Assembly (NCBI RefSeq): GCF_000003605.2 | Contig: NW_003147771.1 | Span: forward strand, 184,421 to 241,620 | Source of the DNA: Saccoglossus kowalevskii | Lineage: Eukaryota; Hemichordata; Enteropneusta; Harrimaniidae | Length of the DNA stretch: 57,200 bases | Direction: 5' to 3' | Shown: one piece after another, positions 1 through 57,200 of the stretch | How the letters are laid out: each line of letters begins with the position of its first letter | How positions within the stretch are numbered: position 1 is the stretch's first letter | Made by a program: the position numbers and the translations under genes | Notes under the pieces: model-generated | The model's input: the letters and a program-made list of their open reading frames with translations, nothing else | Database searches by the model: none | What the model was told of the DNA's origin: nothing

Positions 1-150
1 TATAATGTGTGATGTATGAGTGAAGTTTGAACTTAATCGGTCCATGCATGTTCGAGATACAGGTGATCACGGACGCACGAACGGACGGACGCACACAGGG
101 CAAAACATAAGTCCCCGTTTTCGGACTGCGTCCGAACGGGGACTAAAAAA
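1..150. mobile_element. Right end of a pearl/Helentron-like element (partial)
   Basis: A degenerate ACGG-type microsatellite (about 68-95) is followed by a perfect-looking hairpin, agtccccgttttcgga against its complement up to position 145, then an A-run. The same order (ACGG repeats, terminal hairpin, CTAA-type end) closes the element at 26620-27793. Only the right end lies in the window. From 150 to 967 I see no gene; that stretch is probably intron of receptor gene E. Confidence 0.45.
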
Positions 151-967
151 TTATAATGCTGAAAGTAAAGTTTTCTAGATGGTGTCTTGTTTACTTCAAA
201 ACTTTCCATGGCAACAGCCTCTGGCGATTTCAATCCCAAATGTGAAATAAACATTCAAAATTATTCACTAATTTAACATTACAGATTTTAAGTCACTCAG
301 TACTTTAAGAAGCTATCCATGCACCGAAATGACCTAAATTCCTGGATTAAGAAGAAAAGTCACTCAGTACTTTGCATGAAATCAGAAAACATTTAATGTT
401 TGCTAGTTGTCACATATGTGCAAGGTCATTCGCAAAATAAATTAATTATGTTTCTCGCAACACCATTACTGGTATTAGCCTTGAATAACCAATAAATGAT
501 TACATGTCTATTGTGTAGTCATTTTATGTTACTCTGGAATAAACACATTCCATGGATCTTGACATATTTCCCTACCAGCCTGTGGCTACCAGTCTAATAA
601 TGTTGTGGCCAAAATAAATATCTTACTTTAAGAAGCTATCTATGCACTGCAATAATCTCTACCACAACCTAAATTCCTGGATTCAGAAGAAAACATCCAT
701 GTGTAATGAATCATTTAATCTGGACTGAATCAATTTTATTTTAAATATGAAAACTTTGTAAACAAATATGTATTCAATTATCCAGTCAGTGTTATTAATT
801 ACAATCTTCAGTTATCTTAGTACATCCAGTGCTGAAATCAGTGTTCCAGTTTTTTTCAGGCATGGCAGAGCAAAACTTTAAAAGACTATATGATAAAAAT
901 GTCTGACTAAATCATCAGAAAGAAGAACAGTCGGTTTAAACACGCTCTATTGATCTATGATACTTAC

Positions 968-1126
968 AATTACATCGGACTCCAACCGTATCACACGTAT
1001 CACGTTCCACGTTTACGCAGTCTCCTGCATGGTTACTGCTAGTTAGACAGTCAATCGTCACAATGATGGCACTTGAATCTTGGTTCTTGTCGTCATTCAA
1101 CAGAGACATGGCACCAGTAGTGATAC
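968..1126 (-). CDS. Gene E exon: C-terminal half of SRCR
   Basis: Acceptor AG at 1127-1128 and donor GTAAGT after 968; phase 1 at both ends. Encodes GITTGAMSL and on to DTVGVRCN with the terminal SRCR cysteines. Confidence 0.8.
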
Positions 1127-3444
1127 CTGGATATAATGAGTAAATCAAAGAAAGCTTAGAAAGAACTCCCGTGTGCTGAGGGAATAGGGATCATGATGTA
1201 ATATTCAGGAATATTTAAAAATGATAAACAAATAATGAATAATCTATTAAATAAGGAGCCACCATTAGTCATCTACACACATAGACATCGTATACCTACA
1301 ATAAGCCCACAGGGAGCCCAGGAACTATAATAATCAACTGTAATACGCACTCTCTGTGAGCGGGTGGGGGGGGGGGGTATCGGCTGGTATCTAGTGTAAG
1401 AAATAGACAAGAGATGAAGGCTCCAGCCAGCTCACATTTTTTAAACTCGAAAAAACGGACGAAAAAAATAAAAAATAAAATCTAAAAAAAATACCAGGTT
1501 GAAGAATATTAGTTGCTCCTTCGAATTTCGCTAAAGCCTTACCTACATTTTACCGATATCTGCAGATTAAATCAAGAAAACTACACAAATTGATTCCATT
1601 TAGGAATTCCTAGTGTAAGTCAAGTGACAAAACAAATTTCAATTTCAAACTGTAATCACTAGAAAAATATGCCTATTTTATCCAAATTAACGGAGAAACT
1701 ACAGACAAATTTGCAGAATATTCCATCAAATTTTGTTGAAAATATTACTACCGGTTCTTCTGATTTTGTTTTGTGATCCAGTCTATGGCCAACAGGTGGT
1801 CATTTTTCCATTCAATTTGTTTACCATATTTGCTCCATTAGAAGTGCATTTTTGATAGAGGCCATATATCATCATCTTGATCAATTCAAAGGTGTGATAA
1901 ATAAATAAAACAAAATCAAATAGACATGTTTCTTTTATTATTTGTCTTATTTCTCATTTCATATCTGAAAAAATAAATAACATTTCGAAATGATTCAATG
2001 AATTTGTGTCTTCTCAAATGCAATACTGGTATTCACGAGCTCATTAATATTCACGAACTCATTAATATTCATTAGCTCATTAATATTCATGAGCGACCTC
2101 ACCAGCACTTGGGTTGGGCTGGTGAGATCCCTGGAGGCGTATATAAAAAAAATTTGCATTTGATGTACATGTATACTGAATCATTAAAATATTGCTTGGT
2201 TGACCACAGAATCTCTGTAATTTTACTACACTTCTACTGTATAACAAATATGGTATCACTAATGTTACTTTAAATGTGTCCCAACTGTATTGACTTAATA
2301 AATAATCATTTTACCCACAATGCTATACCTGGTATCAATTCAACTAGTTACCATGGTAACATTAGTAAAAAAAATTTTTGAAACTGTGATTGTAGTCGGT
2401 CCGGTACTTGTTAACTGCACTTTTATGTTATACCAAATAAATAAATTTATTTTTGTTGTCATCCTACACTGTAATAATTTTTTCCGCCTCACAAAAACAT
2501 TCAATACACTGTAAAATGACTAATTTTCACTGGGTTTAAATTTCGCTGATTTGCCATTTCAGGCATATTCAGTGGGTTCTAAATTTATGGGTTTTATCAT
2601 TTAGATAATGTGTTCTATGCTAAATAATTAAATGAATAATTAACCCTTTTACAGTATGAGACAGAAACACATCACAGTGTGCAGTCAATGAGATGTTAGT
2701 TATAAAATGTATTCTTGAGACAAATTCATTTTTGTTATGTTAATCCTTACAGTCATAAATCTATGTACACCATACAATACTGAGTCACTAAGTCATGCAT
2801 CACTGGCATGCCTGTAGTTAAAAAGTGTTTCTGTTATTTTGCATGTATGTACTGCAGTATTAATAGGTCAGTAACCAGTCAAAATGATCACCTACTCTGA
2901 ATAAAATACTACTGTAAATGCATTAATTATTTACTGGGTTTTAATTTCGCTAATTTCGCTAATAAGTAAAATCTGCTATTAAAATTAAATCTTTTTGAAC
3001 ATTTAAAATAACAATAAAACTCATTGTTTCTTTGACAAATTTGTAAATTTAAACACAGTGAATATGCTCAAAATATCAAAATAGAGAAATTAAATATCAG
3101 TGAAAATAAATGGTTTTACAGTAGCTAGTTTTTTTAGCAGTGAAAACAAAACAATAAAGACTAAAAGCAGTTTAATATTTTTTGACCACCAACATTTTAT
3201 CCCCAGGCTTCTACCTAAAAAACAAAACTAAATCACTGACATACAATGAAAACACTACAATTGGCTTTGCTTTGGTTGTCAGGCAGGGGAAATAACTCAC
3301 CTAATAATCTACAGATACTGTCAGCGGCCGACATGCTCCAGTTAGGAATACAGACCGCGCTCCACTGGCTGTCGTGCCATACTTCCACCCATCCTTCAAA
3401 AGGGTGATCACCGCCACCAAGTCGAATGTCTTGCCGATCTAGAA
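968..3444 (-). CDS. Receptor gene E, SRCR domain (partial, continues off left edge)
   Basis: Two exons on the minus strand, 3301..3444 and 968..1126, together encode one scavenger receptor cysteine-rich domain. The first has acceptor TTTCAG and donor GTGAGT and reads VLDRQDIRLGGGDHPFEGWV and on to CRLLG. The second reads GITTGAMSLLNDDKN and on to GVRCN, with donor GTAAGT. Both exons are phase 1 at each end (144 and 159 nt), exactly as in receptor genes A, B and C. By analogy WSC, CUB, transmembrane and tail exons should follow to the left of position 1. I could not find a convincing signal-peptide exon between 3445 and 9282. The domain and splice sites are direct evidence; membership of the SRCR-WSC-CUB family is inference from the shared structure. 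Confidence 0.8.
2031..2094. repeat. 18-bp tandem repeat
   Basis: About 3.5 copies of attcacgagctcattaat with small changes, inside the intron of gene E. Confidence 0.85.
2507..2657. mobile_element. Palindromic miniature element, TACTGTAAA family, copy 1
   Basis: It begins actgtaaaatg and ends with the inverted form ttttacagtat. The interior has 'cactgggtttaaatttcgct' near the left end. It resembles the copies at 2910-3123 and 22105-22310. It has no coding capacity. Confidence 0.55.
2910..3123. mobile_element. Palindromic miniature element, TACTGTAAA family, copy 2
   Basis: Ends are tactgtaaatgcatt and ggttttacagta, inverted. The interior phrases 'tactgggttttaatttcgc' and, at the far side, a sagging complement of the same show a near full-length palindrome. 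It is a non-coding MITE-like element in the gene E intron. Confidence 0.6.
3301..3444 (-). CDS. Gene E exon: N-terminal half of SRCR
   Basis: Acceptor AG at 3445-3446 and donor GTGAG at 3296-3300. Encodes IRLGGGDHPFEGWVEVWHD and on to VCIPNWS and ICRLLG, the usual V-R-L-x-G-G start of an SRCR domain. Confidence 0.85.
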
Positions 3445-5469
3445 CTGAAATTAAATACACAAAACAAAGATGAAACTTGACTTGTAAGTTGTGCTGATGT
3501 TTTTTTTTTGTCATGCAACACCAATATGAATTTAATGCTATAAAACCAAGTAAATATTTGAATATGTATATCCAAGCTTGAATTCGGTTTTGGATCAAGA
3601 GTATCCAAAGACAAGGCAGGCACTTAAAAAATGCCTTAGACTGACTTAATTGTGAAGAAGATGCCATAAATAATTAAAGCATGCCAATGTAATCTCTTCG
3701 TTAAAAATTCACTCCTTCCCTCTGAACAATCCAGTAGCTGACATGTATAGAATACTTGACATTCAGGGATTCACATAAGAATCAAATCTTAAATTTATCA
3801 AATTCTCCACTGACTCGAAAAGTAACTGATAAGCCAAAAGCCAAAAATTTGAAATTTATGCGAGTTGTTACAGAAATGCTGATTGATGGATCCAGCTCTT
3901 TGGCACGCCCAATCAAATCACTCTATTTAACACAGGTCAAATACTTCAAAGTTGTTTTCAATACTAAAATGATCACGCATGGATTCATTAGTACGGATAT
4001 AGATGGACGGTTTCAGCGAAACCATGTAAATCGGACAATGCAGTGAAGTGTGTCAATTTAATTAAAATCCAATAAATATACAAAATTAACACCAGACTGT
4101 ATTGTTTTTCTTCACAACAAGCGAATTTTATTTTAGAACATAGTGAAAATCCCTATAACATCATTTATGCTAAAATTAAACCTGGTGAGTTAACCACAGA
4201 ATATATATTCTCTCATTCACAAATCAGTGAATATTTCCCCAGTCTACAACATTATGCCAAAATGCCACAACATGTAGGAAACCATGGAAAAGTTGGATTA
4301 TTGAAAACAGAAATAAGGTTCAACTGAATTTAACCCTTTGGTTCAATATTAAGACTGAATTCAGCGAAAATTACAGAAAATTTGAATAAATTCATGCCAA
4401 TATTGAGCATGAAAATAAAATTTGGTACTCAAAAAGCAAGGCAATGTATACGCTACAAAAGTAATACCTCGGGGGATAGACATAAGCTACCGCCATGGCT
4501 CGACATACATGTATGGCCAGTCAATATTTAGCTGCAGTTCTGCAGCTAGTTAATAATCAGCCCGGAAGTACCGAGTACTAGTAATAATCGTGAGTGTCAT
4601 CTAGAATAGTTTTATACGGTAACAGAGTGACACGATGTGAATGTTATCAACGCAATTTAATTGTTAAAAAGTAAATTAGACATCTTCATTAGAAATACGA
4701 ACCCACACTAAAGTACCGTGTGGGTTACAGTGCGGTTGTTGTGATGGTAGCATCGCCATGTCAGAATTACAGTCGTTCTACTTCCGTAATAGCTGGAAAT
4801 ATTTGTGCACTTCCAGGAGGAAATGTTGACATAAATATCAGCTTTGATTACTTACTTGAAAGGCTAAAGCTACTTAGAAATGTGATCACGGCAAATATAG
4901 ATCCCAATATGCGATTCATTTGGAAAACATTGATAACGACCGAACACCAAATACTTTCCCTTTGTTTTAGTAAGTTTGTTTACGCCTACTGTGTCACGTG
5001 GTGTGCCACAAGGACTCACTGCAGCGCCACCACCGGTAATTTTATGTTACTTCAATAATTTGGCGGTGGCTCTTTGATACCTAATTCATTATTTTTTCAA
5101 TGTTTTCATGAAAATCAACCCCAAAGAACAAGATAACAACGCATAGACATAATTATATGGGCAACTAGGCATACTTTTCACCATAAACGAAAAATGGCCA
5201 TGTCCAGGGGCGGCGTTGGCTTATTGGTTTAAAGTCCAAAAGTTCCAGGAAATATTGAAATTTTCCTAAGGAAACTGACACAGAGATGGCGGTTTTTATG
5301 ATCAGTTTATTTCCGTACATTACATTTTGCCCATTTTTCTACGAATTCCTTCTTTAATTTTGAATCAACTGAACATCAGATTTTATTTTCAATTTATGTT
5401 TGAATAATCAAGAAAAATATGCAGTTATCAGTATATCGGGAAAAATATCAAAAGTTGACATTGATGTTA

Positions 5470-6150
5470 AATTATGTATGAAACATTGAACACTGAGCCT
5501 GTTTGACGTTCAAGGGGGTATAAAAATTGAACCCACTGAGTTCATTTGATGTTAAAAGATTAAAATTTGGCATTAAAGCAGGGGAGTCGTCACCTCCGCA
5601 TGCGTCAGATGGACATAGCGCGTCATTGTTTACAAACAAGCGTCTACCCATGAGCCTTTGCGTTTTTAGCATGTGTTATCGTCGCCTGGGACTCAATTTC
5701 CGCGCGTGCGCAGGTGACGACCCTCCCGCTTTAAACATTGAACCCACTGAACTCACTTGACGTTCAGTGGATCAAACTGGATTATGACCCTATTGAGCCC
5801 ATTTGCGTTCAAAAGGTAAAATTACGCATTGAAACCACTGTGACTGAGATCATCTGACGTTCAATTCTTTTGACGTTCAGATAGTTAAATTGGGTATGAA
5901 AAATTGAACCGACTGAGACCATTTGGCGTTCAAAGGTTAAATTGAACATGAAACATTGAATCCACTGGTTCACTCATTTGGCGGTCAAATGGTTAAAATG
6001 GGTATTAAACATTGAATTCACTGAACTCATTTGGCGGTCAAATGGTTAAATTGGATATTAAACATTGAATCCACTAAACTCATTTGGCGGTCAATTGGGT
6101 ATTAAACATTTAATCCACTGATTCAGAACTCATTTGACGTTCAAATATCT
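5470..6150. repeat. 53-bp degenerate minisatellite
   Basis: About nine diverged copies of a 53-bp unit built on attgaatccactgaactcat followed by ttggcggtcaaatggttaaa. A TTAA-flanked miniature element at 5573-5734 interrupts the array, so the array is older than that insertion. Confidence 0.8.
5573..5734. mobile_element. TTAA-flanked MITE, family 1a, copy 1
   Basis: The ends ttaaagcaggggagtcgtca and gacgaccctcccgctttaa are inverted repeats, with TTAA at both outer edges. It is a shorter relative of 7207-7457. It sits inside the 53-bp minisatellite. Confidence 0.75.
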
Positions 6151-7206
6151 AGTATGATAATTTTACATTCGAGTAAAACTTCAATAAAAACATGACATAG
6201 TTTTGTAGAGAGTATTTTAGGAATGTTTGGCATATGTGCATGTTAATTATATTCATTAGCATATTTTCAGGTGATGATATCAAAATGTTACGCTGTTAAT
6301 CCTGTTTTGTCAGATTTTTTGTCTTGTCAGATCTTTTAGGCATGCCACACCATGGTGGTCTAGTATAAAACTGTCAGCGGAAACGGAAACGGTTTGGAGT
6401 AATCCTGAAAAGAATTTCCACATTGTTATTCTTCCTTCAAATACAAGTGATGTGAATGCGCCGCGATAATTAGATACACTTTTTAACAGTTCAGTCTTTC
6501 AGTTATATGGTATGTGTAATGATTCAACAACAAAACACAACTGAGGTACTGTTCCGATGAGAACACTCGATGAAATTGACAATGACGTACTGGGTGGGTG
6601 CGCTTTTCATTAGTCCAAAACAAGGAGTTTTGTTACGGAGAAAATATTGAATGTTACGAACCAAAAATTGGTTCCCACGTTCAATTTTAGTTGTTATAAA
6701 ATTATGATATAATACAGTCGATATGAATGTAATTGTAATCTCGTTAATTTAACTAAGAAGATGTAAATTATAATTTCCAAAGATTTATGGAACCGATTCA
6801 AAATACTAACTAAATATCATCGAGATATCCAGATGTAATATATTTAATGACAGGTGACATAACACACTTTTAGTGAACTTATAGTTTATTTACTTGATAA
6901 TTAAAGATATTCTATAAAAAAAAATCTCTTTAGTCTGTTAGTCAGTCAAAAGCAAGAATGACAAGGAAACTGTAAACAGCGTGTGTAAGTTTATAATTCT
7001 TGTCAGTCAGATGACACCGTGTATGTAACTTGCTCGTTGATGTGCAGAACGCGCATCTCCGGGTTGGAGACATTGTGTCTCTAGTCGAGTTGTGTCTCTT
7101 TCATTAAATGTCATGTACTATGATGTTGTACGTGTTAACTTCATTGTCGTGAGCTGTGTACATGGCCTGCTTTAAGTGCGTTTTAAATTGGAATCAACTT
7201 TCAATA

Positions 7207-7457
7207 TTAAAGCGGGGGAGTCGTTACCTGCGCATGCGTCAGATGGTGATAGCGTGTCACTGCGTTGTGTCGTCACCGGAAGCGCTATCCCAGCACAAAC
7301 GGTGTTGAAAGAACGCCGACCTGCAGCGTCAATGCGTGTCACTGTCTACAAACAAGCGTACGTCTAACCATGAGCCTTTGCGTTTATAGTGTGTGTTGTT
7401 ATCGTCGCTTGGATCTCAATTCCCGCTCGTGCGCAGGTGACGACCCTCCCGCTTTAA
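7207..7457. mobile_element. TTAA-flanked MITE, family 1a, copy 2
   Basis: Terminal inverted repeats ttaaagcgggggagtcgt and acgaccctcccgctttaa. It shares 'accatgagcctttgcgtt' with copy 1 but has about 90 extra central bases. The TTAA target duplication resembles that of piggyBac-type transposition; no transposase is present. Confidence 0.75.
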
Positions 7458-8899
7458 TAATCTAATCGTGTCCCAACGTCGCATTCATACCACAGACATC
7501 AACCGAGATGAGAACCTATTCATTCATTCATATTTCGGGGAGAAATCATATTTCAGGCCTATAACTGTTTTGTTTTTTTGCCTAATGGCTGCAGTTTAAT
7601 AAAATAAAATAAAAAATAAAAAGGGGTTGCTGACGGTACATTCATCTATTTCTTTCTTCAACTTGTATGTCGTTCAATTAAAAGTCTGGAATTAAACTTA
7701 CTACTCGTTTATCATTGTGTAAGCCGGTATTATATTACCTACATAACTGTACATATCGTGTTAGCCGTTATTGTAAATCAGACCTAACACCTTGGCTAAT
7801 ACAGTGCCAAAGTGCAACATCGAGGTAGAGTTCATCGAGTTCCAAAACTATTGAACAAGCGACCTAAAGGTCGAAATAGCAACGCTGTCTTTGGAGAGTG
7901 TCTTCCTCAAAACAAAATATTCTATATGATAAGATATTAGCTATTTGCCATGGTTATCGGTAACTATGGTAGTTGTCCTATTACAATTGTTATCATTGTG
8001 TAGTTTTCAAAAAAGAAAATAACATTTTTTATCAAAAATTCCAAAAATAATAGATAAAATCAGAGAACTGATGATATGCCCCTATATGCATGGGCAATGC
8101 TATTAATTGCTTAATCTTCACATTTTTCGTGTTATACCCACTTAGAATGGTGTGTCTTGTAAATTCACGAAAGCGCTAGCCTCCAATATTCTGACCAATA
8201 CTGTGTGTATATATCTTTAAACTCTCGTGTGTTTTTCTAGAATGTCGTACATAACATGGAATACTACTTTATTATGCCATGACAAAATGGACGTAACTTG
8301 CATCTTCGCCAGCCATGTAGGATTATTTTATTCGGCCATCGCCTCACCGCATTGGGTAGTACGTTTACGTCAATTTCCTGAGTGCGTAGTTCGAAAGATT
8401 AACCAGTTAAAATTTAGGGCAAATTGAATGACAGCAAATATATATATTTCCTTTTTAGTTTCTACTCATACCAGATAACGTGACTATATCATAGTCTAAA
8501 GATGGGTGTGTTTCGTATTACTTCCATCCCACCCTGGAACCGCAGCCTAGTTCAGCCTCGTCATTTTTCATTTTGTCTGCTACGTAAGTTACTCATTATA
8601 AATGTGGGTGATGGTCGTTGCGCTGTGTTGAGTTCGATATGGACCCATGCGACAAATAACAAGACAATACGAAAGATATAATAATGATATAAACACGTGT
8701 CATGTTGCTTTATTTGAATCAACAAAGCCGTAACAAGTTATAAATTACAACAAAAAAGCTTTCCGGGAAAGTAAATAATTGTACAATTAGTAGAAAATTG
8801 AAACTATTTTGAAGACAAAAAAAAACGTGGATATGGAATATTATTTCATATTTGTTAATCGTAATAATTTCAGCGGTTTAAAACATGTAAGCAGTAAGC

Positions 8900-9110
8900 A
8901 ACTTCATGCTATTACATTGTTCAGCCGATTTAAAAGCTATCCAATACGCGTTTCTACCCCCCAGAGCATCCAACACGTGTGGCCGCCGCGGCTTGCACTG
9001 ACCAGTGTGATTGGCATTCCATTTCACCTCTGACCTTCATGTAAATTCAAGCCACAATTTACCAACAGTAATAATAGACGATGCAACATCGTCCAACAAC
9101 AACAACTAAT
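8900..9110. other. Possible 3' UTR of gene A, no other feature
   Basis: Lies just beyond the stop codon of gene A on the minus strand. There is no open frame with a recognisable domain on either strand. Confidence 0.3.
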
Positions 9111-9282
9111 ATGCAAATTGTGTGACTCGTCCATTAATTTTCCAGAGTATGTAAATTCATATATTTGGATACTATCTTTTTATAATACCTGCTGCAAAAT
9201 ATGTATATTATATTTTGAAAATTAGTTTAATTTAGTTTGTACTCCATGTATATCCGGTTTTGTGTTTGTGAAAATGATTAAA

Positions 9283-9958
9283 TTAAATGTTGCCGGGCAA
9301 AGTTCTTGATTTCTCTACCCAGACTGCGGGTTGTCGTGACGAAAATACGTCAATGGTGTTCATTCTCCTTTCGTTTTCCTGTGGTATTATGCAGCCCGCA
9401 CCGAGTGATTCACTGGACGTGCTTTCTGTGTCGGACTCAGCATAGCGAACATACCCGGATGTACAAATCATTGTGCGTTCATTGGCGCTATCCTGCTGCG
9501 TCCACCTATCGAGTCGATCTGACGATATGTACACTTCATCGTATTTGTGACTTTGGCGTCGTAGTGGCGAAAATGGAGAACTGTTTCTTGCTGACTGAAG
9601 TTGGCATATCCGTGTTTCGCTCGGTAATGTCTGTGCTGGTAAGTTTCCATGCGCATGCGCATGCTCCGTAGCGATATCGTTATTCGTGCTCGTTTCCTCC
9701 AAAACGTAATATTTGGGTCGAGCCGCAATTGGGTTGTCATGATTTTCTGGAAGACTGTTTGTCTCGTCGATCTCGGCATATATGTGACTATTCACACGAA
9801 GTGATTGAGGCGCCAAGTACTCATGTTCAACACCATCTTGGGAGTTTTCGTGGGATACGTTGTTTGAGTTTTCAGTAACACCATCATTTGTTCGTTGATT
9901 TGGTTTCACCTTCTCAGTGTGTACGAAAACTGAACTGTTGTTCGCCTTATTAATTTTC
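9283..9958 (-). CDS. Gene A exon 8: cytoplasmic tail
   Basis: The 225-residue acidic, Ser/Thr-rich tail ends in TAA. Tyrosine motifs in order: EHEYLAP, HIYAEIDE, PKYYVLEE (9697-9717), HKYDEVYIS and GYVRYAES. PKYYVLE recurs three times in gene B. YxxI/V/L sites would suit SH2-domain binding after phosphorylation, which is inference. Confidence 0.85.
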
Positions 9959-12900
9959 CTGAAATATTAAAAAATAGAAGCTTCATGAGTCACTGGGATT
10001 GGGTAATCAAACTATATTTTGAAAGAAACATAGATTCTTATCGGATGAATAAGTTGCATATATGGGATAGAGTTGGATGTGACGGGTTTGAATATAATGG
10101 GGTCAGTGAACTGACATGGGGTGTGATGGGTTGAAACGGGTTTGATATGGTATATGATAAACTAGAATGCGATAGGCGAAACTTTGAATGCAAACGAGTC
10201 GTGTTAGGAAAGAACAGATAAGGGGTGGGTGGAATAAAATTAGAGTGAATGTGGTTGGACGGAAAGAGATGGCATGTGGTGGGAAGGGAAGGTGATGGTA
10301 TCGGATGGAATGAGATAATGGGATGGATGGGATATAAAGGATGATGGCATGGAATGGGGTGCGATGGAACTAGATGATCAAATAAAATGGGATGAGATGG
10401 AAAGAGATGGTGGATGGGTGGGATTGAAGGAGACGATCAAATGGGATGGTGGGATGGAAAGAGATGGTGGGATGGGTGGGATTGAACGAGACGATCGAAT
10501 GGGATGGTGAGATGGAAAGAGATGGTGGGATGGCTGGGTTTGAAGGAGACGATCAAATGAAATTGGATGGAATGGGTGTGATGGCGAAGGAGATGATGGA
10601 ATGGGATAGAGTGGGATGAAAATGGTGGTGGTCGGTTGGGATGAAATAATAGAATGGAATGGAATGAGATGGGGTGGAAAGAGATGATAGGATGGAATGA
10701 TATAGGATATGATGACGCAATAATGATACATACCGTTTATGTCTAAGTAATACAAGTAAAGCAGCGGCTACGACAAACAAGACTGATGCTAAGACGATGC
10801 CCATGTAAATAACTGAAAGGGAACATACACATACTTGTTAATGGTCTTGATCGAGGTACAATTAGTACACATCCGGGTTCGTATATCATGGTAATTCACG
10901 CTTACTGCGATGATACTGTATAATATTGCATATCCCCTGACTACTATACATTATGTTATAAACATACTTTCTTTCATGGTGTAATCTTTTTATTCTAGTA
11001 GTTCGTAGCGACACGTTAATCAGCGCCCTCTATATACACGCACATGCTGTACGGGTGCGAGCACGTTCCCGGTCTGGCTGATGTTCATAATTCATTGACC
11101 TATCTTCATACAATTCTAAAATTCCTGCACCCAAAGATTTATTGCTTCTGTGTCGTTATTTTGGGGTCAATCGGATTTGAAGTACAACGTTAAAGGCACA
11201 ATCTTGACAACAACAAAAATAAACAAATCTATATACACTGTATTTAGGTAGTTCAAACGGGCCCCTGGAAATTGAAATTGTCTCTCTAGTAAATTGACAA
11301 ACCTGAATCAAGAACACGTGACCGGTAAGATTTCCCGTCATCCTCTTTGTATTCAATTCTTTTAACTGCAAACTGTGTCGTAACGTCCGGTTGTATAATG
11401 GGATTCGGGTCAATATATGGGACAGCTGAAGAAAAAAAACAAATTCATAATATAACAATTATCTACAAATTATATCGTCATCTGACCTCACTGCTCTTAA
11501 CATATTGACAGTAGCTAGTCTAGCACGTGACACCTGCGTGAACATGGTGCCATAATTAACTTAAAGCGCAGTGGTCGTCGCGCAGCGCGTGTTCGAATTT
11601 CATGTAAATAAACAATGTATTTTACACGCGTTGTATACGTTGCTATGAGTTCCATATCGAACAGGACGCGGCGTGACGACTGCCGCCCTTTAAAATGAAA
11701 AATACAAGTTGAATTTCTCAAACGCATGATTAATATATGACGTCACACTTACCTTTGAACGAAATAATAAACCCGTTGCTCTCTCTATCACCATTCGACA
11801 CAAATCGCACTTTGACTAAATTCGACCTAATCACCATCTTCCAGGGGAAACGTATTGCGTTTGGAGATGCTTGGAGTATTGTGGTCACACTGCCCTCACC
11901 GGACGCATTCTCCTCAATCACGTTGATGACGTCATCAGGATCGGCGAGATTCATCATGAAAAACGTGAGTTCAATCATCTTCTCCCTCGGCTGGTGAATT
12001 ATCCAATTGCAATCGACGGTAGGTGGATAGTTTCCTGGAAAACCTGGAGATGCGAAGACGCCCTCTGATTTTCGAAATGTGCTACTGCAGGCCCCAAGTG
12101 ACACTGGAGTGAATACAAGATGCAGATGGAAGAAAAGTTAATACAAATATCGACGAATAAAGATTAATGTTGTTTGTATATTAGCTTGCAGGAATATTCA
12201 AATGGGGCGTGTTTAACCAATGCGTTTGGCCAATTAAAGTGATAGTTTATTATTCGACGAGTGAACTTAAAGTCGCTGTAAACGATTGACTTGGTTGAGA
12301 ACAATCTCAAACCTTAGTATTCACAAAATTAACCAAAATACGCCAATAATTATTTTGATGTTAAATTTATCCTTATATATTTATATATATTTACAGGAGA
12401 TTACTGGATATTTCTTAAACTGGGGGAACAACGCATCAACTTTCAAAATAACTTACGTGAATATACACTAATATGATCACTGCCGCCACATGTACCAATG
12501 TCCTCTCCTGCACATTCCACGTCACATTTCGCATTTTCAGTGATATCATCCTTCGGAATCACTGACGTAATGTTCGTTGCTAAACACCGGCATTCATTCC
12601 CACCAATTATACCGGCGTGGGTGAACGAGGATTTTCGACAAAATGCAATGCATCCAGAAATACTAACGTCACAGCGGTCATTTTCTATCTGGTCTCCTTG
12701 TTTGCAGGATCTCGAACCCCAGTAATTCTCACGATATTTGGCACAACCTATGTATCCAGGTACTGTGGAGAAAATGAAGGATTTGGTGAAAACTGTAATT
12801 AGACAATTCAACTACAACGAATCATGACATACATACAATTGTATACAAAAGCTGGCCAATACAGAGTTTCAACAAAGCCATAGGAATTTTCTGATACTAG

Positions 12901-15900
12901 TCCTTTATGAAATGAATGTTATACTACTTTTCACATGTGAAATAAATAATTTTGGTAACGGGTCATAATCCGAGTCAATAAGTTAAATTAACACAAATTT
13001 TATTTATGAGATAATGACAATATGCTGCTACCGTGACATTTAAATAAAGGAAAAAAAGATCACGGTCTAGTACTTAGTAAGTATCCTGATTCAGATTTGG
13101 CGTATGTTAATACATATACAATATAGGAGTGCTAGTAAACTAGTGTACCGTTTTTTTTGTACTTGACCAGCTGCAAACAATTTGTCATATATGTTTCATG
13201 TGTTATTGTAGATCTTATATGGAAATGTTTCATTTTTGTTTTGTACGGTGAAATTCACTTGTCCCAATAACTGCATAAACAGCGAAAATTATTCAAAATA
13301 TCATAGTTAAAACGCAGTAGTTGTCGTGCCACGCATGCGCGAGATATATAGGTCTCGTATAAACAAAGATGGCGACTTGACTGTTGCGCAGATCAACGAT
13401 TATAAGCTGAGACGTTACTAAGCTTTAATTAGGTATTTTATTAGGTAATTGGAAGGTATCGAAGAAGTCACGTGCGGTAATTAGTGCAAGTCTCGCCCAG
13501 GTCAAACATTATACTTGTGATTTCCATTAGGAGAGAGCATTGTATTATGGGAAAATTAATGTTAAAGTGTCGCACATGAGCAGCGCGACGACTGTCGCCA
13601 TTTAACAGTTGAAATACGTTGATTTAATTCTACTGAATTATTATAATTGTGCATATAGTAGTATGCTAAATCGGGAATGTGCCACACAATGTCGGCATAT
13701 CACGTGATTTTTAGTGAAAGATATGGCGTCTGGGAATTAACTTATAGTAATGTAGTTGGTTACCATTATGACTTGTCGTCAGATTTTACCATATGGTTTT
13801 ATTTTATGTTGTTGTTCACACAATCTAGATAAAAAAAANNNNNNNNNNNNNNNNNNNNNNNNNNNNNNNNNNNNNNNNNNNNNNNNNNNNNNNNNNNNNN
13901 NNNNNNNNNNNNNNNNNNNNNNNNNNNNNNNNNNNNNNNNNNNNNNNNNNNNNNNNNNNNNNNNNNNNNNNNNNNNNNNNNNNNNNNNNNNNNNNNNNNN
14001 NNNNNNNNNNNNNNNNNNNNNNNNNNNNNNNNNNNNNNNNNNNNNNNNNNNNNNNNNNNNNNNNNNNNNNNNNNNNNNNNNNNNNNNNNNNNNNNNNNNN
14101 NNNNNNNNNNNNNNNNNNNNNNNNNNNNNNNNNNNNNNNNNNNNNNNNNNNNNNNNNNNNNNNNNNNNNNNNNNNNNNNNNNNNNNNNNNNNNNNNNNNN
14201 NNNNNNNNNNNNNNNNNNNNNNNNNNNNNNNNNNNNNNNNNNNNNNNNNNNNNNNNNNNNNNNNNNNNNNNNNNNNNNNNNNNNNNNNNNNNNNNNNNNN
14301 NNNNNNNNNNNNNNNNNNNNNNNNNNNNNNNNNNNNNNTTGTTTCTATGGTCACTGAGATATTTACCATTGTTTCTATGGTCACTGAGATATTTACCATT
14401 GTTTCTATGGTCACTGAGATATTTACCATTGTTTCTATGGTCACTGAAGATATTTACCATTGTTTCTATGGTCACTGAGATATTTACCATTGTTTCTATG
14501 GTCACTGAGATATTTACCATTGTTTCTATGGTCACTGAGATATTTACCATTGTTTCTATGGTCACTGAGACATTTACCATTGTTTCTATGGTCACTGAGA
14601 CATTTACCATTGTTTCTATGGTCACTGAGATATTTACCATTGTTTCTATGGTCACTGAGATATTTACCATTGTTTCTATGGTCACTGAGATATTTACCAT
14701 TGTTTCTATGGTCACTGAGATATTTACCATTGTTTCTATGGTCACTGAGATATTTACCATTGTTTCTATGGTCACTGAGACATTTACCATTGTTTCTATG
14801 GTCACTGAGATATTTACCATTGTTTCCATGGTAAAATGTTCGTCATAACTCAAAATTTCGCCCCGGTACATATTACGAAAAAATCATTTTAATCGTTGTC
14901 CCAAATTATTTTAATATAAAATTTATTTTAATATAAGTATAATACTTACAGTTACATTTTACGCCAGCCGGTCGACATGCTTGTCTGTTGGATGCAGTTT
15001 GTTTGGTAAAGCACTCTGATGGCTTTGTACTGGTGCTGTCGCAGCGGAAACCGCCTGTCATTACTGGGACGCCCTCAGTGGTTGGCAGTTGAGTCTGGAG
15101 AGACATAGCTCCGGTTGATATACCTAGGCGATAAAGCGATATCATCAGCAATGAAAAGTGGATGTTCCATGCACAGTACACACTACTAGTATTTCGATCA
15201 CTATATTCTAGTATATATGACCGAAGTTGGTTCATGGGCGCATACGGTCACGGATCACTGTATGTGCATACAAACAAACCAAAAACAAACGAAGGCATTC
15301 GTAATGTTTTAAATCAAACATGTATCTGTTATTTAGTGGTAAGATAATAAATATTTGTAAAAAGCGATTTTAGTGACTATTGTATGACTGGCTACGAACG
15401 AGGCAGTAGATTGGGCGTACTCTGACATTATTCACTATGATTGTTGTTCGATATTGTGTATTCATTTACACGCTTGGTCATGCTTACTATCGTTAACTGA
15501 AAACATTGTTTTTTCCGCACATATAATGGTAACATGATGAATTAATTACTCGAACGTGCATACACTTTGAGTTAATGGTACGTGCCAGTAATTCATATAA
15601 CATTACAGACAGTATTCTATACCCGATAAAAACAACGTATTCAGTTCACGGTGACGATAAAACCCATGTTTTATCACTAATAGGCAAGTGTAATATAAAG
15701 TATATGGTTCACTTTATCGCTAGACTGGCTCCAGTCGGGTTGATTTATTTTTAGATATCGTCAATTTGTGATCACACTAAATTACGTTTTAGTACACAAT
15801 GTTCATTTACAGTGGAGACATGTTTTTATCACGAGCACGTGATGGGATGCCATTGTGTAGTGGGATACATGTACATACACTGGTTCTTTGAGTTGTTAAT

Positions 15901-17712
15901 GTTGTGAATCTGTCGACATGGAGGTCTGCAGTAGTATATGTTATCGTGGCGCGTGGTCTAAAATATACTTCGAGGAACTGAAACTATTTCTTTCATTGGC
16001 TGGTCGGGGTCGAACGAAGCTTTTGTTTCTATTCAGAGGCATATGCTGTACTGTACGCATGTACACAGATAGAGGGACTGTGGCATGTATGACTACTTTG
16101 CAAAATGCGGGGTACCTATAATCTGGAAAAGCATTGAATCACCGTCCCTCAACAACGAGGGACGGTGATTGAATCAACTTGTGATTATCCACAGTGCTTT
16201 GTAGGAGGTCGAAATACCGTAAAAATGTATGTTATTTAACGTGGACTTGATCATATACAACCCACTAATTGCGTGAGCAATAATTCAACTCGTCTTTATT
16301 CATGATGAAAATAAATCGATTTTAAAATGAAATTAAGCCACTGCTTAATCCTATTGTTCTTGTACGGGCTGTTCGTGTTGATACGATAACACAATAGAAA
16401 GGTAGCAATGAGTTGACCGGATAACATATAAATACAATATACACATTGGCAGTCATAAATCAACACATATTTTAGATGTTTCACGCAGGCGTTAATGGCG
16501 TAATGAAACTTTCAGAGGTGTACAATCGCCCAAACGGTCAGTACAAAGGCCGTGACGTCAAACGCGACAACCATTGTTATTCAAATAAGATCAATGGACG
16601 GAATCCCTATCATCCGACACAAAAGAAGTGATACAGCCACTGCTGGAAGCATGTCCTTTGCTATACAACTATTCACTTGTCTGGGAATTAGACGGTGTAG
16701 CTGCAATTACTCAAAAATGTGACGACATTCCAACTTACCTAAGTGTTGACATACAAAATCCGCCATGTTTAGATCCCAGTCGTCAATGCAAATCGCCGTC
16801 CAATAGCCGTTACGTAAAATCTCGACGCGGCCCTCAAATGGACTCTCTCCACCAAATAGGCGAACATTTTTGTCGATATCTAGTTTGAAGAATTGTGAAA
16901 ATTATTAATTTGAAGTAAAATGAAAATTATTAATTTGAGGAATTACTTTTCGAATACTCTAAACACCGTTTTGAACACTTACAGCGCCTCGCTGTCTAAG
17001 CCTTGAATCGACCGTTTTGATCATCGCAGACCGAAAACTGAAATCGTCAAGTGAATATATTATCCGAAAATAGCACTCGAAAAAAGTTTGCCCCAAAATA
17101 GACGAAACATAAAGTTTACAACAGCTGGAAAAGGTTCTGAGACCTTGAAGTTGAGAACTGAGTGAACCCGGCCTCAGCTGAATTCAGTGAAGTTTCGATG
17201 TGAGGAACGATGCCAGTGTACAATGGAAGCGCCCTTCCGAGCCTATCCACGGGTGAATCGGCGACGCTGAAGAAAAAGTAATGATCATCATCACAGAACA
17301 TTATAAGAACAATAATGTTTAACATTTGAACCAAGGCTGCCTGGAACGTATACGCATAGAAAGAATACAGGTACGACATGGCACCATGGAAAGCGATCAG
17401 GAATACCAGAAACGACCGTGGTTCTTGACAGACACACGACCCACAACTTCATACATTGATATCCGTGAATAAACGCACTGCAAATCAACTATATTATGTG
17501 ACACTTTCATAATTATGTGACAATTTCACAGCTATGAATTTTATTTTACGTGACAACCACTTCCGATATCATATAAATAAATAAAGTTAACGGTATGCTA
17601 TATATATATATATATGTGTGTGTAAAATGATCGGCTTACCTTTTGAAATACAAAACCCGGCGAGTAGTATTAATACAAGTTTTGCACAATAAATATTTTG
17701 AAGTGTATCCAT
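9283..17712 (-). CDS. Receptor gene A: SRCR-WSC-CUB transmembrane protein, 640 aa
   Basis: Eight coding exons on the minus strand: 17640..17712, 16739..16879, 14950..15123, 12457..12762, 11753..12103, 11303..11425, 10734..10812 and 9283..9958. All have GT/AG borders and the joined length (1923 nt) is open to a TAA stop. Residue order: signal peptide 1-24, one SRCR domain split over two exons, one WSC carbohydrate-binding-type domain, one CUB domain with a single cysteine pair, a 41-residue linker, one membrane segment, and a 225-residue cytoplasmic tail rich in tyrosine motifs. The plan is that of Kremen with SRCR replacing kringle, so a cell-surface receptor is likely; the ligand is unknown. 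A TATA-like stretch (17785-17797) lies about 75 bases before the start codon. Unlike B and C it has no CCP exon. Exon 3 and exon 4 are separated by a minisatellite and an assembly gap. Domain calls and splice sites are seen; the receptor role is inferred. Confidence 0.85.
10040..10700. repeat. GGATG-rich low-complexity tract
   Basis: Degenerate tandem GGGATGG/AAAGAGATGGTGG units fill most of the intron between gene A's transmembrane and tail exons. Longer subunits such as gggatggtgggatggaaaga recur between 10440 and 10560. Confidence 0.85.
10734..10812 (-). CDS. Gene A exon 7: transmembrane segment
   Basis: Reads VIYMGIVLASVLFVVAAALL and on to VLLRHKR, one hydrophobic span followed by a basic stop-transfer sequence. 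Phase 1 in, phase 2 out, as in genes B and C. Donor GTATGT. Confidence 0.9.
11303..11425 (-). CDS. Gene A exon 6: extracellular linker
   Basis: Reads AVPYIDPNPIIQPDVTTQFA and on to SRVLDSG. It has no cysteine and no known domain. It takes the place of the CCP and Ser/Thr exons of genes B and C. Acceptor TTCTTCAG, donor GTTTGT, phase 1. Confidence 0.7.
11561..11693. mobile_element. TTAA-flanked MITE, family 1b, short copy
   Basis: Ends ttaaagcgcagtggtcgtcg and cgactgccgccctttaa are inverted; 133 bp. It lies in the gene A intron between the linker and CUB exons. It has the same termini as 13307, 21742, 23129 and 32902 but most of the interior is missing. Confidence 0.65.
11753..12103 (-). CDS. 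Gene A exon 5: CUB domain
   Basis: Reads ACSSTFRKSEGVFASPGFPG and on to NYPPTVDCNWII, the usual CUB opening, and closes SNGFIISFKG. Only the first cysteine pair is present. Phase 1 at both ends; donor GTAAGT. Confidence 0.92.
12457..12762 (-). CDS. Gene A exon 4: WSC domain
   Basis: Reads PGYIGCAKYRENYW and on to GCIAFCRKSSFTHAGIIGGN, ECRCLA, CDVECAG, GTCGGSDHISVYS. This is the WSC pattern: eight cysteines, the A-G-x-x-x-G-x-E-C-x-C core and the closing CGG-x(4)-SVYS. Acceptor CTCCACAG, donor GTAAGT, phase 1. Confidence 0.92.
13307..13605. mobile_element. TTAA-flanked MITE, family 1b, about 300-bp copy
   Basis: Ends ttaaaacgcagtagttgtcg and cgacgactgtcgccatttaa. The interior has 'aacaaagatggcgacttg' and 'aagctttaattaggtatttt', which recur at 21742, 23129 and, inverted, 32902. 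It is non-coding. Confidence 0.75.
13839..14338. other. Assembly gap (500 N)
   Basis: Exactly 500 N, probably a nominal size. It abuts the 30-bp minisatellite, which is the likely reason the assembly failed here. Long open frames crossing it are artefacts. Confidence 0.95.
14339..14828. repeat. 30-bp minisatellite
   Basis: About 16 near-identical copies of a 30-bp unit beginning gtttctatggtcactgagat. A few copies have catttacc for tatttacc and one has an extra base. 30 is a multiple of three, so several frames stay open through it, but no protein is implied. True length is unknown because the left side is a gap. Confidence 0.97.
14950..15123 (-). CDS. Gene A exon 3: C-terminal half of SRCR
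   Basis: Reads GISTGAMSLQTQLPTTEGVP and on to FRCDS, SECFTK and AGVKCN. Acceptor CGCCTAG, donor GTAAGT, 174 nt, phase 1 at both ends. Confidence 0.85.
15124..16738. other. Gene A intron inside the SRCR domain
   Basis: No exon or repeat recognised, apart from a short palindrome at about 16139-16170 (caccgtccctcaac against cgagggacggtg). Confidence 0.5.
16739..16879 (-). CDS. Gene A exon 2: N-terminal half of SRCR
   Basis: Reads NVRLFGGESPFEGRVEILRN and on to ICIDDWDLNMADFVCQHLG. Acceptor AAACTAG, donor GTAAGT, phase 1 at both ends. Confidence 0.9.
17113..17270 (-). pseudogene. Possible non-LTR reverse-transcriptase fragment
   Basis: The minus strand reads SPVDRLGRALPLYTGIVPHI, then ETSLNSAEAGFTQF, then STSRSQNLFQLL and a stop. 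It recalls the I-x-P-x-I-E-x-x-L-N-x-x-Q-A-G-F segment of LINE reverse transcriptases, but the expected F-R-x-G-R-S is altered and only about 50 residues remain. It lies in the first intron of gene A. It could instead be a chance frame or an alternative terminal exon. Confidence 0.3.
17640..17712 (-). CDS. Gene A exon 1: signal peptide
   Basis: Starts at ATG (17710-17712) and reads MDTLQNIYCAKLVLILLAGF and on to CISK, a short n-region plus a hydrophobic core. Donor GTAAGC, phase 1. The 760-base intron that follows contains the retroelement-like fragment at 17113-17270. Confidence 0.85.
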
Positions 17713-17784
17713 TTTCAGTGTTGAGTAAAATGCGGTGGGCTGGGAGTGGTATGGATTACAGCTCTCGTGTCGGCGATGGGTTGG

Positions 17785-17797
17785 TTATATATACATA
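17785..17797 (-). promoter_or_regulatory. TATA-like box of gene A
   Basis: The minus strand reads tatgtatatataa, about 75 bases before the gene A start codon. It is the only TATA-like stretch close to that exon. Confidence 0.4.
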
Positions 17798-20700
17798 TTA
17801 CGGAAGCAACAGGTTGGAATGCCGCGGCGATTAAATCGAGCCGTGATTGGTGAGTCAGTTTTCTATTGAACAGCGCCACCATCGTAATGTTTTAAGTGAG
17901 ACGTGAATTGCCACTGCCAAATAAGGCCACAGCGCGACAGCGAGTCATGGACACTCTTACACAATGAGGTGGAACGCCTCAAATCTATTGGTGCTCACCA
18001 AAGTCGATAATCGCAGACAATGGCAACTCCTCTAGCTACACACGTCTTTTATTCAAATGTACTGAACTGAGGTCATTGAAACTATGATCGCGCAAACACA
18101 AGCAGAGATTCTAATCCCCCAAGGCTTCACTCTTACCGAAAGCTAATATATAAACTGCTGTTGTTTTGACCTCGGGCTGGGTGGATTGACCACCTGCTAT
18201 CCGTTTTACCAATATATATGAAACATGACCTTCACAGTGTCCAAACACGGATGTTTTTCCTTCTTTATCCCTCTGTCTCTCAACAGCTGTTACTGTGACC
18301 AATAGTCATTATGTCCAGGCTGCAATCAGCCTTATTTTCGCGGGCACGCATAAATTCGACCACTGAAAGTAAAGAAAGAAATTAATCTTATCATTCAGAA
18401 CACAGCCATCGTTGTTCGTTTTGATTTTGTTATTATATGTAGGTTAATTTCAAAGTGGTTGTTTCGTTGCCCACACAACATGAAGCTAAATAAAAAAAAG
18501 ATGCATGGTTCACTGCTTCCCGTCGTTCATATGAGTTATGGCAGTGGAATGAGCACACTATACATACAAGATTGGTCATAAAACAACAGATAAATAGTCT
18601 ATATATTGACATACACATCATTTAGTTAGTGATCTTTATGCACCTCTGTTCTTTTCCTGTGTTTCAAAGTGGTATGACGGTTGTAAGGTGTTGTCGGTAT
18701 GGAAACTGGGCAGCGGGCTGTTGTGTGTTGATGAAGAAACAATAAACAATTTCCATGGTGACTTTATAATGTAAGAAAAATAGGGAAATGTTGAAGGCAT
18801 ATTTGAATGGCTTACAAAAATACAAATCCTTTATCCCCACCAGATCCCATATCACTTGATTATATTAAGTTCACACTTTAGCTGCCAGACGCCATTTGGT
18901 TCGATAACGACTGTCAACGAGGACCAAGCTGTCAATTCCCGAGACAATACACGAGTCTTAATCATATTAACACGTTACCTGCCAAGTAAATCTAATCAGA
19001 GCGATAGGTTGAAGACGCCGGAAAAGGGAAATGGAGGGGTGGCCGGCACTGGTTGAAACTACTGGACTGGTATGCCCGTCGCCTAAGGATGAGGAAATCA
19101 CCTTCTTTTTTTTTCTGCCGTTGGGTGACGTAATTCTCTATTACAAGATGACTGATTCTAAGACTAAAATCGATGTCAAGTACCGCCACACATATAAATT
19201 ACCTTGTCAAGGCATCGGCGTGGTCACGTGTCAGTCGCGTCTGCTTCCCTCGATGCCCGGATAAAATAATATTATAAAAAAAACACAGTCCGTGGTAAAA
19301 CTAATGCGAGGACAAGGCCTAATTGTTGTAATTCCTGCTTATGACGACATTATTAAGAATATCGCATGAACAAGTATACGTTCATCATATTCTTGATGTA
19401 ACCATGGACGTCCATGATGTAACCGTCTCGTGGAAATATGTGAGTGCGGCAATAGTAGGCGGTTGAATCCTAATATTGTTAAAACATTTAAAACAAAATA
19501 GCAACAAATCATATACAGTACGTTCTGAAATGATCGGTCACTGAACTACAAAAGTAGGTACTAGTATTTCCTGTGGAGAAAATAATTTATGATGCCCGGC
19601 GTCTTGGGAAGGTACCCACAATAGCGAAGTTTGTCAGACTATTGTACCAGACCACACAGAATGTCGAGTCCGGGGAATATGTGGAAAATAAATCATTGCA
19701 AAGTACACACAAATAACAATGTTGCTTTAAAAACTTCTAATTTAATGGCAGAGTATGTGTTACAGTAGTTCCTATTGTCCCGCTACAATAAATGGATTTG
19801 GAATATAAAGTATGTCTGGCATCAATGAACAAGTTTTATGGTGAATACTATGACACGCTTTTTAATCCAACATGGGAACTTGACCATACAGAAAATAACA
19901 ATGTTTACTTTTTTTCTATAGGCCTTCGCACTTATTTACGTTTTGCACGCGTGAGCATGCGCAGTGACTAGTTGGCAAGAACCGGTCGTTCTCACCCAAA
20001 GATTAAACAGCGGCGTTGCTATTAAATATACACGTATGTGTTTTGTAATAAAACAACTCACGTGCAATATTGTTATACAATATTGCGAGATAATGTTGAT
20101 CAATAATTGACATTCGTTATCATACTTGTGTATGTTGGCGAAAATGACGTTATAGTGTGACGACCTATACACCATTCCGCTTATCAACGCTTACAACTAC
20201 CTGTATCACGTTGTCACCCATTTACGTCACATAAACGCCACGTCACAAGAGGGCGCGACTCATAGGAAAATTTGATAATGCCACTTTTATGTGTGTGACT
20301 TTAACTCTTAATTCTTTATTTGATACCGTAATTATAGCAAATATTTAAAAACTTTCAAAAGTACTTTTTTTCAAAGTAAATGTTGTGTAAATATTAATAT
20401 TTGAATGGCAAACTTGATGAATGAATATCTTATATAAATAGTTATTATTTTTTTTTTTGGAAACACGATCGGCTCATAGGCAGTTGTTCGCGTGTTTATA
20501 TATAACTAGCTATGAACCGTGCTATACAATGCATGCCGGAGGCTACATTGAAAGAATGTTTGTGAGACATGTCGTCTGACCGAGTCCCGGACTTCATTGT
20601 TACGATCGTCGTAAGTATATCCGAAAGTGGGCGTTTTGCAGCGCTATAAACCGCGACCAAGATTTCGCGATTGGTGCCAGAACTTGCCGGTGATCGTGAA

Positions 20701-21741
20701 TTACCAATAGACGAACAGCTGTCGAGAAATAGTGAACGGCAGCAGCACGTATTATTTTCAATTTCCCAACACGCCCCCTGGAAAGATGAAATCATTATAT
20801 CGAGTCATAGTTGGAATTACACGGACGACACATCAAGTAATATAATATTGCGCCATGAAGGCTTGTTGCGTAATAGCCATTAAATATATTACTACAAGTT
20901 GACAGGTAAATGTTTTGTTTGAAACACTATGAAAGCATGAACAAGTTGTAGTAGTGTCTCGTCTCAATATCATGTACAAGGCGGTGACACTGTACGGCAT
21001 GGATGAAAGTCGGACGAGCCTACGAGTGAAAGTTAGACCTCCTTCTTGTTTTTCCGGAAATAAAAAAAAACATCAAAAAGAGTAAAATTGTAACTAATAG
21101 AATTACTGCAAAAGACAACTTAGAACGAAAGAGTTGTTTTTTTTCTGTTTTTTTATCAACTTAAAATTTGCCCGAATGAATCATTGAGCCCAATTAGATA
21201 ATTCACGTATGTATTGAAATGGCTATTCTGGTTAATAATCAATTCACTTACAGAGTAAATGAACATTTCCACGATACTAGAATACTTTGTAACGATACTG
21301 TATAATGTACGGTTTACTTTAGTAATGGTGTTAGTTAATACGTCTGATTAACGTATGCATTCATGATTCGACAAATGAGCGAACGCTGCCAGTGAGAACT
21401 TTCAAAGGTAAATGAACTTCTTAATTTATTACATTCAGTCATCCATATATAGTGTTCTACAACGACGCATAACCGACTATACAATTTGAGAATTTGTTTA
21501 AAGTTTTAAACTTACCCCCAATTTCTACTGTTACTGATTTTGAAACCGTGAGTCAGACTCAAAAGTTTAGTGTTCGGTGTATCATGCCGACTATCGCAAT
21601 GGCAGCTTATGTATGCTTCGATTTATTGAAGTTCGGGTTAACACAAATTGAAAGTGCGCCACTACTGTCGACACGCTAATTCTAGACTTCCGGTTACGCA
21701 ATACGACACACAGTTCTTGATCATTACTGCTACACGTTTGT

Positions 21742-22010
21742 TTAAAGGCGGCGGTCATCACGCCACGCATGCGCGAGATATGGGTCTCATATAAACAAAG
21801 ATGGCGACTTTGACTGTTGCGCAGATCAACGAGTACAAACTGAAACGTTACCAAGCTTTAATTAGGTATTTTTAGGTGATTGTGAAGATATCGAAGAAGT
21901 CGCCGGCGGTAATTAGTGCATGTGCACCAGGTCAAAACTCGTACTCGTGATTTCATTAGAAAGCGCATTGGATTGTGGGAAAATCCATGTTTATCAACAC
22001 AAAGGCTGCA
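21742..22010. mobile_element. TTAA-flanked MITE, family 1b, truncated at right
   Basis: Left end ttaaaggcggcggtcatcac, with interior 'aacaaagatggcgacttt' and 'ccaagctttaattaggtat'. The right inverted end is missing or decayed near 22010. Confidence 0.6.
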
Positions 22011-22104
22011 CAACTGGGTTGCGAGCTATGATGTTAATTGTCACGAAACACCAGAGTCTTCTCCGCCGCCATGCCGTGTTTAATACGACAGCCATGATGC
22101 AACG

Positions 22105-22310
22105 TACTGTAAAAGCATTATAGTTTCCACTGAGATTTAATTTTATTTTGATATTTTGAGCATATTCACTTGGTTTTTAATTAATAACTCGCCTTCAAAA
22201 CAATGAGTTTAATGTTATTTTACATTATTGTGAATTTTATGTTGCGGAATGAACCTATCAGCAAATATGGCGAAATTAAGACTCAGTGAAAAATAATGCA
22301 TTTGCAGTAT
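22105..22310. mobile_element. Palindromic miniature element, TACTGTAAA family, copy 3
   Basis: Begins tactgtaaaagcatt and ends aatgcatttgcagtat. It lies just downstream of the gene B stop codon. Its sequence tttatt at 22142-22147 gives AATAAA on the gene B strand, so it may supply the polyadenylation signal (inference). Confidence 0.55.
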
Positions 22311-22351
22311 ACAGCGTGTGTTAAAAGTATACAATAAATTACGGTATAATC

Positions 22352-23087
22352 TTAACATATGTCTGCAGATTCATAAACAACATTGTCAACAAATCCTTCA
22401 CAATTTAGGTCTGGTATCTCTTCATAATCATGCCGTAGGGGGCGGTTAGGTTGGGCATACTCTGATGTTGGGATGTCAGTTGCATTAGCAAAATCTGTCG
22501 CCTGGGGGTGCACTTCCTGCAAGTTATCCAGATTGTCGTCAGTTGACGTTTCACCTTCGAGTGATGGCCCTTCAAGGACGTAATATTTGGGGTTCCCGGT
22601 CGTCTCAATGTCTCCCGCCGAATCATGTTGTTCGCAATCAGTGGGAGAATTTTTTTCCAGCACGTAATACGGTGGTTCTCGGGGTGATTCGTGATTCCCC
22701 GGCGTGTCCGACTTGTCTAAGACGCCCTCTTGTGTTTGTATTGTGCAATCAATACTGCCAAAAGAAGAAGTTTCTAGAACAAAATATTTTGGTTCTTGTT
22801 GTTTCGATATCGATACTTCTGTAAAATTCTGGTTAATTTGAGGCGTATTCCACTCATCACGACTCTGTCGATATTCCTCGTCTTCACCGTATGGGGGCGG
22901 GCCAACTTCGTCATATGTCCGGTTGTGATTTACTTCTTCAGTGATGATTTCTGGTATTTCTGCATACTGCACTTGATCTACTGGAGGTTGGGGATCTTCA
23001 TTCGTGTATTTCACGGTGACGTCACAATTAGTTCTTCTGAATATCCAGGAATATGCTTTTCGCGAAGTGTATTGCTTGGTACCACTT
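22352..23087 (-). CDS. Gene B exon 9: cytoplasmic tail with ITIM-like and PxYxVLE motifs
   Basis: The tail starts RSGTKQYTSRK and has 244 residues plus a TAA stop. Motifs: DQVQYAEI (22955-22972 for VQYAEI, fitting [VILS]xYxx[ILV]), RTYDEVGPPPYGEDEEY, PKYFVLE (22772-22792), PPYYVLE (22655-22675), PKYYVLE (22571-22591), SEYAQPN, HDYEEIPDLN and VVYESA. The three PxYxVLE copies are about 30-40 residues apart. Binding of SH2-domain phosphatases or kinases would be the expected role; this is inference. Confidence 0.87.
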
Positions 23088-26000
23088 CTGCAAATAAATA
23101 AAAAATAACGTGTTTATTTGGAATACGTTTAAAGGGCGGTGGTCGTCGCGCCACGTATGCGCGAGATATGACTACAAACTGAGACGTTACCAAGCTTTAA
23201 TCAGGTACTTTTTAAGTGATTGTTAGGTATCGAAGGAGTCACAGGCGATAATTATGTATGTTGCGACCAGGACAAAACTCGTACTCATTGGAAGAACGCA
23301 TTGGATTGTGGGAAAATCAATATTTATTAAGGCAAATGCCGCACATGCGCGGCGCGACGACTGCCGCCTTTTAAATAATTTAGTTTTTGTTTAGTATGAT
23401 ATATTGTAAAATAAAATAAAGGTCGTTTTAGAAGCGTTAAATTACCTGTGCGTATGAGTAAATCTGGTACGCGTGCGCATTTACGTTTCACATTATTTCA
23501 TCGAACGAATAATGTTAAGTTTGCTGTGAAAAACAAATAATTTAAAACTCGTGTGTGTCTATGGGTTTTGTGCATTTTTAACTTTGTTAAATATTATTTT
23601 TCAAAATTGGATTTAGAAAGCCATAACAGCAAAGAATGATTAAATCCAATTGTTGTCATCAGTACAATATTTATTCGAGATCGGGACGCTGAAATCTACA
23701 CAATAAATGAATGCACAGAGCCCAAAATACATGCACAAGTGTTTATACAATAACTCAATCCACAGTGCTCTTACTAAGATCTATTTTTAAATTAACTTAC
23801 TAATGAATACTCATCCCATTTAAAAAAAAAAAAAAAAAACGCTGTCTCGATAGGGAGCAAGAGAGATCTACGCTCCTCTCCTCTCGCTTCGCTTCGAATC
23901 ACTTCGTCTCGCTTCGCTGCATCACGTTGTTTTGTTTCGCACCGTTTTTTCGTTTTGTTTCCTCATTGTTCCGCCCACTGTGAAGCCAATTTACTCATAC
24001 GTGGGCGAATATGCGTATGAATACAACTACACATTATACATTAGTTTATGACATCTATCCGTCATCTACTTGTCCATTTAGCCGCACATCTAGATAATTT
24101 ACATGTCAAATTTCTGGTCGAGAAAATAGCACTAAACTTGTATATACCTGTTTCTATGGATACACAGGACGCCAATTGTCACGAGTATAATGGTGATCAT
24201 TACAGGTATACCGATAGCAATAATGGCGACCATAACACCTGCAAATAACAAATACAATAACATTGGAAATTACGATCAGAATATGCAAGGCGAATTACAA
24301 ATACTTCTATAGTACATGAATATTGCATAATTGTATGATTTCACTTCAGAAGAAAACCTCATACAAAAACGAATGTGAAAATACATGTAGTTTTCGACTA
24401 TTAGCTCAACAAATCCGACTAAATAAATTTGAACTGAATATGTCTATTGTTGCGTTGTTTACTTGGCAGCAACGTACTATATTCAATAGACCGAATACAA
24501 GTTGATTATTCTTAAAAACAGATGTAGTCTATAAAAGCGTGTTAGAACGTTACACAATTGTTTACATAAATCCACGCATGAAAAGTCGGCAATTCCAAGA
24601 ATGAGATTAATGTACATATAGCGAATTAACCCTACGATAACGACTTAAAATAGATTATTCATGGACATAATAATTCCATGTTGCTAGAAAACACTGTTCT
24701 TTCCGTTTTCGACATATTGGAATTCGTTTGTTTTTATGGAGGGAAATATGTATTTTTACCAAGTAAAATTGTAAAATATTTATTAAAGTTATTGTTAATG
24801 ATGCAATATGGACGAGAAATTGAAATTTTAATCACAGTCGTTTGATATTACATGCTATAGAGGAGATTGTAATGTGATTTATTAGAGTCTAAAAGCATAA
24901 CTCTTGTAACGCACTAAATAATATTCGTTCAGTGAAACAACAAAACACGCTATTACAGTTTGTTATTATTATACGTACAGGCAAAATCAATGTAAATTCA
25001 TTCAGCTGCTTTCAGTCAAGACAAATGAAAAGCAAAAATATCGATAATAACAAAGTTTTAACTGTTTTGTTTTAATAATCACGTGTAATCATAAGAATTA
25101 TTATTGGTGTGCATACGAAATACATTTCGTTATGAAATATTCTCAATATATTTATTTTCAAAATTAGTTGTTTTCAGTTGTGTTTTTTCAAGGAAAAAAG
25201 AATTTCAAAATGTTGAAAATGTAAACATACCATGTGACATATTGCTACCAGTAGTGGTATCAGATATTAATAATTTACTTGTACTATTAGCAGGTCTGCT
25301 AGTTATATCAGATACAGTGATCAGCTCAGTCCTGTCTTCATGTGTTGACGTTGAAACCACTTCTAAGATCAACAGATACAAGAAACAGTGAATTCACTGG
25401 CATTTGCAAAACGTTTAAGCTATCATGTCCATCATTCATCTATCAGTGATTCAGACATATTTAATTGAATAGTGTGTATATTATTACTAATGCAGCAAAC
25501 CTTGGCAGCTGTCAACTCGTGGCACCTACATATCGAATATATTTACGTAGTCATGCTTGTGGTTTTCGAGAAGATTATCTCACCCTGTGTCACTGTGTCG
25601 GATTTGGAAGTTGCAATGGTAGTGGTTGTCTCTATTTATAACCGACGAGGAGCTACACATTATTATTGATTTTGTCTCCTCATAATATATAGATGTTTTT
25701 TTAAAAATAAGTTCTTCTCTTTTGTTGACACACATAGGTACTCTTTGTACAAACGGCTTAATTATAACCTTAAATGTTTGAGCGTTTATATGTAATTCCA
25801 AACATATTTGAATAATAATTTTATAATACATGTTTAACAAGGCACATTAAGATAATATCATTATACAATATACCTTGACATTTGTCCTGTATCGAGTCCA
25901 CCGGCATCCATTCACCATCCTCTGCACATATGAACTGATCGGTCACTACACTGTCACCACATAGTTGTGTTATATTCACCACATCACCTTCATAGTAGAC

Positions 26001-29000
26001 ATCATGTTGTGGGAGTACTTCTCCTACGTCAGATGCATTGCATTTAGACACAGCTGTAGGAAGACATAAAGACAAGATGATTTCATGCCAAACATCACGA
26101 ACATCGAGTTGACCCCAACGTATATTGAAACACTTTCTACCTTCTACGGCATTGGATCACGAAATCTGAAATGTCATATTCACCAACAATGTACACAATG
26201 TAATGATGTTGCTGAAGACATGAATTATATATCTTGACTTAACAGTTTGGAAGACAGAAGTCTATGGCGGATCTCAAAGTCGCCATATCCAGTGCAAGCT
26301 CTGGCATATCGAATAAGCAACATATGCAAGAAAAAGAGTGATATTACTACCAAAATAGGGAAAATTGATATTGGTAACATTGCTTTTGTCATACTGTCTA
26401 GTAGGAAGGGTACTCTTAAAGTCAAATTTAAGAAGGACATCAATGTATGAGTCAGAAGAACTTTATTCTGTGCTTTTTTATTTTCAGTTCAGGTGGATAT
26501 ATCATAGAAATTATTCATGCAAAAAATGTTGGTAGATAGTACATCAATAAATCTGAAGGCGAAATTGTATGATGTTGCCTTCCTGTGTATTTTTACAACA
26601 AGCAGCCTATCGGCTGAGATAGCTCCGCTGTTAGCAATGCACATTTCAATTAAAGAACTGAAGACATCATTAGAAAATGAACAATATGAATAGTATCAAA
26701 GCAATCGGACTTACAGTTTTTAACAAGAAGTCGAAAATATCACTTTTTACCAAAAATTACAAAAATATTCACCAAAATAAATAGAGAATTGAAGATATCA
26801 TCACAAAACAAACAAATCTGAGAGAGGTCCACATGTAGTACCTATATATGTAATATCAAAGCAATCGGACTTACAGTTTTCAACAAGAAGTTGAAAATAT
26901 CACTTTTTACCAAAAATNNNNNNNNNNNNNNNNNNNNNNNNNNNNNNNNNNNNNNNNNNNNNNNNNNAAAATGAACAAATCTGAGAAAGGTCTACATGTA
27001 GTATCTATATATGTAATATCAAAGCAATTGAACTATTGGTTTTTAACAAGAAGTCGAAAATATCACTTTTTACGAAAAATTACAAAAATATTTACCAAAA
27101 TTAGAGAATTGAAAATATCATCACAAAATGAACAAATCTGAGAGAGGTCCACATGTAGTACCTATATATGTAATATCAAAGCAATCGGACTTGCGGTTTT
27201 TAACAAGAAGTCGAAAATATCACTTTTTACCAAAAATGACAAAAATATTCACCAAAATTAGAGAATTGAAAATATCATCACAAAATGAATAAATCTGAGA
27301 GAGGTCCACATGTAGTACCTATATATGTAATATCAAAGCAATAGGACTTGTGGTTTTTAACAAGAAGTTGAAAATATCACTTTTTACCAAAAATGACAAA
27401 AATATTCACCAAAATTAGAGAATTGAAGATATCATCACGAAATAAACAAATCTGAGAGAGGTCCACATGTAGTACCTATATATGTAGTATCAAATCAATT
27501 GGACTTGCGTCTTTTAACAAGAAGTCGAAAATATCACTTTTTACCAAAAATGACAAAAATATTCACCAAAATTAGAGAATTGAAGATATCAACATGAAAT
27601 GAACAAACCTAAGAGAGGTCTACCCAAGGTACATATACACCAAGTATCAAAGCATTCAGTCTTGTAGTTTTCAAGAAGAAGTCGAAAAAGTAAAACATTG
27701 ACACGGACGACGGACGACGGACGACGACGACGGACGACGACGGACAATCACTCATATGATAAGCTCCGCTCGACAAAGTCGACAGCGGAGCTAAAAAAAA
27801 AAGGTTCTAAAGAAATATTGTTTATAAATACCTCTCACTCCTAATATTTTTCACAATTTAATGCGAACAGCTAATGATTATAACTATACCCAATTTGAGT
27901 CATCCGGAGCCCCACGTATATACAAATGTTCTGACGTACCTTTGAATTGTATAACAAATCCGTTACTTGTATCGTATTCATTACTAGAGCCAGCCCATTC
28001 ATTAACGTATAAACGGTTTTGAAGCGTAACAGCGATTTCTTCTGACAATGAGAACCATTCATTGAAGTAGAGTACAGTTATTGTAGTTGGTGTTATAACT
28101 ATGCTATCTAAAATTTCTAAAACATTTTTATATGGTATCAGATTAATTTTTAGAAATGTTAATTTCACAGCGTTTCCACGTGACACTGTTACTGTCCATT
28201 CACATTTCACATTGTCATCGTAACCGCCAGGGAATCCGGGAGACACAATGTAACCTTCATCTGATTTATAATGACCTCCACATTTACCCATCCATGCTGT
28301 AAAATATATACAAGATTGTTCTTATAAAATAATGACTAAAGATACAAAAGCTGGAACTAAACAGACCGTCAAATTTACTTCACGTTTTGTTTTTTTACAT
28401 TAGATGACACAGGAAACAAATTTCCATGAAGCGATTTAAAAAAAAACAACGACATATTTTACTTACTAGAATATACGGATACAGCCTGATTATCTCCACC
28501 ACACACGTGATCCTTATCACCCATACATGAACTTTGACATTCCATATTAGGTAGTAATGTAAGATCATTTACATAGTCGTCTATTCTACAAATACATTCA
28601 TTTCCTCTCGTCAGACCAGCATATTGATAGTGACGGCAGAGCTTTATACATTCTTGAATATTAACCCAGCAATCACTGTCATTCGATAGATAGTTGGTGC
28701 AATGTTCTCTAGTGAAAATATCAGTATCTGGTGCCAAGCATATTGAATAGTGACATCTTATTATGTACTCGTCTTCTTCAAATAAATTTGAATCATAACA
28801 ACCAACATATCCGGGAACTGAAATGCAGAATAAATACAATAATGGTTACATAAACGTTTTGTAGAACAGTGAATATAACTAAACACCAAGCAAATGCCAG
28901 ACAAGTTTACTTCTCATCAAGTGAGAAATTGAATTAAATAATGGTTATAGTGTAGGGAAAACATTGAATGATGACATCATATTGGAGCTCGTCATCTTCA

Positions 29001-32000
29001 ATGAAATCTGATTCATAACAAGCGACGTATCCAGACACTGAAAGGACTTAAGTGGACGAGTCATACCAGCTTGACTGTCGCTTGAATTGTCATTGTATTA
29101 TAAGATAGCAGTAAAAGTTAAATGTTAAAAACGTTAAATGTAATATTTCACTTACCAAAACTAATACACCAAATTTTAAATTCGATATATTTAGTAAAAT
29201 AAACTGAATAAATGCTGTAGTTTATACTAAGTATAAAAAAGTGAAACAATTCTCACATTTCTGACTTGTTTACTCATTAGAACATTCACTGGGATGTACA
29301 TACATTGATTTGACAAACATATAAAATGCACTGGCTTATGCTCTTATTATATCATAAGTTTCGACCCTATAACATATAATGTAATCTGTCGGACTTTGTC
29401 AGCTACAGGCTCTGTCGCACTGGTTAGTTTATGCATATACCCTACGGTCGACATATATATATATATATATATATATATTGTGTCATTTCATATTGCAACA
29501 TTAACGACTGTCATAATTGGCACATATATGTGGATATGTGAACACAATAGCAAGTCTCATTTTCGCTTCTACCACTGCAAGAATACATCCAAATACATTT
29601 GTATATGAACCCATCTCCAAAGCTAGTAATTGCGACGAATATTTGTGATTTGCGAATTAAAAATGTCGCAATGCATCTTTCATTTAATTATAGTGCTACC
29701 TACAGTTGCATCTCACACCAACGATGTTGTTTCCATGGTTACAGTTTGCTTCATCTAGCATCAACGTATAAGAACAACTAAGAAGACTACTTTCATTTCC
29801 TTGACAGTGAAACTTGTATTGCAAGAATGACAACGATGTTTCATTAGGTGCATGAGGTATCGCCCAATAGACAGCGTTCATTGCACCAGTAGGGAATCCT
29901 GCAAAGATAAACAATATGCCAGATAAGAAAACAAAACAAGAAAATATTTTTAGTACACACTGTCAGAATATAACCATAGATCGAATCAGATATGTAATAT
30001 ATGGATATAATATTCATTGAACGAGTAAGGTGATATTCGATAAAACAAACTATAAAACAAATGATTATTACAAAATTATTACAAAGGTTTAATAAATCTT
30101 ATACTGTAGAGTAACGAATGTTCTGTTTATCACATATAACCGTTTCACAGCCTGTAAAGACTAACAAATAACATGGTGATCCTATTTTATATACAATATA
30201 CAAGACATCGTAGAACGCCCTGGCTTGTTTGTTAATGGTTACTGTTAATGTACTTTATTGTGATTAAGAAATATATTTTACGGTTTCGGAGATGTATAAC
30301 TAATTTTGGAGCCAACTCAAACTTTGACCATTTCACAAAAATAGCCATTAGACATCATGGGCAAAGCATGGTGTGCGGAGAATTTGAAATTGACCTGACA
30401 TCTGAAACTACCTAAAATATTTGAATTAATATAATTCCTAATAACAAAGAAAATGTTATCGGATTATTTTAATTAATATAATTGATCGGCAATCGCCCCC
30501 TCTAAAAAAATGTTGGGAGGGCGTCGCCCCCGAAAATCCAACTGAATCCCTTTGTGTCGGCAAAATTTGCCTTCCAAAATGCAGGAAGTAGCGTTTCAGA
30601 ATTGTTAAGGGGGTTCATGCCCGGACCCCCTAGTAATGTCGCAGACCCCCCCCCCATGCAAAATTTTGTGCCGCCGCCTCTGATTATAGAGATACAGACT
30701 ATAGTTATTACTCTGAACTGTCATAATGTATAGGATAAATATACACATGAGCGTATATCATAAGAGCGGGGCTATTGGGTTGTGAATTTAATATAGTGCA
30801 TATCTACCAAGTTGTCTGCAAGCCACATCTGCATTCTGCATATACCAGGCATCATCACAAAGTGTGTTCCAACTCCCATTAACGGAAAGCTGTAGCTGTC
30901 CTTCGAAAGGATTATCACCACCGACAAGTTGAAGTTTATGTTCACGGTCTAGCGCTGTAGAATGAAGAAAGATAAAAAAGTCGTCAAGGGTTCAGTCCAG
31001 CAGATAAAAACACAAAAAGAACAACATTGTACGCTTTTAGATAGAAACATATAATTTGGTACACATGTTCTACTCGCGGAGATCATTTTCTAATATAGTG
31101 TAGATAGGTTAGCGCCCTCTAACACTAGCTCATTTTATTCTTTCTAGACCTATCCTTATTGTGCACTTTGGGGTATAAGTTTGAATTTTGGTACACATGT
31201 TCTACTCGAGGTGGAGACACTTTTCTGATATAGTGCGACTATTTATCGCCCTCTAGCGACCACTAGCGCCCTCTAGACTTATAGATATTGTGCAATTTGG
31301 GTTACAATGTAAGGACTGTTGTACACATAATCTACATTCGATGAGCCGATTAATATGTCACATAGTGCCAACCTACTAGCTCCTTATATCGGTTACTTGT
31401 GCTATCTATTTTTGAGGGTAGAAGAATGAACTTTGACACGCATGCTATACTCAAATAGGTAATCATTCTGACATAGTGCCAAATGATTAGCGCCCACTAG
31501 CGACCAATATAACGCCTTGAATTATTGTCTGGTTTAATTCTGCTTGCTATAATGTATTATTTATGATCATAACTCAAAACCAATGCAATAAGACACGGTA
31601 CAAAATACACGACTTTACATATTGTGATAATGTCACTTCATGTTCATGTAATAAATACAGTAATATATTCTAATGATATACTTTAAAACATATTGAAATA
31701 GCTACATATCATTTTAGCGAATTTGACTCCATGCATGAATTAACTGAATCTTAATTTAGCTAAAATGCCATCAATCTCATTGTGAGAATAAACTTTATTT
31801 AAAATTAGCGACATCTTGAATTAGCGAAATTACAGGTTAGCTACATTGGCTAAAATGACATGCTAGCTAAAAAAACGTGTTTTACAATATTTATGTATAG
31901 ATACACATATATTGTTCTATCTCAGAAAGAACAAACAATTCTGATTATCATTAGTACACCATGGCGATGTTGCTCTGTGTAGTATAATATAATATAATAC

Positions 32001-34543
32001 AGTGTAATGAACAACAGAACTGCCATCAACAATGTGACCGTGTAGTAGTGACGTAATCATCGAATAAATAATTATAACAGTAATTATAACATCGTGATTA
32101 ATTCAAACAGTATTGAAAATGGTGGTGTCAGCAATTCATCAGGTCAAATGATGTTATAGTGTGGTCGATGAATATAATTTTCCTAGAATACACGAATCGA
32201 GGGCGCTATTCGATTAGCATTATATGATATGTTAATTGGTTCTTCGAGTAGATTATGTGCGCCAAATTTCATGCTCTTTCCCATAGTGTAAGATGTTGAT
32301 TGATTGCCACTGTATGATATATTAATTCGTTCTTCGAGTAGGATATGTGCGCCAAATTTCATGCTTCTTTCCCATGATGTTGAAGTTGACTATTCAGGAA
32401 AAGTATAGAGGGCGCTAGTGACCACTAGAGGGCGCTAGTCGATTTGCACTGTATGATATATATTAATTGGTTCTTCGAGTAGGATGTGTGCGCCAAATTT
32501 CATGCTTCTTTCCCATGATGTTGATGTTGACTATTCGGGAAAAGAATAAAGGGCGCTTGTGGCCACTAGAGGACGCTAATCGATTGGCATTACTAGTATA
32601 TCATATAATAATCTGCTAATCATGTAGAATATGTTGAGCCAAATCTGCTGGTCTATACTCATCTACTAATCGATCACTTGTGGGTTTGATATAATACCAA
32701 GCGTTTGCAGGTAAACGTTTGACTCACAGTACTATGAGCTGAAAATGTGTCGTCGCTTTGTACAAACGCGGGTAAACACGGTCGTTGACGGCGCGCATCA
32801 TACATGGACCTCGAACGAGTCTGCATCGTTACAGACGTTTTCAAACACGATATCACGCACGCACCTTTTATAAGTTAACATGAGCTGATTACTTATTCGG
32901 TTTAAAGCGCGGGGGTCGTCGCGCTGCGCATGTTCGACATTTGTGTTGATAAATATTGATTTTCCCACAATCCTATGCGCTCTTCAAATGAAAATCACAA
33001 GTATGAGGTTTGACCTGGGCGCGACTTGCACTGATTACCGCCGGTGACTCCTTCGATATCTTCCAATCACGTGAAAATTACCCAATTAAAGCTTTGAAAC
33101 GTGTCAGTTCGTACTCGGTGATCTGCGCAACAGTTGAAGTCGCCATCTTTGTTTAAATGAGACCCATATATCGCGCACATGCGCAGCGCGACGACTACCG
33201 TTTCATTGAACTTGTATTCCATCTGTCTGTTCGTGTTTCTCGCAATTACATATTGTATATATACATTCCAGGTCACGTGTTCAAACGATATCCCATGGTT
33301 CAATACTTGTTTGGTAAATATAGCAGCCAGACACATTGTATGTTCTTTACTAGCCAAATCACCTTTTCAAAGGAGGTGACCTCTATGACCTATTGTCAGT
33401 GTCATTCCTTGCATTTGTATTCTATATTCATAGAAGGAAGTTGACTCAACCAAAATGTCTCTCCATCGTCGACCTAGCTACATCGTCTACCAGTCTACGG
33501 GAGTTTAACTACTACAATCAGAATATGTGTTATGGTGTTGCCAGAGAGTTTGATTAGCAAGCATATATAGTTATATGTCATCCAAATAAATGATTTTATT
33601 TAATTTTCATTTAATTTAACACGTCATAAAATTAATAAATTTAAACACTTAGATAACGACTTTCCGTTTTCGACAGAATTCTTTTGTTTTTTATGCTAAA
33701 AATACAGTACTAGTATTTTACCAACTTGAAGTAAATCATATTTATTAAAGTTATTGTTCTTACACGAGTTGTTGAACACACTACTCTGTAATATAGTTTG
33801 TTATATAAGAAAATGAAAAAAATGAAAATCATATAGACAATATAGACAAGTTAGCTTTATTCTGCAATATTATTGTGCATCGGTAATTTGAAAATTATCG
33901 TCGGTGTGCATAAGAAATACTATTCGTTATGAATATATTCTTAATATATTTCGAAATTTTCTCGTCAAAATCAGTTGTTTTTTGAAATGGTATTTAGAAA
34001 ACAGAAAATGTGTATTGTAGTGTTTGTTTTCTTATAACTGAATAGTAATTACGTGTTATAATGTTGTTTTAATGTAATACGTAAACTGTAATTATGTATT
34101 GATAACTGTAATGTCATCTCACTACCAAAGTAAACACAAGAAGCATCGTATATGGCTTACTTGTAACAACACGCAACATTTTCATCGGCACTAATACCAG
34201 ATATTGTATATAAACACGGTGTGTGACCTCAATGTACCCTTGGAACGTAACCATGACATTACGGTACAAATCCAACCTAATACTGAATTTATGGCTAATC
34301 CTTTGAGAAAACTACTCCATTGCAATTCATTGGCATTTCATATGATATGTAAATTTCACCAAATTTATTTCTGTAGTTAAAATCGTTCACCCCGTAGACT
34401 GGCAGTTCTAGTCCTTGTTGCAAACAACTATCCATAACTGTTTACCCATTCTTGACCTCACCTGAGAATACTGGGATCACGACAGTAAGAAACAACCACA
34501 GCAACAAACACACACCATTGGCGAGCCTCCTACCGTCACCCAT
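22352..34543 (-). CDS. Receptor gene B: SRCR-WSC-CUB-CCP transmembrane protein, 756 aa
   Basis: Nine coding exons on the minus strand: 34462..34543, 30808..30954, 29704..29898, 28467..28817, 27940..28296, 25874..26053, 25231..25362, 24148..24238 and 22352..23087. Joined they give 2271 nt, open to TAA. Order: signal peptide 1-27, SRCR (two exons), WSC, CUB, CCP/sushi, Ser/Thr stalk, one membrane segment, and a 245-residue tail with an ITIM-like motif and three PxYxVLE repeats. All extracellular introns are phase 1. Gene C is a close paralogue in the opposite direction, with exon lengths equal or nearly equal (195, 180 and 91 nt identical). Introns hold a pearl-like element (26620-27793) and a repeat field (31050-32650). 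The domain order suggests a surface receptor of innate-recognition or Kremen type; the ligand is unknown. All exons are intact, so I judge it functional. Confidence 0.87.
23129..23374. mobile_element. TTAA-flanked MITE, family 1b
   Basis: Ends ttaaagggcggtggtcgtcg and cgactgccgccttttaa. It shares 'gagacgttaccaagctttaa' with the copy at 13307. It lies in the last intron of gene B, just 5' of the tail exon. Confidence 0.75.
23821..23960. repeat. Poly(A) run and CTTCG-rich low-complexity tract
   Basis: A run of about 19 A is followed by repeated ctcgcttcgctt units. It lies in the last intron of gene B and has no coding content. Confidence 0.6.
24148..24238 (-). CDS. Gene B exon 8: transmembrane segment
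   Basis: Reads GVMVAIIAIGIPVMITIILV and on to TIGVLCIHRNR. 91 nt, phase 1 in and phase 2 out, the same length as gene C's exon. Confidence 0.9.
24239..25230. other. Gene B intron between TM and stalk exons
   Basis: AT-rich; no exon or distinct repeat recognised. A stretch around 24680-25170 resembles 33650-34000 (shared 'ccgttttcgaca', 'gtttgttat', 'ggtgtgcat', 'cgttatgaa'), which suggests an old segmental copy. Confidence 0.4.
25231..25362 (-). CDS. Gene B exon 7: Ser/Thr stalk
   Basis: Reads EVVSTSTHEDRTELITVSDI and on to SDTTTGSNMSH, a hydroxyl-rich juxtamembrane stalk with NxS/T sites. Phase 1 at both ends; donor GTATGT. Confidence 0.8.
25874..26053 (-). CDS. Gene B exon 6: CCP/sushi domain
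   Basis: Reads AVSKCNASDVGEVLPQHDVY, then YEGDVVNITQLCGD, FICAEDGEWMP and DKCQ. Four cysteines, a Y-x-x-G-D motif and a G-x-W before the last cysteine match a short CCP module. 180 nt, the same as in gene C. Confidence 0.82.
26620..27793. mobile_element. Pearl/Helentron-like non-autonomous element with 157-bp tandem core
   Basis: Bounded by a 12-bp inverted repeat, tagctccgctgt (26620-26631) and acagcggagcta (27782-27793). The core is about six copies of a 157-bp unit; the phrase aggtccacatgtagtacc recurs at 27145, 27302 and 27459. A GACGACGG microsatellite (27700-27745) and a terminal hairpin aagctccgctcgac...gtcgacagcggagct follow. This order is that of 'pearl' elements described in bivalves and of HINE/Helentron elements. 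It sits in the intron between gene B's CUB and CCP exons. Confidence 0.75.
26918..26967. other. Assembly gap (50 N)
   Basis: Fifty N within the 157-bp repeat array. Spacing of units across the gap (163 rather than 157) shows the gap is close to its true size, or hides whole units. Confidence 0.95.
27940..28296 (-). CDS. Gene B exon 5: CUB domain
   Basis: Reads GKCGGHYKSDEGYIVSPGFP, then GGYDDNVKCEWTVTV, and ends DTSNGFVIQFKG. Only the first cysteine pair is present. 357 nt, donor GTACGT, phase 1. Confidence 0.92.
28467..28817 (-). CDS. Gene B exon 4: WSC domain
   Basis: Reads PGYVGCYDSNLFEEDEY and on to CIKLCRHYQYAGLTRGNECI, CRIDDYVN, CQSSCMGDKDHVCGGDN, VSVYS. 351 nt. It is intact here but frameshifted in gene C. 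A partial copy of its 5' end lies upstream at 28961-29037. Confidence 0.92.
28961..29037 (-). pseudogene. Partial duplicate of gene B WSC exon
   Basis: After an intact acceptor TCCTTTCAG the minus strand reads VSGYVACYESDFIEDDELQY, close to the start of the real exon (VPGYVGCYDSNLFEEDEY). Homology then stops. It lies in the intron just 5' of the real WSC exon, so it is a leftover of an exon duplication. Confidence 0.8.
29452..29478. repeat. (TA)n microsatellite
   Basis: About 13 TA units; upstream of the SRCR-C exon on the other strand sense of gene B. Confidence 0.9.
29704..29898 (-). CDS. Gene B exon 3: C-terminal half of SRCR
   Basis: Reads GFPTGAMNAVYWAIPHAPNE and on to FHCQGNESSLLSC and CNHGNNIVGVRCN, the classical C-x-G-x-E-x-x-L-x-x-C and G-V-x-C signatures. 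195 nt, donor GTAGGT. Confidence 0.9.
29899..30807. other. Gene B intron inside SRCR
   Basis: A stretch at 30480-30690, with 'gggagggcgtcgcccccgaa' and a run of C before 'atgcaaaattttgtgccgcc', looks like an interspersed repeat. The part next to the SRCR-N exon (30690-30807) is clearly homologous to the start of the corresponding gene C intron (39425-39545), which shows the paralogues are recent. Confidence 0.55.
30808..30954 (-). CDS. Gene B exon 2: N-terminal half of SRCR
   Basis: Reads ALDREHKLQLVGGDNPFEGQ and on to SWNTLCDDAWYMQNADVACR, QLG. Acceptor TTCTACAG, donor GTAGAT, phase 1 at both ends. Confidence 0.9.
31050..32650. repeat. Field of GCGCCCTCTA repeats in both orientations
   Basis: Left half (31050-31520): repeated 'gtacacatgttctactcgag' and 'tagcgccctctag'. 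Right half (32200-32640): the complementary arrangement, with 'ggttcttcgagtag', 'gtgcgccaaatttcatgct' three times and 'gagggcgctagt'. Together they form a diverged inverted pair around about 31.85 kb. No protein is encoded. It lies in the first intron of gene B. Confidence 0.6.
32902..33205. mobile_element. TTAA-flanked MITE, family 1b, inverted copy
   Basis: Starts ttaaagcgcgggggtcgtcg. The interior is the reverse complement of the 13307 copy ('cgccatctttgttt', 'aattaaagctttg'). The far end, cgacgactaccgtttcattg, has decayed. It lies in the first intron of gene B. Confidence 0.7.
34462..34543 (-). CDS. Gene B exon 1: signal peptide
   Basis: ATG at 34541-34543; reads MGDGRRLANGVCLLLWLFLT and on to VVIPVFS. 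Donor GTGAGG, phase 1. A damaged copy lies at 37943-38027. Confidence 0.85.
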
Positions 34544-35150
34544 GGCGTATAACACAGCGACAAGCGGACACGCAGTTCGGTGTCGAAATAATCAATACAA
34601 CACCCATAAAATTGAGGAAGTAATAGAGTAAAACTGTTTTTTCGGGGTCACCAGTTTGACACCGGTCACGTGATTTATAATTATTAATTCACTGAACACG
34701 TTGCAGTTTCCAGACAGTCATCTCTAAGTTATAATGTCATAGCCGTATACCCGCACTGTAAATGATACACTGCTCCTGTAACTGCGATAATATATGGGTG
34801 TGTGAGCATGGTTATAATTTTCACAGGAGGAGATGACTCCGAATCGAAACCCCAATTGACACTATAGTGTCGTGACTTTCACAACAAACTCCAGTTTTAC
34901 TTATTTGTGCGGATCTGACAGAAGCACGTGACTCGTATTAATAAAAGTAGCGCTGCGTAGTTTGTCCTAACCCGAACTTAATCACAAGTTAACAGTACCG
35001 TATATGTCACGTGATTTCCTTATTGTGCTTATCATATGGCTGCGGTTGTTTGTCCCGCTACCTTCCATCATGGTCTCTGATATCACGCGATATACGAGTT
35101 ATTACGAGATTATAAGTATTATGAAATAGGTGCATGCGTTTTGCTATAAA
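34462..35150. promoter_or_regulatory. Divergent promoter unit 1 (gene B side intact)
   Basis: The unit runs from the gene B signal exon to a degraded trace of a plus-strand first exon near 35095-35150. Positions 35008-35027 (cacgtgatttccttattgtg, containing CACGTG) and 35081-35093 (tatcacgcgatat) are matched, in the same order and orientation, upstream of gene C at 38400-38419 and 38458-38470. On the plus side 'ttacgagattataag' replaces the 'ttacgagatgaagg' that carries gene C's start codon. Confidence 0.65.
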
Positions 35151-37040
35151 TACATTCATTATACAACAACTCGAAAAGTATGGCAAGTTTGTTTAAGTCA
35201 AGTTAATGTTATTATCTCTATTATTGTTTTACCAATGTGACTATGACCGGAATGTTTTCACGTAATCCACCGTGGCGTATTATAACAACAAAAATGAAAT
35301 GTTGACAAATCCGAATGTGTAAATGTTGTACACCGTGACGAATGGAAATAATTCTCAATTCTTCTAGCGAAGAAGGTAGTACGTTCGAGTATGCCTTTAT
35401 TTACGTATTGTGCCTTGGACAATTGGGGACTAACCGTGGAGTCACTGGGTCATCGAGGTCACTTTCATACAAACACGTACAACTATTCAGCACTTCTGCT
35501 TTGTTCATTCCATTAATCCTCGAAGTCTTATTTAATTGAACCACGCATGCGCCGTATTCCCATCGAATGAGGGCGCGACTGCACGCACCACTTACCTACT
35601 TCCAATATAATACTGAACAATATACTATTTAAATATGGAATGATTACATCTAAAAGTTAAAAGATTGTACCTCACTAATCTAAGCACTTGCCATTTCCGA
35701 CAAGCGTATTAAGATGCACTTTTTAAGCCGAAGTTATTTATTTAAAAAAGATTATTTATAATTTTTGAGTTATTTATTTTTTTACTGCAAATGTTAAGCG
35801 CCTCTCGACAGCTCTCTTCCAGATTTATTGCGCTATACAAACGCCTACAATGCAATACAAAAAATTACATATATGTAGTACGGATTTATCACTGATTTAA
35901 CTTTACTCATATATATTCGTTTGCAAATTTTGTATCGATGTAGATGATGACATTGGGACACTTGCGCAACTATGGCTCTTGTATACTGTTACCATGGTAA
36001 CTCAATTAAACAACCATCACAGACAACGTCATTTCTAACAATTATCCTCAATTAAACTCATTGGCAATACGATAGCACGTAATCGATTTGTAGTACTAGT
36101 AGCTAAATCCCTACAGACCGCTATAGGTTCGACGTCGTGAGGACCGTTTGGTAGTTCCTTGTATTTCCATGCTGGCGAATCTGCACCACAAATAATCGTG
36201 CTATATACTTTTATTGATTTCCATTAGTTTCTATTTGTGTATAACTACATTCTCTCTTCGTGCAGAATTACTAATAATTGTGATTATTTGGTGATGATTT
36301 TATTGCTTTATTGATCGTGTATATAATATTATATAATATGTTTGACGTCTTTGCGCTCTCATGAATAAATCGAATGATTTGACATCATTCCTATTTATCA
36401 TATTCCATGCTAACTGGTTCTCCAATCATTATTTGTCAACAGTTGAACACGGAAACAAATATCCACAACACAATTTACTGCACATCAACGTCAACGTTGA
36501 GGGCAACTTGTCAGTTTGGTAATTTACAGTAAAGAACATTTATAAACACAGTGATACATTTTGAAGTGACATCAAAATATCGAAGTATTCATTGTTCACT
36601 AATAGTTGCCTAGTAATGTGACAGCCATGAATGCAACTACCATTGAGAAAAAAAATATTCCGCTGACAAAAGGCAAACATTATTTCAGGTTAATGGTGAA
36701 AGCAATGCATCATGGGATATATTTGGACGCATGGATATTACTCGTAACATGCAATCGATACAGTCAGCAATGAGCGACATTGTGGTACGCATGCCGCAAC
36801 AATCTATATTTCGTACTACATTGAGAATTGTTTTGTAATTTTAAAATGCGGCAATTTATATATTGACATATTATGCATAGATTTAAACATATTTTATCTA
36901 TCTTGCCAGGTAACTATGTGTTGTTACAAGGTGCACACTCGGCAGTATTTCCCCGTACAGAGATCAATTTATTTGGAACCGAAACTATCATAAATAGGCA
37001 ACACAATGTACCAGGGAACGCAAACAATAACATTACTTAC
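35151..37040. other. Spacer between the two promoter units
   Basis: AT-rich sequence with no gene recognised and no clear remnant of WSC or CUB exons on either strand. Confidence 0.5.
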
Positions 37041-38027
37041 AGTTGCATCTAGCTCCAACGATCATGTCGTTACAAGGAGTTTTATCAAACAGAAGTGTGA
37101 TATATAACAACTGAGGAGACTACGTTGGTTTTCTTGACAGCGAAACTTTAACGACATCTGATCAGGTGCACTAGATATTATCTAAACACTCACTGTGTCA
37201 GTAGGAATTCCTACAAACAACAAATAAAATGCCTTGTAATTTACAGATATTCTTAGCTTGGAGTAAAAATTCATGCATACTGATTACCTAATTTACATAT
37301 CAATAATCCAACGCTCAGCTTTTCCGCTTATATTATGAAAAGCTACAATGAATTTTGGTTGGTATATAAAGTCTTTGGAACGATCGGCAGAACGAGCTAC
37401 AATTGGATTTAAACCTTACAATTAATGACTTAATTTTCTTAATAATATTCAAGTTTTAAAAATGTCAGTATGTTTTAATAATCACTTTAAATGAACTTAT
37501 ATATATGGTTACGTAGATATATTTAACAGAATTGACCATTTACCGTTAACTGCGAGATCCCGTGCTATGTATGAATTGAATATAAAAACAGGACAAACAA
37601 AGGTCATAGCGTAGTAGTGACGTCAACACATCTCGTGAGATTCGACAAACGCGAAAGTAGTATTTTCACGCTTAATAATGTGTCATACACATTTGATACA
37701 TGTCAATTTCGATGAAGTGAATCTCAAGGCCATATTTTCTTCTGAAAAATTGGCATTTCGACACCGAACTATAAAAAAGGAAATTTAAGTTCAAAATAAA
37801 ATCGTTCGATATTTGTGGCAGAGGTTCGGTCCGCGCCTTTCAAGCATTACGCGAAATCTCGCAGTGAACGGGAAATTACTATTTAAAACGGTCCGCCCTG
37901 TAGTCTACCCATTCACAATCGTTTACCCATTCTTGTCCTTATCCAAGAATACTGGGATCACGACAGACAGAAACAAACAAACACAGCAACACAATGATAC
38001 AACATTGGTGAGCCTACCACCCTCCAT
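37041..38027 (-). pseudogene. Receptor pseudogene P (signal exon and SRCR-C remnant)
   Basis: 37943..38027 is a copy of gene B's signal exon, starting MEGGRLTNVV and reaching VVIPVFL, but the splice donor GT has become AT (ggataagg against ggtgagg). 37041..37210 is a copy of the SRCR-C exon with acceptor and donor GTAAGT still visible. It begins GIPTDTVSV then hits a stop, later frames are broken, and its length is 170 instead of 195 nt. No SRCR-N, WSC or later exon is recognisable. It is a dead fragment of a third B-type copy. Confidence 0.8.
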
Positions 38028-38583
38028 GACGTATAGCACAGCGACAAGTAGGTAGTTTTTTTTACAGAAAGTAAAGTCTTTTCTCGCGGTAATCCGGCTG
38101 ACGCAAGCCATGTTATTTGTGTAAATTGTTTTACTGAACTCAAACCGGCCTGCTCTATATAGGTAGCTGGGTTCCAGTGCCATAATTGTATACATGGAAG
38201 TAACTGTTAAAATAACCCCGTGACCATGGAAACATGTGGACGTATGGTGATTGTACTAACTTTGCTAGGAGGAAATGAAATTGACCCGATTGAGTCGTCA
38301 CACATTTCAGGTATACATAGCTGAACATTTATGCCTGGCACTTATGATTTGCGTAATAATAGAAACACTCCATAGGTCGTTCTAACCTTACGTTTGTCTC
38401 ACGTGATTTCCTTATTGTGATTACTAGTATTATAGGACTGCAGTTGTTAGTATCTAATATCACGCGATATTACGAAATATACGAGATATTACGAGATGAA
38501 GGATCATTGCAAACGTATCATCAAGCTAGTGTATGTGTCTGTCTTGGCCATACATGTGACTGGATTGGTATATACATTACCAA
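37943..38583. promoter_or_regulatory. Divergent promoter unit 2 (gene C side intact)
   Basis: The second copy of the unit at 34462-35150. Here the minus-strand first exon (P) has lost its donor while the plus-strand first exon of gene C keeps ATG and donor. Shared landmarks are the CACGTG-containing block at 38400-38419 and the tatcacgcgatat block at 38458-38470, 77 to 96 and 26 to 38 bases before the gene C start. Confidence 0.65.
38496..38583 (+). CDS. Gene C exon 1: signal peptide
   Basis: Reads MKDHCKRIIKLVYVSVLAIH and on to VTGLVYTLP; donor GTAAGT, phase 1. The sequence is unrelated to the gene B signal peptide, because it derives from the opposite side of the duplicated promoter unit. 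Confidence 0.75.
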
Positions 38584-41500
38584 GTAAGTATATTATAAGA
38601 ACAATGCGTTTATTGAGGTATGGTTCTAGCGTACGGTAGACGTAAACAGGCGTCATTGAGAGCAAAGAAACCAGTAAACAGGAAAACTTTGGAAAGAGTA
38701 TTTTTCTAGTAAATTCTGACAGATGATGCTGAACGAAAACTGTTTGCTACTGTTCGATTGTTAGCTGCTTCAAAGTCTACCTACCTTTTCACCACCAGAC
38801 TTTCTCGCCCAAATTATTCTGCTTTTTTCTTATAATCTTTAATATTTCTGGAAATGAACCCTAATTTTGGAGGCAACAGACAACATTTGAGTAAATTTTC
38901 AGGTTCTATTAAAAAAAAATCGCTATTTCTGTCCCAATCTTCTGAAAGAAAGTGCAGACAAAAAAAATGACTACTTTGTGAATTTGTGATGAGGAAACTG
39001 GTGGTGAAAAGGCTGAGAAGAATGACTCAAAAAGTTATAAATAGATTTTCATGAAATTGCTAGGAGGGGTCTTCCTTGACACGGGAAATATTCGATTAGA
39101 TTTTTGGTAGAGATGTAGTTCTGGTTGCGATAGAAACGACGATTTCGGGAATGATTTTTCATTTATAAGTTATGAATGAATTGGGAAATGAAATGAAATG
39201 AAATGCACTCGTACAATAAATTGTTGAAAACCAGATACTATCCGATAATTTGTAGACTTGTGCTAATTAATCTTTCCCTCTTTACCGTGAACATAAACCT
39301 CGACTTGTCGGTGGTGATAATCCTTTCGAAGGACAGCTACAGCTTTCTGTTAATGGTAGTTGGAACACACTTTGTGATAATGACTGGAATATGCAGAATG
39401 CAGATGTGGCTTGCAGGCAACTAGGTAGATATGCACTATATTAATTTCACAACCCAATACCCCAGCTCTTATATACGCTCGTATGTACATTTATCCTATA
39501 CATTATGGCAGTTCAAAGTAATAACTATAATTTGTATCTCCATAATATGTGATAACAATGGCAATGGTAGTTGGCACATACTATGTGACAACGACTGAAA
39601 TATGCAGAACTCAGATGTGACTCGTAGACAACTTGGTAGACATGCACTGTATTTACCCAATAGACCATTTTATGATGCATGCACACTTGTATACACATGT
39701 ATTACAAATATGTTTTGATTCAATCTGATATTCTGACAGTACGTGCTTGGAAACATGATTCTGTTATTTTGTTTTATAGTTAAAATTGAATCTGAGAAGT
39801 ATTTCATCTGCCATGTGTTTAATCTTTGTAGGTTTGCCTACTGGTGCAATGAACGCAATCCATTGGCCGATACCTCGTGCACCTAATGAAACATCGTTGT
39901 CATTCCTGACATACAAGTTTCACTGTCAGGGAAATGAAAGTAGTCTTCTTAGTTGTTCTAATACGTTGATGCTAGATGAAGCAAGCTGTAACCATGGAAA
40001 CAACGTCGTTGGAGTGAGATGCAACCGTCGGTAGCAATGTTAAAATATTGATGATGCATTGCAACATTTTACTTTTCTCAAATGTATTTGTTAATTGAAC
40101 ATATTCGTACTAGCTTTGCTGATAGGCCATATAACAATGTTGTATTTGATTGGTATGATTGCAATGACAAGCAAAATCCTCGTAAAATATTAAAATGCTC
40201 CATTGCATTTTCATATCCACAACAGAGTCTATAGATGATCATATGTTGAGGTCGAGATAATGTTAGCCCTAATGTGCCAGAATAACTTTAGTCAGTTGCC
40301 TGTACAATATCTAACGAATACCAACTCAAAAATGTATACAATTTTAATTAAATGACATTAAATTAAATTAAACGTTAAACTTCAGCATGTTAAACAAACA
40401 CGTCTTAATCAATGTATTTTAAAAATATACAAAATTTAAAATAAAAATACCACATACAGAGTTTGATGTTCTAGTTACGGCAAGTAATTAAATATGTTGG
40501 TTTGGAACATAAACAAAAACAAAACAGAAACATTACTACTCTCTCAAACTAAACCAGCAATGTGACCTTTGGGCACTGAATGTAAATTGTCTACTTCATC
40601 TTTTTTCGTAATTCATTGATTTCAGTTCCCGGATATGTTGGTTGTTATGATTCAAATTTATTTGAAGAAGACGAGTACATAATAAGATGTCACCATTCAA
40701 TATGCTTAGCACCAGATACTGATATTTCCACTAGAGAACATTGCACCAACTATCTATCGAATAGCAGTGATTGCTGGGTTAATATTCAAGAATGTATAAA
40801 GCTCTGCCGTCACTATCGATATGCTGGTCTGACGAGAGGAAACGAATGTATTTGTAAAATAGACGACTATGTGACTATCTTACATTACTACCTAATATGG
40901 AATGTCAAAGTTCATGTATGGGTGACAAGGATCACGTGTGTGGTGGCGGTACCTCGGCTATATCTTTATATTCTAGTAAGAAAAACATGCAATTTTCTGA
41001 AAATCTCTCAATGATAATCTGTTTCAAATTAAAATCTTTCGAAACCATAACGTGAAGTTAAATTGAACAGTCTGTGTAGAGCATATTCAATATGATATTA
41101 ATAAAACATCACATATATTTCGCAGCATCGTTGGGTAAATGTGGATGTCGTTATAAATCAGATGAAGGTTACATCGTCTCTCCTGGATTCCCTGGTAGTT
41201 ATGATGACAATATAGAATGTGAATGGACAGTAACGGTGTCACGTGGAAAAGCTGTCAAATTAACATTTTTTAAAATGAATCTGTTACCATATAAAAGCGT
41301 CTTAGATATTCTGGATAACACAGTTACAACAACATCTAGAATAACTGTACTCGATTTCAATGAATGGTTCTCATTATCAGAGGAAATCAGTGTAACGCTT
41401 CTAAGGAGCTTTTACAAATGGTTTGGCTCTGGAAATGAAGACGATACCAGTAACGGATTTGTTATACAATTCCAAGGTACGTCAGATAAATATGTATATA

Positions 41501-44080
41501 TTAATATATTAATAATTCATAGAACAAAACAATATCAATACATTCCAAATTGACCAGTATTAGCTAATATATGATGCAGTTATTTGCAAAATGAAAAAGT
41601 TGTTATAAATATGTGGATATTCTCGACGAGCTCTTGGCATTGTTGAATGTTGTTTATATGTAATATAACACAAAATCTATTGTTATATATATGATATATT
41701 AATGTGTTAAAACTGATGATTCCTCTCAATGAATCAAGTCGTATATATATATATATTATTGGATTGCAAGATAGCCACAATTATATCATCGGTCTTGCTG
41801 TACTGAAAATACTTATAGTCACGATTATTATGAGTGACTATAGATACTAAATCCGTGTCATCTCGTATTCCTACAGCTGTTTCTAAATGCAATGCATCTA
41901 GCGTAAAAGAAGTGCTCCCTCAACGTGTGATTTTGACATTTTAGCTCTCATGACTCAATGCCATAAAAAATGTTTCAATATTCTTTGGGGTCAAAATGGA
42001 TCATAGTCATGTTCATCTATATGTTTGTGATCTGTGGCCTGAATTCATCTTGTCATATTATCTATTAACAGCTGTTTCTAAATGTAATGCATCTGGTGAG
42101 AAAGAAGTACTCCCACAACGTGATATCTACTATGAAGGTGATATGGTGAATATGACACAACTATGTGGTGACAGTGTAGTGACCAATCAGTTCATATGTA
42201 CAGAGAATGGTGAATGGATGGTGATGGAGACGATACAAAACAAATGTAGAGGTATAATATATAATCATATTATCATAATATGCTTTGTTATATTTCTTAT
42301 AAGCTGTTATTTGAATATGTTTGGGATTGCGAATATATACAGAAAAGTTGTTCGAACAAACCCGATCTGTTTATTTCAATAACTTTTAAATATTACGGGA
42401 ATACTACATCAATAATAATAATAATAATAATAATAATAACTCTTTCTGTTCTGTCAATCATACATACGTACATAGAAGAAACATTATTTCCTAGTCATGA
42501 CCAGAGATGAATTACATGCTTTCTAATTCTCAGTAACAAAATGAGATCATCTTTTACAAAAACCACTAACATGATATTTTTAATTAATATTTGGTATGCA
42601 GGCGTCTTGAGTGGACAACACTCAGGTGATTTTATTCATATGTAAATATTACCAATAAAATGATTGATTAGTATGTAACATATTTTCTGTCACTTGTGCA
42701 TAGAAGCAACCACTAGCACTGTGAATTTCATTGACTGGGAATTGATGTCACAATCTTCCATAAGTATGACCACTGAAGAAAACTACGACTTTGAAATACA
42801 TACCCCCAAATCAAGAACAATAACAAAAAGTGAGATTATCTTCTCAAAGCCCATTAATTGTAATATCTGATTCAATTCAATTCAATTCAATTCAATTCAA
42901 TTCAATTCAATTCAATTAGTATAGAATTTTTTTTAAAGATTACAATACAATTTAAATGACACAAAAGAATTGTAATTTCAGATTTAATTGTTGTGTTTGT
43001 TGGCGGAGTTGTAATTATTGTTGTGGTTGCAACACTGTTCACGATGATTATTTACCGCAATACAAAAAAACGGTAAGATTCTTTCCTGGTCTGTAGTAAC
43101 GTTACTGTACAAAGGGATGGCGATAGTTGGAAAATTGGTGGTGCGGGGTGATGGTGTTTAGTTTGGTTGCATATATTAATAGGCAATGAGAGACGGACGG
43201 GTTACCAGTGGTGCTTTTGATCACATCAGTATATGTTGCTTACTTATTTGAACGTTCATATCATTATCTCAAGCGACTTGTTCAAACAAAACGAGACCCA
43301 ATTTAATTTATTAAAAACCAAACGAACTTATATTGCTATTTTTCAGTACGTCAGATAGTTATTCAGTCATAGCGTCGATGGAGATACGATACGCATGCTT
43401 ACTTAAATTAGCATGTTCAAATTAGCAAATTCAACTTTATGAAATATTTCGGTGTATGCAAACCATGACTAGACAATAGGTGATATTGTCCCACCAACCT
43501 TCATTTTTGATTACCCTGTTTTGCGTTGTATCAATATTTTAGGTGGTATATATATAATATACACCAGTAATAATGACATCATTAGAGTTAATGCAATTAT
43601 TAAGAAAATAAACATTGTGTATGGATTTTTTTCACGAACAGGAGAATCAAGAAAAACGTCCCAAACGTCGGCAATGCTGCTTCAATGACTGTGCGATGTG
43701 CTGATACAGATCGCAGAGGATTAGGACCCCAAACCGAGCAGGAAATTCAAGATTTTGAACAGGTAGCATTGCACGAAACCGGCGAACAAAATGCGGTGTC
43801 GGAATTTCAACGAACCAACACGTTGGATGATTATGTAGTCGTTGACCTACCTGAAAATATAGCCTTTGAAGCAGGACCAAGAAGTAATTACGTCATCAAT
43901 GAACATTCCATCGTAAGTAATACACCAGAAAATGGGGCCACTAACCATGAATACTATACTATAAATATGAATGAAGAAGGTCATGTTATTGGTGGCGAGG
44001 TGGTGTCTAATTATGCTTCCCTGGACCAATCAACGAAAGAATTATCACATGTCTATACATCATTAAATTCTGAGTTTTAA
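38496..44080 (+). CDS. Receptor gene C: B paralogue with ITAM-like tail, damaged SRCR/WSC exons
   Basis: Plus-strand exons: 38496..38583 (signal), 39332..39424 (SRCR-N, see its entry), 39832..40026 (SRCR-C), 40626..40975 (WSC), 41126..41476 (CUB), 42072..42251 (CCP), 42704..42829 (stalk), 42982..43072 (TM) and 43642..44080 (tail). The WSC exon has lost one base (near 40871-40880), giving 350 nt against 351 in B and a TAG at 41213-41215 in the CUB exon if spliced straight through. The SRCR-N exon lacks its normal acceptor and SRCR-C has a weak donor (GTCGGT). All other exons are intact. Because every domain exon is phase 1-1, skipping SRCR and WSC leaves signal-CUB-CCP-stalk-TM-tail open (1275 nt, 424 aa). 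It may be a decaying gene, a shortened receptor, or carry an assembly error at the deletion. Confidence 0.75.
39332..39424 (+). CDS. Gene C exon 2: SRCR N-half lacking its normal acceptor
   Basis: Homology to gene B begins at about 39286 (REHKPRLVGGDNPFEG) and ends at donor GTAGAT after 39424. The 17 or so bases that hold the acceptor in B (ctacagcgctaga) are absent, and TAA lies in frame just upstream. The next in-phase AG (39330-39331, cgaag) would start the exon inside the domain, at RQLQLSVNGSWN, losing about 18 residues. Confidence 0.5.
   Translation, partial: DSYSFLLMVVGTHFVIMTGICRMQMWLAGN
39549..39640 (+). pseudogene. Partial duplicate of gene C SRCR-N exon
   Basis: Reads NGSWHILCDND, then TGA where the real exon has TGG, then NMQNSDVTRRQLG and a copy of the donor and intron start. 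It lies 125 bases 3' of the real exon. It is a tandem exon copy now dead. Confidence 0.85.
39832..40026 (+). CDS. Gene C exon 3: SRCR C-half, weak donor
   Basis: Reads GLPTGAMNAIHWPIPRAPNE and on to FHCQGNESSLLSC and VVGVRCN. 195 nt as in B, but the donor is GTCGGT against GTAGGT in B. The open frame itself is intact. Confidence 0.75.
40626..40975 (+). pseudogene. Gene C exon 4: WSC exon with 1-nt deletion
   Basis: Reads VPGYVGCYDSNLFEEDEY and on to CIKLCRHYRYAGLTRGNECI, CKIDDYV, then shifts frame: gactatgtgactatctt against gactatgtaaatgatctt in gene B. Downstream bases still match B closely, so the deletion is recent. Acceptor and donor (GTAAG) remain. Confidence 0.88.
41126..41476 (+). CDS. 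Gene C exon 5: CUB domain
   Basis: Reads LGKCGCRYKSDEGYIVSPGF, then PGSYDDNIECEWTVTV, and ends DTSNGFVIQFQG. Intact, phase 1 at both ends, donor GTACGT. Confidence 0.9.
41877..41943 (+). pseudogene. Partial duplicate of gene C CCP exon
   Basis: After acceptor tcctacag it reads AVSKCNASSVKEVLPQRV, close to the start of the real CCP exon 200 bases downstream, then loses homology and reaches a stop. It is another abandoned exon copy. Confidence 0.85.
42072..42251 (+). CDS. Gene C exon 6: CCP/sushi domain
   Basis: Reads AVSKCNASGEKEVLPQRDIY, then YEGDMVNMTQLCGD, FICTENGEWMV and NKCRG. Four cysteines; 180 nt, phase 1. Confidence 0.82.
42412..42440. repeat. (AAT)n microsatellite
   Basis: About ten AAT units in the gene C intron after the CCP exon. 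Confidence 0.95.
42704..42829 (+). CDS. Gene C exon 7: stalk
   Basis: Reads EATTSTVNFIDWELMSQSSI and on to TPKSRTITK. Acceptor TGCATAG, donor GTGAGA, phase 1 at both ends. It is strongly diverged from B's stalk. Confidence 0.7.
42871..42916. repeat. (TTCAA)n microsatellite
   Basis: Nine TTCAA units in the intron before gene C's transmembrane exon. Confidence 0.97.
42982..43072 (+). CDS. Gene C exon 8: transmembrane segment
   Basis: Reads NLIVVFVGGVVIIVVVATLF and on to TMIIYRNTKKR: a single span with a basic stop-transfer sequence. It has no charged residue inside the span. Donor GTAAGA, phase 2 out. Confidence 0.9.
43642..44080 (+). CDS. Gene C exon 9: cytoplasmic tail with ITAM-spaced motif
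   Basis: 145 residues then TAA. Motifs: DDYVVVDL, SNYVINEH, HEYYTINMNEE, and at the end YASLDQSTKELSHVYTSL (44012-44065), two YxxL boxes separated by ten residues, which fits the ITAM rule YxxL/I-x(6-12)-YxxL/I. No PxYxVLE motif is present. It is almost unrelated to the tail of B despite near-identical outer domains. The frame is intact. Confidence 0.82.
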
Positions 44081-44916
44081 AATTCAAAATCACAATTTAC
44101 ATTTGACCAACTTGGTATATTTACAAACTTTAACTTGGTTAGTCTGAATCGAGCCATCTTATTGGATAGAGCAAGGTCTTATATCGATACTATAAGACAT
44201 GTGATCCTGCCCCGAAACTGAATAAACTGGCTTAGTTATTATCTCCCGCCAAATATGCTAATGTTTTTTAAAAAGAAGTTTTATATCTTCGCTACCCTCG
44301 CTTGCTGTTTATAATGTTACTATATCGGTTCTCACAGATCGATTTTCTGGTCACAAGTGATTTAAAGGTATGGTAAAAGTAATTTTTTCCTTCATCACAA
44401 AAATATAGATATTTATACTGGATATTACACTGATGAGGGAACAGTCAGTTGAATCAATTTTAGTATGGACAGATATGGATATAGTTTTAGAAGGTCTAGT
44501 TAATTATGCAAACCGCATGAAACCATGTACATACTAGTAAGCTGTTCAATGTACTAGTGTTATTATTGTACCAGATAAAAAAACGTTCCTATTGTACAAA
44601 GCAGGATTTGTTTATTTTATTTAAATGTTAAATAAATTTAGCATAGGTACATGCAATGTCGAAAGTGCCGATCAATCTTGTATGTTTCACTCAAATGCAA
44701 CGCAATGCATATTTTTGACAAAAAATGTAATGAAATTCACTTGTAATAATCCTGTATAGGATTATAGTGGTACTTGATATACATATTGTTTTAGACAACA
44801 TTGGATTCTTTCATGTTATACAGTTACAGCATACTTGTTCACATGTTGTATATTGTGTAATGTAAATCTCTTTTTTTATTCATTAATAAACTTCACTTAC
44901 ATCTTGATGGCTATTT

Positions 44917-44922
44917 AATAAA
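44917..44922 (+). terminator. Candidate polyadenylation signal of gene C
   Basis: AATAAA followed within 20 bases by GT-rich ctgtgtttgtt; another AATAAA lies at 44885-44890. Either gives a 3' untranslated region of roughly 830-860 bases. Confidence 0.5.
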
Positions 44923-45382
44923 ATCATTGCCTGTGTTTGTTAATAAATATACTCTTATATTTATTGTTGATGTACAGCTCTTGGTTTTTAACATAAACCA
45001 TTTAAATAATACTCAAGATATATCACAGTGGGTGTCATATGTAAGGCAGCATGTCATCAGTCTTTCTTAAACATTTGATATTACTTCATGTTACCATGGG
45101 GACCATACATTCTCCTCTTACTGATTTGACTGAGTATATACTGTTGTGTACTTGTTTTGTCCTAATTGTGGATTATCTGTCCTTTGTGTGAATAGTTGTT
45201 GATTGTTTGCCAGTGTGTTGCGTTATTAAACTTGTAAATGACCATGAATAATGACATTGTTTGCTTTGTTCATTTTTAAATTTGCAATTTCATTAAGTTA
45301 AACATTTAGCTGGAACAATCTAGCTTCATGAAAACACCTACTGCCACACTACTGCCGTGGCCACAGGGTACTGTATCAGATG

Positions 45383-45569
45383 TATGTAATACGATTACAT
45401 TACATTACAGTTATCAGTTACATCCGTTAATGTAATTTCTTATGTAATACGATTACATTACATTACAGTTATCAGTTACATCCGTTAATGTAATTTCGTT
45501 TTACATACCCGTAAATCAAAAATCACATTACATTACATTACATTACATTACATTACATTACATTACATT
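45383..45569. repeat. 58-bp tandem duplication and (ATTAC)n
   Basis: Two copies of a 58-bp unit starting tatgtaatacgattacatta lie at 45383 and 45441. They are followed by about nine ATTAC units (45525-45569). A third partial copy lies at 45954-46024. Confidence 0.85.
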
Positions 45570-45953
45570 TTGGTTATTGTTGTGTTAATCCCTGGTTTCG
45601 TGACATTAGTTCTCATGGTGGATGTCAGTCTACACACACAAACACTAAATTGCCACTCTCTTGGCTTTTCATTTTCCTCAACACACTGAACGCGCGGGTG
45701 AACGCGGTGCTTTTCAGCGCTCCCCGAATTATTACAGGTTTGGCCTCACGATTTAGGCGTGTCGCTTTTCAGCTTTAAAACTTTTTTTTTATGTCCTGGG
45801 TAACAGATCCGCATAGGTGGAAAATGTTTCATGTAAATATGTATACATTAGTTTCAGTTGTTCTTAGCATTTGGCAGGGGGGATCGTAACCTCTTGTGGT
45901 GAGAACCAGTGTGACTGGCCTGCCAACGGGGTGCTAAGGATTTCATTGGAAAA

Positions 45954-46024
45954 GTTATCAGTTACATCCGTTAATGTCATTTCGTTTTACATACCCGTAA
46001 ATCAAAAATCACATTATATTACAT
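45954..46024. repeat. Dispersed third copy of the 45.4-kb repeat
   Basis: Repeats ttatcagttacatccgttaa and the following acatacccgtaaatcaaaaa seen at 45469-45540. Roughly 400 bases of unrelated sequence lie between the two. Confidence 0.8.
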
Positions 46025-46756
46025 TAGTCACAAAATTGATCATAATCTGTTCGCATGTCAGTTTTTACATACGAAACTGACATTACCCATGGCAGTGAAC
46101 ATGTCTGTTAAATTTACAATGGTGCACTGACCTCTAAAAATTAGCAAAACCTAGGTACATAAACACATGTGATAATTGTAAACAGTGTAATGGCAATTGA
46201 CATGCGTATTACACAGCCTCGCTTTAGAATTTCCTATAATATGCATATTTTCATGCACATATTGTTCTTGTGTATGCCGACTGTTTTTGACTGACCTTTC
46301 CTTTGATTGTTTTTTGATGAAGATTTGCGGGTAGATGAAAAACGATTATAGAAATATTCGTAAGATTAACTATCAGTTGTTATGTTTGTCTTAATATTCA
46401 TAGTCCTGACCGGATGTAGGAGTACCCCGGCTCATATAATGACGAATTTTCTAATATATATTTTGATATAAATACAAGTGAATTATTTGCAGTAGTTATA
46501 TGCTGCAGTGGGCTGATTATATTCCTGTCACGTGATAGAAAGCTGACAATTATTACAAATGATCATCAAATGATGTTACGTCATACGTATACGAACTACC
46601 GAACTGAGGGAGTCCACGCAACAAGGAACTGTAATACAGGTCGGCTTCCTTTCGACACTCGTATTCGCCTTAGCCTTAGCCTTAGTCTGCATAAAAGATC
46701 GATGAAAATCCGAAGCGTGCGGTTGTGTTTTGTCTGTGCGCGGTTACTGGCGGATT

Positions 46757-47001
46757 TTACAGGTACACAACCGTCTTCTGTTGTTCCTGAATCCTGTGTT
46801 TATACTTGATGGCTATCAGTGTTGCAGTAAACAGTATCGTTGACAACAAAGTCATAACAAGTATAAAGCCTCCAAGTTTTATTCTGTAGTCAGTCAAGTC
46901 ATATAACCAGCATGCACCGCGACCACCGCATTCATCCTCGTCCCATAGAATACATGCCGAGTCTATAATTGCTCCCATATAAAGGGGCGTGAATATCCAT
47001 C
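46757..47001 (-). CDS. Gene D exon 8: C-terminus
   Basis: Reads GWIFTPLYMGAIIDSACILW, then CGGRGACWLYD, the last membrane span and a short basic tail ending VVYL before TAA. Confidence 0.95.
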
Positions 47002-50000
47002 CTGTATAAAATAATAATAAGTTTATATTCGTCATTTTAACACGCACATGTCTAGGTATAGTTTATTGTATTGTATTGCGAATGTTATGATGATGCAAAG
47101 CAATGCGTCCTCTAGCAACGAATCGCCTCTGTGACGTAATAGGTGTAAGTGGCGTCGTTCTGAATCGATATTGTTATTATCAGCAGTCGACCGTCAATTA
47201 AAATACTGTTTATATATATATATATAAATGTGTATGATGTCTTATTGAACAAACGCGTTTTGTTTTTATTTACTTACCAAATAACTGGGCAATAAACTGC
47301 CTGACTGCTAGAGCAAATGGCTTGTCCTTTTCGTCAACACACCTGTGGCATAAAGATAAAAAGATATACTAGCGTGTAGTTTTTTTTTAGTTTAGTCACT
47401 AATCAACTATTTTTTTCCTCCCAAAACTAGCTAGATTTTTTTTTGGTTTCTTTTCTTGAGATAAGTAAAACCCGAGTAAGATTACTAATTATTAGACTAT
47501 TAACAGGTTGATAATAAAAATTCATACGGTTGGAAAATCGCTGTTTATGATTCGACAGATTCGAATTGGTAATTCTAAAGCGGCCTGATTAGATTTCGCT
47601 CAAATAGTACCGTGCTTGATTTTTGGGTCAGTGTGCGACACTGTGACGTAAGCGATAGACATGGGCTCAACAGTAACTTGTATTAAATGGTTAATGTCGC
47701 CCATTTGACAACAATAGCGCCTGACGTTATTATAATAAAACGTCATTTAGCATGGGAATTAGATCAAATGGGGAAACATGCGTAGAATGTGTTAATTCGC
47801 TGTGGATTTACGGTGATTTGATGTGAATCTCAAGATAGTTCAATGAACTATTAATAGCACGATGTAATTAACGTTTATGTATCACAATGCTTTAATTTAT
47901 ATTTAGAAAACCACCTTGTCACAGTATTGCATTATCCGTTGTAGCAAACAATAGTACAGTGTTCTCATTAGAAAAAATAACGAACACAAAATCAGACGTT
48001 GACACGCTAAGATATCGTCTTGGTGAGTATTCGTCTTCTGTGATGGTGCCACCAGGGACGTGACGTTAAGAACAAAGGTCAGAACACAGGTTTTTATAAA
48101 GTACATAGATTGGCCGTTATAATTGGTCATGCTACTGCGCATATACGCAATGCATTATGGGAGAGTGTGGACAATTAGGATCACACTGGAAATTGAATAT
48201 TATAATAAATGTTTGGATCACATCTATATATGACTTTTTCATACCATATTACCGAATAAATTCAAGAAACCATCCCACATTTTGACCATTTTGCATAACA
48301 GTTTGGTCTCTTGTGCCTCAAAAAATAGTTTTTGTATCAAAATGGACATAATAATGAAAGTTAGAAGACGTTCCAGACCCCCTAATCTAATCGCATAGTC
48401 ATCAACTCACCTCATAGCGACAATAATGTCACATGTCAGCGGGATACCACTTGCCAGACTATACACAGAACATACAATTACAAACCAAATCAACATTGTA
48501 TTACATTGTTCGCCGCATATACCCGGTATTGCATAGCTTATAAATGACTGCGATGAATTTCCACCAACGCTGTCTTTTTTAAAGCATGAACAGTCATAGA
48601 AACTCTGTAATATAAATAAAATGACGTCGTTTGAAAATAATGTTAACCCAGTATTTTTGAGCATGTTTACGTAATTATGTTCTCAATATTTGTATTTTAT
48701 AAAGTGATATAGTGGCATATTCATTAACAATTTTCTGTTCAAGGAACTTTAAACTGGGTTTATACATGACTACAACAACTGACAACTGTGAAAATTCGCG
48801 ATAAATCAAATAATTCGTAATTCTGTTGTTGTATCTAAACAATCAGTATCTGCAAATGTTTGAATTTTAATGATTAACTTTTTTACTGTTATTCAAAACA
48901 GATTGCGATAACAACGCACGCTAAAAACGCAAAGGCTCATGGGTAGACGTAGATGTTTGTAAATAACGAGACGCTATGGCGCTGCGCAGGCGACGACCCG
49001 GTTAACCCGTGTAAAGGGAACTCTTATAACATGACAGATCAAAACAAGTAGTGCTACGCTATTTCGCCTCTCAGATGTGTTCGGTCGCTAGAGGGTGCGA
49101 CTTATTATTTCTTCAAACTCACTCCGTTTATCACATTAGTACAGCCGGCGTAGCATGGCGAGTAGTAAGTGACGTCATCATTCCCGCAGACTGGGTCGTA
49201 TTCGGCTAGAGTACAGTCGCATGGCAAATTGCAGGCGTAGTCCAAATGTTCCATAGAGATGCTGGAACTATAGTAAAATGAAAAATAATTTCCTTATTTC
49301 CATAGGTAGGAGAAAATTCAATAAAGGAGGCGCATTATACATACTATCGTAAATAAATAAAAAAAATATTGTTTTTATGTCGGCATAGTGCATATTTAAA
49401 GAAAATTGCAAATACTTAATATTATAGACATTGGAATTTTGTATAATATTTGCCAATCAGAACGACATCCGAAAACATGTTGATATATTGACCTGTTCTG
49501 GTATGGTACGGTGACACCGGCAAAACGCTCCTCTTCACATCCAAGAAACACAAGTGGTATCGGTAATATAGCATTTAGAACAGCAAAGAACACCAACATC
49601 TTGCCGTAATGTATCAGACTTGGCTTCGTTTTATGCAAGTAGAGTCCGCCGAGGAATATGCCAATGGTAAGTGTGGCAATCATACTAACCCCTAAAATCA
49701 TGGAACACAGTCATAATCCTTGCATTGGTCAACAACTCGTGAAAAGATTGATATGATACAAAAAACGGGGTGCGTATAAATCACCTCACAACAACACAAC
49801 CGGAAAAGTGAGTTGGGAACAGACCATAGTAGTAAAACTAACACAGTCAGATTTATTGTCACGTAAATATGTTTTTTTTATTTAATAACGAATGAGATGA
49901 TATACTGATACTCAATTAGCAGCATACAGGTGACCTCGCAGTGACATACAAGTAATCTCGCAGTGACATATACAGGTGACCTCGCAGTGACATACAGGTA

Positions 50001-52884
50001 ACCTCGCAGTGACATACAGGTGACCTCGCAGTGACATACAGGTGACCTCGCAGTGATATATACAAGTGACCTAGCACTGACATACAGGTGACCTCGCACT
50101 GACATACAGGTTACCTCGCACTGACATACAGGTTACCTCGCAGTGATATACAGGTGATCTCGCACTGACATACAGGTCACCTCGCATTGTCATACAGGTG
50201 ACTTCGCACTAACATACGGGTTACCATGCTATGACATACATGAACTCATAAAAACATACACGTGACATTGTAGTGACATACATATGACTTCGCTGTAACA
50301 TCATTGTCCTTACCTGTGAGGTTTGCAGCCAAAGTGGGGGTAATCCTAAACTGTTCTTCCATATACTTGTTAAAAAATATACCTGATCCACTTTCAATTG
50401 CTGCTGCTGCAGCATGGCCAAAAATCACCGTCATGAACGGTACATTCACGAGTAGTCGACGAAGTGCACTGGGGAAGTCTGTATGAGTAGTAAATAATGG
50501 TATAGGGCATTTAATAATACTGTTTACAACATGTATTTTACATCCAGATTCTGTCCAGTGATTGGTCAATATGCGATCACGTGAGATACAATATCATTTA
50601 CGATTTCTCCTTGACACATGGTGGACAATTCCTAATACGGTCTCATCGTCATAGTGGAAATAGTTCAACGAACTATCCACATTAAATGACGTCACAGTAT
50701 GAGTGCGAATAGTTCAGTGAGCTACTTGATACTTGAACTGAAATAATTCCACACCATGTGTATCATCACTAAATTGAGTGATTCGGACGATGTATGTATT
50801 TTTTGGCGTTTTAAAATAATTTGGTTGGCTATATTTGGGAAGAATGTGAAAATACCGCTCTTTTTCTCGGCCTACAGTTTTGGCAAAAGAGAAACGTCGG
50901 GAAAAGCAGTTTAAAAACGATGGCTACCACCAAGCGCAATGTTTTCTGTACACGCCATCAATGTTGTGTTCTTATATTGACGTCATCAATTGTTGTGTTT
51001 TTTTATTGCAGTAAGCGTTTATCGGGATAGATTTCAATGGAAGCTTAATTTCAACGAGTAGACCATCGTCCGAATCGTACGGTTTGTTGGTGCCGATTCA
51101 TTGCCGACTCCACCAAAAGTTAGTTTGGAGGGGTGACCCGAAACAAACTTTCCTTGGCTGGCGAAGATGCGAGTAGACGTAGATCTAACAAAGTAATATT
51201 ACACACCCACCTTTTATTCGGGAAATAATTTCTCTTCCGGTTTCCAAATTCATCTCGTCCTTGTTCTCATCCTTGACGTCCTGGTCGTACAGGTATTTAT
51301 CGCCAGGATCAGGCAGTCTTTTGGGGAGCAGCAAAAATGGTATCGCACACAGAAAAAGAAGAATGGCGTCGATAAGATATCCCAGCCACCATGCGCCAAC
51401 CCATCGGGGATCCTGAGGTGTTAGTTCAATATCTTCCGGGTCCACCTTGTCGATGTCCACATAATAACTTATAAACAACGAGGCGAAGGGATATCCAAAC
51501 ACTGGGCCGAGTGGGTACATGGCCTGTAAAATACCTGTAGTAAAATAAGTACTTCCAATAAACCGTGGTGTAAAGGGGTGTACACGCAGTAACGAAAACA
51601 AATCCTGTAACGCAACTAGTTGTGTCATTTCACTGACGCGACATTGACGCAAAAGAAATTCGTACATTGATATAATAATATTGAAAAACAACACACGTTG
51701 CTATAGATTTGTAATTTGGTAATATGAAATTCACATTTTAAATAAAAACGATTATTAACCTCATTTTTTGTTTTTACCTAATATCACTGATGCAGTCACA
51801 TACAATTATTTATTTTTCTTGACGACAGATTCCATTTTGAGTGAGGGTTCTTACTAAATCAGTTTTGTTAGGCGGTACATTGGTTTACAGGACTTCTGCT
51901 TACAGCGTCAATTTTTTTTTTGACATATCGATCACTTCAAATACTGATTCAGAGATTCGTTATATTTTAAATGACGAACGACTTTACCAAACAGAGTTGA
52001 CCCACTACGTCATTCGTACGTCATGGAGAAGCTTTGTCACGAGGGGTACAAGACTTATTTGAACGTTGTATATAACGACAATGAACTGCAATCAACAAGT
52101 GGTCGATTATAAAACACGACCGTAACTATAATAATAATAATGTATTGTAAATAATTGTGTTAATATAGACACGGTTCGTCCCCGAATACTCACCTAAATA
52201 CAAAGGCGCCTTTTTCTTTCCCGCGAAGTCATCGATATAAGAGATGCCAAGTGTTAATACTGGTGAGAAGCCTGCTCCGATCAGAATGTGACCAATCACC
52301 ATTATCGCGATAGTCGTGGTTTTATCGCTGCTTAATATAAGTTTTTCGCACATAGATGACGAGGTGTTTTCACTGATTAATGGGTCTTCACAAAGTATGT
52401 AAGACTGTGTATCATTGGTACCCGTCGCCATTCCACTGTACTCGTACGGGCCGAATAGGAAATGCACCAACGCCACCAGGAAAGTTCCCAATGCAGCGGT
52501 GAGTGTGCCAACGCCAATCCACCGAGGGCGGTGACTACTCGGACCGCCGCCGAAATACGTTACCAATATGACCGCAACCAATACGCCCACTTCGAACATT
52601 GAGGCATTTAAACCAATGATCCAGGTTGGCAATCCGTACCGTATTTGCATACTGGTTATTCCAGTAGCGGAGATCCCCCACCCGAAGGAGTACATAAAGA
52701 GGGTGACGCACATTGTCAACAAAGCAACGTTGATATTTGCAAATACTTGGAGACATTTGGGTTTAAAGCATCCTATTCCACATGTCATGTCTTCATCGGG
52801 GTCGGTGTCTTCACGATCCTGATGCGGGTTGTTGCCCAGCATCGAATTCGCTTCGGTTGTCTGCGTAGTTTCACCTCCCTTCAT
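46757..52884 (-). CDS. Gene D: organic anion transporter, SLCO/OATP family, 675 aa
   Basis: Eight coding exons, minus strand: 52194..52884, 51211..51534, 50314..50478, 49493..49691, 49123..49267, 48411..48604, 47278..47342 and 46757..47001. The total is 2028 nt, open to TAA, matching the usual 650-720 residues. Family marks are the superfamily signature DPRWVGAWWLGYL at the start of TM6, a Kazal-like cysteine-rich loop (YACNLPCDC, DPVCGNDDVTYYSPCYAGC, DCSC), and the closing MGAIIDSACILWD...CGGRGACWLYD. It should be a plasma-membrane, sodium-independent exchanger of amphipathic organic anions with 12 membrane spans; the substrate is unknown. The start chosen is the ATG at 52882-52884; an acceptor-like ttttatag just before it (52898-52899) suggests a non-coding first exon upstream. 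Decayed exon copies lie at 55.7-56.6 kb. Human subfamily assignment is not possible by eye. Confidence 0.93.
47278..47342 (-). CDS. Gene D exon 7
   Basis: 65 nt; reads CVDEKDKPFALAVRQFIAQL followed by F. Matches the conserved V-x-x-x-D-K-x-F-A-L-x-x-Q loop. Acceptor GCCACAG, donor GTAAGT. Confidence 0.9.
47343..48410. other. Gene D intron
   Basis: No exon or named repeat recognised, apart from short T-rich and TA-rich runs. Confidence 0.5.
48411..48604 (-). CDS. Gene D exon 6
   Basis: Reads SFYDCSCFKKDSVGGNSSQS and on to CGEQCNTMLIWFVIVC, then LTCDIIVAM. It completes the Kazal-like loop and TM10. Donor GTGAGT. Confidence 0.92.
48900..48998. mobile_element. Truncated MITE, family 1a, inverted
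   Basis: It contains the reverse complement of the right half of the 5573 element (aaaacgcaaaggctcatggg and ctgcgcaggcgacgacccgg, then ttaa). It lies in the gene D intron between exons 5 and 6. Confidence 0.6.
49123..49267 (-). CDS. Gene D exon 5: Kazal-like loop
   Basis: Reads SSISMEHLDYACNLPCDCTL and on to DPVCGNDDVTYYSPCYAGCT, the cysteine-rich extracellular loop between TM9 and TM10. Donor GTGAGT, phase 0. Confidence 0.93.
49493..49691 (-). CDS. Gene D exon 4
   Basis: Reads VSMIATLTIGIFLGGLYLHK and on to CEEERFAGVTVPYQN. The donor is GTCAAT, weaker than consensus; the decayed copy at 55746 has GTACAG at the same place. Confidence 0.9.
49920..50290. repeat. 22-bp minisatellite
   Basis: About 16 copies of acatacaggtgacctcgcag plus tg, with small changes, in the gene D intron between exons 3 and 4. 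Confidence 0.95.
50314..50478 (-). CDS. Gene D exon 3
   Basis: Reads DFPSALRRLLVNVPFMTVIF and on to IFFNKYMEEQFRITPTLAAN, LTG, typical of TM7 and the K-Y-x-E-x-Q-F loop. Donor GTAAGG. Confidence 0.93.
51211..51534 (-). CDS. Gene D exon 2: OATP signature
   Basis: Starts ILQAMYPLGPVFGYPFASLF and carries DPRWVGAWWLGYLIDAILLF, the OATP superfamily signature. It ends at the central cytoplasmic loop REIISRIK. Donor GTGGGT. Confidence 0.95.
52194..52884 (-). CDS. Gene D exon 1: N-terminus and TM1-5 region
   Basis: Begins MKGGETTQTTEANSML, then CGIGCFKPKCLQVFANINVA, the conserved OATP N-terminal start. It includes NGTNDTQS-like glycosylation possibilities near 52400 and ends KKKAPLYLG, phase 1, donor GTGAGT. 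Confidence 0.92.
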
Positions 52885-52897
52885 TTTCAAATGCTTC

Positions 52898-55745
52898 CTA
52901 TAAAATGATGATTTGAAATATTAATTGATGGAATAAATATCCGACAAAGAAAAAATAAATCAATCACTCCCGAGTCGCACACATACCAACTACATCAAAC
53001 TGCGTACAACAAATCGGACAGAAGTGAGTTGAGTATCAAAATATGGTAAAATCGTATTCTGTTTGCAATGTACCTAAAAACTTCATCATTGCACATATCT
53101 GTAATATTTTTCAAGAATCAATATTATTGAAAATGATTCCAAATGACGTATGCATTTGTGGGAAATTGAACATCATCACGGAAATGGCGAATTGACGAAG
53201 TTGTGCTTGAAATGTACACAATTGTCCAACAATTATTCCCAGCTTAGTAAACAAAATAAACCGGATTCAAGAAAGAACCAAACAAATCATGGATTGTGGG
53301 TGATGCGTTTAGCGTATTTTCGCATGGGACACTGGCATTGTCCATAGGAAAAGCCTGTGAACAGTTAGGTTTCTGGAAGCGTCAACCAAACACAAGTTAA
53401 CAAGAACCTTTCTAAAATAAAAAAATAACCCAATAACTCGATTTATTAATTATACTAGCAACAATTGTACCAGCAACAATGAGAAGCACTCCGTTGAATT
53501 CCGAAAGAACATCATTCGGGTAGGAATGCTACTGAAAGTGTAACTATTTCCCATAACACGTTAACAAGTCCTTACACACAACTATTGCTAGAATTCCTTT
53601 AATATGATCTGAACGTATAAATCAGAATAAGACCATGACAATTCCTGCTTTGAACGTTGAGTTTTGTCTTCGAAGTAAAATTAAAATATATATATATTTC
53701 AGATTTTCTGTGTTTTGGCCTCACATCGTCAACGTTTTCATGGAGCTTTTCACAAAATAAATTGGCATCAAACGTTTACTTTATTGAGTTGCACAATCAT
53801 GTCTGTGTTCCATCGCAGCTGTCACAACTATGGCGCTAAGCACTTTAGCACAATGAATGTAAAGCTACTTGTCTGAATAGCCTATTGTCATATTTCCACC
53901 GGACGTCGTAAGTAGTTCACAGGTTACCGCAACTTTGCGAACTAATGACCTCTGCTGTCCGGCTACACGGGTGAATTAAAGGGCCTCCTACGTAATGCAA
54001 TACTTTCTGAAAACTGTTCACCCGTAGCTCTGGTATACAACACTTAGTGTGGTTATGACCCGTACAAACATCGCCTATGCACGTCTGACGTACCCAATGC
54101 AATTGATCACATGTCTATATCATTCTGTCGTGTGTTTTTTTATTTTCAAACCGATCATAAATGGAACTGTAACGTCGACAACGCCCAGCCCCCTTCAACT
54201 TAGAAAACTATGCCGTGAACTTGAATCTCCCAGTTGTATAATATGGGTGTTACTTACGTTTTGTGGTCACGGTGGTGGCTTGACGGGACGTGATCGCAAC
54301 CAATTATTACCAATGCAATGCGATGGCCGCTCGCATCAACAGACATACAGTCGTCACAAAGAACAAGTACCGTGATCGAACAATACATTCACACACACAG
54401 AGTGAAGGCGACCGCACACTAGAATCAACAATACAATTTACAGTCTGTGACCTGTCGATGTATTTTTAAGTAGTTGATTATTGAACAAATACGCCACACA
54501 GCTTCTACGTGTGACTTATAGGACATGTATATTTAGTTGTATACAGGGTGGCATATACTAGTAGTTGTATTTTCAGTGTTAGCACCAAGTAGTATTATTT
54601 TTATACAAGCTGGATTATAAAAACGACCCTCCCCATTACTGGCGCTCATACGTACACTCGTATTTCCAGTGATAGCACCAAGTAGTAATACTATTTTTAT
54701 ACAAGCTGGATTATAAAAACGACCCTCCTTATTGCTGGCGCTCATACGTACACTCGTATGAAAATTTGAAATGTTAACCACAGGTACTGTGCCATGCATG
54801 GCTTGTTTTCTCGGGAGACGTGTAGAAATATTCACATTCATGGTGAAAACCATAGGGTTTACTTCGTTAAATCGGGGAGGTGGGTCACAAGAGTTTTTTT
54901 AACAATGTAAGTAAGTGCAAGAGCAGCTGCCACACGTGACGAAAGTTACGTTACTGTCGTTTATTACCTTACGGCTATAAAAATAGTCGATATGATATGA
55001 ACTGATATTAAGTATGTGTAAACACATGATTGGCACCCTACAAACAATTGATAATGGTCTGATTGATAAGTACGTGATGTCACCAGTACCCCATATTAGG
55101 TCATACTCTCACATGGCAGGTTACAAACACTGTCCAAATCACCAGTCACTAAACTAAAACTTGGAAATTAATAGTAATGGTTAGAAGCAGAGACGTAATT
55201 AGCACTGCGCGTCTCTATATCCAATGTTAAGTTGCATGCGGGCGTTTGTTTTATGGCAAGATGGCGCTGACGGAAGTGCGTCACAGTTGTATGGTTTCTC
55301 ATATTAAAATCATTATAACTCTGAAGATAATCATCCTTTTTAAAAAAAATTTTCAAATTTATAATCAACATGCATAACTTTATGCACACATATATCAAAT
55401 TAGGCTCTATTTAGTTCCCCCTTTAATATTGTGCATGAAATCCGACGCTTTTAATGCATACTAGTTGTATGTTCATGTATAATAACCTATCACATTCTGC
55501 ACTCATTCAGTTTGAGCAAATTAATCAGTTTTGGCACAATCTGTAAATAAAATGACAAAATGCTATATTCAATCGGAACATTCTAATTTGGGTTAGTTAC
55601 TCATAATCACGTAAATCTGTAGTGATACTAACATTTGTATTAAAGATTTGAGAATCTGAATATTGTGTATCTGACAGTTAAATGACCATGACAATTATTC
55701 GGACCGCTGAATAACAAATTACAAATTAAATTGTAAAACCTGTAC
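52898..55745. other. Upstream region of gene D
   Basis: It should include the promoter and a non-coding first exon of gene D, which I cannot place. No protein domain is seen. The 93-bp duplication is listed separately. Confidence 0.5.
54568..54756. repeat. Tandem duplication of about 93-96 bp
   Basis: Two copies, starting at 54568 and 54661, share 'agcaccaagtagta', 'tatacaagctggattataaa' and 'ggcgctcatacgtacactcg'. Unit lengths are multiples of three, so a minus-strand frame stays open through both. Confidence 0.85.
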
Positions 55746-55945
55746 CTGTCTTCATAAAGCACCGTGATACCGGCACAATATTCTTGTTTAACTGCAAGAA
55801 AAAAAAGTGGTATTGGCATAACACAGGTTTTTACTCCACAGATCACCATCACCGTGCCGTGGTGTACTAAACTTGATTTTCGTCCACGCAAATACATAGC
55901 GCTAACAAATACATTCACTGTAACCATTCTTAGTACATCCATGCG
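55746..55945 (-). pseudogene. OATP exon-4 copy
   Basis: Reads MYLRGRKSSLVHHGTVMVIC and on to MPIPLFFLAVKQEYCAGITV, LYED, matching gene D exon 4 (LYLHKTKPSLIHYGKMLVF). The frame is open for about 65 codons and the donor (GTACAG) remains, but no proper acceptor is seen and the neighbouring exons are broken. Confidence 0.75.
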
Positions 55946-56259
55946 GTAACAAATACCTAAGCTAAACTGATAAAAGTTATAATAAACCAAATTGGCATCA
56001 GAGATTTTAAAGCAGTAAGACACATGTGGATTTATCTTTATTATTGGGGAAATTCCAGCATCATAAACAGAAACTTGCTCATTTGATTTATTTTCAGTGA
56101 AATCTCATTTCATACACACAATTTTGAAATGGGAATTTCTTAACATGATTACCGTAGACATGATTATTCCAAAGATATTACCAAAACATGAAAACACGAG
56201 ATGCAATGATTTATCTTCGCATGCAAACATATAGATATTCTTTGCAATTCTCAATGCAA

Positions 56260-56570
56260 CTTGCTCTCACTTGTGGGATTTGCAGCCAATATATAAGGTA
56301 TTTTGAAATGTTTGTCTATGTTCTATGTGGGGAATATTGTTCTCCTTACTTGGGAGGCTTGGGAACAATCCTGAACTGTTCTTCAAGTACTAGCTAAGTG
56401 ATGAATACCTATGCCCTTACCTGCAGCCGAATTATGCGAGAGAAATCCTGTAGTGATCCTCCATGCATTTGAATAGGTGTATATTATCATTGTCTGTATA
56501 AGCATGGTTTGCAATTAAATTCGGAACAATCCTAAACTGTGTTGTGTTGCTGACATAGTGCATTGATGTA
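56260..56570 (-). pseudogene. Two decayed copies of OATP exon 3
   Basis: The minus strand carries 'gaagaacagttcaggattgt' at about 56360-56385 and 'tggctgcaaatcccacaa' at about 56266-56286, parts of exon 3 separated by unrelated bases. A second trace, 'cagtttaggattgttcc', lies at about 56520-56545. These are not translatable. Confidence 0.65.
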
Positions 56571-57200
56571 ACATTTCTTGTGACAAATATACAAATTTTT
56601 ACCCCAACAGAGGTGGACATACAGTTTTAGGTACCCATAGAGCTCATTGTCAACCTAGGCAAACCCGAGAATAAATCCTAAAACAGAAATCGTGGCACTC
56701 AATTATGGCAATCTTCCAGGACACGCTCGTAGATCTAAATGCACGTATGAACACAAATATCCAACTTGAAAGAGTTGCAGTGATTGAATTTAATGAGTTT
56801 TATCATGGACGCATTTTTTTTTACTTCCATGGTACACACAAATTCGTGACAAAATCAAACAATAGAGATGAACTGCACAATTGCAGATAGAATGTCTCAA
56901 AGCACGTAGCAATGCTCTGGAAAAACTTGTGACAAGCACGACTAAAATCACACAAAAGTGATAGAAGATCCTTGTTTTTTCTTGGCAAACTATTTATTTG
57001 ATGAATATTGTCGCATATCACGTTCATTTGACAAGTTATTGGCGTAAATCAGGTAAATTCGGGAGGGGTACCCGGATGCAGGTAGACATATAATGTGTCT
57101 ACCTGTAATGCACAAATCTGATTGGCCGTCATGATCATGAGGTATAATTAAATGCAATGACATAACTATTCTCCTGACATGTTGCATTGCCATAGCAATT
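56571..57200. other. Right edge, no gene recognised
   Basis: Open frames here are short and have no domain. Further OATP-related exons may lie to the right of the window. Confidence 0.4.

Follow-up and report, generated by a model that had tools for sequence, protein, structure and literature searches.

A head-to-head pair of receptor genes

The DNA analysed here (the window; 57,200 nt, including 550 N) carries two receptor genes in head-to-head orientation, B on the minus strand and C on the plus strand, and the family to which they belong was searched across the 572-Mb genome. As an earlier note on this DNA had read from the letters, both genes contain SRCR, WSC, CUB and CCP exons at the same positions (Table 1). 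Gene B follows the order SRCR1-SRCR2-WSC-CUB-CCP-linker-TM-tail-stop. All of its junctions from SRCR1 onward are GT-AG, and junction phase is 1 throughout, but 2 between the TM and tail exons. The SRCR, WSC and CUB domains of B lie above their Pfam cut-offs, with an SRCR score of 72.1 bits (61.2 bits in the neighboring gene A; cut-off 26.1). Gene B is an intact family member from SRCR1 to stop. A TM exon is present in both B and C, and signal-peptide exons are candidates in both; the one for B is MGDGRRLANGVCLLLWLFLTVVIPVFS. In the typed protein of B and the typed CUB-to-tail protein of C, the first residue is a placeholder or derived from a junction. An Rfam scan at the gathering threshold and a tRNA scan were both empty.

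The exon following CUB was harder to name. Neither the B exon nor the C CUB-to-tail protein reached the Pfam Sushi cut-off, and when the B/C pair was searched against PDB sequences no sushi domain came up, the sole matches being weak ones to BRCA1 and a SusD-type protein. A relative elsewhere in the genome, gene I, has a canonical sushi exon in the same place (Pfam Sushi, 48.1 bits), to which the B exon has a weak BLAST match (E = 7e-6, one comparison). We therefore call the exon CCP-like, on account of its four cysteines, its position and this match, which is as far as the CCP assignment of the earlier note holds.

Table 1. Receptor exons, candidate exons and exon remnants in the window
Gene	Feature	Position	Strand	Evidence
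D	SRCR exons 1 and 2 only	968..3444	-	boundaries by reading
D	SRCR exon 2	1126-968	-	
D	SRCR exon 1	3444-3301	-	
A	Whole gene, paralogue without CCP	9283..17712	-	exon reading, Pfam
A	Tail	9958-9283	-	
A	TM	10812-10734	-	
A	Linker	11425-11303	-	
A	CUB	12103-11753	-	
A	WSC	12762-12457	-	
A	SRCR2	15123-14950	-	
A	SRCR1	16879-16739	-	
A	Signal peptide	17712-17640	-	
B	Tail exon, 244 aa + stop	22352..23087	-	exon reading, motif count
B	TM exon, phase 1 to 2	24148..24238	-	exon reading
B	Linker exon	25231..25362	-	exon reading
B	CCP/sushi-like exon, four cysteines	25874..26053	-	exon reading, weak sushi match via relative I
B	CUB exon	27940..28296	-	exon reading, Pfam
B	WSC exon	28467..28817	-	exon reading, Pfam
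B	Truncated copy of WSC exon start	28963..29043	-	
B	SRCR exon 2	29704..29898	-	exon reading, Pfam
B	SRCR exon 1	30808..30954	-	exon reading, Pfam
B	Candidate signal-peptide exon, phase 1 donor	34462..34543	-	
between B and C	Weak SRCR exon 2 relic with stop, E 0.001	37107..37214	-	
C	Two candidate signal-peptide exons (38226-38310, 38496-38583), phase 1 donors	38226..38583	+	
C	SRCR exon 1 homologue, damaged, without acceptor	39282..39424	+	exon reading, genome scan
C	Second, broken SRCR1 exon copy	39563..39653	+	
C	SRCR exon 2, open, 85% aa to B	39832..40026	+	
C	WSC exon, frameshifted	40626..40975	+	
C	CUB exon, intact	41126..41476	+	exon reading, Pfam
C	Truncated copy of CCP exon start	41856..41927	+	
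C	CCP-like exon, intact	42072..42251	+	
C	Linker exon	42704..42829	+	
C	TM exon, phase 1 to 2	42982..43072	+	
C	Tail exon, 145 aa + stop	43642..44080	+	

B and C have relatives in and beyond the window

By sequence, B and C are part of a larger receptor family, and the view of them as an isolated pair had to be given up: A and D lie inside the window and E just beyond it. Among the matches listed for the genome, seven loci (E, A, B, F, G, H and I) combine SRCR and WSC on the same strand, with Pfam matches in A (SRCR, WSC, CUB), F (CUB) and I (WSC, CUB, Sushi). Exon plan and phases are common to A and B, and the 3' half of C conforms to them; the signal-peptide and TM exons of A were seen by reading. 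The interval from gene D to gene E gave neither a WSC nor a CUB match, and the CUB-linker junction of E was read as phase 2, by eye only. In both F and H a TM exon runs from phase 1 to phase 2, and candidate acceptors for a tail exon in the right phase are present. Elsewhere in the genome, F and G make up a second inverted copy of the ectodomain, of which F has a tail; no tails were found for G or I. Two WSC-rich contigs (C3950 and C4732) were set aside as family loci, three 10-kb stretches of them having WSC matches and no SRCR or CUB match to this family. By eye, C4732 may have a kringle-like look.

Gene C is broken in its 5' half and open in its 3' half

All eight homologous exon positions are present in gene C. 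Damage had been noted in its SRCR and WSC parts, and this proved correct for the SRCR1 exon, which lacks a splice acceptor, and for the WSC exon, which is frameshifted and one base shorter than that of B; SRCR2 is open. The SRCR1 exon of C scored 45.9 bits in the genome scan, above the cut-off, and the C WSC is absent among the 43 WSC matches listed in the profile search of the genome. Further downstream, the CUB exon lies above its Pfam cut-off, and the exons from CUB through CCP, linker and TM to the tail join in a single frame. A scan of 42200-44100 for hydrophobic phase 1-to-2 exons returned exactly one, the expected TM exon.

The length of the open frame was rejected as proof of the C tail, since shuffled windows give equally long ones: the longest open run in 100 window shuffles had a median of 131 and a maximum of 198 codons. 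Because the open frame proves nothing by itself, the case for the tail is made by its phase, its splice site and its codon score of 23.7, where 4,000 samples of intronic and intergenic sequence reached at most 3.7. Protein and DNA searches of the genome for a second copy matched only the C tail itself, which speaks weakly against its having been borrowed from another gene of the same genome; the protein search carries little weight here, because the B tail likewise matched only itself and missed those of A and E.

Gene C could be a plain pseudogene, an inverted copy decaying after duplication with its open 3' half as a remnant, a reading that we hold as a serious though not a favored possibility. 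It would account for the lost SRCR1 acceptor and the WSC frameshift, and for the further broken exon pieces in C and the relics close by. Gene G points the same way, being another inverted copy for which no TM exon was found in the 12.9 kb downstream of its ectodomain. Yet an unbroken run of five in-frame exons from CUB to tail and a coding-like codon score in the last of them argue against simple decay, and the broken exons are flanked by phase 1 junctions and hence skippable.

The ectodomains of B and C are similar and their tails are not

DNA identity between B and C is 92.3% in SRCR1, 91.8% in SRCR2, 94.3% in WSC, 84.9% in CUB and 86.7% in CCP, and it is 38.9% in the linker, 40.7% in the TM exon and 43.4% in the tail, no higher than between unrelated introns. 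The tails are thus almost unrelated, as had been claimed. The accompanying description of the outer domains as near-identical is apt for DNA (85-94%) and too strong for protein, where identity is 72.9% in CUB, 73.3% in CCP, 84.8% in SRCR2 and 91.8% in the 5' part of WSC. The CUB domains of B and C are each other's closest relatives, followed by that of A at 28%. Ectodomain dN/dS is 0.51 (bootstrap 0.33-0.73), a value that compares two copies and cannot show constraint on C itself.

Divergence is lowest around the WSC exon of B, where a 254-nt block is 97% identical to C, and synonymous differences number 2 in ~47 sites in WSC as opposed to 19 in ~74 in CUB (Fisher P = 0.0025). Such low divergence suggests gene conversion, with positions 28571-28824 as a possible tract. 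Gene conversion is described as homogenizing the ectodomains of the Siglec-11/16 paired receptors (PMC5701461).

Tails were compared in A, B, C, E, F and H over 13 of the 15 pairs (all except A-H and E-H), with uncorrected P values; the E tail was taken from an open frame and ends at an N gap, and those of F and H are missing a few residues at the start. Likeness beyond shuffles was found for A-B (P = 0.005), A-E (0.008), B-E (0.02), B-F (0.002) and F-H (0.017), and none beyond chance for A-F (0.19), E-F (0.10) or B-H (0.14). The C tail showed no likeness beyond chance to any other tail tested (P = 0.18-0.89), so that its place in the family is given by its exon plan alone. YxS[LV] is enriched in both C (P = 0.002) and F (0 of 4,000 shuffles), and an F-type origin of the C tail was considered for this reason and rejected, as the alignment is not above chance (P = 0.53).

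Tyrosine motifs do not separate the tails by sign

The B tail contains VQYAEI, TYDEV, PKYFVLE, PPYYVLE, PKYYVLE, YEEI and GFVDNVVYES, including the VQYAEI and three PxYxVLE motifs previously reported, and the C tail contains YVVVD, YYTI and SNYASL-x10-YTSL. Three PxYxVLE in B and two YxSL in C were each reached in 0 of 20,000 shuffles. A generic ITIM occurs once in B (P = 0.38) and once in C (P = 0.27), neither above chance, and five times in the relative F. The proposed ITAM of C, YASL-x10-YTSL, exists with suitable spacing: among 17 adjacent YxxL/I pairs it is the only one in the ITAM range, and the loose pattern, with ten patterns tried, reaches P = 0.011. No strict ITAM occurs in the C tail. 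With a generic ITIM once in each tail and no strict ITAM in C, the claim that the two tails are opposite in sign is not supported.

What the tails share is a style. At least three YxxL/I/V motifs occur in five of the six readable tails, with enrichment in B (P = 0.003), C (0.009), E (0.0008) and F (0.021) and none of significance in A (0.11) or H (0.40). The A, E and F tails have several such motifs at varied spacing, and B combines YxxL motifs with one NPKY. NxxY is enriched in F alone (P = 0.0003; B, P = 0.06), which leaves the endocytic part weak for the other tails. Neither B nor C has a charged residue in its TM helix, and the usual activating form that couples to an adaptor is thus missing. 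The tails of B and C probably differ because they turn over rapidly rather than because their signs were switched.

Comparison with known receptor systems

In sea urchin, 253 of 359 SRCR genes lie in tandem clusters, and SRCR genes are also found with WSC (36), CUB (35) and sushi (38) domains (PMC10855680). This sea urchin and sponge superfamily resembles the genes studied here in its tandem SRCR genes and, in sea urchin, in the WSC, CUB or sushi domains of some of them; the B/C domain order, inverted pairs and tyrosine tail motifs are not described in the part of that source available to us. Draper and Megf10 tails carry an ITAM plus NPxY, and an ITIM-bearing splice form of Draper binds phosphatase (PMC8092387). 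The Draper/MEGF10/CED-1 receptors are similarly single-pass, with YxxL or ITAM plus NPxY in their tails, but their ectodomain is EMI/EGF/NIM rather than SRCR-WSC-CUB, and the two Draper tails arise by splicing whereas those of B and C belong to two genes (PMC8092387). No EMI or EGF domain was above Pfam cut-off in B or A (SRCR, WSC and CUB only); these genes are therefore not Draper/CED-1/MEGF10 members and at most work alike.

The vertebrate receptors CD5, CD6 and WC1 also join an SRCR ectodomain to a long tyrosine-bearing tail that can tune signals either way. Their ectodomains are SRCR-only, without WSC or CUB, and they are not known to form inverted pairs with unrelated tails. Kremen has the order kringle-WSC-CUB; the Kremen-like label given to B and C is right for WSC followed by CUB, but SRCR comes first with no kringle in B or A, and B and C have an extra CCP and a long tyrosine-rich tail. 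SIRP, PIR, Siglec-11/16 and CEACAM combine near-copy ectodomains with differing tails, as do B and C. Ectodomain gene conversion occurs in Siglec-11/16 (PMC5701461) and is possible in B and C. In SIRP, PIR, Siglec-11/16 and CEACAM, however, ectodomains are of Ig type and tail signs are known, whereas the B and C tails are read from sequence alone and C is damaged. An activating member of such a pair has a charged TM and a short tail, or an ITAM in cis, and C has a tail of 145 aa without a charged TM residue, its ITAM being of the loose form and not the strict one. Botryllus FcoR and Hydractinia Alr have ITIM, hemITAM, ITAM or core YxxI/L/V motifs, and FcoR also has a sushi domain; they differ from B and C in being allorecognition loci, with Ig domains in FcoR (PMC12065747).

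The locus could still be an invertebrate-built activating/inhibitory pair on an SRCR-WSC-CUB-CCP ectodomain. B would inhibit through phosphatases (VQYAEI, YxVLE), and C, its ectodomain trimmed, would activate a Syk-type kinase through its own YASL-x10-YTSL; the two would bind the same ligand, with ectodomains kept alike by gene conversion and tails turning over. The common ectodomain, unrelated tails and low-divergence WSC patch are what stands of the paired-receptor interpretation in the earlier note, and the ITAM spacing in C, its intact CUB-to-tail half and invertebrate ITAM/ITIM precedents (Draper with its ITIM splice form, Botryllus FcoR, Hydractinia Alr and amphioxus BbLcLRR) agree with it. 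The motif counts speak against opposite signs, YxxL/I/V motifs of this style recur with different spacing in the relatives, and with SRCR and WSC broken in C, the ectodomains shown by the two proteins would differ. We consider such a pair unlikely. If it were true, paired receptors of the vertebrate style would have evolved convergently on ectodomains other than Ig, and F with its tail, together with G, would be a decoy variant of this arrangement. Less probable still is an assembly or base-calling artefact behind the damage or the inversion itself: the window contains runs of N and a one-base frameshift is a typical error, but introns between the shared exons are only 50-66% identical overall, which excludes C as a misassembled B allele, and the missing SRCR1 acceptor is more than a single-base matter. 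The original sequence observation mostly holds: its exons, orientation and motifs were confirmed, near-identity and the CCP call needed correction, and the two genes are not an isolated pair.

A probable birth-and-death family of scavenger-type receptors

The reading we favor is that B and C probably belong to a birth-and-death family of fast-evolving scavenger/engulfment-type receptors with phosphotyrosine docking tails, Draper/MEGF10-like in their working. The family plan would be a single-pass receptor with signal peptide, SRCR, WSC, CUB, optional CCP, linker, TM and long tail. Its ectodomain may bind a microbial or cell-debris ligand, and clustering of receptors would allow a Src-family kinase to phosphorylate tail tyrosines. 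The YxxL/I/V and NxxY sites would then recruit SH2 and PTB proteins, putatively a Syk-type kinase, a SHP or SHIP phosphatase and a GULP/CED-6-type adaptor, which, as with Draper/MEGF10, could promote uptake and adjust the response. Gene C may have originated by inverted duplication of a B-like ectodomain, with later WSC gene conversion, and have been combined with a linker-TM-tail that had diverged but kept this exon plan. It could now encode a shorter receptor of CUB, CCP, TM and tail, with the damaged exons skipped, or be a pseudogene in the making.

Some invertebrates have greatly expanded sets of SRCR receptors, and how the tails of these receptors signal is little covered in the parts of the sources used here. 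Since this family joins one exon plan and common ectodomains to tails with mixtures of YxxL/I/V, YxVLE and DNxxY motifs, it could make the grammar of such tails directly testable.

Genes B and C share an ectodomain and differ in their tails

The window lies at C3803:184421-241620 (our contig label) of a 572 Mb animal genome of 4,830 contigs. In gene B, the last exon junction, from the transmembrane (TM) exon to the tail, is in phase 2 and all others are in phase 1. Its SRCR, CUB and WSC domains match Pfam, each above cut-off (72.1, 39.7 and 35.3 bits). The CCP exon had no Pfam match and no sushi match in a PDB sequence search; it occupies the same position as a canonical Sushi exon (48.1 bits, Pfam) of relative I on contig C598, to which it bears a weak likeness (40% over 35 residues). 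All eight gene B exon positions were also found in gene C on the plus strand, where CUB, CCP, linker, TM and tail are undamaged and in frame up to the stop at 44080. Damage to gene C in SRCR and WSC, already reported in the earlier note, was confirmed: SRCR1 is without a splice acceptor, and the WSC exon has one base fewer than that of gene B. The gene C tail had a codon score of 23.7, whereas 4,000 overlapping draws of intron and intergenic DNA reached at most 3.7; the exons for the linker (P 0.043) and the TM segment (P 0.30) are too short for judgement by this score. Signal-peptide exons of both genes are candidates only.

The earlier observation is sound in outline, but to call the outer domains near-identical overstates it. 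B-C exon DNA identity is 92.3% in SRCR1, 91.8% in SRCR2, 94.3% in WSC, 84.9% in CUB and 86.7% in CCP. Identity in the linker, TM and tail exons is 38.9, 40.7 and 43.4%. Between SRCR1 and the linker, the five introns show 50-66% overall identity, with local patches of 72-89%, and the last two introns are 45-52% identical without a local match; identity drops at the edges of the WSC and CUB exons. Over 399 codons, dS was 0.18 and dN/dS 0.51 (bootstrap 0.33-0.73), a ratio blind to which gene is constrained. The initial part of WSC has few synonymous differences (2 of ~47 sites versus 19 of ~74 in CUB, P 0.0025; P 0.014 versus all remaining ectodomain exon sites), which suggests a conversion tract between the two genes there. 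By CUB, B and C are mutually nearest (75%), with gene A next at 28%.

Tyrosine motifs of the tails

Three PxYxVLE motifs and one VQYAEI were present in the gene B tail and YASL-x10-YTSL in that of gene C, as the earlier note had described. YxxL/I/V was enriched over shuffles in both (B, P 0.0018; C, P 0.013). The description of these tails as opposite went too far: they are indeed unlike, but each has a single generic ITIM, not enriched over shuffles (B, P 0.38; C, P 0.27). Likewise, the ITAM proposed for gene C stands in a loose form (P 0.011, one among ten patterns tried) but is absent from that tail in its strict form. Across the six tails, 17 adjacent YxxL/I pairs were counted, and one alone, in gene C, has ITAM spacing (6-12). 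Generic ITIM counts were highest in F (five), followed by B, C and H (one each) and A and E (none), so that by an ITIM rule F, not B, would look inhibitory. We consider it improbable that B and C form an inhibitory and activating pair.

Comparison of whole tails found likeness beyond shuffles in five of the 13 pairs tested (A-B, A-E, B-E, B-F and F-H; P uncorrected) and none in the other eight (A-F, E-F, B-H and five pairs with C). The gene C tail resembled none of the five others beyond chance (P 0.28 for A, 0.46 for B, 0.18 for E, 0.53 for F and 0.89 for H), and its DNA had no second copy in the genome at the sensitivity of the search used. Judged by their sequences, the tails look like series of short tyrosine motifs that change quickly. 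Many kinds of phosphotyrosine docking would be compatible with this, which by itself does not assign a signalling sign.

Relatives of genes B and C

Gene A, in the window, is readable from signal peptide to stop and is without CCP, and gene D has two SRCR exons with nothing more seen. Upstream, the tail of gene E carries YLVLD, YHVLE, YFTLE, YYGLE and YHTLE, followed by an N gap. On contig C2915, F has SRCR, WSC, CUB and TM exons and a tail with DNxxY motifs, which recur at the end of the gene B tail and once within the tail of H; H also has WSC, CUB and a TM exon, with an SRCR match just past the end of the analysed stretch. G is an inverted copy of the F ectodomain (SRCR-WSC-CUB), with open exons and 87-91% identical DNA (dN/dS 0.41, bootstrap 0.25-0.76). 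A TM-exon scan found no match in the 12.9 kb following G, whose product is possibly secreted or truncated. Relative I has WSC, CUB and Sushi, an SRCR match ~5 kb upstream and no match to the same scan in 8.1 kb; the scan gave a single match in each of B, C, A and F and two nested matches in H. Possible phase 2 acceptors for the TM-to-tail junction number three in F and three in H. Seven loci (E, A, B, F, G, H and I) carry both an SRCR and a WSC match, drawn from at least 51 and at least 43 exon matches respectively.

The TM stretch of F recurs in three similar successive open frames (L027 5854-6367, minus strand), only one of which passes the scan. At C2479:48183-50854 (plus strand), an SRCR match and a CUB match 40% identical to the gene B CUB lie on the same strand and may perhaps represent a further family member. 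On contig C4732 (stretch L025), a WSC exon adjoins an exon that by eye looks like a kringle; this gene is perhaps truly Kremen-like.

Features of the receptor cluster and its surroundings (positions in the window unless a stretch is named)
Feature	Location	Strand	Remarks
Gene B	SRCR1 (30954) to stop 22352	minus	eight exons, GT-AG sites
F tail	L027 4787-5695	minus	six NxxY (five DNxxY), five generic ITIM matches
F/G inverted copies	C2915: F = L027, G = L028+L030	F minus, G plus	second inverted ectodomain copy
157-base tandem array	26694-27620		inside gene B CUB-CCP intron
30-base tandem array	14339-14832		inside gene A
22-base tandem array	49923-50301		in window
Dispersed repeat family	13377-13439, 21810-21872, 23149-23211, 33074-33198		direct and inverted copies near receptor genes
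PI-PLC-X domain gene	L017 4151-5056	plus	downstream of receptor cluster
LDL-receptor class A gene	L018 1106-1996	minus	downstream of receptor cluster

Neighbouring sequences and the mitochondrial contig

An OATP (SLCO) transporter gene adjoins gene C (46757-56104, minus strand), with three open frames above the Pfam OATP cut-off. Between B and C, two minus-strand copies of a signal-peptide-like exon (37911-38050 and 34430-34543, one degenerate), together with an SRCR relic at 37107-37214, suggest a dead family gene. The dispersed repeat near the receptor genes is probably a mobile element.

On the mitochondrial contig (C4830, L026), ND1 and COX2 are encoded on one strand and COX1 on the other. 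Of the nine ATA codons in COX1, six fall at Ile in one or both of the two vertebrate sequences aligned (four in both; one of the six is at Met in one sequence), the remaining three fall at Leu, Val and Val, and AAA occurs at a conserved Lys. From these positions, ATA looks like Ile and AAA like Lys. TGA is read as Trp; ND1 has two AGA codons, which we take to be Ser from conservation, and ND1, COX1 and COX2 have no AGG. AAA is Asn in the echinoderm mitochondrial code and AGA is Arg in the cnidarian one; tentatively, the code here suits a hemichordate better than either.

Discussion

By analogy, Draper/MEGF10 would be the nearest working model for the mechanism of these receptors. There, tail tyrosines are phosphorylated by Src-family kinases and then read by Syk-type kinases and PTB adaptors, and an ITIM splice form of Draper recruits the phosphatase Corkscrew (PMC8092387). 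Botryllus FcoR and Hydractinia Alr are likewise described as using ITIM and ITAM (PMC12065747), and in an amphioxus receptor such use has been tested (PMC8211107). Tyrosine-motif pairing thus has precedents among invertebrates. An SRCR-WSC-CUB pair is undescribed in the titles and abstract starts among the literature matches listed, a scope that most subscription journals fall outside. At this locus, members of one gene family lie clustered and show birth, decay and tail turnover.
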